This document shows, in pieces, positions 1 to 64,000 of a stretch of DNA of 64,000 nt; position 1 is the first letter of the stretch, and the number at the start of each line of letters is the position of its first letter. Source of the DNA: Uranotaenia lowii (lineage: Eukaryota; Arthropoda; Insecta; Diptera; Culicidae); NCBI RefSeq assembly GCF_029784155.1, contig NC_073693.1, forward strand, positions 284,738,875 through 284,802,874. Direction: 5' to 3'. The notes below the pieces were generated by a model. The model was not told the origin of the DNA. It searched no databases and worked only from the letters and a program-made list of their open reading frames with translations. The translations under genes were made by a program, and so were the position numbers.

Positions 1-467
1 CAAATACTTAGAACTAGAACATTGAAAATGAAGACAAAAAATTATTGAAGCATCTTAAGAAAAAGAATATAGTAAAGAAAAGACAAATAATCATGGAAGC
101 ATCTTTAGAAAAAAAAAACTATTTAAATTCATATTGAAATCATAATAAAAATTATTTTACAAATAATCTTATTCCATCTAGAAAAGGAAACTTGTTTCCT
201 AGGATTCTTGCTTCGATCATATGTAACAAAAGGTGCATAAAAACATGATAATCGACACACTTTCAGTTTAGAAAACAAGAAATCAGAACTCAAAAGTCAA
301 GGCTCAGAAATTTAAACTCACAACTTATAAAACAGAACTCAGAACCAGGGTTGCCGAAAAAAAATCTTATATTTTGAGAAATAAAATTCTGACTTTCTCA
401 GAACTGAACTACTAGAACTTGGAACTCGGAATTCAGAAATCAACACAGAATTGATTTTAGAATTAAG

Positions 468-661
468 AACTTAGAACCTTTGGATACAGAATCTGAATTA
501 AAAACTCAGAAAACAGTCCTTAGAAATTAAACCTCAGAACTCAGAACTGATCAACGTAAACTCAGAATTCTAAATTCAGAACTTAGAACTCAACAGTTTG
601 AACTCGGGACTCAGAACTCTGAATTTAAACACAGAATTTGGAAGTAAAAACTCAGAAAGAA
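468..661 (+). repeat. 194-bp segment duplicated at 1792-1985
   Basis: This segment of the satellite recurs essentially unchanged 1324 bp downstream (1792-1985), although neighbouring heptamers are far more diverged. It is a recent internal duplication or gene-conversion tract. Confidence 0.85.
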
Positions 662-1617
662 GAACTATGAACTCAGATCTCAATGCTCAGAAATCAAAAC
701 TTGAAATTCAGTACGAAGAACTACCAAATTTGGAATCAGAATTAAAAATAAAATCAGAACTTAGCACTCAGAACTCAGAACTTAGCATAAACAAAATGGA
801 ATTTATGACCTGATTAATGCGAACTTGGAACTCAACATTTAGAGCTTAGAAGTCAGAACTCAAAATTCTGAACACCGAATTAATATTTTGGAATTAAAAA
901 TTCAGAACATAGATCTCTAAACTCATAACAGATTGAACTCGGGACTCAAAACTCTGAATTTAAACACAGATTTTAGATTATGGATTTAAAAAATCAGTAC
1001 GAAGAACTTTGAACTCAGATCGCAATGCTCAGATATCAAAACTTAGAATTCAGTACGCAAAACTACCAAATTGTAGCTCAGAATTCAAAAAATTCAAAAC
1101 AGCTCTCAGAACTCAAAATTCAGCAAAAAAACTAAGAGCTCTGAACTGATTAACTCGAACTTGGAAATCAACATTTAGAACTCAGAATTAAGAACCCAAA
1201 ATTTCAGAACATGGATCTCTGAACTTAGAACTAAGAAGTTAAAGCTCATAAATCAAAACTCAGGACGAAGAGCTGATAAATCTTATTCTATTTCTAATTT
1301 TGTTTTTTTATTTTTTTTATTTAGAGATGATGACAGTTAAACTACCACAATCATCCGTCCACTGCACTAATAAATCAGAACTCTGAGTTCCAAACGCAAA
1401 ATTAAGATCTCAGAACTCAACAATCAGAGCTCCGAATTCAGAATGCGACAATTAGATCTAGGAACTCAGTTTTTTAATGCCATAACTCAGAACTTAATAA
1501 AAAAAGCTCAAAAATCTGAATTAGGATTTCAGAATTCAAAATTTGTAGATCAAAACTTAGAACACTGAATTTACATTAAAGAATTCAAAACTCAGATATA
1601 AAATTTTAAAATTCAAA

Positions 1618-2163
1618 ACTCAAAACAGATAAATCAGAACTCAGAAATGAGAACTTATAATTCAGAATTCAGAATTCAGAACTCACATCTTGAGAATTAA
1701 GAACTAAGATTTTAGAACTCAATCTTTGAACTGAAATTCTCAAATTTAGAACTGAAAACTCTCAAATCAGCACTCAGAACCTAGGAAACAAAACTTAGAA
1801 CCTTTGGATACAGAATCTGAATTAAAAACTCAGAAAACAGTCCTTAGAAATTAAACCTCAGAACTCAGAACTGATCAACGTAAACTCAGAATTCTAAATT
1901 CAGAACTTAGAACTCAACAGTTTGAACTCGGGACTCAGAACTCTGAATTTAAACACAGAATTTGGAAGTAAAAACTCAGAAAGAAACTCAAAACTGATAA
2001 ATCAGAACTCAGAAATGAGAACTTATAATTCAGAGTTCAGAATTCAGAACTCACATCTTGAGAATTAAGAATTAAGATTTTAGAACTCAATCTTTGAACT
2101 GAAATTCTCAAATTTAGAACTGAAAACTCTCAAATCAGCACTCAGAACCTAGGAAACAAAACT
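1618..2163 (+). repeat. Mosaic duplication block in satellite
   Basis: 1618-1795 is repeated at 1986-2163 (offset 368 bp, a few mismatches). The 194-bp copy of 468-661 lies exactly between the two (1792-1985). The order Y-X'-Y' indicates stepwise segmental duplication within the array. Confidence 0.8.
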
Positions 2164-2904
2164 CGGAACACGGAAAAAAGAAATTGGAACTCAGAACTCA
2201 ACACTTTGAACACAGAATCCAGAACTCAGAACTTATTTAGAACACAGAATCTAGAACTGAGAACTTATTAATCATGCTTTAAATAAATTCATTACTTAGA
2301 ACTCAGAACTAAAAGTACAGAACTAGAAACACTTAATTCAGAACTCGAAACTCAACCTTTAGAATTAGGAACTCTGAACTTAGCTCTCAGAATATCAGAG
2401 CTCTAAAATCAGACTCAATAACTGGTAAGTCTGAATTCAGGATTCAGAACTCACCACTTTGTTTTTAACGAACTCAGAACTTAGAACTCAACAAATAGCA
2501 CTTCGAGCTCAGAATTTGGAACAGAACATAACCTGAACTCAGATCTCAAAACTTAGAACACAGAATTCATAACTCAGAACTTATAATTCAACAATTAGAA
2601 CTCGTGACTGAGAAATCAGAACTCAAATTTCAGTATTAAGAACTTAGAAAACAGGATGTTAATTTTTTTTTCAAAACTAAGAAATAAAAACTTAGAACTC
2701 AGACCTCTGAACACATAACTCAGCACTGATAAATCAGAATGCAGAACTCGGATTCCAACTCGGAACTCGGAGTTCAGAACTCAGAACTCAGAATACGTAA
2801 TAAAAATTTTAGCATTAAATATTCAGAACTTAAATCTTTGAACTCACAACTAAGAAGTCAAAGCTCAGAAATAAAAAAACAAAACTAAGAACTGATAAAT
2901 ATTA

Positions 2905-3470
2905 TAATATTTATTATTTTTTTATTAAGAGAGAATGATAGTTAAACTATCACAGCAACCCAGTAAGCGCGTCCTCTCAAAAATCGACAGAGCATGCAAA
3001 AACTTGAGAGTTGAGTCACCGAACTTAGAATAAAACGGTTAATTTCGGCGACACTCCAAAGAACGCAAGAATTCTCATTCGGTTTGTCATGCCGAGATAC
3101 CTAGAGGCAACGAATACGAATGCGTACATGCGAAATCAGTTTGAATCGTACTCTCGTAAGGTGTGGTCGCATTTATCTCCGTGTTTTTTATATGCGTGCT
3201 TTCAATCGTAGCAGTCGACTTTGCTCGCAGGCAGGCAGACACGAGTCTCGAAGAGAAACATACAAACACGATTCGGGTTGTTTTCGTGTGTTTCTCTGGA
3301 GGGCGTGTCTTAGATTATTTCGTGTCACTCACCCAAGGCACGCGTATGGTGTGTTCCTCTCTGCCGATTAGATGATGCAAAATCGCAAGAGAGATCGATG
3401 CGATCCCTCTGTCGATTTGAGTTACCTCTCTGCCGATTCATGTTTACTGGGAATTCGTCTTCTGCACTGA
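2905..3470. other. Non-repetitive island inside satellite
   Basis: About 565 bp of mixed-composition DNA breaks the heptamer array. Its left edge (a T-rich run, then GATAGTTAAACTA) and right edge (TGCACTGAAAAATCAGAACTC) match a shorter island at about 1286-1375, which looks like the same insertion with its middle deleted. Opposed open frames at 3087-3375 overlap and resemble no protein I know. No gene called. Confidence 0.55.
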
Positions 3471-5628
3471 AAAATCAGAACTCTAAAATCTAAATACAGA
3501 ATTTAGAACTCAGAACTCAACAATCATAGCTCCGAACTCAGAACTCAACAATGAGAACTAAGTACTCAGAACTTAGAACACAGAACTCATAACATTGAAC
3601 TAAGAATTCAACAATGAGAGTTCAGAACTTAGAATGTAGATTTCAGAACTCAAAATTCGTAGCTCAAAACTTTGAACACTGAAATTAAGAATTTTAAAAC
3701 TCAGAATTAAGAGCACAGATATAAACTTTTAGAATTCAGAACTCAGAGCTTATAAATCAGTACTCAGAATGGAGCACTTAGAGTTCCAACTTAGAATTCC
3801 AACTTAGAATTCAGAACTCAGAACTCAGATCTTGAGAACTAAAATTAAAAATTCAGAATTCAGAACTCAATCTTTGATTTAAGATACTTAAACTTAGAAC
3901 TAACAACACTGAGCTCAGCACTCAGGACATAGAAATCAGAACTCGGGCTCAAAACTCAGAACTCAAAATTAAATTTAAACTACAAAATTTCGGAGCTCAG
4001 AATTTTTATTTTATTAATCAACTCTCAATGCACAAAATTTCAAAGTTCAGAACTCAGAGATCGAAACTTAACACTCAGAATCGAGATTACAAAATTAGGA
4101 ACTCAACACTCAGTGCCCAGAACCCATAATTTGGAACTTCAAAATTAGTTCTCCGGACTTAGAAATCAAAAATAATAAATCCAAATTCATAACTAAGAAC
4201 TCACAACTTAGAACTCAGAACTAAGAACTCAGAACTAAGAGTTTAGAACAGAGAACTAAGAACTTGGCAAAGAACTTGAAACTTAGAACTCAGTACTCTG
4301 AATGGAGCATTTAGAATTCCAACTTAGAATTCCAACTTAGAATTCAGAATTCAGAACTCAGATCTTGAGAACAAATTTCAAAATTCAGAACTCAATCTTT
4401 GAACTAAGATCCTTAAACTTAGAACTAAGAACTCGGAGCTCAGCACTCAGATCCTAGAAAACAGAATTCGGAACTCGGAAAAAGAAATTGAAACTTAGAC
4501 CTCAACTCTTAGAACACAGAATTCTGAATTTAAAACTTAGAATACAGAAACCAGAACTCAGAACTTATAAATCATGATTTAAATAGAATTCATTACTTGG
4601 AACTTAGAACTAAAAATACAGAACTAGAAACACATAATTCAGAGCTTGAAACTCAACATTTACAATTTAGAACTCAGAACTGGATGTAGGATGTAAATTT
4701 TGGAATTCAAAACTCAGAAATAAGAACTTAAAAACTCAGAGCTCTGAACACAAAACTCAGAACTCTTAGTTCATTGTGATAAATCAGAATGCGGAATACG
4801 AATTTAAACTCGGATCTCATTGTTCAGAACTCATTACTTAGAACGCAGAAAACGAAATTGATATTTTGAACTAAAAATTCGAAACTGTGATCTATAAATC
4901 AGATCTCTTAATTCAGAACTCAAAATTCAAAATTAAACATCGAAATTTTAAAGCTCAGAATTTGAAATTTGGAAATCAAATCTCAATGCACAAAATTTAA
5001 AATTTAGAACTCAGAGATCAGAACTTAACACTCAGAATCTAGACTACAAAATTAGGAACTCAACACTCAGAGCCCAGAACCCATAGTTTGGAACTTCGAA
5101 ATTAGTTCTCCAGACGTAGATATCAGAAATAATAAATTCAAATTCATCACCAAGAACTCAGAACTTAGAACTCAGAACTAAGAACTAAGAAGAACTAAGA
5201 GTTAGGAACAGAGAACTAAGAACTTGGCAAACAACTTGAAACTTAGAACTCTAGAAATTGAAAATAAGAAATCAGAACTTAGAACTTTTAACTTTGAACT
5301 TAGAACTTCGCACTTAGAAATTAGAACTAAGAACTTATAACTTAACACTTTGAACTTTGAAGTTTGCATTTTGAACTATGAACTTTGAACTTTGAACTGA
5401 GAACTTTTAACTTTTAACTTGAAACCTAGAACTTAGTACTTAGAACTTCAAACTTCGAACTTCGAACTTCGAACTTAGAACTTTGAACTTTGAACTTTAA
5501 ACTTTGAACTTTGAACTTTGAACTTTAAACTTATCACATTAAACTTTCAACCTTGAGCTTTGAACTTTGAATATTGAACTTTGAACTTTGTGCATTGAAA
5601 TTTGAACTTTACACTTTGAAATTTGAAC

Positions 5629-5752
5629 TTTGAACATTGAACATTGAACTTTGAACTTTGAACTTTGAACTTTGAACTTTGAACTTTGAACTTTGAACTT
5701 TGAACTTTGAACTTTGAACTTTGAACTTTGAACTTTGAACTTTGAACTTTTA
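5629..5752 (+). repeat. Pure (GAACTTT)n run
   Basis: Around fifteen nearly perfect uninterrupted GAACTTT units form the homogeneous core of the satellite, suggesting this is the most recently expanded part. Confidence 0.9.
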
Positions 5753-5827
5753 ACTTTGAGCTTTGAACTCAGAACTCAGAACTTAGAACTTAGATCTTAA
5801 AACTTAGAACTTAGAAATTAGAACATG

Positions 5828-5861
<34 letters not shown>

Positions 5862-6440
5862 TGAACTTTGAACTCTGAACTTAGAACTTGGAACTTGGAA
5901 CTTGGAACTTAGAGCTTAGAACTCAAAACTCAGAACTCAGAACTCAGAACTTAGAACTGAGAACTAAGAACTGATATTTTAGAACTTAGAACTTAGAACC
6001 TAGAACTTTCAACTTACAACTTACAATATACAACTTACAACTTAGAATTTAGAACTCAGAACTTAGAACTTAGAAATATAACTTAGAACTTAGAACTCAG
6101 AACTTAGAACTTGGAACTTAGAGCTTAGAACTTAGAATTTAGAACTCAAAACTCAGAACTAAGAACTTAGAGCTGTGAACTTAGAACTTAGAACTGAGGT
6201 TTTAGAACTTAGAATTTAGAACCTAGAATTTACAACTTACAACTTACAACTTACAACTTACAATTTACAACTTACAACTTATAACTTACAATATACAACC
6301 TACAACTTAGAACTTAGAACTAAGAACTTAGAGCTCACAACTTAGAACTCAGAACTTAGAACTTAGAACATTGAACTTTGAACTTAAAACATAGAACGCA
6401 GAATATTGAGTTCAGAATCCATATCTCAGGAAGGGATTCA

Positions 6441-7766
6441 GATCTCAAATCTTGGAAGTTAGAACTAGATCACAAAATTCACCAATTAAACAAAATGTTC
6501 ATTCCTTTTTTCACAACCGCTTTATTGTCATTAAACCTTAACATGACTTTTAAGTTAATCCTCGTAGAAAGATGTATAATTCTGTTTGTGAATTACATGT
6601 AGCCCCCAAAAAGTGTGTGTACGCAAAGTGAAAGTGTCTCATTTGCGTCGGAACTAGCTTGTCTAAGCAACATTTTTCCTTTCATTTCAGCGTGTTGATG
6701 CCGAGGCGTAGCTTAGCTGTCAAATTGGACATCTCGTTATCAGTTGCAGCCAGTCGTTGGTTGTATAACAGCGAGAACTCGAAAGATGAGTCTGGCAACA
6801 ACAAAAAAAGATGGTAGTTGGTGAACAAATTTTTCTCTCAAACCAGTACATTGACTCCAAGACTACCGACATCGGACCAGATTTCCCAAGGTGACAGTTG
6901 CAATTTTTGCACAACATAACTAATTGGTCTCAGGTGTGATAATTTTGTAGCTTTCAACCCGGGGGCTACTTTTTGACGTTTCAATTAGACGCTTAGTCAG
7001 CTGTAGACAGTCAAAGAAAGTTTCGTTTCGTTTCGCGGGGTTCGTGACATTGAAATGTGTGTTCAGATCGCCGATTACGCTTTTCTAGTCGAAGATGACG
7101 TTCTCAGGGGTCGGGTTTTTCTTTCTTTTGCGAAACATTAAAACAAAAAAAGAATCTCATAGACAAAATTGGTGATGCAAAACGCCACAGGAATTATCGG
7201 GTGGCACCCAGCCAAGGTTAATTTCACCGATTAACTTATTACTTTCACTTATGATTGACTAGAGTCGCTGAATCGTCGTTTAATGATCGTTGTTCCTATG
7301 GATTTCTGATGGCAAACGAGAGGTTGCTTGGAAGCTGCCTAAGAGAAAAAATCGCATCAAATCATACGACCCGAATTAGCGAAACGCAAAATATTAAACA
7401 GATTCAGTGGAAAGAAAAACAAAATACTGCTCCGCTGAAAAACACACCAAACACACAAAAAGTTGTGATCATAAAAATAACATCGGTAAAATGCTCCGAA
7501 TGCGCGCGATGACAAATGGCTTGAGTCACTTTCTCGCAATCGATGGCGCAGATTTCGCGCATTCCACCGGATTTGTTCAACAAGACTGCGCCACAGCATC
7601 GACAAATAATAGGCAACATCAAACCGACAGCTTTATTGACTGAGCGCCACCAGCTAGAAAGAACCTTTGCGCCAGTCAGTAGTGAACTTCATTGATGGCG
7701 GCAGCACATTGGGATGCATGGTGGTCTTTTGAGGCTAACACATCCAGATAGTCAACTCCCAAAGGG
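6441..7766. other. Unclassified intergenic DNA
   Basis: No convincing gene. Overlapping short frames occur on both strands at 7255-7643 in a moderately GC-richer patch. I see no clear terminal repeats. It could be an old element or an untranslated or intronic part of a gene outside the window. Confidence 0.5.
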
Positions 7767-8712
7767 TACCGTCAAACGGGGCATCATGCAACATCGGGGT
7801 TAGCTGCAACATTTGTATACCACAGCACTGATATAATTTTTAATTTTATATAACGTAATCGAGTTATCTTTTAATGAATACAAAATGACGATGACGTATT
7901 TTTTCACATCTTAAGCTAGTATTTTAATGTTTTTCATTTTCATTCAAAATTTAAAAAATCATCAATAAATTTACAAATTTAAACATTTTTCGATGCCGTA
8001 AAAAACTTTACCCAGTATGACGAATTTGCTTTATGATATCACTTACAAACTTTTTACTAGTTAAATGATCCTATTCCAACACTGTTGGTTGTGTCAAAAT
8101 GTTTTTCGAACAATTACAAAAATTTTTTTAATAAATATTTTTATAATTCAGTCATCTGCCTGGGGTAAGATGCAACAAAATGCAAATCAAAGAGATACCT
8201 TGTAAATCTCGTTTCCATTTGCTTGAATATGATTGTTTTGCATCACGCATTTGTAAACATTTAAATTTCATTCATCCAAACATTTATTTTTATGATTTCG
8301 GCTAGTTGAATTTTTTGTAGTATTTTTTTACCTATAACTGTATGAAATATCCTTCTGTTCAGAAAAAGTGTAAAAATTAGTTTTAACACAACCATAAATT
8401 ACTGCAATTGGTGTTTTTATGCGTAATGGCTTTTATGACATCAAAAATTTATCAAAAACTATATGTTTTCATTAAACTTTCTATTAAAATCAAAGTTTGA
8501 TGCAAGTTTCCTCTTTTTCGAGATATAGTATAGGGAATGGCATGTTTTTAAAATATTAAAAATAACTTAAGAAACCAATAATTTTTCTGACTACGTAAGT
8601 TTGATGACCCACTAATCTTTAATCTTTTGATGCGTAAAGGGTATGATTATCTGTGGACTTGAGTTTTTAGTAGCCATTGAAGTTGAAAAGTGTTTCGCCC
8701 CAGTTGACGGTA
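7767..8712. mobile_element. Non-autonomous TIR element, TA target (CCGTCAA..GGGGC ends)
   Basis: The left end reads TA-CCGTCAAACGGGGC and the right end is its near-perfect inverse, GCCCCAGTTGACGG-TA, giving TIRs of about 16 bp flanked by TA. The 0.95-kb interior is AT-rich without a long open frame. The terminal theme (GGGG next to a TGCAAC phrase) recurs inside near 8160. Probably a Tc1/mariner-like MITE; superfamily inferred from the TA duplication. Confidence 0.75.
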
Positions 8713-9110
8713 CCTATAAGGATACAAAAAAAAATCACAAATGTGTTCAATGTTTACTAAATATTGTACATTATTTACTTCATAAAACGTTAATTTGAAA
8801 ATGAGTGTATGTGTAGGATATGTATTCTTACTTCTATTTAATAAATATGGTAATTATCACGGTTGATTTTCAGAGTTTTATTTAAATTGGAATTGAATGT
8901 GGATCAAACAAACATAAAAGTTGATAATTTTAAACTAGTAAATTTCATCCTTCCTACAGATCAAAGAGGTGTTACCTAGTTTACCTTAATATTCAGATAA
9001 AAGAATTTAGATTATCTTTTGATAATATCTGAAAGCACCTTATTGGTGACATTTCTGTTGAATGCTAGAGGACATTCTTTTGGTATACAATTATTTCACC
9101 AAATAACTTT
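8713..9110. other. AT-rich spacer
   Basis: No gene or recognisable repeat seen between the TIR element and the mariner element. Confidence 0.5.
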
Positions 9111-10422
9111 TAAAGTCTGCTTCATTTAATATTGGAACACAAACAATTGCGTGTCGTTCAGTCATTTATTAACGAATTCATAATTTGTTTTTCATACAAA
9201 TGTAGCATTTTCTTTACTCTTTCATAAAAAAAAAAATATAAAAAAAATTATTCATTGCTGTTTCGAAGAAATTCTCGTACTTTTCCCGTAATACGGCACA
9301 TTAGGCGGCGCACACCTTTTTCGTCCACCGTTTTGGCGATTTGATTCCACCAGTTCTTCATTTGAGTCATGTTCCTAACAAGTTTTCCCTTTGCCTTAAG
9401 CCTCCGCTTCGTGATTGCCCAGTATTTCTCTATCGGCCGGAACTGGGGGCAGTTTGGGGGGTTGAGGTCCTTCGGTATTACGCTGACCCCGTTCGTTGCG
9501 TACCATTCCATAACCGTTTTGCTGTAATGGCAGCTTGCGAGGTTCGGCCAAAACATTACTGGACGGTCGTGGGCACGAATAAACGGCAGAATCCGTTTCT
9601 GTAGGCACTCTTTTTTGTAGACTTCTGATGTCATTGTCTTGTCAGTGAGAAAGACTTTGGTTTTCTGTCCACAACTGCATATCCCCTGCCAAATCATGTA
9701 CTTGCGGGCGAATTTATCCGCAAACACGAACTTAAATTTTGAAGGTACATCCCCCCGAGCCGTCGCCAAATAAAATTTTTGACCTGGGATTCGCCCAAAG
9801 ACCGCCTTCACGTAGGTCTCATCGTCCATCAGACTACATCCGTCGAACTTGGTCAGCACTTGGTCGTACAGCTTTCGAGCACGGATTCTGGCCACATTGT
9901 TCTGCTTCAGCGTCCGATTTTGCTGTTTGCTGGCTCGGAATGACCTTATTCCTTCCCGGAGACGAATTCGTCGCACCGTACTGTGAGCGGCCTGGAACTT
10001 ATTGGCCAAATCGCGGTCTGAAAGATTGGGATTCCTCTTGACGGCCTTGATGACTTTCCCACGCAGTTTCCGGTCGACAGTTCCACTCTGACGCTTCGAA
10101 TGCGGCTTCCGAGCCGTCGTCAATGTTTCCTTGTACTGCTTGATAACACGCCATACGGTATTTCTGGGCATTTTAAGCTGTTTAGCTAGCTTCGATGCCG
10201 ACAACAATGGATTTTCAAGAAAACTGTGCACAATTTGATCTCTCCGTTCGGCTTCCATGGCGGTTGTTTACAAAATGCTATCGTTTGGTGTTATGACATA
10301 AATACATGGTGAAAGGTAATGAATTTCCCGACACGTGGGTGAAAAAAGTTTCCAAATCCGTCCACTAGGAGCGCCACAATGAGCAAAAGAATTTGTTCCA
10401 ATATTAAATGAAGCAGACTTTA
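9111..10422 (-). mobile_element. ITmD37E (mariner-type) transposon, complete
   Basis: Perfect 27-bp inverted repeats lie at 9113-9139 (starting AAGTCTGCTTCATTTAAT) and 10394-10420, each flanked by TA (9111-9112 and 10421-10422). The 1.3-kb element carries one transposase gene on the minus strand. TIR perfection indicates a relatively young copy. Its right-hand TA is also the terminal TA of the adjoining foldback element. Confidence 0.92.
9248..10258 (-). CDS. ITmD37E transposase, catalytic Asp-to-Asn variant
   Basis: This intact 336-residue frame starts with ATG and has the length expected for this group. The N-terminal ~110 residues form two helix-turn-helix units (one around LSASKLAKQLKMPRNTVWRV, one around LSDRDLANKF) for TIR binding. 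The DDE domain follows: MDDETYVK supplies the first Asp and PIEKYW the Glu. The second Asp should lie in FWPDLASCHY, as it does in the related copy at 34260-35260, but here the codon is AAC and the motif reads FWPNLASCHY. Spacing from this position to the Glu is 37 residues, the DD37E signature. Loss of a metal-binding Asp predicts a DNA-binding but catalytically dead protein. The change is a single G-to-A transition. No other disabling lesion is visible. Confidence 0.93.
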   Translation of the reverse strand: MEAERRDQIVHSFLENPLLSASKLAKQLKMPRNTVWRVIKQYKETLTTARKPHSKRQSGTVDRKLRGKVIKAVKRNPNLSDRDLANKFQAAHSTVRRIRLREGIRSFRASKQQNRTLKQNNVARIRARKLYDQVLTKFDGCSLMDDETYVKAVFGRIPGQKFYLATARGDVPSKFKFVFADKFARKYMIWQGICSCGQKTKVFLTDKTMTSEVYKKECLQKRILPFIRAHDRPVMFWPNLASCHYSKTVMEWYATNGVSVIPKDLNPPNCPQFRPIEKYWAITKRRLKAKGKLVRNMTQMKNWWNQIAKTVDEKGVRRLMCRITGKVREFLRNSNE

Positions 10423-11976
10423 AAGTACGATGCTTCAACGTTGTTTACAATAATCGATCGATATAGTTAGATATGAAACATTTTGACAACTTTGAAATGT
10501 CAATATTTTCAATTTTGTCATTTTGTCAATTATGTCTATTATATCATTTTTGTCAATTTTGTCAATTCTGTTAATTTTGTCAATTTTATAAATTTTGTAA
10601 TTTTTGTCAATTTTGTAAATTATGTAAATTTTGTCAATTTTGTCCATTTGGATAGTTTTGTCAATTTTGTGAATTAAGTCAATCTAGGCTATTTTGTCAA
10701 TTTGGCCTAGGTAGTCAATTTAGTAAATTTAGTCAGTTTAGTCAATTTTGTTAGTTGTTTAAATTTGCACAATTTTGTAATTTTGTCAATTTCGCAACTT
10801 TGTCAACATAGATTTTTTTTTTCATTTTTGTCGTATAGTTAGTTTAGCTCAGTTTGTCAATTGTTTCCAATTTTGTAAATTCGGTCACAATTTAGTTAAT
10901 TTTGTAAATTTTGGCAATTTTGTCTATTTTGTATACTTTTTCATTTTTCTCATTTTTTTATCGTATTTTGTCAGTATTAAACTTTATAAGAAATACTATC
11001 AAATGAAAGATATAAAATTATAGACAAATAGATTAAAAATTTTAATGATGATGAAATTTTCCAATTGAATTGAAAAACGATTATATGTCAATTAATTCAT
11101 AGGAATAGAACATTTGGAACTGCAAGTGGAATTGAATGATGCAAAAACTTATACTCGACAATATTTAAAATTTTTATTTTTGAATTTTGTCTTTAGCTTG
11201 TCAGGATACATGCTACTGCTAGATGAGTTAATCCCAGTATCACATTATTTTTTTCCAATAAGATTCTATTTTCCCTACCCCGCATGAGAGCAGCAGTGGT
11301 ATCAATTTTTTTCAAAAGGGCGTGCGGCCAAATGTTAACAAATCGAATTGTCAGCTGGGTGAAAAAGTACCGTTTGAAGACCTACATTTTAAACCTAGTT
11401 ACCTTCAACGCGATTTTCTCGAAATAGCTTTCGCCCTTTACAAAAATGAATCAACATAAAAATCAAAGTCTTCAGCATACCTTTCAGGGGCATTCTTTCT
11501 TGTACACAAGTAAGAATGCCCCTGAAACGTATGCTAAAAACTTTGGTTTCTATGTTGATTCATTTTAGTAAAGGGCGAAAGCTATTTCGAGAAAATCGCG
11601 TTGAAGGTAACTAGGTTTAAAATATAGGTCTTCAAACGGGACTTTTTCACCCAGCTCACAATTCGATTTGTTAACATTTGGCCGAACGCCCTTTTGAAAA
11701 AATTGATACCACTGCTGCTCTCATGCTGGGTAGGGAAAATAGAATCTTAGTAGTAGTAGCATGTATCCTGACAAGCTAAAGACAAAAATAAAAAAAATAA
11801 AAATTAAATATTGTCGAGTATAAGTTTTTGCATCATTCAATTCCACTTACAGTTCCAAGTGTTCTTTTCCTATGAATTAACTGACATATAATCGTTTTTC
11901 AATTCAATTGGATAATTTCATCATCATTACAATTTTTAATCTATTTGTCTATAATTTTATATCTTTCATTTGATAG

Positions 11977-13023
11977 TAGGGGAGATGAGGGCATAACGAG
12001 CACCCGAGGCATAATGAGAACTACGCTTTTCTACGAAAGTGCGTATTTTCTTAAATAAATTTTCATGAGGATTTGTTTCGTACTTCCTATAGTATTAATT
12101 TTTCACAAAAAAAGGAATCTCCTTATCATCTTTACAGAGATATTTAAAAAAAACTAGCTTGGTTCTCAAGTTACGAAAATATTATAATTTTGAGCACCAC
12201 GAAATAAGCTCTTATGATCTTAAAATAACCTTGATCAATAATGTACGCACTGCAACATGATGTACACATTGTTTCTCAATTTTTACCATCATAAAATTTT
12301 TGATTTTTCACTTTTATCAATTTTAAAACACGTTTTTACTTAAATTTGTTGACTAGGGGCATATAGAGCACCATATTATCGAGGCATAATGAGCATTTTC
12401 TGCCGTAGAATCTAGCAGCGAATTAAAATTGATTTATAGCGCCACACCTTGACTAGTTTTCATCCGACAATTGAGCCTATTGGTAAGGTGTCGGAGAGGT
12501 AATCAAAAGACTAGAGTTAGATTTCTGTTCGAGGTGATTTTTTTCCATTCACAATTCATGATCGATTTTTTTATTGTTACATTATACGGCTAGTAGCATC
12601 ATCCTCCGAACAAAGCACTTAATGTATGAGCGTGCGTGAATTGTTTGTATTCTACAAACAGACCTAGATTATTTTGTTATTGCTTTGTTTGATGAATCTA
12701 CGACTCACCTGACTTCATCGAATTGAATTCGCTGCTAGATTCCCCGGCAAAAACGTACATCTTGCTCTGATTAATGGTGCTCATACTGCCTCAGGGGGGG
12801 TTCTCATTATGCCTCCACAGCGGCTGGTTTTCAGCTTTTGGCAAAATTTTTTAAAATGCATTTTTTAACGTTTTCATCTAGTTTTTCACGTTTCAGCCCG
12901 TTAGGGAATAGGCTTTTTAAGTGTCTGAACACGAAACAATAATGTAACCTCCCTATTATAGCTATTTTCTATGGTTAAATAACCGTTTTCCTTAAGGTGG
13001 CCATTATGCCCCCATCTCCCCTA
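11977..13023. mobile_element. TIR element nested in foldback right arm (GGGGAGATG ends)
   Basis: The ends are TA-GGGGAGATGAGGGCATAA and the inverse, with TA duplicated. The left arm of the foldback preserves the empty site (AGAAATACTATC at 10990-10999), proving insertion at that TA. Inside there is a subterminal inverted pair around AATCTAGCAGCGAATT (about 12400 and 12730), and the phrases GAGCAC and GGCATAATGAG recur. No coding capacity. A truncated reverse copy lies at 18915-19460. Confidence 0.9.
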
Positions 13024-13249
13024 TTTCTTATAAAGTCTAATACTGACAAAATCGATAAAAATGGCAAAATTGACAAAACTGACTTAATCTATAAAACTGA
13101 CAAAAATGTTCAAATTGAAAAAAAATGTCAAAATTGAATAATATTGAAAAAAGCTGACAAAAATGACCAAATTGACAAAAATAACTAAATTGTAAAAAGT
13201 TCAAATAAAACATATCGGTAAAATTTACAACATTTACAATATTGGAAAC

Positions 13250-13852
13250 ATTCTTATTTAATTTTTGGCATTTCGGCGAGTTGTGAAAATTCAAGGTAGA
13301 ATATTTAGAAAGAACATGAAAGTATTATAGGTGGAAAGATCAAAGCTAGAGCGCTTTGGGTAGAAGAAATTGAATAGTTGGTGAAAATGTGAGCAGGGCT
13401 TTTGTTTTGTGAACAGCTTTTGAACTACCTACTTGCGTGATTCTTTGCCGCGCGCCGTTTCAATGTTGATAGGAAGCGATGAAGAAACCCATCGCATTCC
13501 TACCCACATTGAAACACGGACGGGTCGAACACATGAGATTGTGTTCAATGTGGGTGTTCATTGATCCGTGTTTCAATGTGGGTAGGAATACGATGGGTTT
13601 CTTTATCGCATCCTATCAACATTGAAACGGCGCGCGGCAAAGAATCACGCAAGTAGTAGTTCAAAAGCTGTTCACAAAACAAAAGCCCTGCTCACATTTT
13701 CACCAACTATTCAATTTCTTCTACCCAAAGCGCTCTAGCTTTGATCTTTCTACCTATAATACTTTCATGTTCTTTCTAAATATTCTACCTTGAACTCGCC
13801 GAAATGCCAAAAATTAAATAAGAATATATCCCGGCGGCGATTAAAATAAGAT
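13250..13852. mobile_element. Palindromic element nested in foldback right arm
   Basis: 13250-13825 is a long near-perfect palindrome (arms about 280 bp, centre near 13537) followed by about 27 bp of non-palindromic sequence. It is bounded by a 12-bp direct repeat AATATTGGAAAC (13238-13249 and 13853-13864), while the other foldback arm has the uninterrupted site near 10865-10880. Class not determined; the long duplication is unusual for a cut-and-paste element. Confidence 0.78.
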
Positions 13853-14251
13853 AATATTGGAAACAATTGACAATCTTGGCAAAATTAACTATAAGACAGA
13901 AATGAAACAAAAAAAAATCTATGTTGACAAAGTTGCAAAATTGACAAAATGGCAAAATTGTCCAAATTGAGACAATTGACAAAATCGACTAAACTGACTA
14001 AATTTACTCAATTTTCTAAATTAACTACCTAGGCTAAATTGACAAAATAGCCTAAATTGACAAAATAGCCTAAATTGACAAAATTGGCAAAATTGACAAA
14101 CTTTGCAAAATTATCATAATTGACGAAAATGATAAAATTGACAAAATGACAAAATTGAAAATATTGACATTTCAAGGTTGTCAAAATGTTTAATATCTAT
14201 GGTTAATTCGATCGACGATTATTGTAAACTACGTTGAAGTATCGTATTTTA

Positions 14252-15127
14252 CTCTAGCAGCTGTAATCTTACTCAATTATTTGTTCAATTTATTCGCTTC
14301 CTTTACTTGAGAGGTTGAATTATTAGAAACACACTGTTAGAAATCCTTTTAAAAACATATTTTTCATTTTTAGACCTCATCTATTTTATAGATACAAGAT
14401 CATAATGCCATTGAAACGGGATCATACAAGATATTCCAGAACTTAATCATTCAAAAATTTTCAATTAGTTTCCAATTATGTTATTTATGTGAAAATTATG
14501 TGAAAATTATTCCAAAATACCTTCATCCTATACAAAATTTTGAATCGTAATTTCTTAAATTCATTTAGGATTTACTACGTTCGAAATCCATTAATCACAA
14601 CTCTGAATTTATAAAACTATCATTTATTTATTATTTGTGTCATGTGTATCCAAATATAATATATAGACTGTAAGAAAGACTACAATCCACTGTTAAGTGT
14701 ATTAAATCGGCGTTTTAAGCTCAATTTACAATCAAACGTTGAATTAATACTCAAATTAGAGATTCCGAATTTATGTAAAATTTGTTTAATTTCCAATACT
14801 GTTTCTTAAAGCTCCAGTAGTAAGCGTTTGAAAGAAAGTATTATTCTTCACAGAGCTATATAGATTACAGCGTTGGACGGAGCGTCGAAGTAACCATCGC
14901 TTTAGTTCCATGCGATGTGGGAGTCTAGTCGTTATCTAAAATTCTAACTCATTCGGGAGTTATTTTTTAATTTTTTTTTTAATTTTTATTCTTATTTTTT
15001 TCCCAGAAAAAAAAAATTCATTCGGGGTCGTACTCCTTTATGAAAATCCATATTATTATTATACGGTTATGAAGCTTCTGCTCCAAAATTCTTGAAACCG
15101 GTTCTGTTAATACCGAACTGGTATATA
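14252..15127. other. AT-rich spacer
   Basis: No gene, tRNA or clear repeat recognised. Confidence 0.5.
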
Positions 15128-17601
15128 CAGTGCTAGAAGTTGGTCACTTTTTAGTAACTTTGTCACTTTTTTCAGGCTGGTCACTCAGAAGTTACTTTTT
15201 TTGAAATTTGGTCCCTAAAGTCACTATTTTGTATATAATTCCCTTACATCTGAGCTTATTTTTTAAAACTTTTTCTACTCATTATTGAAAACATTATATT
15301 GTTTCACGACAAGTGGTATGTATCTATTCATTAGTTTATTATACGTTTCTTCGTTATTCGTTTATTATTTGTTTGACGGGTTCCTTTTCTTTCCTTTCGA
15401 GTCCTGTGGGAATTCACACGACCTAAATTGAGAGATTGGCTCAGATTCAGTAAGCAAGATTATTGTTTTGTTTTGCTTTGATATATCGCTTACACTTAAA
15501 CATTATATGGATGACAATTGGAATTTAAACAAAAATAGTTTTTCGCCTAAAAATATTTAGTTTTTTGTTAATTTGTGAGACTTTACCAAAGTTTTGGCAT
15601 TCATGTCAAGAAAAAATATTTCCTAAAGTGACACTATTACAACATGTTTAACCAAGATTTAAAGTTTTATGACTTTTAAAGCTTGAATTTGTTAAAAATA
15701 ATTCTCAACTTAATTGAAAAAAAATCAATCAAAATCTGTTCAGTGAACTAAATCACATGGCAGGAAACATTCCATGCTTTCAATGCTCTTGGTTGTATTA
15801 AATGGAAGGTAAACTTGTGTAAAAAGACTCAATTGAATCGAAAATATCAGATATTTCATTTCTAAGTTCCCTTATTTCTAGACGTTTTCGAATCATTCGA
15901 AAGATTGGTAGATAAGTAATTTTTGTACCTTTTTAGAGGTTTACTGATATGTTTTCTACAATATTCCAATAGGTGTTTCTTGGATGGATACAATCTTTCT
16001 GAGGTGTTTCTTGGATCTGTTAATTTTTTAAAGAAATTGTCATGTTAAATCATTTATGAATATATTTTTTTTAATTCCTTCCTTTTTGAACATCAATTTT
16101 TTTCTAGTAAATCTTTCTAATGATTGATATATGAATCATGCAATAAAGTCTACAGTGAATCTCTTAGGAAATGTTCCATTTTTGTAAGTAAATTCTCTTT
16201 TAGTTAGTTTTAAATTTGAAAAATTATATTTTACCTTGAAGATTAGTCTCGTAAAACTATTTAGCATTTTTGTGTTATTACCATCTTAAGCCAATTTTTT
16301 CGCTAAGCTTGTTTAAGTCATTGTCAATCTTCTGTCAACATTTTGTCCTTAATCTTTTTTCAAACCTCTATCATTGTTTTGTCACTTTTTCATGAGGACC
16401 TCAAAATTTTTAATTTTATGACTCTTTAATAAAAGGAAATTTCTATAAATGTAAATCCTAACTCAATTTCAAGTAAATTCTTTAAACTTTTCGTTAAACA
16501 TGTGCTGGTTTTTTATTTGCATTTGTAGATCTCTCACATATAACAATTTTCTTGAAAATTTGTGTTTCTGTAAATTTATCTCGAATTGTTAACTTTTTTC
16601 AATATAATTTTAGATTTTTTCAACTGTTTTCGTGACATTGAAAAAATTCTGATGGTGTATACACTATAGACTAAATTTTCAAAATTTGTGGTTTTTTTTT
16701 CAAAGAAAATGGATAAACTCAAAGTTCTTGTCGGGCTTAGTTGTCCTAGTCTTTACAGTACGATCTTTTGGTTCACTCCCATCGTTTCTTTAGAAATTTT
16801 GGATTCTGCGGTCGCTATTCTTAAATTATCTTATAGGTTATGTTCGGCTTTCGGTCTTTCGGTCAAGATTTACAACACTTTTTATGTGCTCTTCATCCAA
16901 CGTTTCGAATTAATATTTATTCTTTTTCAAGGAACTAAAATAAAACATAACGCATAAAACATATTTCTTATGGAACCAAAAAATGTTCACTTACTCGAAC
17001 ATTCGTGCTATAGTCCGAAACAGATGCGCTCCTAAAGCGTTCATCAATCGTCGGTTTCTGGCTATAAAATTTTAAATTTGAAATGGTTCAGCTCAAAAGT
17101 GAGGAGGATAGCGTGTAACTTACGTGCCCGGTACTATAATTTGGCCTGGGCGGCGGCGCCTAATCCGTTCTTTTTTTTTGGTTCCATAAGAAATATGTTT
17201 TATGCTTTATGTTTTATTTTAGTTCCTTGAAAAAGAATAAATATTAATTCGAAACGTTGGATGAAGAGCACATAAAAAGTGTTGTAAATCTTGACCGAAA
17301 GACCGAAAGCCGAACATAACCTATAATGTTGTTATTCCCGGTCGAAAAATAAATAAATTATCTTAGCTCAATTAAAATGTTCCTCTTTTGTCCAACATAT
17401 TGCTTTTCTACAAGTGAAGCCAAGAGCCTTCCAAAAAACGTTTTTCAATTATCAGAATTGTCTTTAAAGCGTTTTGTTTTAGTTTTTATTGTCATTTTTT
17501 AGTTAGTTTTCGTCTTGATCTGGTCACTAATTTTACCCTAATTTCACTTCAAAGTAACTATTTTGGGCTACTTTTTTACCGCATGGGCGCTTCAAGCCCT
17601 G
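15128..17601. mobile_element. Probable hAT-like non-autonomous element
   Basis: The left end CAGTGCTAGAAG and right end CTTCAAGCCCTG are imperfect inverse copies with the CAG..CTG form common in hAT elements. Flanks share TATATA but not a clean 8-bp duplication, so boundaries and class are tentative. GGTCAC words cluster just inside both ends. No transposase remains; the open frame at 16688-16957 lies partly in the nested palindrome. Confidence 0.45.
16831..17326. repeat. Inverted-repeat insertion, ~150-bp arms
   Basis: Arms at 16831-16982 and about 17177-17326 are near-identical inverse copies (outer end TTATAGGTTATGTTCGG, inner end around GGAACCAAAAA) around a ~195-bp unique spacer. Confidence 0.85.
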
Positions 17602-17676
17602 TATATAAAATAATTGAAGTTAATGTTTGAGATTTTATTTATCCCTCCTACTCCTTCCTCCCGCTCGTTTGTCTTC

Positions 17677-17775
17677 ATGATGACATCATGAGTGGGAGTG
17701 GAGGCTGAAAATTTTACCACTATACACAGCGAGCGCGCCCATCGTGTATGTGACGTCATGTACAATTTGACGTCA
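17677..17775. promoter_or_regulatory. Cluster of CRE/ATF-type palindromes
   Basis: Two perfect TGACGTCA octamers (17751-17758 and 17768-17775) are spaced 17 bp start to start. A third variant, TGACATCA, lies inside the palindrome CATGATGACATCATG at 17677-17691. TGACGTCA is the classic CREB/ATF site. Three in 100 bp of otherwise AT-rich sequence suggests an enhancer or promoter, but no adjacent gene is established. Confidence 0.35.
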
Positions 17776-18427
17776 TACTAACGCTCATCTTGATGAGTGA
17801 TTGCTGGGTGTTGATGGAAAGCCAAATGGACACGTTTTTTACAGTGATCATTTTTTGATATTTGCTATGATAATTTTATTTTCAAACTATTTTGTTTTTT
17901 TTTCTTTTTATACATGGAAGAGGAAAAAAAAATCAGTTTTTTTGAGATAAAAATCATTCTTATAGTATTGCCCAGTTTCGTGTGGAACAAAGTTTATAAA
18001 AAATGACACTAATGCACACAAATACACTGACATCGTCTGGACTCGTCGAGCTGATTCGATAGGTACCTATAAAGGAATATCTAAGACCCATAATTAAGGA
18101 TCTCCCAAATCGACCGATAACTATACCTAGATAGTGTTGTTCACATCAAAATTCAAAATCGCACGGATTTGATTGCTGTTGAAAGCCAAAGTCAACTCAA
18201 AACTATCATCGAAACAAACCCTTCAATCCTTTCCACCATCCTTTGATTCCTTTCCTTTATTCCTTTGACTTCTATTACAGCTCCTGAAAGTAAAAAAAAA
18301 ACAAACCATACGCTAAAAAAACCTTTCCTAGTAAAATCATTTTCCTACCCACAACATCCCCACACTCCTATCCTAAGCTATCCGTGTATCCATCCCCCCT
18401 GAGAGTCATGCAGTTTTTACTGCCCAC

Positions 18428-18654
18428 CTTGCTGTTGCTGTTGCCCTGCTGATGCTGATGTTGGTCACCGATTCCGTTGCTGCTGATGGTCTCCCAAAGA
18501 TGATGCCCTGATGTTGATTCTCATTCGGTTGCTGCCGTTTTCTGTCCGAGATTTTGACCTGAAGTTGGTCTCCGATTCTTTTGCTATCAATACTACCAAT
18601 CGCCCCCGGCCCCGGAGATAAGCTGCTACTGCGCTCTAATTTAGAATTTCGAAC
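18428..18654 (-). CDS. Possible internal exon of an unidentified gene
   Basis: On the minus strand, a pyrimidine-rich acceptor (TTTTCAG) precedes 227 bp that stay open in one frame and end at a donor-like AAG|GTGGGC. The translation is rich in Ser, Gln, Arg and Pro (SSSLSPGPGAIGS, KRQQPNENQHQG), partly because of CAG/CAA-type runs. I recognise no domain. The segment lies in a GC-richer, apparently transposon-free stretch. Chance is a real alternative. Confidence 0.22.
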
Positions 18655-18914
18655 CTGAAAATCATCAAGAGAATGCAAAAATCAAACGATTATCATCATC
18701 ATCTACGCTATTGGTTTTGCGCTATCATCGCTATCTTCGCTATCTGATGACATTGGTGACGAAGATCCAACAGAATAGTTTTATTCGACCTTCTAGACAT
18801 AGCTTTAAAAAAACCTTCAGAGCTCTCTTAAGACTACCCACAGCTCTTTTAAAACTGCGTCATGGAATCTGATAGGAATTTTATTGTGGGAGCTTTCTGT
18901 TCCGTGTTTTTTTT

Positions 18915-19460
18915 TTCTCCCGAGCCTCCTCGAGCCTTCTAATAACCTCTCCGACACCTTTCCAATAGGCTTAATCGTCATATGTAAAATAGTCAAGCTG
19001 TAGCTCTATAATTCAGTGGACTTCATCGAGTTTAATTCGCTGCTAGATTCTACGGCAGAAAATGCTCATCGTGCCCCAATCAATGGTGCTCTGCTCGCCC
19101 CAAGTCAACAAGCCAAATTAAAAATCGTTTTAAAATTGATTGTAGTGAAAAAAAAAACGAATGATGGTGAAAATTTAAGAACAATGTGTACATCATGTAG
19201 CAGTGCGTACAATATAGATCAAGATGATTTAACGATCATAAGAGCTTATTTTCAGGTGCTCAAAAATAATAATATTTTCGTCACTTGAGAACCTAGTTGG
19301 TTTTATGAATATTTCCGTGAAGATGATAAGGATATTTCTTTTTTGCTGAAAAATTAATACTATAGGAAGAACGAAACTAATCCTTATGAAAATTTCTTCT
19401 AGAAAATACGTACTTTAGTAGAAAAGAGGAGTGCTTACTATGCCCCATTGCCCTTAGGTT
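18915..19460 (-). mobile_element. Truncated copy of the 11977-13023 TIR element
   Basis: Reverse-complement similarity to the left half of the 11977-13023 element runs throughout, including the GTGTCGGAGAGGT segment, the CTAGCAGCGAA motif and the ACATCATGT segment. It ends near GCCCCATTGCCCTTA at 19460. The open frame 19016-19288 is inside this copy and is not a gene. Confidence 0.85.
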
Positions 19461-19468
19461 GAAAATAG

Positions 19469-20396
19469 TACCGTAAAACGGGGTAACTTTGATCCCCGGG
19501 GTAAATTTGACCAACAATACACTTTTCCACATTATTATCAATAACTCAGTCTATAGTTTAAATTTTTAAAAACTGTTTTCTACGTTTGAAAGCCTAGTAA
19601 TTGAGTATTAAATAGGCAAAATTTGCTTTGTATTTGAATTTTTTTTCTGTAAATAAAAAATCTAATTTCAAAATCTTAAAATATCTAGTTTTTGAAAGCT
19701 CGCAAACAAACATCTCTCCTGATGATACCAAAAAGCATTTAGAAAAAAAGAATTGTTTCATGTGAAAGAACAACTGTTTTAGTTGTAGTGCTATTTTTAT
19801 AGTCATTTAATGATAAATTTCTAATATTTCAAAAATAAGGACATTTTCCAAGAGTAGGCCCGTATTGGACTAATGGATAGAAACCCTATCAAATCGTTAC
19901 CTTTGAAGAAAAAAGAAAATGGAAATAGTGGGAGGGCCTAGGGGAATGTGTGAAGGTAAAATTTCTTTTGAATTTTGAAGCTCAAACTATTTAGCAATTA
20001 TAATTATTTTTGCCCCTAAGTGTAGGCAGCATCATAGTTCTTTTTTCGATTCTAATTTTTTTTAAATAAAACTATAAAAATCAAGGTTAAATTGATAAAT
20101 TAGCATTTGCAATTATTATGAAGGTGTTTTGTATCCTTCATGAACAAGAAAACTCGTTAAAACCGTCAGAATAGAGACTGATCATTGTCACCCCAAAGCA
20201 TAAAATTTTGAACAGAGACGAAAACGATTTTTAAATCAAATTTAAAGAGGTCTAACAAATTTCTGTATCAATGTTTCACGTTCATAGCAGTCCAGTACTG
20301 GTTTTAAAAATATAAAACATGCCACATTCCCCTTAACAAAAAAAAATAATCGAAATATATTAAAAAAAGTGATCAATATTACCCCGAATTACGGTA
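19469..20396. mobile_element. TIR element, TA target (CCGTAAAACGGGG ends)
   Basis: The left end is TA-CCGTAAAACGGGGTAAC and the right end its imperfect inverse, CCCCGAATTACGG-TA. About 930 bp, no coding capacity. A diverged relative occupies about 50880-51667. Confidence 0.82.
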
Positions 20397-22878
20397 ATCA
20401 ATTTAGGAGGGCGTTGAAAAAGCTTATATTCAAACTGAAGAACGCTTTCAAAAATATTTAAATTTATGTTAATCAAGAAATATTTTCAGTTTACAACTCA
20501 CTGTGCCTCGCAAAACGCCTCAGCGGATAAAATTCAGCGCATGTCGCACCTGAACTTCACAATTGTCTAGTAAGTAACCAGGTACCCGCTGAAAACAACC
20601 AAACCAGGGCCAGGGGTGAGCAATTTCGAAAAGAAAAGCCTTTTTTTCACGCACCAATCCCCGGATTGGATTGGATTGGCTGGGAATGGATCGGAACATT
20701 ATGGGCCAATCTAGGGGGGTTCGTTTTCTGCCATCATCATCGGCATCAACATCATCAATGGAAACCGGTAGAGAGGTACCTTACCGAGTTAAGGGAAAGA
20801 TGCGTCATGGAAATTGCTGCTGCTGCTGTTGGCGCACTTTTGGTTTTATTCCGGGCCATTACCGAGGCGGCCGGTAGCTTGAGTAACTTTCCGTTTTGTT
20901 GAGCATCCCTTTTGTACTTGCTGCTTGCTGCTGTGCTTTTTAATTTTCCCTCCAATTTTCAGTGACACACTTTGGGGACCAATTTTGAGTTTGCCTCCAT
21001 CGAAACCAGGTTGATGGGCGTCATTTAGTTTGGGAAAATCGAAACACTTGTCCAAAAGTTGTCCCAAAATTTGCAATCATTGAGTGCAGTGTTGTAATTG
21101 AGACAAAAGTTGGTAAAAACCGCAACACCGAAACGAATTAAGAAGGGGTGACCCAGAAGAGAAAATATGGAAACTCAAGTACAACTTCAGTAGCACTTCA
21201 TATTATGGATCTGATGTTTGGATGCTCCGAAACTAAAAAAAGCTTAAATATTCCAATACTTACCTACTTGCTTTTCGAAAGTTTTGATATGTTCTGCTCT
21301 TAAAAAATAAATATCTGTTCAGGGAATAGATAATCAATTATTTTTTTGGAGGATTATTTTAAAGGTTTTCATTTTTTTTTTAGCTTTTGGCTGACCAACT
21401 CACAAGAGTAATTATCGGATTAATGTAGCAATTGATTCAGTATAATGACAACTTCATACTGAATTTCTGTGAATCTCCTTAATGAACTCTAGTCGCGAGT
21501 AACACACACGTGCCAAAAGGCCAAATTGGCTAGAGTACTGCAGAGGTCAACCTCACAGACGACCACCCATTCAATTAAGGTATTACTTCAATTGTTCAAT
21601 TTTTTGCCTTGTTTCACAAGACCCCCACATTGTATGCGGGCGGGAGAAAAAAAAACATAGAAACATAAAATTACGATCCGGTCCGGCTTTCTTTTGCATA
21701 AAAACGAGAGCAAGCCCATATGATGCATAAATTAACAAACTGTAGAAAAAGCTTGCGCGCGATTTTCTTCTTAACTAACTAACAGGTGTTCGCACTTTTG
21801 CCCCCGGAGGGCCACCCGGAGATTACTCTGACTGGCCGCAAAGCGAAGGAGTGGGTGGATTGGATGGGTTTTGCCGCCCTCCAAATAATTGTGTGCATGG
21901 TAAATTGAAAATGACCCTCACCCTGGCTCTTGGGGGCTGCTGATGTTGCTGGTCATTTGTTGATGGGGGAGCAATAACTTCGGAACGACTGCGACAGTTT
22001 GACAGTGTAATTAAGCGCTGAAGAATGGGTTCCAAGCACATTGACCCAGCAGCTCTGGATCGGTTTTAAGTTGTGAACAAGAGCATTAAGTGAAGCGGAG
22101 CAGTTCAAAAGTGTCCTCGAGAAAAATGAAAGTAAACTGTAGAGGTGATAATCGTCACCTTAGTTGAAACAGAAAATGAAATAACTGGAAAAGACTTTTT
22201 AACATACCTTCAAATTTAAGGTCAAGAGTGAATGTTTGTTAGTATAAAATTGATAGTAGCTGAATAACAAAATAAACATAAGTTTTTTTTTCGATAAATG
22301 TTGCATTTCGACATAATTACCACAATTATTCAACCAGTCAATAGAACCACGTTAGATTTTAATCAACTACTACTAATTCTTCATTTTCTTTTAATTTTCA
22401 ATAGAATGACACAGTAGAAAAATTCTAGTATGGAAGTGAATATGGTTATTAGAAATATTTTAAATATTTTGTTCTCTATAGACTTCTATAACTTTCATGA
22501 AGTATATTTTATAAACGCATATATAGAAGAAAACAAGAAGATTTCCGCAAACTACATGTATTTGTTCAAAATCATGTTATTCTATTATTCTATTCATTCT
22601 ATTATTTCAGTCAAAACGTAGTCAGAAAAATGAGATTATTTAAACCTTTCCCCCTCCGTGGACAAGCGTGAACATTTTGGAAACCTGCACTCCTAGATGT
22701 CAAGGTGGACAGATTCGATTTTTATTGCCTACATCTCTTACTATTATTAGAAAACCTTAGACTTGAATGGATTATTTTTAAAAATGAATAAGAATTTTCT
22801 GGTATAGAATAATTGGAAAAATTTGCAAATATCTAAATTACAATTTATGTGTTATCAGATTATCACCGCTGGTTTATG
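20397..22878. other. Unclassified DNA, partly GC-richer
   Basis: 20580-21080 and 21780-22080 are GC-richer, with (GCT)n and (CAT)n runs, and look like unique host DNA such as intron or UTR. Overlapping short frames on both strands show no recognisable protein. No gene called. Confidence 0.5.
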
Positions 22879-23471
22879 ATTTAATTGAATGATTAATGGC
22901 ATTTCGGTGAACTATACATTCTAATAGGAAGAATATCAAATAAAAGTAATGAAAATTATAGACGGATAGATTAGATTAGGAAGCATGGGAAATAAAAAAT
23001 GCAGTTCACTAATTAATGCGCTTGGCTTAACAAGTAGGGACGTGGACGGTTACTCAAATGCGTGAAACAATAAAGGTTTAGCGCTGCCGTGCAAACAACG
23101 AGAACCCGAAAACAGCTTACACATCGATCGAACCAGCACTTGCAATAGAAAACTTCATTTGGCCCGGCCGTACATTTCCTTTTGTCCGATCGGGGTACGA
23201 AAAACACGAGCTTCGATCCATCCATGTATCATTGTATAGATCAATGCAAAGTCAGCCTATCGACTTTGCTTCTTCTAGACAATAATACGGTGTGGGACAA
23301 ATGGTCTTGTGCGGCAAGAAGTTTTCTCAAATCACGCTTTTGGTTCATTTTCAACACCTTTCATGCTTCCTAATCTAATCTATCCGTCTATAATTTTCAT
23401 AACTTTCATATGATATTCTTCCTATTAGAATGCATAGTTCACCGAAATGCCATTAATCATTCAATTAAATC
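22879..23471. mobile_element. Inverted-repeat (foldback-type) element
   Basis: 110-bp arms (22879-22988 and 23362-23471) are near-perfect inverse copies beginning GATTTAATTGAATGATTAAT, around a 373-bp spacer. The words CATTTCGGTGAACT and GACGGATAGATTAG in the arms loosely echo arm sequences of the palindromic element at 13250-13825. No transposase. Confidence 0.85.
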
Positions 23472-24687
23472 AAATTACAATTTATTTTTAGTGCTCATTT
23501 AATAGAGGGAAGCGCTGGGTTGCTTGATTTTTCAGCCACATCTCGTATTCATATATTCAAAAAATGTGAGCCTATGATATAGGTTAACTTAAACCTGGAA
23601 AACTTTAGTTTTTTTAAGATCAATAAACGAAAATTGAGGACTCTAACAAATATTTATTGTGTAGTTTAAATAATTTAATGCAGAACATTAATCTCGACTG
23701 TATATTTGAACTAGAATTTTAAAATTTAGTGTTGCTGTGAATGTATCACTTTTATATAACTTAAAGTTTTATAAATATTCAATTTTTTCTAAGTTGTTCA
23801 CTTGGTATGAGAACAGTTCTTTATAAAAAGAAATTCAAATTGCAGCCAAATGTTTCATCCCCTTTTTTCAACATTGAAACCTTATTTTATGTTTACGATC
23901 ATCGAATTCTGATTGTTTCATTAAGTAACAAATTCATATCAAATAACAAATTCATATCAGTAATTTTTTTTGTTGTATATCATTTCCTGTTGAAACTCAT
24001 TTCAAGAGAAAAAATCAAAAGTTTCATAATAAAGGGTAAAAATTTGTATATTTCTTATTTTAACTTCTAAATAATCTCCAATTTTCCATTTCTCGGTTTG
24101 TTTTTTATTGCAAGTCCCGATTTTTACAAATGCATCTCAAAAGCCCATATTTTTATTAAAAGAGATAGACAATTTCAACTTAGAAATACATTCAAATTCC
24201 GGACTATCTATTTTTTATAATTTCTTTATTTGAAATGGCTCATATCTTTAGGGTTTAAGGAGTCAAATTGCTTGCGTATGTTTGTAATTGTTTGTTTAAG
24301 TCTATTCCATCACTTTTCGAAAGAGAAAAGAAGATAAATAAAAAAATATGAAAAATTAAAAGGATTCCAGAAAAGATCAATAGTTTTGAGAAAAAGGTAG
24401 ATTTAAAACATTAAGTCCAAGTCTAACACAGCTAACACAGCCATCACTGGAACGTTGGGTAGGTTTCCCTCGGGCCCTAAATGTATCTATTAAGTTCACT
24501 CTGCTGACATTTCCATAATATCAGTAAACACAAAAAAACGACCTGGAGGAATCAAAAATAAGCACAGATCGAACAAGTACAGCTGTCAAAAACTGAAATA
24601 AGTTACACTTTCTTCGTTTGTTTTAGAACGTTGTTAAAAGAAAATGAGCTTTGATTGTATTTTCCCCGACGTAGTTACGAGGCCCTC
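23472..24687. other. AT-rich DNA without recognised gene
   Basis: The frame at 23807-24070 is Phe/Ile/Lys-rich, as expected from AT-rich sequence, and has no signal peptide-plus-cysteine pattern. Nothing called. Confidence 0.5.
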
Positions 24688-25000
24688 AGAGCCAAAGGGG
24701 TGTAAGTGCAAATTTGATCGATTTTGATTTAATAGTTCCAAACGATTCTTCATAATTAAAACTACAATTGGTGATTTTTCAGATTTTTTAAATTTAACTG
24801 ACATATTATTACGTTTGGTAAAGAAATAAAATTTTTAGATTGATATAAGCAAAATGACCGAACATATCATATTAAAAACGTGTTTTCTTAAAATTAACTG
24901 CTTTTTTTAATAAGTAATTTATTTTTCCTTTGAAGGCACGTTTGCTGCGATATTTTACGTCTTTCATAAGCTTTTATGCACTTATACCCCTTTTGGCTTC
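24688..25000. mobile_element. Small MITE (AGCCAAAGGGGTATAAGTGCA ends)
   Basis: GAGCCAAAGGGGTGTAAGTG at the left and the inverse of GAAGCCAAAAGGGGTATAAG at the right form TIRs of about 20 bp around a 0.3-kb AT-rich core. The same end (GCACTTATACC...CCTTTGG), split by a hAT insertion, occurs at 51765-53710. Confidence 0.65.
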
Positions 25001-25955
25001 ATGAATCTCATATATGTATTTGGAACCGTTATCACAACAACTAAACAATTTTAATAATGATTAACAGTTTTTATAAAAAAAAAACAATTCTCCGTTCGCC
25101 AAAAATTCCCTGTGTTTTAATTTATCTAATGAAAAATCAACCCAGTGCACTGCAGTGATAAAACTATCTCGCCTTCACTCGACTATTTTTTTCGGAAAAG
25201 GGCAATCGCTAAAGTTGAACATTCGGAAGATATTTGTCTAGTTTCTGATCAATACGGCTAAATTTCAAGATTCCCACCGAGTATATCGCCGATACTGCGT
25301 TTAGCTAATCAACTCAAAAATAATTAAAATTTTATGCAGAAATCCAGCTAAATATTTAAATTTACTCTAAATCTGAAAATTCGGTTATTTCAATTGCAAT
25401 TGAATAGGATTTTTTAACTATCAAAAATCAACCCTCTTTTAAATATTTTTTATTTAATTTTTAAAAATATACAAAAATTTTGGAAATATTGAGTGCATGA
25501 AGAAAAAATACGATTTTCACTTTTTGCATAAATTATTGGTTGCAAAATTGTTACTATTTATCTCGATAAAAATAGAGTTCCAAAAGCATCATACCTAAGA
25601 GTTTTATTTTTATATTTTGATTGTAGAATTAAATTAATTTTTAGAAATTAAAGAAAAGAAACAAGAATTAATAATAATTCGATATTTATTAATTGCGATT
25701 CAGAAAATACTTCAGAAAAATAGTAAAATATTTAGTTTTGAATTCATAGCATTTGGATTTCCTAACGTATAATAGAAAAATGAGAATCGTTAATACTTTG
25801 GTAAAAGTCTTGCGCTTATTTGAAGATGTTGTTCATGTTCATGTTCATGACGAACATGTTCATGTGCTAAGTTCAGCGTATGCCTCGCACTTTTCTATAA
25901 GAATGCGTTTCATACCATATACGTATCGAAACCGTTTTGGGGCGGAATAAATATT
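25001..25955. other. AT-rich DNA without recognised gene
   Basis: Only a short (GTTCAT)n-type run near 25830-25860 stands out. Confidence 0.5.
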
Positions 25956-25973
25956 TCTAGGGGTCCTACTCCG

Positions 25974-26285
25974 TCACGAGCCTCTGGGCCTGCCTCTTCT
26001 TCGATGTCCATCTTGATTCCAGCCAAGCGCCTCTCTGCAAATCTCGTTTGCCTCTCTTCGCAGCGTGTGCCCAAACCATCTCCACTTACGTTCCCGAATC
26101 TCGATTTCTAGTGCCCTTTGATGACACCGGCGATGTAGTTCCTCATTTGAGATCCAGTTGCCAGGCCACCAAGCGCGGATCAGCGGTTTACAAATACTTG
26201 CAGTTTTCGCGTCATCACTGCACCTGTACAACAATACGGATTTGAAGTTTGAGTTGAAGATTCGGATTTTTGTTCGTAATGACAC
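25974..26285 (-). pseudogene. Non-LTR retrotransposon reverse-transcriptase C-terminus fragment
   Basis: This minus-strand frame translates to the C-terminal tail typical of ORF2 in endonuclease/RT-type LINEs: IRIFNSNFKSVLLYR, then WWPGNWISNEELHRRCHQ, RERKWRWFGHTLRRE and RRRGRPRGS. In the family, the section between the first two motifs is longer, so it looks internally deleted. The frame ends in TGA where the family usually has Trp after GRPRGS. It lacks a proper ATG and the RT palm, so it is a dead 3' remnant. The family match is from memory of conserved motifs. Confidence 0.8.
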
Positions 26286-26289
26286 CTAC

Positions 26290-27055
26290 CTTACATAGGG
26301 GCTGCCGCAAGATAGCCTCATGCGCGATTCTTCACGTTATGTAGAGCGACCGTGGTATATTGAGTGACCGTAGTGGTAACGTCAACGAATGAATGCATAC
26401 ACATGAGTGAGGATGACAATTTTATATCGGCTAGATTTGACCTGATGTTCGATGGTTTCCTTATCTGGTTATTTTGCTAGTAAGTATGCTTCTCGAGTGG
26501 CAACGTTGATTCCGATGCTTACAGGCCCTTGTTGGCGTCCATACGTGTGTGGATTACCACCTGACACCGTGTGGTTGTTGGATTGTCAATGTTGATCTGC
26601 CTGTGAATTGTGAATGAGGTTAACTCTTTTATGGTGGTTCGAGGGTGGTCCTGATTACCTTCGAGTGGATGTTCCACTATCGAATTTCTGCCTTCTCAAC
26701 TTGATCCAGGTTATTATTATTTTATTTGAGTCTTTGACTACTGCCATATCCTGTATTGTCTCTTGGTGTTGTAATGGACTTTAATGGGTTTTTTTGGGTC
26801 GAGAAATTAGTCAGTAGTAAGTTGAGGCATGCCTGCTTGCACGGTTTTCGCGGAATTGGTTATGACGGTTATGACAGTCCAGATGCTGAGAGTGCTGCAT
26901 TTGCTAGAGAGCGGCTCCAGTTTGTGCGATGTTTTCAATGGTACAGTAGTTATGCGGTTTATATTCTAGCTATCAGTGTTTATCATATTATATTCGATGC
27001 TTTGTTTTACAACAATCGACGATGTAGTAACAAATTTAAGAAATTTGAGTAAGCT
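26290..27055. other. Unclassified DNA
   Basis: The open frame at 26756-27052 starts with TTG and has no family resemblance I can see. Probably intergenic or old repeat. Confidence 0.45.
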
Positions 27056-27180
27056 AGGTGAATTAAAAAAAGGTAGAATTTACCTTTTCGCTAGGTGAAT
27101 GAAAAAAGGTAAAATTTACCTCGAAAGAAGGGTGGAAAAAAATCACCTCGCAAAAAGGTAAATTTTACCTTTTTTTCATT
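27056..27180. repeat. Short repeats and hairpin (AGGTAAAATTTACC)
   Basis: AGGTGAATNAAAAAAGGTA-type units occur twice in direct orientation and once inverted. The inverted pair GAAAAAAGGTAAAATTTACC / GGTAAATTTTACCTTTTTTT can form a stem around a ~35-nt loop. Perhaps a MITE remnant. Confidence 0.55.
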
Positions 27181-28199
27181 TTCCGTGATATTCTTCTATC
27201 TCTAAAAATTCAATCATTTTTCCAAAACTCTCTCATGAACCAGATTTGTGTAGGAATTGTAATTTTCGAGCTAAAGATGTTGTTCAAATTTTTGCCGGAA
27301 GCGTTTGCCTTTTTTTTTCAAATGTTAGTCTGGATATTTTTTGGGAAAACTAAGTATGCCAAGTTGCTTTACTAGGTAAGATCTTAATGCCCACAAAGTT
27401 TCATTGAATTCTGAGAGGGTCATGTCGACTTCGTGTAAAATTTGTCATTAAGAACAGTTTGCAAAGTCCATAAAAAGATGTTCAAAATGCGAGTTTGAAA
27501 TGTTTCAGCTCTATACAAACAAAAGCGTTAGCGGTTCGGAAAACAATTTGCGATATTTTTGTAACGAACTGTTTATCTAATTGAAGGAAAAATATCATGA
27601 ACCACCTTATTCAAGATAAGACGATAGAATCGATCTAGTCTAATCTGGTGGCCGATAGCGTCTTAAGTCAAGACTCAACAAACACTTCAAACGGTCCCGC
27701 TCCAACCGTTTGAGCAAGATTGCTCTTGGATTGCAACGTCGGAAAAATTTGTCCCTTGGACCCGGTAAAACCATCATACGTATGTGTGCAAGTGAGAAAG
27801 GAACTTGCGCCAAAAATGTGGCCTATTGTTTTAATAATTCGATGCCGATTCCTGGTTGGCCTTGATCCACTTGCTACTCGCTTCGACACTTGCGTTATAG
27901 AATCAAAACCGTTAGGAATGTGATATCAGGAAGCACTATTGGATATCTTTAGATAACGAGTTTGAGATTGTGAAGATTAATTTATAAAGTTTTAAAAGAA
28001 TATAATTTAGTCGAATTTGTTTAAAAGAAAAGTTATCAGAAACAACCTAGTAGATATTGAGTAAGTGTTAAAACCTAAAAAAACGTTATGATAAAAAAAT
28101 ACATGTGTTTGATACAAAATTTTATTAGTCTAGCAGGATAGTAGGCTCAAAGCCAATTTAGTTTAACACGCTACGTGAAACGAAAAGTGTATGCAAAAA
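27181..28199. other. Unclassified DNA
   Basis: No gene recognised. Frames at 27668-27923 overlap on opposite strands and carry no known motif. Confidence 0.45.
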
Positions 28200-28720
28200 A
28201 GGTATCCCGCGTCAACGTGGGTGTTAGTCTGGGGTTGGAAAACCCACGCCACAACTGCATCCATCGTCCTTAGTGGTGAGCGACCGGCAATCGGCTGGCT
28301 CAAACTCGGTTGCGGATTGAGAACCCCCGAGTCCTGAACCTAGCCGGCATCCACTAATTACCACGTGGCATCGCTTCTCGGCTAGAAAGTGGGCTTCAAT
28401 CGTCTGGCTCATACTCGATTGAGAACCACCGGGCTGTGCTCGCCGGACGGTGCTTGATCTTTCCCACGTGTCGTCCAGTCCCTCGGCCCAGTGTCAAGAA
28501 ACGGAAACCGCCGGAATCATCCTCGTTGTGGATTGAGGAAACTCTGGTGTGCCCATCCGCCGGATTTGTGCAATTCCACGTGTCGTCCAGATCCTAGGCT
28601 GTAGTGTCAAGCAAACGACTATCGCCGGAACCATTCTCGTTGTGGACTGAGAATCCCCGGGGTGTGAATCTGCGCCTGCGCTCGTACGGGACGACGTGCC
28701 ATCTTCCGTTCACTTCCGGT
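28200..28720 (+). repeat. GC-rich diverged ~105-120 bp tandem repeats
   Basis: The phrase TTG(T/C)GGATTGAGAA(C/T)CCCCG and variants occur near 28309, 28413, 28525 and 28645. CCACGTGTCGTCCAG occurs twice, each time followed by AGTGTCAAG. This is the most GC-rich part of the window. It lies just upstream of an LTR-like promoter and may be the U3 repeat region of an LTR element. Confidence 0.6.
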
Positions 28721-29029
28721 CATTAGTCGACAACCTAGACCCGAAGGCAATAAGAAGAAGGCGAATCAGCGACGGTGCGAAACTCGGACCAAACTCGGCA
28801 GGCGATTAGGAATCTCGTGCCCTGGCAGCCTTATTCCTCTTTGGTCAAAGTAACACCTACCTGTCAGCGTTGAAATCCCACCTACAAAGGTTGTGGGTGA
28901 GTACTTGAAATCCCACACAAAGAATCGCATACACACCACAAGTAGACTGATTGTAAATTAGACAATAAGTAGTAAGGAACCAGATAGGAGTTTGCCAATT
29001 CGGATCACAATATACAAACTAGAAGTAAC

Positions 29030-29062
29030 TATAAAAACATTCCGCCTTTTGACTTCAGTTCG
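29030..29062 (+). promoter_or_regulatory. Strong core promoter (TATA + TCAGTT initiator)
   Basis: TATAAAA at 29030-29036 is followed 27 bp later by TTCAGTTC (A at 29057), the canonical arthropod TATA-to-initiator spacing. Together with the primer-binding-site-like sequence about 300 bp downstream, it is best read as an LTR promoter. Confidence 0.5.
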
Positions 29063-29352
29063 ATAGCGCCCGAAAGGTAGGCAATTTCTTCTACTCAAGC
29101 TGTTGTCGTTGCTCGCAAGTTTTTGGATTAGACCGCGTCAATAACGATAAAATTATTCAGTTAATTATACTTTGGCCTTCTGCGTAACGAAATTACATTT
29201 TCACGGGATTCAAGATCGAGTGCGTTGACGTCTTGTTTTAAAACCCTATCCTAAACCGGGGAGACGATTGTTCGAGCCACTTATTCCGCACCCGCCTTGT
29301 GAAAGGGTCTTGGCCGGCATTTCAACTCGTGTCAGCAATCTTCCATTCTGAA

Positions 29353-29362
29353 AGTGGCGCCC
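29353..29362 (+). other. Possible retroelement primer-binding site
   Basis: TGGCGCCC follows the putative R/U5 sequence. TGGCGCC is a common LTR-element primer-binding start because it complements a tRNA 3' end. No matching second LTR was found in the window, so this is an LTR remnant at best. Confidence 0.35.
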
Positions 29363-29639
29363 TTAAATAAATTGCTGGCATTGATGGTGAGACAAAATTA
29401 TCCGTTACATTTTTATGCTCAGATTTTAAATAAGCAATCAGGAAATCTAGTATTTCCATACAAAATCTCATACCATCCAAATTCAAATGAGTTGCACTAA
29501 ATCAGGACTAGATGTATTTTCAGAGATAATTTTAGCTGTAAAAATAACCAATAAATAAAAAATATTTGTAGAAAGACTTCATGGCTATACTCGTTAAGAA
29601 AATTAAAAAAAGGCCTATATTTTTAATGTAAAATCAAGC

Positions 29640-30707
29640 GCTGAATCCGAAAATGAAATTAAAAATCTGTCTGTGTTTTTGTCTGTTCCCTATAAACTCG
29701 GAAACAACTAAATCGATTTACTTGAAACTTGGCAGGTGGGAGCTTCTAAGGGCTGGGGAGGTTCCTAGTATAGTTTGGGAACCCCTTCCTCCAACTGGAA
29801 GGGGGGAGAAGGTCTCTCAAATAAACGACAAAGGTTTGCATATCTCGAAAACTGATCAGGCCAATTTAACCAAATTTGGCATGGGAGGGTATTTGAAGCC
29901 AAGGAATGTTTCCATGAATATTTGGAACCCCTTCTTCCTTCCAATTGGAAAATATGAAGGAGGGGGGGGGGGCTTCCTTACAATTTTTTACAAAACTCGA
30001 GAACTACTCGAGCAAATGGAACTAAATTTTGCAAGGGAAGGTATTGGTATACGAGAATGTTTTTTTGATTATTTAAGACCCCTCCCTTCTCCAGTTGGGA
30101 TATAAGAAGAGGGAGGGAGCTTTCATATCTTTTTTTTGCATAACTTGAGAACTATTCGAGAAAATGGAAACAAATTTGGCTATGAAGGGCATTTGGGTAC
30201 GAGAAACAGTTCTATGAATACTCGGTACCCCTCCCTCCCTCAAGTGAGAAAAATGAAGTGGGGAGGAAGCTCTTTAAAAGTTTTCAGCTGAACTGAAAAA
30301 CTGCTCAATAAAATGGAACCAAATTTAGCGTGTGTAGGTATTTGAATACCAGAAATGTTTCTATGATATTTTGAAAACCCTCCGTCCTTCCAGAGGAAAA
30401 AAATGGGAGTGTATTTGAATGCCTGGAATGTTTCTACGATTATTTGAGAACTAAACCTTGAGTGGAAAGGATCACTCATAATGTTACTTTTATCGTTTAA
30501 GACGTCCATCTACTTCCATAGGGGAAGAACTTATCGAGCATGGAACCATACATGACATGGATTCGTATTTGTATGCAAGACATGTTTTTGATGGTTTGAG
30601 ACCCTTTACAGTTTTTCTACTAATTGGATAATTAATCGAGAAAATGAGACCAAATTTGGCAAGGAAGCGTAAATAGAGCCAAATGTTGCCCGTGACGTTA
30701 TTTTGTT
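29640..30707 (+). repeat. ~150-bp tandem array 1
   Basis: It begins with a TGTTTTTGTCTGTT-rich lead and a header (CTATAAACTCGGAAAC). Units of about 149 bp follow, each containing CAAATTTGGCATGGGAGGGT-like and ACGAGAAATGTTTC-like segments and a C/G-rich CCCTCCCTCC...GGAGGG stretch. Units recur near 29874, 30023, 30171 and 30323. It runs into the assembly gap. The frame 29653-30105 is a translation of this array, not a gene. Confidence 0.85.
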
Positions 30708-31207
30708 NNNNNNNNNNNNNNNNNNNNNNNNNNNNNNNNNNNNNNNNNNNNNNNNNNNNNNNNNNNNNNNNNNNNNNNNNNNNNNNNNNNNNNNNNNNNN
30801 NNNNNNNNNNNNNNNNNNNNNNNNNNNNNNNNNNNNNNNNNNNNNNNNNNNNNNNNNNNNNNNNNNNNNNNNNNNNNNNNNNNNNNNNNNNNNNNNNNNN
30901 NNNNNNNNNNNNNNNNNNNNNNNNNNNNNNNNNNNNNNNNNNNNNNNNNNNNNNNNNNNNNNNNNNNNNNNNNNNNNNNNNNNNNNNNNNNNNNNNNNNN
31001 NNNNNNNNNNNNNNNNNNNNNNNNNNNNNNNNNNNNNNNNNNNNNNNNNNNNNNNNNNNNNNNNNNNNNNNNNNNNNNNNNNNNNNNNNNNNNNNNNNNN
31101 NNNNNNNNNNNNNNNNNNNNNNNNNNNNNNNNNNNNNNNNNNNNNNNNNNNNNNNNNNNNNNNNNNNNNNNNNNNNNNNNNNNNNNNNNNNNNNNNNNNN
31201 NNNNNNN
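30708..31207. other. Assembly gap (500 N)
   Basis: Exactly 500 N, a conventional placeholder, so true length is unknown. Predicted frames across it are artefacts. Confidence 1.
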
Positions 31208-31520
31208 CGTTTCGAGCTCAAGTTTGTGGAACGGTAAACATTTTATCATTTCGTTACTCGATGACTGCATGAACTCAACATTTTCTTTCCGAATAATTTT
31301 TGGGGGTTGTGGTTAGTTCATGAGATCATCACTTCTCTTCCAATTATTTCAGTGCATGATGTTCTATCGCAAAATCTGATATTCTAATAATGATTCAATC
31401 TAGCTCAAATCTAGCTTACTGCAAAGTTTAGTTGTCAATGTTACTGAATTACGTGATTATTGATCCAATCTCCAAGAACTGAAGTTCAATGTGACCCAAA
31501 ATGCTAATCGATGAGATGAA

Positions 31521-31641
31521 TATTATATGAAACAGCTGTTCCAATCACATGTTTCCCAAATATTTCGTAACATCCGTCTAGACATTTTTTGAAACAAACT
31601 TATTACCGGACTAAATTTGTCGCCGACAGACTTCTACGGCG
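31521..31641 (+). promoter_or_regulatory. 5' flank of gene 1
   Basis: A weak TATA-like TATTATATGA lies at 31521-31530, followed by an AATCACATG initiator candidate about 25 bp on. The ATG context has G at -3. Less clear than in the other three family members. Confidence 0.3.
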
Positions 31642-32214
31642 ATGCACTCAAAGCGGTTCATACTCTTGATACTGGTCCAGATCGGGATCTGTTGTCCGCC
31701 CCAGAATCTTACCCTGGACGCAACTTGTCCAGCGGGAACCGTTCTCTATGGACTACTTCAGAGTAGAATGGGATTGACCTCACCGGGCCTGTTTAACTGC
31801 GTCAAACTTCTGGTGAACTGTTCCCAAACTACGGTACAAATATCGGCCCAAATCTGCTGCCAAACGGTTGAAGCATCCAACTACGTCTGGCCTTACTACT
31901 CGAAAGAGCACCAAGTACATCTGGTGAACATGGAACACGACTTCTATATCCAGGGTTGTTTCGAACATCACCACACCAAGCATGTCGATCTCATGAGATT
32001 TCTGGCCGGGAAGGATGAAATACCGGAGGATATGACCACATGTCGGATGGCTCCCATTTATGTTGCGGACCGGCCAGGAAAAACTTCTACGTGGAAAAAA
32101 CCAGTCGTCGTTATGGTACTATTTTGGATGTGTGGAATTGTTTGTGGATTTCTGATGTGTAGCTTGGTGGGTTTTGGGTTAAATGATCATTGGAGTCGAT
32201 CACTCAAGTTTTAA
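31642..32214 (+). CDS. Cysteine-rich type I membrane protein (family member 1)
   Basis: This intronless 190-residue protein starts with ATG. Residues 1-17 are a signal peptide (hydrophobic FILLILVQIGI). The ectodomain has C18, C29, C53, C60, C72-C73, C106 and C134: C-x10-C, a CPAGT motif, then C-x(6)-C-x(11)-CC, later QGCF. N22 (NLT) and N59 (NCS) are glycosylation sequons. One transmembrane helix (about 154-178) is followed by a ~12-residue basic tail, predicting plasma-membrane topology with the Cys domain outside. The cysteine frame is shared exactly with the genes at 44667, 60994 and 61775; closest is 60994-61743 (TCxxGTVLxGxLQ, CVKLxVxC). I recognise no named family and assign no function. 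An eight-Cys ectodomain suggests four disulfides. Codon use is clearly less AT-rich than the flanks. It sits between an assembly gap and a hAT insertion. Confidence 0.85.
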   Translation: MHSKRFILLILVQIGICCPPQNLTLDATCPAGTVLYGLLQSRMGLTSPGLFNCVKLLVNCSQTTVQISAQICCQTVEASNYVWPYYSKEHQVHLVNMEHDFYIQGCFEHHHTKHVDLMRFLAGKDEIPEDMTTCRMAPIYVADRPGKTSTWKKPVVVMVLFWMCGIVCGFLMCSLVGFGLNDHWSRSLKF

Positions 32215-32256
32215 ACCTCAAATTACCAGAATGTAACTTTGAGATTATTTCAAGAA

Positions 32257-32262
32257 AATAAA
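32257..32262 (+). terminator. Poly(A) signal of gene 1
   Basis: AATAAA lies 43 bp after the TAA stop, giving a 3' UTR of roughly 60 nt. Confidence 0.75.
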
Positions 32263-32351
32263 CAATAACATTTAAATTGTTTCTTTTCTTTCAAAAATAA
32301 TCTTTCCTGGTAGACATTCGTCTCCCTTTAACTCTAATCTAAAATCGCAAT

Positions 32352-33207
32352 TAGAGTGTCCATTTCCCGGCCATTTTCTCGTTCCCGGGAATCGGGAAAT
32401 CTGACGGCCTGTTTCCCGGGAATTCCCGGGATCCCGGGAAATATTCAAAAACTTGTAGAATATATGCACTTCGAACCTTTCGTGCATACAAACCCATAAT
32501 TTGGTCATAATGTTTTTTTTAAACTTATTTTTTAATCAAATAAATCAAACTGTTTTCAACAATGATAAATTAAAAACAGTCTAACGAACTATGAAATAAC
32601 CTGAATAAGTCAAATGAAGAATTCACCCATGCAATTAGGAGTTGATAAAAAAAATGTTTTTATTTGTTTGTTTATTCCAACCATTTTTTGTTTTTTCTCT
32701 GAACACTTTACATATTTGCTCTTCATGTGAAAAAAACGATGTATTCTTCATTTTGAGGTTTTGAAGTTCATCTGGTTTCAATGACAAGGGAAACAAGTGC
32801 ATGAATGTTACATTCGAGAAAACACAATCTGTCTACCTGCTACGGAATTTTTTTCATGTAATTTTCGATCTGTTGTTAGTTTTAGTTAAATGAATACGGC
32901 GTGGAAATACATATAATCTTTTTAAACTAATCTATTTGAATAAAAAAAATGGCAACAAATGGCTGCAAAATGTCTACTGCCACAGGGATCGGCATATTCG
33001 GCATAAGTTTTGTTCAAATTGTACAAAAAAAATAATTCCGGAGGCTATCAGGCTTTTCCAGAGAAATAATCTCATACATGTCGGGAATTCCCGGGAATGA
33101 AATTACGATTCCCGGGAATGAAATTACGATTCCCGGGAATCGAGAATTCCCGAATTTTTCAAATTCCCGGGAATTCCCGCCCGGGAAATCCCGGGACAGA
33201 CACTCTA
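32352..33207. mobile_element. Non-autonomous hAT element, 8-bp duplication
   Basis: The ends are TAGAGTGTC and GACACTCTA, flanked by a perfect 8-bp duplication ATCGCAAT (32344-32351 and 33208-33215). Both features fit hAT. Subterminal zones are loaded with CCCGGGAATTCCCGGGA-type words on both strands (several within 32366-32450 and 33080-33200), likely transposase-binding repeats. The core is AT-rich and non-coding. It lies about 90 bp beyond the poly(A) signal of gene 1. Confidence 0.9.
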
Positions 33208-33297
33208 ATCGCAATATATGTCTGATTTCTCAACCGATTTGTAAAAAAAAATATTGTTTTGTAAATCTCGTAGCGTAATGGGAATTTAAAACAAAAT

Positions 33298-34098
33298 TCA
33301 GTTAAAATAATTCCTTTTTATGTTATATAGATAAAAAAAAAGAAGGGCTTTGGATACAGCCCAGTTGTTTCCTGAGCCGATGTCCGTGAGTTTGAGCCCA
33401 AGAGTAAATTTGTCGTTCATATCGAACTTGCTCTTGCCGGTGAAAAACTTAAACCCCGGAATTGGCTTAAAATCGACTTTTATATACGTTTCGTCGTCCA
33501 TCACACAGCAGCCATATTTTGCCAACATATTCTCGTAGAACTTCTGTGCCCAAGTTTTAGCCGTCCATTGTTGCCGCTCATCGCGATTTGGGAAGTTCTG
33601 TTGGTACCTTGTATGTATGTAGTCCAGCACTTTTCTTTGCATTCTGGACGCAGCTCTGCGATATGCCGATCTTTTTAGCCAAATCACGGCATGAGACGTT
33701 GGGATTTGCTTTAATCATCCGCATCACCTTTCCCTCCGTGGTTTTGTCCTCCGGTGCCGGGTTTCTTCCAGCTTTTTTGGCTTGGTCCAACGTCAACCGT
33801 TCCTGGAACCGTTTCAACACTCTGGAGATAGTTGAATGGTGAATGTTCAACATTTTTCCCAACAGGCGCGCATGGCGGTGCGACAGGTCAGGAAGTTCCA
33901 GGTGTTTGGAAAGAATTTGTTCTCTCGACTCGCGTTGGTTCACCTCCATTTTTGTTGAATCGAAAAACACGACTTCGAGTTTGACAGCATGTAAACAATA
34001 CACATTAATGAGAAAGTGTGCAACATTTGGTTAATTTTTACTCAATGGTAATAAAGTTTTGCCCTGTTGAATGTGTCGCAATAATTTCGTGCTTCCTA
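33298..34098 (-). pseudogene. Truncated mariner-type transposase (5' half)
   Basis: The minus-strand reading starts at an ATG near 33949 (MEVNQRESREQILSKH). It has two helix-turn-helix units (LGKMLNIHHSTISRVLKRF and CRDLAKKIGISQSCVQ), then a frameshift near 33610-33650. The next frame holds QKFYENMLAKYGCCVMDDET, with the first catalytic Asp, and FKPIPGFKFFTGKSKF. It ends soon afterwards: the second Asp and the Glu are missing. The presumed terminal repeat lies at 34070-34098 (TAGGAAGCACGAAATTATTG on the minus strand) and abuts the next mariner; no matching left terminus was found. Dead by frameshift and 3' truncation. Confidence 0.85.
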
Positions 34099-35389
34099 TA
34101 AAGGGTGATACGGTCAAAATTTGGTCAATATCAACTTAACGTATTTCCTTCAATTTTACATTTAAAAATCCTGAACACCCCTCATATTGAAGGTGTGTGT
34201 GTGTTTGTGTAGAATGTTGCTCCTATTTTGATTTTGGAATTCACTCTTCAGTTGTCAAAATGCCGTCCAATAAAGAAGAGAAGCGTATCAAAATTTTGCT
34301 CGCGCAACGCGAAAATCCGAGCTACTCGCACGTAAAGCTGGCAAAATCGCTAAAAGTTGCCAAATCAACCGTTACAAATGTAATTAAAGTGTGTGGGGAA
34401 CGTTCGTCGACAGCCAGGAACTCTGGATCGGGGGGAAATCGAAAACCGGAAGCCGCTGAGACGACAAAGAGAGTTGCCGGTAGTTTCAAGCGAAACCCTA
34501 ACCTCTCTCTCCGAGATGCCGCAAATAAGCTGGGTGTATCGTCTACAACCGTGCATCGAAATAAACAACGAGCAGGACTATCGACTTAAAAGAAGGTAGT
34601 GACTCCAAATCGCGATGATAAACAAAATACGACGGCCAAATCGCGATCCCGGAGGCTGTACACGACGATGCTGATGAAGTTTGACTGCGTGGTAATGAAC
34701 GACGAAACCTACGTCAAAGCCGACTACAAGCAGCTTCCGGGACAGGAGTTTTATACGGCAAAAGGAAGGGGAAAGGTAGCAGATTTTTTCAAGCACATGA
34801 AACTGTCAAAGTTCGCGAAGAAATATCTGGTTTGGTAAGCCATCTGTACCTGTGGCTTGAAAAGCAGACTGTCAACCAAGAAATTTACGTGAAAGAGTGT
34901 TTGAATAAACGTCTGCTGCCTTTCCTGAAGAAACACGGTTGTTCCGTACTGTTTTGGCCGGATTTGGCATCTTGCCATTACGGTAAAAAGACCATGGAGT
35001 GGTACGCCGCCAACAACGTGCAGGTGGTTCCCAAGGACAAGAACCCTCCCAACACGCCAGAGCTCCGCCCAATTGAGAAATACTAGGCTATTGTCAAGCG
35101 GAACCTAAAGAAGACCAAAAAAACTTCTAAGGACGAGCAGCAGTTCAAGGCAAACCGGCTTTCTGCGGCGAAGAAGTTGGACAAGGTGGCCGTACAAAAT
35201 CGGATGGCAGGGGTTAAGCGTAAGGCCCGTCAATTCGGATTTAGAAAAGCAGAAGCCTAACTGAATATTTTTCCTGAATTTTATACCAATCAAACTTGAA
35301 AAAGAAATTTAATTTGATTTTTTAAATAAACGATTTCACCGATTTACACGCGTTTTCCCTTGACCAAATTTTGACCGTATCACTTTTTA
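34099..35389 (+). mobile_element. ITmD37E transposon, complete ends, dead gene
   Basis: The TIRs begin TA-AA(G)GGTGATACGGTCAAA at the left and are inverted at 35350-35387, flanked by TA at 34099-34100 and 35388-35389. The element is 1.29 kb and carries one degraded transposase. It landed at the TA of the CTATAGACTCGG header of tandem array 2. Confidence 0.9.
34260..35260 (+). pseudogene. ITmD37E transposase pseudogene
   Basis: It starts with ATG (MPSNKEEKRIKILLAQ) and has helix-turn-helix motifs (HVKLAKSLKVAKSTVTNV and LSLRDAANKLGVSSTTVH). The catalytic motifs are NDETYVK, FWPDLASCHY and PIEKY, so the DD37E triad codons survive, with 37 residues between the last two. Breaks: in-frame TAA near 34587; stop plus frame change near 34836; and TAG at the usual Trp of PIEKYW (about 35085). 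The last frame ends with RKARQFGFRKAEA and TAA at 35258-35260. The breaks rule out an active product. The length otherwise matches the group. Confidence 0.92.
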
Positions 35390-36346
35390 GACTCGGAAAC
35401 TACTGAGCCGATTTGCGTGAAACTTGGCAGGTGGGGGTATTGGAGACCGGAAAAGGTTCCAATTATGATTTGAGACCCCTCCCTCTCACAGCAAAGGGGA
35501 GGGGCCTCCCAGACAAAAGACAAATTTTTGCATAACTTGAGAACGGATCATGTATGAGAGTGTATTTGGTAACGAGAAATATTCTTTAAATGGTTTGGTA
35601 CCCCTCCCTCCTTCCAATGGGGAATTATTAAGTGGGGAGGGGCGCTTCCATACATTTTTTTCGCACAATTCGAGAACTAGTCAAGCAAATGAAACCAAAT
35701 TTGGCATGCGAGGGTATTTGGATAGGAAGAATATTTTAAAGATAATTTGGGACTCCTCTCTCCTTCCAGTTTGGTGATAAAAAAGAGGGAGGGCCCTCCT
35801 CCCATACAACTTTGTTGCACAATTCGAGAACGATTCAAGCAAATAGAACCAAATTTGACATGGGTTGTTATTTGGATACGAGAAATGTTTCGATCATTAT
35901 TTGGGACTAAACATTCTTCGATTGGGGATATACAAAGGGAGACGAAGTCTTCCATACAATTTATTGCATTGTTCGATAGCTTATCATGCAAATAAATCCA
36001 AATTTCACATAGGAAGCTATAAGGCTACGGGTCAAGTTTCTACGATGTCTTCCCACTGAGGGGATAGGAAGGGGAAGGGGATCTCTCATACAGTTTTATG
36101 CATTACTCGAGAACTAATCGAACAAAAAAAACAAATTTATCATGGAAGTATGTTCGAGTACGGGAAGTGTTTTTCCCATGTTTCGAGACCCCTCCTTCTC
36201 TCCAACGGGTAGAGGGGAAGGAGTAGAGAGGTTTTCGTAAGATTGGGTTAGTTTCCCAGGTTGCATCTTTGCCAGCGTAGCCGCTATTCAACAAATAGTC
36301 CCAAATTCCGCTTCGAGTAAAATTGCACGTGAAATTTTAATATCTA
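35390..36346 (+). repeat. ~150-bp tandem array 2
   Basis: It starts at GACTCGGAAACTACTGAGCC, the same header as array 1, and continues with about six units of ~150 bp containing AAATTTGGCATG..GGGTATTTGG and CCCTCCCTCC..GGGGAGGG. The right end is interrupted by the TIR element at 36347. Open frames at 35486-36294 are translations of the units. Confidence 0.85.
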
Positions 36347-37103
36347 TAGGGTAACGGACCAATTTTGGACCGCTTTGGGAAGTGACTATGCTATTTTCTA
36401 AATTAATAAAGTACATGTTACAATTTTTTACTGCTTTATCCGTTCATTACGAAGACCAGGCTTTTTCATTCGAAACATATCGTCGTTTGTTGTAATATAA
36501 CAAGATTTAAGCCTAAAAACTCGTTTTTTCGATAATTACACTGGTCGGTATTTTGGACCACCAGGTTTTTATTTTGGACCATTCTTTGGACCTATTTTAG
36601 ACCATCCCTAAACTAAATCTGTTTTTTTTTTTCAATTATGCTAAATTTTCGAAAGCGATCGATGCGCAATTATGCGAATAATCCGGTCATCTTTTCTGCT
36701 GTTATTCTTGTAGTCAAGTTTGGTTTGTTCACGTTAGTTCATTCCTGAACTAACTTTCTTCAACTTTCCCCACCCTCTATTTAGGCACACTTGTTTATTG
36801 AATATTTTTTACTACAACCTTTTTGTCCTTAACTTGTTATGCTTTAAAACATCAAAAACGAATTAGAGTAAAAACAGACAAACTCCTTTGTTATATAGTG
36901 TGTTTCATATGTTTTGAAAATTTCGACAACACGCTGTCATCTCGACGAAATTTGTTCTGAAGGGCTAAATACTGGCCAGTTGGCTTATCTTTAGGATCAA
37001 TTTTTAGAACGCAATCTCCTTCAGGCAACCCAATGATAATTTAAGAAAGTCTGACATCATCAACTCCGTGACATGAATTGATGCATTTTGACTTCCAAAA
37101 CCT

Positions 37104-38385
37104 TAGGGGAGAGTGGGGATACTTGATCCCCTTTTCTTATTTTCACCAAATCTTTTTGGAAAAATTTAGCAACTCGCCGTCTTTGACATTTTCTGACAGC
37201 TTGTAACTTCAAGTTTCTATGCTCCATAAATTAGAACGATACTTGAACCCGTTGATGATCTAGAAGCATTTTCGTGGGAGTAAAAAAATTGCGATTTGTC
37301 TGAAGTTAAGGGAGACTATCCCCACTGACCACACTGACATGACACTTAGAACAAAATTTCGTTCAAATTTTGTCTAAAAGCCTCCTACTGTCGACATTGC
37401 GCGGCAGCAATTCGAACATAAAAATTTGACTCAATAGCATGGACTCCAACCTGTTCAGTCCGTTCGAGTAGTCTGAACTAATCGATATTTATCAAATGTC
37501 TGGTTTAATTTTCCAGGCGGGCTACAACATCGATCGAAGCGCCTCTGGTATCGACATTGCTCGTTAATTTTTCGAGCAGCCAAAAATCGAAATCGAGTGT
37601 CTAGTCAGTGTGGTCAGTGCTATCCCCTATTGAAGGAGACTTGATCTTTTATTCAGGAAGCCCTAATCCTTGTATAAAAATCAAACAAAACCCCAAGATA
37701 GAATGTTAATTGACTATTTTGGTCATGTTTGTTCTCATTTCACAATTTATAGCAGACATAAGAAGAAAACTCTATAACTTTGTCTCAACGCTAATAACAT
37801 TGCATACTTAAAGGCGCTATTTTTTTATAATTATGAGAAAATTAATTATTTTTGCTCTTTTCTTCAGACAATCGTTTGATAAATATTCGTTTTTGGATAA
37901 ATATTAGTAATTTCGTAATCAGCAATCATAACGATCAATTCAGAAGAAAAATATGCCGTTTGGAAGGGGAATCAATTGTACCCAACTCTAGGGGATCAAT
38001 TGTACCCATAATCAACATTTTAGAAAACTTTTTCTGAAAAAAGTTGAGAGTTTTCCATTGCTTTGAAAATATGGCATTATGAAGTTCATTTTACGCTCGA
38101 ACGATTGATACATTGGAACAAATATTTTTTTCATAATTTTCCCATGTAAGGAACATTTTAAAGTGATGAAAAAAGATCTTCAAGTTACATTTTGTGAAAT
38201 TTTTCAAACAAAGTTAAATTACTCAAACAATTATTTTGTTAAAAAATTTTAAACTACAAGCATTGTTATTTTGCTCATTTCGGCACATTTTTCTAGAACA
38301 TTTGATCTATGTAAGACATTTCAGTTTCGGGATATAGCTAAGGAATCAAGTATCCCCAGGGATCAAGTATCCTCATTCTCCCCTA
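37104..38385. mobile_element. TIR element (GGGGAGAGTGGGGATAC ends), nested
   Basis: TA-GGGGAGAGTGGGGATACT at the left and AGTATCCTCATTCTCCCC-TA at the right. The phrase GATCAAGTATCC / ACTTGATCCCC recurs near both ends. It contains a further MITE at 37323-37619. No gene. Confidence 0.88.
37323..37619. mobile_element. 297-bp MITE with 16-bp perfect TIRs
   Basis: CACTGACCACACTGAC begins it and GTCAGTGTGGTCAGTG ends it, flanked by a 7-bp direct repeat CTATCCC (37316-37322 and 37620-37626). It is inserted inside the 37104-38385 element, a third nesting level. Superfamily unclear. Confidence 0.88.
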
Positions 38386-39526
38386 GTGGATTTGGTTTGG
38401 CATCAGTTCTGTGGAATACATAGATTCAAAAAAAAAATGTCCGAGAATTATTCGATCTTTTTAAACATCTAAAAGCTAGATTTTTTAGCTGAAAAATTCA
38501 CGAAAGTTTAGTTTTATCATTGAAACTACTTTTGTTTTACGATAGAAATGATCGTCGAAGTAGATTTTTCAACACTTTTTCTTCTTCAAAAATTGCATAA
38601 CCACAGTTGCTGAAAAATAAGATTCTTAGTACTCATTCGCTTTTAATTTTTGAACATTTTAGCAATTTTTCCTAAGTTTTGGAACATATACTATAATTGA
38701 ATATATTTTTGATATTTTGAAAAATTGTCCTTCTGTTATTTGAGATATTTCAATTTTACATAAATTAAACTCGTTATATATTTGCCGATTTGTTCTCGTT
38801 CTTTCCCAACCCTTCCCTTAGACCGGGTTTATATTTCGTCTCTTCCAAGTATTTTTTTTTCTAGAAAAGCAACTCTGGATGGTTGTAATTTTTGGACCAA
38901 ACTGTCAATAATTTTTCATGAAGCTTAAAAAAAGACTCAATAAAAAATTGGTGCATGTCCACTTTTTTTCATGTTTTTAAGCATTTTTAAGCTGAAGCTT
39001 CTGACAACTGCTTATCAAACAGTTGCCATTAATGTGGATTGTTAGATTATTGTGGTTTAAAGCACAAAAAGTAAGTTTAAACAATGATTGGCTTGGTTTT
39101 ATGCCGATTGAAGTGAACCCCGTCTAAAGGCGGGTTTGGATTTTGACGAGTTAATTGAATAAAATAATTACAAAATTTCAATTTTTTTATCATAATATTT
39201 CAAAGTGTACAAAATTCTTTCCATATCGTTCAATATCGTCTTATTACGTTTATAAGCATTTAACAGCAAGTAAAATACCCAGGTTATGTTGAGTGGTCCA
39301 AAATAAGTCCCTAAGAAATTAAGTGGGACCTATTTTCGACATGGGTCAAAATGCTATCAAAACATGATTTTTTGGTTCTTAGACCTTACAAACTAGTTTG
39401 CAAGTGTTTTTTCATAGCCGTGAACATATTTGTAGTTGTTAAACTCATCACAGCTATGCAGAAAACTTCTTGAAAGTTGACTCCAATACTTGCACGTTCT
39501 CCTGAAATGGGCTTGATTCGGCCCAA

Positions 39527-41412
39527 GCTTAGCTTAGCTTAGCTTGATTGACTACTCACATCCACCTTAAATCGTAAAATCCGAAATGCTGTTCTACTAT
39601 AAAGATGTTTGTATGAGAAAAAAATGTTAGATTTGTTGAAACTTTACATGTTAATTTGAGTTGAGTTTTCAATTAAGGCACAATTGTAATATTCAAAGAA
39701 CAATAAATTACATATAGCATTTTGAACTCCACGATCGCTGGTGTGGCTCAGTAGAACGAATTCCACATCGCCAATGGTTGCTACTCCGTGATTGACCGAG
39801 GCCATCAGTTTTGTACAAGGGTCAAAAGAATGATACTTGGGATTAGCCGATTCTCAATGTACAAAACTGATGCTCTCTCTTTGAACATCAATAACGGCGC
39901 CGGCCACGTCCTAGTAGTCAATGGATAGATTGGAAAAGGTAGAAAGGGATGAAAGACATAAATTTGCGCTTTAGGACCGAGGTCACCTCTGCATCCTAGC
40001 AAACAATTTTGTTTGGGAGAGTGGGTAAAAGGATACGATCTGGAAGCACTTCTGACTAGTGCATTGATCTTGTATTAAAAATCCTAGTCTCCTACGTTTT
40101 TAAACATTTGGATTTAACAGAATTACAAACATGTTTGTGCAAAAGTATTAAAATTAGTATCTTTTCTTTATCTGCTTAATATCTTCGAAGATGAAAGTTT
40201 GATTAGTTGATTAGTTTCTAATCAAGCACAACACAATTTCTACGCATAATTTACAATATGATGTTTGTTTTTCATTTGTCAAAACTAACCTTATTTTACA
40301 GTTTTTCTTTAGGTATGATAAGCAGCGTGATAAAGTTAAAATAATTATCATTTAGTTTAACTTCTAAATATGATTTGATGTTTTTTTTTGTGAATATCTT
40401 TGAATGGAATTTCAACTGAGGTAATGGTTGTCTGATCCTTCTTACTCAAATGCATATGTTAACGTACCTAAAAGCAAAACCGATCTTCCTATCAAATACA
40501 ATCAAAAGCATGCTTCTGTTGAAATACAGTAGAAAAAGTGAATTAGCAAACGATGAATAGTCGCGATGACAATTTTGTCTTAACGACAAAACAGTAAAGT
40601 TATTTTATGAAATACTAATATGATGATTATTTGAGTAATTAGCGATTAAAGAATTTGTCGGTTTGTTTAACTTTAATTTCAAATATCTACGTAATAAAAA
40701 CTGTTTAAATCTATCATTTCAATGTGGAAACTAATTTATAATTTTTTGTCGGCGAACTAACGACTTGAAAATGCTTATGAAGCTTAATGTTCATCTTGCA
40801 ACAGTGTGCTCAACAAGCTTTCTTGCATCTAAACTTGTTTACAAGTTCGTTTCCGTGAAATATTTCACTTCGCATGAAACTGTCAGAAATTCATGTTTGA
40901 TAGATTTTTTAAATAAAGAATTTGAACATATATAAAAATAATTAAAAAAAATGACTTAGCTTGATATCCTTGACAATGACAGATTCATGGCAATTGCATA
41001 GCGACCCTGCAGAAAATCGTTTTCGGCTGTTCCCAATGATGTAGCACCAGTCCTCTTCACTCAACCAATTCGATGAAAAAACACTTGAAGTTTCGAAGAA
41101 AATCCACTATCACTACATAGAAAACCCCAAAACACAACACCTAACCAAAATTTTACAATTTTAAACCCATTTGTAACGAAATATTATAAAAACTTTCACA
41201 ATAACACATTTCAGACACTTCACTCTGACTGTGCTGCCTCCCCATGATCAAGGTGTTCCGGGTTTTCCGATAAAGATTCACCAAAACACCAAACTTCGGC
41301 TAAGGTGAAAGTAACACCCAATTCCTTTCAAAAGTCAAAAACATGACCAAATCCCTCAGCTTGCCGTCTCTAGAAATCTGAAATGATTCTCCCATTTTGA
41401 ACTTTCAGAAAA
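39527..41412 (-). mobile_element. Probable 5'-truncated LINE insertion, 28-bp TSD
   Basis: A perfect 28-bp direct repeat beginning CTCCTGAAATGGGCTTGATT (39499-39526 and 41413-41440) brackets 1.9 kb. On the minus strand the insert ends in (AAGCT)n, a simple-repeat tail like that of I-type mosquito LINEs. Long target duplication plus tail indicates target-primed reverse transcription. No RT domain survives; 39805-40002 (-) is a short frame in the 3' region. Confidence 0.72.
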
Positions 41413-41650
41413 CTCCTGAAATGGGCTTGATTCGGCCCAACTGTGAAAATTCAAAACTTTATTTTCAATTTTCTCTGCCTTACTTTCTTAATTGAATAGA
41501 ATGTTAGATATGATTAGAATCATAAAAAGTAGTTTTAACTATATGTGTTCAAAATTTTAATGATCAAAATGGTTTATGAGGGAAATATTGGAAAAAAGCT
41601 GAAAGGTGATCCAAAATATGTACCCGGTCCAAAATAAGTCCGTTACCCTA

Positions 41651-42564
41651 TGTATAAAAAGCAATTTCTGTGGGTTTGTTTGTTTGTTTGTTTGTTTGTT
41701 TGTTTGTTTGTCCTCTATAGACTCAGCCGTCTTAAGAGCTAGAGGTCTGAAATTTGGCATGGATGGTCAATGGGACCAGGAATGATGAAAAATGTTTTCA
41801 GATTTTCGGATGACCCCTTCTGAAGAGGGTCGTCCATATTGTTTTCGCATTTTTCACGTCATTTTTCGTCGGATCGTGATGAAAATTTGCACTTGAGGGT
41901 TTTGAGAGATGGGAAATCGATTTCAGGTATTGAACTTTGGGTCAGGGGTCGGCAAAAGGGGTCGTCCATATTAACATTTCAATATTTTTGTGATATTGAC
42001 GTTAGTGTACTTCGGATAGCGATAAAAATTTGTGCTCGGATGGTTTTCGAGACGGGCAATCGATTGCCGGTATCAAATTTTGTGTAAGGGCCGTCCATAT
42101 TCACTGTTCGCTTTTTTGTTATACTGACGTTATTATACATCGGATTCAGATGAAAACTGTTACACGAGAATTCTGGATGATGTGCAAACGATTTCAGTTA
42201 TCAAATTTTATGTAAGGGACCGACCAAAAAGGGGCATCCATTTACCTTTTCAGTCTTTTTGTGATATTGACGTTATTATACATCGGATGGAGAAGAAAAT
42301 TTGCACATAGAAGTTATTAAAGACATAGATTCCAATTATCCAATTTTAAGTAAGGGGTCGGTCAAAGAGGACGTCCATATTGACTATTCACTGTTTTTTT
42401 CTGCGATATTGACGTTATTATGCAATGGATTGGTTTGAAATTTTGCACACGGGAGTTTTGAAGGAAGAGCAATCGATTTCAGAAATCAAAATTCGGAAAA
42501 GAGGCCGCTGATCTGCAACGATCGAGTTGAAATTTATACACGGTTTATTGGGGTTGGGACGGTT
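41651..42564 (+). repeat. ~130-148 bp tandem array 3 with (GTTT)n lead
   Basis: It begins with (GTTT)n at about 41674-41711, then the header CTCTATAGACTCAGCC. At least five units follow, each with GGTCGTCCATATT, GATATTGACGTTATTATAC and GAAAATTTGCAC segments (GACGTTA near 41994, 42121, 42262 and 42410). The architecture parallels arrays 1 and 2. The frames at 41839-42215 are array translations. Confidence 0.82.
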
Positions 42565-43542
42565 AATTCTAGAAATTGTTTTGATTAGGTCGTATGAACC
42601 AATGTAAACAAAATTGAGTTATTGGCTGCAAACGTTTGACAAACATGTATTCTATGTTCGGTAAAAACTTGGTTTTAATTGATTAATTTAGAACTTAAAT
42701 AAACTGATTTGAATTTTGGACGTGAAAGTTATACTTTTCTGAGTGCATTTTGGTTTTTGCGACTATTTGCGGCACCCTGTTTTGTCGTGTATGCAAAAGG
42801 ACCCAAAATAACAATTCTGCAAGCTGGTTTTTGCGTCGTTTTGCTTTTGCCGCGAATATTGCTGAAAGAGTTAACGTAAAATAATGCAACTATTGAGAAA
42901 ACTGTTTGCGGGAGTCATTCGAGCCATGTCTCACAGAATTCATGGCTTAAATTAGTTGTGGGGTGAGTACAATAAGCTTTACTTTTGACCGTGCTTGAAA
43001 AAAGTTTTCGTTTTCATTACAGTCAGCCGGAATATCTGAAAATATTGGATACCATTCTGACTACCTTGACCAGTCACGGATGCGGACCAGGAAAAAACCC
43101 TGCGAGTGACCTATAAGTGACAGTCCCATTTAACAACAATTCCGGATGCCCTGGAGTTACTTCCGCGTACTATTCGATCGAATTTGAGTGTATATACGTT
43201 TTTTCAAGTACCTGCGAATAATTAAGCGGATTTTCAGGTAAGGGGAACAAGTTTTTGCTATCAAACTTATCGGTGATTATCGTTTGGCAAAACGCCGTAT
43301 GCGCCAAATCAGAAATGCTTTAGGGCGTAAGTACGTTTTCACTGGAGAGGACTTAACTTACAGTCTATTTAAGTACATCGGAATGTTCTCAGCTCATTTT
43401 TATGTTGGATTCCAAATCCTTAGATGGATTCGGGCAACACTCACAAAGTGAGAATTTAAAACGTAATGCGAAATTTCGATAATGATTTTCTCAAAACATG
43501 TCTGGTGGCTCATACGACCTAATCAAAACAAACTCTAGAATT
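42565..43542. mobile_element. TIR element (TTGATTAGGTCGTATGARCC ends)
   Basis: About 37 bp at 42565-42602 starting AATTCTAGAAATTG are inverted at 43505-43542. No clear target duplication and no coding frame longer than 65 residues. Confidence 0.7.
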
Positions 43543-43679
43543 GATTTCTGATTTCAATATTTGTTAAAAACGAACACAAACACTTACAGGATCTCAATGA
43601 AACTCGATGTTTCCTCGAAGAGAATCCTTTTTCTTAATTCTAAGCGTACATCTTTCGAGGATATGATGGCTAGCATCTT

Positions 43680-43770
43680 ACAAATGCTAAAACCACCAAC
43701 CCACAGAAAGTGTACTATGTATGCCGTGACCGGGATTCGATCTCATACCCGCTGGCTTAGAAGACTTGAA
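43680..43770 (-). repeat. tRNA-like SINE head candidate
   Basis: The minus strand contains GAGATCGAATCCCGG, a B-box-like pol III element, downstream of a weak A-box-like region. The overlapping + frame (43561-43800) is not supported as a gene. Confidence 0.35.
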
Positions 43771-43800
43771 GGCTATCTTCTATTTGTATCAAACGACTAA

Positions 43801-44519
43801 AAAGGGGGTCTATTAACTGTCAAATTTGCATTGCAATAATTACGTGAGTTTTTATCGCATCGAAACGAAAATTCATAAACTGGGATGTTTTGGCACGGTC
43901 CATTGATTCCTTATTTCAAATTTAGTAGCATACGACAAAAAAAAAAGTGAACGTACATATAACGTATTTAACATTTTTGCAATTATTTCTTATAAAAAGC
44001 ATTCGGAATTGCATCTGGAAAATGCCTGTAAATTGACATTCATTCAAACTGTTCATGACATATTCTAAGTGTCCACTGAAGAGGAGCGAATGCCATAGTA
44101 GCTCGAATCGTATGGACAACTGGTAAAAAAGTTTGAATCAGTCGATAACTCGCCGAAAAAACTTGATTTTTCAATTCACATATTCTAAATTGAAAGCGAA
44201 ACGGAGTTCGTATGGGATCAGCTAGTCGTCAATAACTCTACAACACGACAGATTTAGTTTTTGTAACACGGTGGCTTCCTTGGGAAATAATTTTAAAACG
44301 AAAATTTTAGAATAAGATCATTTAAAATTTGATCACTAAAGAATTTTAAAAATTTCTGAAAAATTTTTAGATCCGACTTAGTTTAACAAAACTGTCATCG
44401 ATACTCCTTGGAAAATAAGGTAAGATTCAATCGTAGCTTTTTCTTAACGATACCTATGATTTCCAGAAATCAAAATCAAATTTATTCAGCTTTGGGACAT
44501 GAATTTGATTCGGTGCTTC
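43801..44519. other. 5' flank of gene 2, unclassified
   Basis: No gene seen. A TTTTGTAACACGGTGG phrase near 44265 resembles the arm of the inverted repeat at 47663-47897. Confidence 0.4.
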
Positions 44520-44556
44520 GATAAAAAGGGTTCATTGAAAGGAATTCGTTCAATTG
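44520..44556 (+). promoter_or_regulatory. Core promoter candidate of gene 2
   Basis: GATAAAAAG at 44520-44528 is followed about 30 bp later by TTCAATTG, an initiator-like start. This would give a 5' leader of about 115 nt containing an upstream ATG at 44600 in another frame, whose open frame (44600-44956) overlaps the main start. Confidence 0.45.
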
Positions 44557-44666
44557 TAGTCGGTCTTCTATTGTTAAATCGATTTAATGACTTCTATTAA
44601 TGTTTATTCCATTGAATGAATACATAATGTATGAGACAACTGATAGCTCTCTAGGCAGTGTCAGTC

Positions 44667-45302
44667 ATGACCGGGCACCGAATCGACTTTCTTATCTACC
44701 AGTTGTTATTTTTAGCAGCCGGAAGCACTATTCATCACCCTGTAGTAGCGGAAACAGAATGCCATACAAGCAATCGAACTTTGGACAATACCTGCAAAAT
44801 TGGAACTTTTCTACGAGGCTCGATTGTGGCCGACGGAAAAGACCCAAAGGAGGAACATCCAGCCGAAAACGTGGGAAGATGTTTCAGAATGGAGCTGAGC
44901 TGTTCTGCGGAAAGGTTAATGGTAACGTTCCGGAATTGTTGCCTCGGCGGAGGTAGACCGTGGATCTTCAACAGCCACTTCGATATTCACTGGAACCAGG
45001 ACGAAATTCATCTGGAGGATCGCGGAACGAAGTTTTGGCTTCAAGGCTGCTTCCATGCAAACGGAAAAATGTTGTTCAAGCGAATTGTGGTGCTGAAGGA
45101 TCGAAAAGCTGAGCGACCTAGAAGGAAACCTAGTTTGTTGACCTGTTTTGTTGGTAACAGAAGGTCCATCATAAGATCAAGAATTTTGGAATCTAGGAGA
45201 AGGGTGCGATCTTTTTTAAAGGTTTTATTCATTACTATGTTGTTAATGTTTTGGATCTCAAGTGTGTGCTTGTTTGAGCTTCCGTGCTCTAGATTTTTCT
45301 AA
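44667..45302 (+). CDS. Cysteine-rich type I membrane protein (family member 2)
   Basis: 211 residues, intronless. The frame is open from 44658, but that codon is GTG; the first ATG is 44667 (MTGHRIDFLIYQLLFLAAG), which directly gives a signal peptide. Ectodomain cysteines are C32, C43, C72, C79, C91-C92, C128 and C160: C-x10-C with CKIGT, then C-x(6)-C-x(11)-CC, then FWLQGCF, the family pattern. N36 (NRT) is a sequon. A basic stretch (residues 140-182, many Arg/Lys) precedes a transmembrane helix at about 184-205 and a ~6-residue tail. The arginine-rich juxtamembrane segment is peculiar to this member. Function unknown; no named family recognised. Overlapping frames at 44600-44956 (+) and 44735-44971 (-) are shadows. 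Confidence 0.85.
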   Translation: MTGHRIDFLIYQLLFLAAGSTIHHPVVAETECHTSNRTLDNTCKIGTFLRGSIVADGKDPKEEHPAENVGRCFRMELSCSAERLMVTFRNCCLGGGRPWIFNSHFDIHWNQDEIHLEDRGTKFWLQGCFHANGKMLFKRIVVLKDRKAERPRRKPSLLTCFVGNRRSIIRSRILESRRRVRSFLKVLFITMLLMFWISSVCLFELPCSRFF

Positions 45303-45378
45303 GCTTTTTTTATTACTGTGTTTTAGTGCCTTGGAAAAAGCTTCAGAAAAACTCATACAAACCAAATTAGTTTTATAG

Positions 45379-45384
45379 AATAAA
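45379..45384 (+). terminator. Poly(A) signal of gene 2
   Basis: AATAAA lies 77 bp after the TAA stop. Confidence 0.7.
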
Positions 45385-45389
45385 CAAAA

Positions 45390-47217
45390 AAAATTAATTT
45401 AAAGATATTTGTTTATGTCCTTTTGTTATCAGTATTTCTATAAATTTTCTATTATGATTTTGTGACCTAAACAACTAAGTGGCTATCGAGTTCACTTGGT
45501 TTGTGTTTCAGTGAAGACTCTTGGATGATCGACTGATTTTTATTTTCGCCATTTCGATTTTCCAATAAACCCGTGACGAAATTGACCGAAAATTACAACT
45601 TCGATCGGGCGGCAGCCGGCTGACTGCTGGATTGATGATCCGTTCAGGAAATTATGAGGGCGGCCATGGGAAAATTGGAACAAGTGCGGATTTTTTTTTT
45701 CTTCTTCTCTGGAGCCTCCCAGACAATGATCAGCAGTTGATCATTTAGAGAGACTCTCGAAAAAGCCATCGCAATGATCGATTAGCGATTGTTTGGAAAG
45801 TGATCAACTTCGATGGTTGCTGAATGGTTTTTGGATTGGTTTTTTTTGCTTGCTAAAATTTTCCAAACAATCACGGCAAAATCGACAAATGGACTGCAAT
45901 TTGTGCTGATCGAGAAAGAAAAATAGGTTTTTTGGAAGATTTAGGATCAGAAATAAACTGTGCAAAACGACGATCTGAAAGCTCGTAAATCTGACGAACT
46001 TTCCATCAACGGCCTCATTAGTTGTACCTATGATTTTTTTTCTTCTCCTAACTATTTTATTGTTTATTCTTTGATGAATTGGAATAACATTTCGAAAGCT
46101 TGAAGAGAAATTTATTTTAATTTTAATAATCTTTATTTTCGACAACTTCAAATTTTTCGAAGGAAGTGGATCCACAGAAGTGGATAGAACTTTGTTGATT
46201 CATATCTAGATCACATTGAGTACCAAACTTGAAAACTTCAAACAGCACCTGCTCAGACAGAAAACAAAAATCTACGTTCGCGAATCAGCTCAAAGCTGCA
46301 GCAACCTCAAGATTTCAAGAAGTTTGTTCGTCATCAATCGATGATCGCAGCTGGGCTCTTAGCAAATCCGTTATGTCCATCGATTATGCGGCGGTCTGTT
46401 TGTTTTGAAGATCTGAAGTAGAATTTGGGAGCGGTAGGTACGGCAAGAAAAAATATCACCTCCAAACGATCTTAACCACTCGTAATTTGGCAGCTGCCCC
46501 GAAAATTTGTTTCGAAATCAATTTGAGCGAATTGGAATCCCGATTGGCACTTTTCCATTTTTGAGCTTTGAAGTAACTACCTACCCAGTGATGAGAACGT
46601 TTTAGCCGAAATGTGTGAGTATAGAAAAGCTGCTAAATTTCGAAATTTGTCAAAAATTTAGACCCCAGCAGACATAAATCGAATAAAAAACGATAATTCA
46701 AGTCGTTAACAGTGTTAGTGCAAATCGCTATGGGTGGATTCACGATGACGTAATTCCCTTTGGGAGTTATTAATCAAACACTAGCGACAACATGTTCTCC
46801 ATAGAAGAGTTTAGATTAGTTAGGGAATTTTGGAAAGCTTTTGAAAATGGCCATACACAGCAAAAATTATCGAAATCATGATTACGTGACATTTAATTTT
46901 TAGTGTACAATTTTTTTACAGGACATTTTCTGTAATAATAAATGAATCTTCGTTAACTTTCAAGGAAAACAATTCAAAATTACAGGTTTTGTTAATTACA
47001 GGTAATTTATTTTAAAGGTTGCAGTTTTCAGTGACTCGTAATAGTCAAAATTTTGTTCTGTGTACATTTGTCCTAACTACAAAACGTCAAACATTTACCT
47101 GGCATCGCGGTTTGTGGTGACATTTCGCAGGTCCTGTTTATAAAATTTTACGAACGGTTGATGGAGTGCGGGGAAATTTTTTTGTATAGCTGCACGGTCA
47201 AGAAATGAAACATAAAA
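45390..47217. other. Unclassified DNA
   Basis: No recognisable gene. The frame at 45804-46175 (-) is Lys/Ile/Phe-rich with no motif. Some stretches (45480-45800, 46200-46620) are less AT-rich and look like unique host sequence. Confidence 0.45.
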
Positions 47218-47508
47218 CAAATATATTAAGAAATCAATATACCTCACTCTTCAAAAAGCAAGGCGACATATCAAGCACGCCGTCATGTGGAGAAAGTCCT
47301 AACTACCATGTATAAGCATCGACGATCTGAACTACTTCTGGCGGATTTCTGACTTATAGGTGGCGCTGTTGTCACTTGGTGGTGGTGATTATGGTATTAT
47401 CAGTGACTTTAGTAGGAACTTTCGCCAGTAGGTGGTGCTGAAATGCGTGTCCTTGATGAGATGTACGGAGAAGGCTGACAGTGAGGTATATTTGTTTTAA
47501 TATATTTG
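47218..47508. mobile_element. Small MITE (CAAATATATTAAR ends)
   Basis: CAAATATATTAAGAAATCAA at the left and the inverse of CAAATATATTAAAACAAATA at the right form TIRs of about 32 bp including ATATACCTCACT. Core about 230 bp. Confidence 0.6.
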
Positions 47509-47662
47509 CACAAAACTCAGTTTGAGGATAGCAATTAACCAAGTACCATTTTGTGAACTTAATTTAGCGTATTTTTAATTTCTTAAGGTCACGGTACACT
47601 TCGGGTGAAAATGATTATGAAAAATCTTATTTCGCCAACAACTCAAAAAAGCGGCATAAGTT

Positions 47663-47897
47663 GGTTTTGTAACATGGTGGAATCGATGAGGAATAGTTAA
47701 GAGATTAATTTTGAACTAGTCTCAGTTAATTACCTCTTAAAAGTGTTTTAATTTCGATTTCCCCGATTTTCGCCGCAGAAATTTTCTCATATTGGAGGAA
47801 TCGAAATAAAACCATTTTTAAGAAGTTTTAAACACTGAGACCGGTTCAAAAATTAGCTTTTAACTGTTTCCCATTGAATTCACCTTTTTACAAAACG
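47663..47897. repeat. Inverted repeat, ~95-bp arms
   Basis: GGTTTTGTAACATGGTGGAA at the left pairs imperfectly with sequence ending at CAAAAC (47897). The arms include AACTAGTCTCAGTTAATTAC against its diverged inverse. Diverged foldback MITE. Confidence 0.65.
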
Positions 47898-48224
47898 AAT
47901 ATTAGATACATATAGGGGGAAGTGTTCCTAAATGCGCATGTTGGGTAATATGCGCATACAGCCGATTGACGATATGGCTAGAGATTCATCATATCTTATC
48001 AGTGCAGTTCGAGGGTAATACGCTTTTAACACATGGCATGAAAAAATTAAATTGTTATATAAAGTCGAAAAAATTTAAAAATTCAAACAAGATTTTTGCC
48101 AGTTTTGTTATAATATATTGAACTTTATTTATTGTGCGTACAGATTCTGTGAACAAAAATTTTAATGGTTTTTCTTTCTTACACCCATAGAAGAGGTTGC
48201 AAAAATCCAATGCCTATTTAGCAA

Positions 48225-49126
48225 ATCTCTGTGCCGATAATGCGCTGAAATGTGCACTGTGCCGAAGACGGTATGTTTGAAAAACCGTAACTGGCATAAG
48301 GACTCGGCTCCCAACCAAAATGATGACCACTACATTCAAGCGAAACAAGAAAAACATTTTATGGGATTTCCTTCCTATTGGATAATTCATCCCAGAAACA
48401 AGAAAATAAAACTTAAAACCACAGCGCTGTAGTGAGAATCGAACTCACATCACCAATTGTATCGTCATGCCAGTCCGACATTCTAACCAGTGTACTATCC
48501 GAGCTTCATGCAGGACGAGGTATATTTGTCATACGCTTTCTGCCACCGATCAATCACAAAAAACGTACAACGGCGGCTTGCCGGCGTTTGGCCTCCTTTC
48601 AATGCATTCCTTTGTCTTAAGATGGAAACGGGAAAGGGAACGGGAGTGAAGGAACGGGAAACCCATTGAATGAGAACTGTGCTTTGCTTACTGCCTGCTA
48701 TTACATACACACGCTACATATACACAGCTGCTAAAGCCAGGCAGCTTGGCCGATGATTGTTTGCCGGTAAATTGAAGGAATGTTTTTGTTGTTGCTTTAG
48801 CTACATACACACGCACAGCTTTGCCGTGTTTGCCGGTTGATTGAATTAGAAGGATGTTTTTGTTGTTGCTTTTGCTACATTCACACGCGCAGTGCTCGGT
48901 TCGCTGGCTGCCTGGTGTTGGCCGGTATTTATTTCCATCCTTCTTCGGCTTGTGATGCGATGGGGAGGGACGCGAAAACGTTTTTATTTTGTTTCATTCA
49001 GACATACGCAATTCGGTTGCGCTGGGAGTTTAATGCCGGTGGGCGCAAATCGAATCAGTGCCGGTCGCGTTATCTTCTTGTACCAATGATGCTATGAAAT
49101 TGACTACACGCCATTGGCACAGAGGC
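48225..49126. mobile_element. Possible nested element (CTCTGTGCCRAT ends)
   Basis: CTCTGTGCCGATAATGCG at the left and the inverse of CTCTGTGCCAATGGCG at the right bracket 0.9 kb. It contains two diverged ~70-bp tandem units around ATGTTTTTGTTGTTGCTTT (48780 and 48853). No target duplication found. Confidence 0.4.
48427..48500 (-). repeat. tRNA-derived SINE head
   Basis: The minus strand reads ACTGGTTAGAATGTCGGACT (A-box-like) followed by a T-arm GTGAG-TTCGATT-CTCAC. The acceptor stem does not pair and there is no cloverleaf, so it is tRNA-derived rather than a tRNA gene. Confidence 0.55.
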
Positions 49127-49864
49127 TGAATTTTGGGTGTATTCATCTGGAAATCGGAAATTCAACAAATTGAAGCTTTTGGCAAAGTTGTAGATGATAA
49201 GATATTGGAATAAGAGATAGGTTCTAAATGCCCATATCAAGGCAGGTTAAATGCCTATATCAAGAAAAATAGATTATTCTTATAAATTTTTTACTTTCTA
49301 TCATTTAAACATTAAATCTACGCTCAAATCACGATCTTACAGCGAAAAAAGAAGAACTTCATACTGATCCGATAAAAATACAATATGAACAAAATATTAC
49401 CATGAAATATGGCCATATGGCATACTTAACTATGTTTCATGCAAAAGAACTAATGATGTAAAAAATTTTGCCAAAATTTCAGTCTTGACGTATGCTCAAC
49501 ATCCGTTTCTACCGTTTTCAATAAAATAATTTCAAAATATTGCAAGTGTAAATGCATTATAGCTTAAAACATAAATATGCGCATTTAGCCCGCCGGTTTC
49601 GGAAATTGGCTATTTTGACTTCTTTTGTTATAAAATTATTTTCACAAAAACTGTAAGAGATTTTAACACAAAAATTGCTCTTACGTATAGAAAACAGATG
49701 TCCGCTTATATGCATATAGGTTTCAAACTCCTATCTATCGGAATATGGGAGAAAATGAGTGTTTTCCTTAATATGCGCATATAGCCCGCCTCTCCCCTAC
49801 ACCGTCCTAGACAATTTAGGATTTACAGACTGAATTAACGTAGTCAACCTAAGATTAATATTTA

Positions 49865-49935
49865 ACACCCAGTACCGAAATGGGAATCGAACCCTTTCCT
49901 TAGGTGGTCCATGCTATTACCGTGTCACGTGTCGA
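49865..49935 (-). repeat. tRNA-like sequence (B box GGGTTCGATTCCC)
   Basis: On the minus strand GGGTTCGATTCCC lies downstream of ACACGGTAATAGCATGGACC, giving A/B-box-like spacing. Likely a SINE or tRNA pseudogene. Confidence 0.45.
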
Positions 49936-50010
49936 TATCGATTTTTTGAGTTATTGACAAAATCATTTTTTATCATTTCAGGGCCGTAGTAGGAAGACCT
50001 TGCTCAGGGT

Positions 50011-50022
50011 GGGGGGGGGGGG
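50011..50022 (+). repeat. Poly-G run (G12)
   Basis: Twelve consecutive G inside a G-rich stretch; length is prone to sequencing error. Confidence 0.9.
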
Positions 50023-50146
50023 TGGGTTTTGTTTCTATTTAAGTCGTTTTAACATCTTTATGTCATTCGCGACTTATATCAACGATGCAGTTGGCGAACA
50101 GTAACCAAAAAACTTATCAGGTACAACTGTGTTCGATGTTTACTCT

Positions 50147-50214
50147 TGGGCTCGAATTCACGAACATCGGCTCGGGAAGCAATTGACTTGCTAACTGAGC
50201 TATATCACAAGCCC
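50147..50214 (-). repeat. tRNA-derived SINE head
   Basis: The minus strand begins GGGCTTGTGATATAGCTCAG and continues TTAGCAAGTC, a good A box, with GAATTCGAGCCCA as B box. The anticodon region is aberrant. Typical of tRNA-derived SINEs. Confidence 0.6.
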
Positions 50215-50879
50215 TTGACAAAATTTTTCCTTTAACATTTATGCATTAAATATGCATGCATATGCAAACAGAGATGACCGAACCGCGATCATTTAATAAA
50301 CCTGGAAAATCAATATTGCGACATAATTTGGTTTTAACTGCAAGATAATAATGCCATCTACGACTCGAAACTGAAATAAGTAGGGTTTACCGAAAAAAAA
50401 TCAAAGGTTTTGATTTCCAACCTATTTTTTCTGATTTAAAATAAATCCCCTATGTTTGTTTCATCATTTCACGTCATTCTAATGAAGAAAGTAAGTAGTT
50501 TGGTAAAGAATTACAGCTCAAATATCAAATTCCTTAACGCTATCTTAAAACTTCTAGAAAAAATCCTTTAAATGCAGTTATCTATTCAAATAATTCGAAG
50601 AAGCATTATTACTCACTTTTACACAGTAAATTTTAAAAATAATCTTGTTTTTGTTGAAAAACTTATGTGATACTATTCTTATTTCGCACCCCTTTTTCAC
50701 ATTTTTGGTCCTCAACGCCAATTGCTACGTCAAAAAAAAGTATACTTGTGCTTGATTTATTTGTTAAACAATTCAAAACAAACTGTAGAAGAAAATTTCC
50801 GTGATTTTCAATCATTCATATTTTAACAAGCAAACACATAGTGGTACTATTCTTATTTCGACCACTGTATCTTCAAATT

Positions 50880-51667
50880 TTTTTCTACGTTTATAAACCT
50901 ATAAGCGAAGTTTTAAATTGGGAAAAATTTGTTTTTTTTTAATTTCAAATGTTAGTACAAATGTTATTTTTAAATCTTGATACATCGATTTTTTCGAAGG
51001 CTCGCAAACAAACACCCTTCCTGGTGATATTAAAGCGTTTAGAAGCCGCAGGTTGATTTATGCAAGGGTTCAACTTTTTTTAGTAGATTTATAGTTTTGG
51101 TGTAGTTTTTGTTGTGGACGTTTTCCAAGAGTAAGTCTAAGACAAAAGGCTAGAAACCCTATCAAATGGTGAAGTTTGAAAGAAAAAAATAAAGGGAAAT
51201 AGTACGAAGGCCTGGAGAATTAAATGAAGGCTAAATTTAATTTGTTTTTGTAATTAAAATTTTATAAGTAATGTTAAAAAGTTTAGCCCCATAATTAATG
51301 CAGCATCATTGTCCATATTTCGATTTTTGTTGTTCTTTGGCCTGAACAGACGTACTGCGTTTGTTTATCAATTACTAGCATTTGTAAATATTATGAAGGT
51401 GTTTTGTATAATTTTTAATCAAGAACTCGTTAAAACCGTCAAAATAGAGACTGATTAATGTTATCCCAAAGCATCAAATTCTGAACAGACGAAATCTATT
51501 TTTTTAATCAAATTTGAAGAAGTCTAATAAATTTATGCAACCATGTTTCACGTTTATAGGACTCCAGTACTGGTTTCGAAAATATGAAACATACCACATT
51601 CCCCTTAACAAAAAACTAATCGAGAAATATTGAAAAATAGCGATTAATCGTACTCCGTTTTACAGTA
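50880..51667. mobile_element. Diverged copy of the 19469-20396 TIR element
   Basis: Shared phrases in the same order: GGCTCGCAAACAAACA, TTTTCCAAGAGTA, GAAACCCTATCAAATGGT, AACTCGTTAAAACCGTC, CTCCAGTACTGGTTT and ACATTCCCCTTAACAAAAA. It ends CCGTTTTACAG-TA. The left terminus is not identifiable. Confidence 0.85.
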
Positions 51668-51774
51668 CTAAAATAATTTGGATTCCTTATCTGACTTTTT
51701 TCAATAATAACTTATTCCGGGTTTTAAACATTCAATTCTGATTTTTTTCAATCGATCATTTTTGCACTTATACC

Positions 51775-53696
51775 CAGCGATGCCACACATACCGATTTTC
51801 CGGTATTTATACCGATTTTTGAGCAACATTTTGACCAAGAATCGGTATATACCGATTACCGATTTTTGGCAAAACATACCGATTTCATACCGATTTTTAA
51901 GATTTTAACTCAAACTTCATTTCACTTCCACATTCCCACTTAATTCAAGCTGACCTCGTAAAGGTCATGTAGAAAGGAGACAAAGTGCGGTAGCTGTCGT
52001 GGCGTAACTTTGATCTGTACAACTTTGAAAGTATCCTGCAAAGATCTCCACTGCTGACTCTCATAATTCGTTCAGTTATTATTATTATTAATTTTATTTC
52101 TGACTTTTTTAACACTTATGTTGTGTTCATTCAAGTCTAGAATTCGTTAAGTTGTTCGCGCTGTTTTGTTCCTATGTTCTGTCAAATGATGCACTATTAT
52201 GGTGCTCAACCTCAAAGCCAATGGACTTAGCTCAAAGCTGATATTTGACCTTCTGCAACTGCCAGTAGAAGTGGTAGAAGTTTCTAAAGATCAATCTCAA
52301 TTGACAATGCTCTTGTCTCCTGAGATGCTAAATCTTCATGGGAAAATATACACCGTTTGAATATAATCCTTGTTCAACTTGTCGCCAGATGTGGTATGTC
52401 AAGATTTGATGTGCAATCAGATACACGGTTTGTCATATCATCGCTATAATCTTCAATCCTTCTCCATTTTGTTAGCCAAATAAATGATATCACATGTATG
52501 CAGAGATCACCAGGCCACGCCAGACAAAAGGGTATTTTCAGTTTTAGAAAAAATGTGTTTTTAAATCTTTTTTGGAGGAACACCTTCTTGTAGAACACGT
52601 TTCTCATTTATTTTCGCGTATATACTACTTGAGTTTTCATATGACTATTGAGTGATTTTTCTAAAAATAAAATTAGTTTTCCATTGGCTGAAAAAAAATT
52701 TAAGCAACAACTCTCTCAACTTTCTGCAATCATTTCTTTTTTTAATCGCTAGAACTCATATTAAATTAAAATATATTAAAAGCTTTGAAAGCTGAAATGG
52801 CCAGTTTGGCAGAAAAACCATCAACCAAACGAAGAACATCAACTTGGGCCCATATTTACCTCGAACGTCAAAAAAACCATTGGATTTGTAAGTACTTACT
52901 AAATTAAAATTTCCTTTAGGTTGACCTGGTTCGAATTTATCAAATAGCTAAACATCAATTTGAAGTATTTCTTTATTAATTGAGACAATACTTGGATTTG
53001 TAGATAACTAATTACTTATTTATTACTTTGGAGAGAACAGTTCAGTAACGTGTTGATAGCACGTGGGTCGACGAAGTATGACCAATTTTCACTTGTTGAT
53101 TTGGTATCCACGGTAGCATAAGTCGATGCCTCCTGTGGTAACACAATTAAAGTATCTAGTTTTTACTTAATTTAATGCCTAAACCACGTGTAACCTGAAG
53201 GTGCTCGCCATGCCCTTATTTTTCTTAGCCAAAGGTAACTTTTAAACTAAATTTAGATTAAATTATGAGTACTGGAAAGAAATACTAAATTCGGAATCTC
53301 TGCTGCTTATCATTTGTGATTTTTGCTTTTCGTCAGCAAAAGCAGATAGTCTTAAAATAAAAAAAAATGTGTAAGTCGTAACAAACATAAAGTTCTGTTA
53401 AAATTTCAAAACCGTCTTTTTATGTACCTAGAACCAAGTTACGGAATGGAATAATATATGCTAAAACACACTTAGTCAGTTAGTTTAAAACTAAAAATGA
53501 ACATTCCTAAGAGTTCTTAAACTTGCTTTTTATTACAAGCTTCCAGTTAAAGAAAAAAAATGGTTAGGAAGTTGAAAATGTAAGCATTTTTGAATATCCG
53601 CCTCAAATACCGATTTTCATACCGATTTTTAGGATTTCCATACCGATAAAAGATTTTTTTGGGTTCCAAAATACCGATAAAAATGTGGCATCACTG
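51775..53696. mobile_element. Non-autonomous hAT element, 8-bp duplication
   Basis: CAGCGATGCCACACATACCG begins it and TGTGGCATCACTG ends it. CTTATACC is duplicated on both sides (51767-51774 and 53697-53704). Subterminal regions repeat ACCGATTTT/TACCGAT more than ten times. The interior lacks coding capacity. It interrupts the end of a MITE related to 24688-25000. Confidence 0.92.
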
Positions 53697-53759
53697 CTTA
53701 TACCCCTTTGGCTTTGAGGGTATCGAATGAACCTTTTGTCACATTTAGAATAACAATTT

Positions 53760-53980
53760 TGTGTAGTCGATGATTGCTAATGACGTTTCTTGGGATAAAC
53801 GCAACTCTGTCGGCAGATAGGTATTGCTTATCGATCACATCTCGCTCTCGCGTTTCTCCTCACTGAACACACACACACTCAAGTGGAATGTGCTTCCCAG
53901 ACAGTCTACGTACAATCGTCTCGAAGACAAGACGTGTAAAGTCCCCCGTTCGGCTGACTGGCTACAAACGAACCTGCACA
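53760..53980 (+). repeat. 5' LTR
   Basis: 221 bp, TGTGTAG...CTGCACA, 98.6% identical (3 mismatches) to the 3' LTR. The short frame 53824-54042 lies partly in it and is not a gene. Confidence 0.95.
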
Positions 53981-53981
53981 A

Positions 53982-53997
53982 TGGCGTATCCTGCCAG
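53982..53997 (+). other. Primer-binding site
   Basis: TGGCGTATCCTGCCAG starts with the TGG expected to pair with a tRNA CCA end; the tRNA is not identified. Confidence 0.75.
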
Positions 53998-54108
53998 ATA
54001 TTGTTTTTCTGGACTGAACGGGGGAATTATTTTGTTTGGTGAAGTAAGTTTTTCTTGTGTGTGCAAACGTGGTGAATGTGAGTGCGTTCAAGGATTGTAG
54101 GCACTTGG

Positions 54109-54964
54109 TAGGGGAACATTTCCTATTATGCGCCACCTAAGCGAACCGCTGATTTTCTATGTATTCCACGTACAAATTGTGTTAAAAATGGGTGCAATCG
54201 TTGAAGAAAATTGTTTTCTACAAATGCCTATAATTTTTTATTACTTAAATTGCTATAGTTGCTTCAAAAACTTGATTTTTTAAAACCTTATTCAAAGCCA
54301 CAGAACAAAACTGTGTTGCAAATACGCGCCGCTGTGTATTCAATACGCGCCTAGCAGCCGAACACACCCGAATGCAGCCGAAGACCAAAAACACACCAAT
54401 ACTTACAGACACTTTGACTGAAAAGAAAATCAAAATGGACTAATCAAAATTAAAAAAAAATTAAAAGTTGATTTTTTGGGGTGAATTATTGCTCAAAATA
54501 TGGTTTTAGACTTTTTGTTCATTGTCAATGAAAATTGGCCTTTTTGAAAAATTAATGCTATTTTCAGCCTACTACGATTGGCGCGTCATAACGAGCACAT
54601 GGGCCGTGATAGAACATACCCATGAAAAGCATACCTTAGCGAGTTTAGTATGATTTTTCAGCATTAAATCATAGTTTAGATTCTCCTCTATCGATGTGTC
54701 AGAAAATATTGTCTTATTCGTCTTTCTCTGCTAGGTGACACCTTATTGAATGTGTTTTAAAATTGAGATCGAAATGAAGAAAAACCTAAATTGTGAAATT
54801 ATCACGACACAGGGGCATTTTAAGGAAGAATTCATACTTGCCATGACCAATCACAGCATTTAAAACAAATTGGTAATATTTTGCTGACTTAAAATGTTTC
54901 AGATTCTTCAAAACAAGGGTGGCGCGTATTAGCCACATGGGGCGTTATATGAACTTTTCCCCTA
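54109..54964. mobile_element. TIR element inside the LTR element (GGGGAACATTTCC ends)
   Basis: TA-GGGGAACATTTCCTATTATG at the left and GAACTTTTCCCC-TA at the right. The phrases TATTATGCGCCAC, ACGCGCC and GGCGCGTATTAGCCAC recur inside. No gene. Confidence 0.8.
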
Positions 54965-55352
54965 TATGAATTGTTCAATGTGCGTTATTCATCTTGTTTG
55001 AAATGTTCGCACTGTTCATGAAATGCACTTTTCAGTCATTCTAAGTTTTCTATAAACCAATATTCGAATATAAACTATTATATATTAATTGACTTATTTT
55101 GATAAGAAAATAAGTTAATGTTAATTGGGAGACCAATTTCAAATATTAGTATGATCTTTTATAGTTGGGATATAATAGTTAAAGTCTGTTGAAACAGGTT
55201 TTCCGACGGATTTTAAGTAGAGGATTTTCAACCGTTATTGATCGAAATGAAATGCCATTTTCAAAAACGTTTATTTATGAAAGTATTATACGATTTTCAA
55301 TCATTTGACTAATAAGAAATATTGGAGCGAGATTTCTAGAGTAAGAAGGAAG

Positions 55353-56076
55353 GGTTCACTTGACGAATTTTCGTTGGATCGGGAGGACCAACATGAAGAG
55401 TGTTCTGAAGGTTCACTCTATGAAATATCGTTGGATCGGGAGAACCAACATGAAGAGTGTTCTGAAGGTTCACTTTACGAAATAACGTTGGATCGGGAGG
55501 ACCAACATGAAGAGTGTTCTGAAGGTTCACTTTATGAAATATCGTTGGATCGGGAGGACCAACATGAAGAGTGTTCTGAAGGTTCACTTTACGAAATAAC
55601 GTTGGATCGGGAGGACCAACATGAAGAGTGTTCTGAAGGTTCACTTTACGAAATAACGTTGGATCGGGAGGACCAACATGAAGAGTGTTCTGAAGGTTCA
55701 CTTTACAAATTTTCGTTGGATCGGGAGAACCAACATGAAGAGTGTTCTGAAGGTTCACTTTATGAAATATCGTTGGATCGGGAGGACCAACATGAAGAGT
55801 GTTCTGAAGGTTCACTCTATGAAATATCGTTGGATCGGGAGGACCAACATGAAGAGTGTTCTGAAGGTTCTCTTTACGAAATAACGTTGGATCGGGAGGA
55901 CCAACATGAAGAGTGTTCTGAAGGTTCACTTTACGAAATAACGTTGGATCGGGAGGACCAACATGAAGAGTGTTCTGAAGGTTCACTTTATGAAATAACG
56001 TTGGATCGGGAGGACCAACATGAAGAGCGTTCTGAAGGTTCACTTTAAGAATTTTCGTTGGATCGGGATAGACCAT
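55353..56076. repeat. 57-bp minisatellite, ~12.5 units, open on both strands
   Basis: The unit contains GTTGGATCGGGAGGACCAAC and ATGAAGAGTGTTCTGAAGG. Because 57 is divisible by 3 and no frame gains a stop, a 247-codon plus frame (19-residue repeats such as CSEGSLYEISLDREDQHEE) and a 246-codon minus frame (HVGPPDPTLFRKVNLQNTL) are both open. The plus frame begins with TTG, not ATG; the minus frame begins with ATG. Units are nearly identical, so no selection signal can be inferred. More likely a structural minisatellite of the LTR element than a gene. Confidence 0.9.
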
Positions 56077-56190
56077 GATAAATTCTTAAAAACATGGAGA
56101 AACGATATTTTGTGACCAACTAAATCTAAATATCTTCAGATTCAATTTTCAGAAATAAACAATCATGTTTCTGTTTTTCAGTATTTGTGT

Positions 56191-56200
56191 AGGGGGAAGA
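56191..56200 (+). other. Polypurine tract
   Basis: AGGGGGAAGA immediately precedes the 3' LTR, the expected plus-strand priming site. Confidence 0.85.
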
Positions 56201-56421
56201 TGTGTAGCCGATGATTGCTAATGATGTTTCTTGGGATAAACGCAACTCTGTCGGCAGATAGGTATTGCTTATCGATCACATCTCGCTCTCGCGTTTCTCC
56301 TCACTGAACACACACACACTCAAGTGGAATGTGCTTCCCAGACAGTCTACGTACAATCGTCTCGGAGACAAGACGTGTAAAGTCCCCCGTTCGGCTGACT
56401 GGCTACAAACGAACCTGCACA
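56201..56421 (+). repeat. 3' LTR
   Basis: 221 bp, same length and ends as the 5' LTR. The frame 56265-56618 crosses out of it and is not a gene. Confidence 0.95.
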
Positions 56422-56426
56422 AATTT

Positions 56427-59400
56427 GATAGAAATTTATTTTTATCTGATGAGAATCATATTCATAAACATCTCATGAAAAGGATTATTTCTTTGTATTT
56501 CAAAGATATGAAAGTGAAATTCACATTTGGTGCAATTTCTGCTTTGGCTCTAATGGTAACTTTGAATCTGTTTTTTAAAAATTCAATCCATATTTTGTTT
56601 CTCAAAACTACCTTTTGAGATTCTGATTTGAATTTTAGACACTAATTTTGGTTCTTAATATAACCTGATTTTAAGTTTTGAATTCTTAAACTCTTATATC
56701 TGTATCTCTATGGAATTTGAATTTAATTATTTTGTGTATCCTGTTGTGTATTTCTTGTTCACCATTGGTGCACGGAATCACTTCGTTTTCGAAACGTTGG
56801 CATTCGAGTGTATGCCATAAATCGAAAATTCCAATTAATTTTCAAAAAAAAATGAATTACATTAGTAAACTTATTCATAAATTACATCCAGAAATGCTTT
56901 ATACTAGTACCACGTGGTGTGTACGTATACAAGGGATTATTCGGTCGGTCGAAAACAACGTTGAAAACGCTTCAAAATCATCATAAACTTTTGTTTTTAG
57001 TAAAACATCTTAGGTATATCCTTGTATCTTTCACTGTAGACAGCTTTATACTTATGTAAATTATCGTTTATTTTTTATATATCCAGGATTACACATAAAT
57101 CCAATAAAGAATTCGAGATTAGTCAAATCTGGTCGAGATGTCCAGATATTGTTGAAATCTTTCCGGATTTTACCCGGGTTTAATCAAATTATTTGCTAAA
57201 TCAAATAAAAAAACACAAATTTCTCTTTAAAAATTTTTAGATTTTGTGTTGGAAAATATTTTTTTTTTAATTTCAAAATGAACATAAATTGTTGTCTAAT
57301 TCTTACGATCTCAACAGACTTAACACTGCTGCTGTGATTCAATGAAAACTTTCAATTCCAAGTTATTCTGTTTTATTTTCCTCTTGTATGGTATTGGCCT
57401 AGATTAGATATGTTCAAATTTCCCCTTTTTCACAAATTTTTCAACAAATCGTCCTGAATTGCCCAACCGAGTGTTAGAATGTATGGTATGCTTTAGGTTA
57501 AAGATCATCGTTCTTTTTAACAACCATTTTGAAGATATCTTGCAATTTCAAATTGCTCGGCACCTATTTCGACGTATTTTATGCCAGATTTCACAGGAAC
57601 CCATTCTCTTTGGTGATAAACGCTCTGTAGAAGCAACAAGTCGTCTCATATCCTTCAGTTATTGGTGACGTTTTAAAAATCAGCGAGGCCCCTACTTGAA
57701 AAAGATCTTGTGATAATCATCTGGTCATATCAACTGGTTGAAAATTATCGACTCCAAAACGTGAGGGGCATAGAGATGGAAGAAATTGGAGAAAATCTAA
57801 ATAAACGCTTTTGTATTTTTATTGAAAACTAGACAGAATATATAAGACCGCATATTCGGCCGAATTCGGGAGAATTTTTCCAAATAGAATTTTCACCGTA
57901 GTATCGGGAAGTTATTTGATCTTAAAAGGTGTTTAAAAATAAGTGTTAGAAATCTAGTCAGAAATTTTGCTCGCCTCCGGCCGAATTTAGTCTTAAATGA
58001 GTGATGTAAGTGAGGCTTGAGTCATTTAATTTTACGATACTATATGAGGTTTACGAATTTTATTTCTAATTGTAGATTTCGATTCAATTAACCTTTTGTA
58101 TTAAAACTCAATGCTTGACATACAAATCCTACCTCGTCTTTGGAAGTGTAACTAAACAAGAACTGAATTTGAAACGAAACATTTTGACTTCAAAATTAAT
58201 TCATGGAATACTTATTTTATACATAGACATCTCATGATGGCCCACAGAATTTGCAGCTCAAATCCAAAATTTAATATCCTCTACCTCATTACTAAAAATT
58301 TTGATTAAAAAAATCGTTTATGTCATTACAAATGTTATGCTGATATGAAATATTCTTCAAGAAAACAATTTCAGCCTCAAATATTTTTTTCCTTGTTCTT
58401 CTTAATGCACAACATAACAAAAGGTTTTGATAAATTACAGAAAGCCACAAAATTTACATGAATTAAAAACGTTATTTCAACTGATTTAGTGCCCTAAATC
58501 TTCAAATGCAATTTTACTATCAGCTTTTGTTATTGAAATCACTTTTAAAAATAAGAACAGCGCATAAGAAAGCTCTGCAATTTTTGAAAACACTTTCAAA
58601 CAAAAACATAACATTAAGTTTTAAATCAATTATAAACTTTTCTCAAGACTTTAAGTAACTTTGAGTTCAGCGCAAAATATTTTAGAAGTTTTTTATTTGT
58701 TTACTTGTCCTCATTTAACGATTTTTTAAAGAAGTTTATAATCGAATCGAATTTAAGATATTTCTAAAGCATAAACCTTATCATTTTACAGGTTTCAAAA
58801 TATTTATAAAATGAAATCATGTTTTATTTTGAGTTTCTGCAGTAATGTCAAAAACACTTGTACCTAATGATATTTTTCCAAATTTAAAAAAAAACTGTTG
58901 AATTTAATTTTTTTAGATCATGCATCAACATCATCAAAATATTATTCCTTAATTGAATGAAGAAAAATCAACAAAACTAAATGTGATAGTCCAAATATGT
59001 AAAAAAAATCGAGTTCAGGACGCTAAAATCTATCAAATCAGTCATCAAAAGATAACCACCAAAAAGCTTCTCCCTTGAGTTATCAATTAAATTTTATAAA
59101 TAAGTATTTTAATATAAGGGTAAGTCGTGTTTATTGAAAAAAACTCCTTAAATGTTAAAAAAAAATCTTATTAATTGTCATATTGTGTTTTAATTTTTTT
59201 ATGAATTTACCAAATTTTATAGTACAGTTTTTTTCAATTTTTGATTAAATTTACCAAATTTTAAAGTCAAACTTTTTAAATTTTTAGACACATTCTTGAT
59301 ATGTTCATCTATGCTTTTCAATTCCGATTTTTTTGTGTTCTTAAAACATAAACCTTTATTTTTTTCCTTAAAAACAATTCACATTTAAATTCTCGATTTT

Positions 59401-59554
59401 TTTTTTTCAAATTGATAACACTTAAGCGAACATTTTCAATCAACCTTGTCATGGTTAATTTTTTACCTGATCTGACGTTGGTTTTAGAATTCAGTTGTTC
59501 TGAAATCTGTGTTTTGAAAATATTGATTTCAAATTTTAAAACTAGACTGCTCAG
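56427..59554. other. AT-rich DNA without recognised gene
   Basis: The frame 56717-56986 begins with a hydrophobic stretch resembling a signal peptide, but its first codon is TTG and no upstream ATG or acceptor is evident. The frames 57459-57668 and 59318-59659 show AT-driven composition only. Confidence 0.5.
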
Positions 59555-59854
59555 AGCAAGTTCACTGGTGTTGGGAAAAAGTGGTAGAAATTTTGTCACT
59601 TTTTGCACATTTTGAAAATTTTGCCATATAAAAACATTTTCAAGATCTGTGGCGTTCAAGTTTTTCTACAGCAAGTGTTGTATTTTCGCATGCTGTGATG
59701 CAAAAATAGCAATATTTCTATCACATACGGCTGAAATAGAAACAGTGCTGCAAAAAAATACAACGCCCAGAGATCTTGAAAACATTTTTGCATGGTAAAA
59801 TTTTCAAAATGTCAAAATTTCTACCACTTTTTCCCAACACCAGTGAACTCGCTC
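59555..59854. mobile_element. Inverted-repeat MITE, ~95-bp arms
   Basis: Arms 59555-59656 (GAGCAAGTTCACTGGTGTTG...) and 59762-59854 are near-perfect inverse copies around a ~105-bp centre containing TTGTATTTT/AAAATACAAC. Confidence 0.88.
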
Positions 59855-59906
59855 TTAGTATTTATTTGAAGCAAATTTATAATTCAGAATAAGAACCATC
59901 ATTTAT

Positions 59907-60576
59907 TAGGGGAGACTGAGTTATCATGAGCCACTTTTTTCTTTGCTTCATAACTTCATTATTATAAAAGATAAAAAGAAAAAAATAAATGGAAAGGTTT
60001 TCTACATTTTTAAGGTACCATTAGACATTTTTTTATTTTTTAAAACATCAATTTCCCAAGTGTTATAAAGTATTTTTTTTTTTTTGATTTTGAAAAACTG
60101 TGAGGAAACGCGGGCCACCAAATCCAAATTGACTAGATATCGTGCAAAGTTTATGAGTTGACCCAAAACTGAAATTTCATAATTCATTTAGTTATTTTAA
60201 AGCAATTTCAGATGAGGAAATTAAAAAAGAGTTGTGTGGATCGATTATTTCGTGACTTATTTATGTTTCATCAAAAATTCCTTTTCCACGTGAAAGAACA
60301 TAACAAAACTAAGATCATAAGCGTATGAGCATTTTTTATGTACTTTAGGACTCCCACGGATGCAATTTGCGGGTGCTTGTTAAATTATGTAAGTACATTT
60401 TTCTAGGCTAGTTAAATAAAAGAAGCATATGATACGTACATAAGTCAACAACATATAGAAAAACATGCTTACGCAAAGCGATGACAGTTGGATTGAGATT
60501 TTTATCTCAACACACAGCTGAGATATCAAGAGTGGCCCACGTTAACCCATGGCCCACATTACCTCACTCTCCTCTA
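59907..60576. mobile_element. TIR element with GTGGCCCAC phrase, copy A
   Basis: TA-GGGGAGACTGAGTTATCATG at the left and CCTCACTCTCCTC-TA at the right, about 670 bp. The right end carries repeated GTGGCCCAC / ATGGCCCAC words. It matches copy B at 63334 in reverse orientation over its whole length (for example GATCATAAGCGTATGAGCAT and AGAAGCATATGAT). Confidence 0.9.
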
Positions 60577-60936
60577 CTTTTATGTACTTTATATAAAATT
60601 CAATACTTTTTGAGATTCTGTAATAATTTTGATTAAAAAGAGTATGTTTGTAATCCATTTCCTCATTTATTGTGTATTTTTGGTATTGTTACTATTTTGA
60701 ACTAAATTTAAATTTCGAAAACATTTTTGTTTATCACGAATGATGCCAAAATCAAACGGGGTCTGCAGTAAAGTAAAGCTGGTGTACATAAATCAGGTAA
60801 GTAACTTCTTAACCTTCCTTAGAAAATTCAGTTATATGATAAGATCCAACAATACAATAGCTGTTTTGTCTGCATTTAACGTTCCTTTGTTGGAGTAACA
60901 ATAAACCTTCGTTAATTGAATATTTCGATTTCGATT

Positions 60937-60983
60937 GATAAAAGCCTTTAAATAGACTCCACGAAGCATCTGACTATTTCAGC
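60937..60983 (+). promoter_or_regulatory. Core promoter candidate of gene 3
   Basis: GATAAAAG (60937-60944) and TTTAAATAG (60948-60956) lie 25-45 bp upstream of TTTCAGCTGG (A of CAG at 60981), leaving a very short leader before the ATG at 60994. Confidence 0.45.
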
Positions 60984-60993
60984 TGGACTCGTA

Positions 60994-61743
60994 ATGTCCT
61001 TAAAGGTAGCCCTGCTCTGCTGGTTGATAGCCACGAGACAGCACCAGACTTCCGGTAAAAATGTCACTTGTCCGTCCTACAATTCTACTTGCGTTCCGGG
61101 AACGGTTCTCAATGGATCCCTGCAACCGTTAGTGCTGATTAACATATCCCAAGAGCAGCCCAAATCATCGACGGAACCCGCAAAAGGATGTGTTAAGCTG
61201 GTCGTCAAATGTACCACCAATTTTATGTTCTTTTCGATAAGGAATTGTTGTACCAGCAAAAGCGACGAGCTAAAGTTTCCTGTGTACATTAGAGGAGTGA
61301 CTGCATGGAAACCTCAAGATCGAATCCTGCTGACGGAAACCAATAACAGTTTCCAACTGGAGTTCTGTGCCATCCAAATGGAGGTTACGAGCTTTGTTGA
61401 ACCGTGGCTTTTCGAATCCAGCAAAGAACCAGTGGAGGATTTCGAAATTCCTTTCCGATCCTGTCAAATGTGGAAACGTTTGAACTTTTTTCGTACTCCT
61501 TATTTCATGAGCTATGTTTCGGATTATCCTATTGGTCCGGCTATTGGCCCAGCTTTTGACAGTCGGGTTCTCAATGTGTCGGCAGCTAACCAGGACCCAA
61601 AATTTGAACTACCCCATCGCATTTTTCCCAAGAGGGAAGAACCACGTGGAGAGCCTAATTTTTGGGGATTTCTTCTGGTTTGTGTTTACGTTGAAGTTTG
61701 CGGAGTTTTTCTGATCGTTCACAAATGTTTGAAATGCAAATAA
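60994..61743 (+). CDS. Cysteine-rich type I membrane protein (family member 3)
   Basis: 249 residues, intronless, ATG start with G at -3. The signal peptide spans residues 1-21 (VALLCWLIA core). Cysteines are C26, C33, C66, C73, C85-C86, C125 and C157: CVPGT, then C-x(6)-C-x(11)-CC, then FQLEFCA where the others have QGC. Several sequons occur (N23, N30, N40, N50, N117, N194). A ~65-residue membrane-proximal stalk after C157 makes this the longest member. Transmembrane helix at about 223-243, then a ~6-residue tail ending CLKCK. Nearest relative in the window is gene 1 (31642). It converges with gene 4, 31 bp away. The stop codon is embedded in AATAAA. No named family recognised; function unknown. 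Confidence 0.87.
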   Translation: MSLKVALLCWLIATRQHQTSGKNVTCPSYNSTCVPGTVLNGSLQPLVLINISQEQPKSSTEPAKGCVKLVVKCTTNFMFFSIRNCCTSKSDELKFPVYIRGVTAWKPQDRILLTETNNSFQLEFCAIQMEVTSFVEPWLFESSKEPVEDFEIPFRSCQMWKRLNFFRTPYFMSYVSDYPIGPAIGPAFDSRVLNVSAANQDPKFELPHRIFPKREEPRGEPNFWGFLLVCVYVEVCGVFLIVHKCLKCK

Positions 61744-61744
61744 A
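61739..61744 (+). terminator. Poly(A) signal overlapping stop of gene 3
   Basis: AATAAA overlaps the TAA stop (61741-61743). If used, the 3' UTR would be only about 10-30 nt and would reach into gene 4. Confidence 0.55.
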
Positions 61745-61773
61745 GGCTTTACATATTATCATAAATAATGGTT

Positions 61774-61779
61774 TTTATT
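61774..61779 (-). terminator. Poly(A) signal overlapping stop of gene 4
   Basis: On the minus strand GAATAAAAA overlaps the TAA stop (61775-61777), mirroring gene 3. Cleavage 10-30 nt on would overlap the gene 3 3' end. Confidence 0.55.
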
Positions 61780-62428
61780 CAACTTGACTTAACATTACAA
61801 CCATTGACAAGAGATTTTTTAAAAAACCTATTATTAAACTGTACAATATTGTTAAAATACATGCTATTAGCACAAACCACTTAACAACGGATAAATCACT
61901 TTTTTGAATTTGCGCTTTTTTGGAACCGTCATTCATTTGTTCTCCAAGCAATTTCAGAAATAAACTATACTTAAAAGTGGTACAATTACCCAAGCCAATG
62001 ACCGGACGTGGCTCCTGGACCATTTGCATTTCCAAAACTACCGATTTTCCAGATCCGTTCAAACGAAGACAACCCTGAAACGAAAAGGTCACATCGAAAA
62101 CGGCCAAGTGTGCCTTGTGATCCAGCCTTGAGAACCAATCGAAATCTTCCGGACGGAATTTATTTGCTCCAACATCCGATCGACAACAGTTATGTATCTG
62201 AATCGAGAAAGCCTGGCTATGACATTCCAGCGAAGCTTTCATACATCTCCGGGTTAGGGACTCGGTATAAAGCTCTACCGAATTAACGAACTTTATCCAT
62301 CCGAACCTATTAGTTCCTTTGGGGCAGTTTCCTTCAACGACGGCAACTTCCGGGACACAAAACTCATTTTTCGCTGAGCTGAATGTTGGGGTCAGGAGCA
62401 GTAGAAACCACACTATTCTGATCAACAT
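61775..62428 (-). CDS. Cysteine-rich type I membrane protein (family member 4)
   Basis: 217 residues, intronless. The frame is open back to 62488, but that codon is GTG with a stop just upstream; the first ATG (62428) gives a textbook signal peptide (MLIRIVWFLLLLTPTFSSA). Cysteines are C24, C35, C62, C69, C81-C82, C120 and C149: C-x10-C with CPKGT, C-x(6)-C-x(11)-CC, then FSFQGCL. Sequons at N124 and N148. Transmembrane helix at about 181-203, then a ~14-residue tail. Tail-to-tail with gene 3, so their transcripts probably overlap at the 3' ends. The plus-strand frames at 62008-62286 and 62319-62504 are shadows. Function unknown. Confidence 0.87.
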   Translation of the reverse strand: MLIRIVWFLLLLTPTFSSAKNEFCVPEVAVVEGNCPKGTNRFGWIKFVNSVELYTESLTRRCMKASLECHSQAFSIQIHNCCRSDVGANKFRPEDFDWFSRLDHKAHLAVFDVTFSFQGCLRLNGSGKSVVLEMQMVQEPRPVIGLGNCTTFKYSLFLKLLGEQMNDGSKKAQIQKSDLSVVKWFVLIACILTILYSLIIGFLKNLLSMVVMLSQVE

Positions 62429-62520
62429 TTCCGGTAATTTTGAGAAACCATTTGAAAGTCTGATTTCCTTGGAAACTATTACGTGCACTTGGTTTCATTG
62501 TTAAGTATCTGGTGGCCTCG

Positions 62521-62567
62521 ACTGATCGCTTGGAGGTTTCAGACAGGGAGAATTTTTTGTATTTATC
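62521..62567 (-). promoter_or_regulatory. Core promoter candidate of gene 4
   Basis: On the minus strand GATAAATAC (ends at 62567) is followed about 40 bp later by ATCAGTCG, a TCAGT arthropod initiator. The leader would be about 95 nt and contains one short upstream ATG frame. Confidence 0.5.
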
Positions 62568-62570
62568 CAA

Positions 62571-63333
62571 AACGACTCAAATTACCACGAATACAATCGG
62601 TTAAATTAAATTAAATAACTACTGACATGCAACTTTTCTGGTACAACGTTGAAGATGTAGAGTCCATCAAGACGAGAAGTAGGAATTGAAGATAACGAAT
62701 GATTTTTTATGAAGGGCGGAAATAAGCTGTCCAACTTTTTGCGCCTAGCAGTAGACTATGGAATAGGTTCGAACACAGACGACAAAGATTAAGGCTCGTT
62801 TCCAATGCAAGTTTTCATATAAGTGCGCGGTTGAAAACGATTTTGGAACCGTAAAGCTTTCGTAAAACTTTGTTTAAAAAAATTATACATGGACAAAATA
62901 ATTTGAACTTCGACGATTTTTATTTTCTAAATAAGCTTCTCGTTAGTTTAAAAAAGATTCAAATGATCCTATATCATACAAAGCAAAATCGTTGAAATTC
63001 TCTCTCACATGTTTAACTTGTATACAAAACACAGTTTCGAAATCATGTTAAAACTGTCCATTTTGTACATGTGGTCTACTAAATTGCTGTTTTGGCACAG
63101 CTGCGAATTTGGACCAGGATTTAAAAAAATACATACAACCGATTTTGAAGTTTGGGGTTCAAATTTTAGAAAATAATGATTACACTAGTTTACAGCATTT
63201 TTGAACTTAGTAAACTGAAGGTCATATAAAATGTGAATTCGGGTGCTGAATCCGAAAATGAAATTCAAAAAAATATCAGTGAAACAGTTTTTAAGTTATG
63301 CTCCAAATATGAAATTTTGCAAAAATAAAAAAG
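62571..63333. other. Upstream flank of gene 4, unclassified
   Basis: No gene seen. GCTGAATCCGAAAATGAAATT near 63244 also precedes tandem array 1 (29640), a short dispersed repeat. Confidence 0.5.
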
Positions 63334-64000
63334 TAGGGGAGAGTGGGGTATCGTGGGCCATGGGGAAACGTGGGCCACTTTTAATATCTCAGATGTGTGT
63401 AGAGATAAAAATCTCAAACCAACTGTCATCGTCGTCGCTTTGCATGAGCATGTATTCCTATATGTTGTTGACTGAAATAGGCATCATATGCTTCTTTTAT
63501 TTATCAAGTTAAAAAAAGTTAGAAAAATCAACTTACATAATTAAAAAAACACCCGCTAATTTCATCGATGGGGAACCTAAAGTGCATAACAAAAATATGC
63601 TCATACGCTTATGATCTTAGTTTTGTCATGATCTTTCACATGGAAAAGGAATTTTTGATGACACATCACTAAGTCACACAAACGCAACCAATTTGCAAAT
63701 CATAGCTTGTGGGGAATCGTGGGCCACACATCTTGAATCACCTATATTTTTATGTTTTTATACACATTCAGAACTTAAAATACGTTTTAACTATCTGCAA
63801 AGTTTTCTTATGCCAAATTAAGAGTTATGAAAATATTTTGTCCATCCTATATAAGAAATTTTGCCAAAACGTTTGCGAGCCAGGTTTTGGAATCTATGCG
63901 GTCATACACAGCTCTCTTTTTTATTTCATCATCTGAAATTGCTTTTAAATAACGAAATGAATTAGGAAATTACAGTTTTGGGGCAACTCATAAACTTTGC
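63334..64000. mobile_element. TIR element with GTGGGCCAC phrase, copy B (runs off edge)
   Basis: It starts TA-GGGGAGAGTGGGGTATCGTG, with GTGGGCCA repeated in the first 45 bp. It is the inverse of copy A (59907-60576) and at the window edge is still matching copy A (AACTCATAAACTTTGC), so it continues beyond 64000. Frames at 63243-63936 are not genes. Confidence 0.88.

Follow-up and report, generated by a model that had tools for sequence, protein, structure and literature searches.

Four single-exon genes in the window

The window, i.e. the whole stretch of 64,000 nucleotides of Uranotaenia lowii DNA analysed here, carries four protein-coding frames that we refer to as genes 1 to 4. Gene 1 (P0001, 190 amino acids) lies at 31642..32214, gene 2 (P0002, 211 amino acids) at 44667..45302 and gene 3 (P0003, 249 amino acids) at 60994..61743, all on the plus strand. 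Gene 4 (P0004, 217 amino acids) occupies 61775..62428 on the minus strand, where the frame is open; the plus strand across the same interval (61775-62428) contains many stops. Genes 3 and 4 are thus arranged tail to tail, with their stop codons 31 bases apart. An AATAAA signal follows the stop codon of genes 1 and 2, and in genes 3 and 4, as read by eye, it overlaps the stop codon itself. Each of the four genes is a single open frame from ATG to stop, which bears out the intronless structure given in the preliminary description of this DNA, where no strands were stated.

When 20 windows were simulated with matching dinucleotide content, their longest frames starting with ATG measured 89-173 amino acids and no frame of 190 amino acids or more occurred. 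Because the simulated windows never reached 190 amino acids, the four frames of 190-249 amino acids are not attributable to chance.

The encoded proteins are built alike. In gene 1 the ectodomain cysteines are at residues 18, 29, 53, 60, 72, 73, 106 and 134, and a hydrophobic helix starts at about residue 153. Gene 2 has cysteines at 32, 43, 72, 79, 91, 92, 128 and 160 and a hydrophobic segment at about 180-207, and gene 4 has them at 24, 35, 62, 69, 81, 82, 120 and 149 and is hydrophobic from about residue 177. Gene 3 includes six N-x-S/T sites, and a long stretch separates its last ectodomain cysteine, residue 157, from the hydrophobic segment (from about residue 222). Signal-like starts were judged by eye and by hydropathy, without a predictor, and by hydropathy they are weak in the products of genes 2 and 3.

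The cysteine frame and the extent of the family

Aligned to each other, the products of genes 1-4 share 15 invariant columns, eight of which are cysteines, and the identity of the other three to gene 1 is 21-27%. The proposed pattern of a retained cysteine frame in otherwise divergent sequences is upheld. The ectodomain cysteines follow one order: a first cysteine, CxxG, C-x6-C-x11-CC, the cysteine of a [QE]xC context and a last cysteine; all eight are kept in genes 1-4 and in gene 5, a further gene described below. The first of these, 6-10 residues N-terminal of the CxxG cysteine (C18, C32, C26 and C24 in the products of genes 1 to 4), had been overlooked, and the frame therefore consists of eight cysteines. 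The C-x6-C-x11-CC core is, as had been proposed, invariant in the four proteins, and the spacings downstream of it agree with the ranges then given (32-38 and 27-31 residues): 32, 35, 38 and 37 residues from CC to the [QE]-x-C cysteine and 27, 31, 31 and 28 residues from there to the next cysteine in genes 1, 2, 3 and 4, respectively. Five of the six-frame open reading frames of at least 25 amino acids in the window contain this core, namely genes 1-4 and an unrelated frame of 27 codons.

Pairwise relatedness was assessed with 300 shuffles per pair in which the cysteines were fixed in place. None of the 300 shuffles scored as high as the real pair for pairs 1-2, 1-3, 1-4, 1-5, 2-3, 2-4, 2-5 and 4-5; the real score was reached in 13 of 300 shuffles for pair 3-4 and in 28 of 300 for pair 3-5. 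Searches with tblastn within the window matched gene 1 to genes 2, 3 and 4 at E values of 2e-6 to 2e-4 and genes 3 and 4 to each other at 0.64, while genes 2 and 3 gave no match to each other at E values up to 10. Judged from the shuffle scores, the kinship of genes 1-5 extends further than their shared cysteines; the link of gene 3 to genes 4 and 5 runs solely by way of genes 1 and 2. The grouping of the four genes into one family is accordingly upheld by the eight shared cysteines and the shuffle scores, although the pair of genes 3 and 4, taken alone, is not significant.

Hydropathy reveals a C-terminal hydrophobic segment in all five proteins, and in gene 1 this segment is predicted to form a helix. 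The single C-terminal membrane helix ascribed to the four proteins is consistent with these segments. The tail of about 6-14 residues ascribed to them is uncertain for gene 4, whose hydrophobic segment extends almost to the C-terminal end.

We examined 100 kb on each side of the window with a profile of genes 1-4. The profile matched gene 5 (C3:284681410-284682051, plus strand) at an E value of 1.2e-28. Its product is 42% identical to that of gene 4, keeps all eight cysteines and carries CxxGR in place of CxxGT. The family had been described as having four members; they do belong together, but with gene 5, outside the window, the members number at least five, and by these matches they lie side by side in one cluster. 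Another intronless gene, gene 6 (P0126, C3:284658763-284659461), encodes a protein with a signal-like start, a C-x6-C motif and a C-terminal hydrophobic stretch, in which CC is replaced by a single cysteine after 15 residues. An hhalign comparison of gene 6 with the five is not significant (E 0.42), although it aligns them best around C-x6-C; gene 6 is possibly a sixth member.

The whole genome was searched with P0001 at E values up to 0.001 and with P0004, P0002 and P0003 at E values up to 10. Counting their own copies, these queries gave 4, 9, 6 and 2 matches, respectively, and every match lies on C3 within 284.68-285.32 Mb. P0004 and P0002 also matched other members of the cluster, i.e. genes 1, 2, 3 or 4 at E values of 0.03-3, and they matched gene 5 far more strongly than these. 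The matches of P0001 and P0003 are their own copies alone, and relatives this distant could be missed elsewhere; for this reason the confinement of the family to the C3 locus is suggested rather than established.

The inverted second copy of the locus

A run of 500 N, a scaffold gap, occupies 30708..31207 of the window and ends 434 bases before gene 1. From the first base past it, window position 31208, to 64000 the sequence repeats the contig on the left of the gap, in inverted orientation and in pieces, with matches running from C3:284717948 leftwards. The two copies are 99.79% identical across the first 16.7 kb and 99.11% across the 8 kb holding genes 3 and 4. Around gene 5 identity falls to about 91-97% and, among the matches listed, scattered pieces of mixed identity continue to 284.87 Mb, the outer inverted pieces being separated by long unmatched stretches.

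Genes 1-4 all have intact counterparts in the inverted copy. That of gene 1 (C3:284716942-284717514, minus strand) has an identical coding sequence. The copies of gene 2 differ by one nonsynonymous change, those of gene 3 by three nonsynonymous and one synonymous, and those of gene 4 by three nonsynonymous changes. The left copy of gene 5 is intact and its right copy is frameshifted by one base; gene 6 is intact in both. In addition, window positions 10954-15252 and 18418-30707 have another copy, 99.6-99.7% identical, at C3:285.321-285.338 Mb beside a gap. Across that gap lies a further, incomplete copy of gene 1, the third, whose frame is broken after residue 147.

Because the repeat starts exactly at the contig edge, the double locus probably represents two uncollapsed haplotypes of one region that were scaffolded head to head. 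We think it rather unlikely that it is instead a real inverted duplication, a palindrome with arms kept alike by gene conversion. Such a palindrome would fit the inverted collinear pieces that extend, among the matches listed, to 284.87 Mb, the intact state of gene 6 in both copies, and an identity that peaks near the axis (99.8%, then 99.1%, about 91-97% at gene 5 and, in the matches listed, mixed beyond). Speaking against it are the start of the repeat precisely at the first base of the post-gap contig, as is expected of a misplaced haplotig, and the adjacency to a gap of the extra 99.6-99.7% copy of 10954-15252 and 18418-30707 at 285.32-285.34 Mb. The distinction matters at this locus, where haplotypes mistaken for paralogues would lead to wrong gene counts and wrong selection tests.

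Between the copies, genes 2-4 have accumulated seven nonsynonymous changes and one synonymous change and gene 1 none, whereas genes 5-6 differ by 12 nonsynonymous and 22 synonymous changes (counted by codons outside the indel for gene 5 and by bases for gene 6). The two sets differ at a Fisher p of 0.015 in what is a small post hoc comparison mixing variant age with selection. The changes in genes 5-6 follow a pattern of constraint, and those in genes 2-4 hint at faster change; relaxed constraint would look identical, and fast adaptation fits too. The rapid divergence proposed in the preliminary description finds some agreement in the 7 to 1 ratio of genes 2-4 and none in the unchanged gene 1 or in genes 5-6, whose 12 to 22 ratio corresponds to ordinary constraint.

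One might also read these counts as signs of decay, the genes being remnants of an older family on which constraint is now weak or absent. The frameshifted right copy of gene 5, the broken partial copy of gene 1 and the excess of nonsynonymous changes in genes 2-4 would all be expected of decay. We hold it to be quite unlikely, as both copies of each of genes 1-4 are intact and synonymous changes outnumber nonsynonymous ones in genes 5-6 even though nonsynonymous sites in gene 6 are about 3.5 times as numerous as synonymous sites.

Relatives, predicted structure and proposed working

Pfam, at E values up to 10, contains no match for genes 1-4 or for genes 5-6, with HMMER filters dropping most weak matches, and NCBIfam has none for genes 1-4. 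Among PDB sequences there was no match for gene 4, gene 6 or a profile of the five members, and no credible match for gene 1 (best E 1.4) or the four-member profile (best E 1.3), these weak rows being rejected as chance. A match of gene 2 to lysin in the same PDB sequences (best E 0.17, over a stretch of 21 residues) was likewise rejected as chance. A database of 5.8 billion proteins gave no match for gene 1 or the four-member alignment at E values up to 10. As a control, the transposase encoded in the window was searched in the same database and found 359 relatives, with a best identity of 98%; most of the 120 matches listed among the 359 are labelled with the source 'lgn', an indication that the database includes sequence from this genome or one near it. 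As the coverage of insect genes in the database is uncertain, the lack of relatives there argues only weakly for a family of narrow range. Among the titles listed from the open-licence portion of the PMC literature, none concerns this family. The view that no named family is known with this pattern is borne out, in that Pfam, NCBIfam, PDB and the protein database offer no credible relative.

The structure of gene 1 was poorly predicted (pLDDT 44.8), the best part being a helix at residues 153-187 (block mean of 87 for residues 161-170). The model of the gene 4 ectodomain is modest, with eight beta strands, a mean pLDDT of 58.9 and a pTM of 0.57. Structure matches were weak throughout, to lipocalins and to the barrels of fluorescent proteins.

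On balance we lean towards a local cluster of single-exon genes encoding small type I membrane glycoproteins, without a named relative in the searches, whose ectodomain, exposed at the cell surface, binds a ligand or partner. The eight cysteines could form four disulfides that would lock a beta-rich ectodomain, and this ectodomain would be placed outside the cell by secretion to the surface, where it may act by binding its ligand or partner. With so short a C-terminal tail, the protein would most likely exert its function from outside the cell. As duplicates diverge, the cysteine frame would be kept while the remaining residues change. Recognition between gametes or within the reproductive tract, or binding in immunity, is a guess at the role drawn by analogy. 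If expressed, the genes would constitute an undescribed, single-locus family of surface proteins suited to the study of fast-evolving recognition.

Two other accounts concern where the fold and the genes come from. The ectodomain may be a membrane-tethered, lipocalin-like (calycin) barrel of eight strands, which would bind a small hydrophobic ligand in the manner of secreted lipocalins. Nitrophorins, beta-lactoglobulin and alpha-1-microglobulin have the lipocalin/calycin fold, an eight-stranded beta ectodomain is predicted here too, and the fold makes up 42 of the 50 VIA-align rows, all of them weak; no curated lipocalin profile in Pfam matched genes 1-6 at E values up to 10, a search in which HMMER filters drop most weak matches. 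We regard this barrel as unlikely. A bolder version of it appears quite improbable to us, namely that the genes encode new, lineage-restricted, membrane-tethered and disulfide-locked beta-barrel receptors of lipocalin-like fold that arose by duplication at a single locus and diverged under selection for changing cell-surface ligands in reproduction or immunity. Even less credence is due to an origin from envelope or glycoprotein genes domesticated from a virus or mobile element, which we consider very improbable. Intronless, cysteine-rich proteins with a signal-like start and one membrane anchor would suit such an origin, as would the repeat-rich surroundings. Against it, the top viral structure match is at an E value of just 0.15 and Pfam gives no match; five diverged members occupy a single locus, the genome matches of P0001-P0004 include no dispersed copies, and synonymous changes prevail in genes 5-6.

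The cell-surface binding proteins that we favour can be set beside two kinds of known insect systems. Ly6/uPAR (three-finger) surface proteins of insects are small and cysteine-rich and have a membrane-attached extracellular domain, as do the proteins described here. Their cysteine spacing differs from the eight-cysteine frame, and no Ly6/uPAR profile in Pfam matched genes 1-6 at E values up to 10, most weak matches being dropped by the HMMER filters. Lineage-specific tandem families of insect surface and reproductive proteins resemble the cluster in that they too consist of adjacent copies that diverge strongly outside their cysteines. The family is new to the libraries searched, and its kind, a duplicated family of surface proteins, is already a familiar one.

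A candidate relative outside the window

Gene 6 resembles the five related eight-cysteine membrane protein genes and would be a sixth of the kind, but on its sequence it is a candidate relative only, and homology is not established. It encodes 232 amino acids and is present in two copies on the contig, at C3:284658763-284659461 and 284845077-284845775 (2206-2901 of stretch L019, minus strand, without the stop). Both copies are intact, intronless, cysteine-rich and have one helix, and they differ by 15 synonymous and 9 nonsynonymous changes.

Repeated sequence and tandem arrays

A broken, partial copy of gene 1 (C3:285320165-285320553) adjoins a 500-N gap at 285.32 Mb and is followed by a copy of window 10954-15252 and 18418-30707, at 99.6-99.7% identity (C3:285321052-285337651); both lie in the region of stretches L025-L027. 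Together, the two copies are another sign of redundancy in the assembly.

Arrays of 7-bp (TCAGAAC/AACTTAG-like) and 9-bp units (TGTCAATTT, TTGACAAAA) occupy window 533-6409 and 10498-14169. The inverted-repeat axis, computed from the alignment of the two locus copies, falls at about window 5141, within the first array group. A 57-bp minisatellite of 12.6 copies (window 55305-56076) has an open frame on each strand, both encoding 19-residue repeats; the minisatellite frame is longer in the other locus copy (369 versus 255 codons).

Mobile element-like frames

Two long frames, of 1407 codons (C3:284663760-284667980) and 965 codons (C3:284811567-284814461), resemble retroelement genes on visual inspection, and in the list of the 45 longest frames each is found a single time. 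In the 336-amino acid transposase frame at window 9248-10258 (minus strand), two HTH domains pass the Pfam cut-off, whereas a DDE_3 match falls short of it; the frame has 359 relatives in the protein database, with a top identity of 98%.
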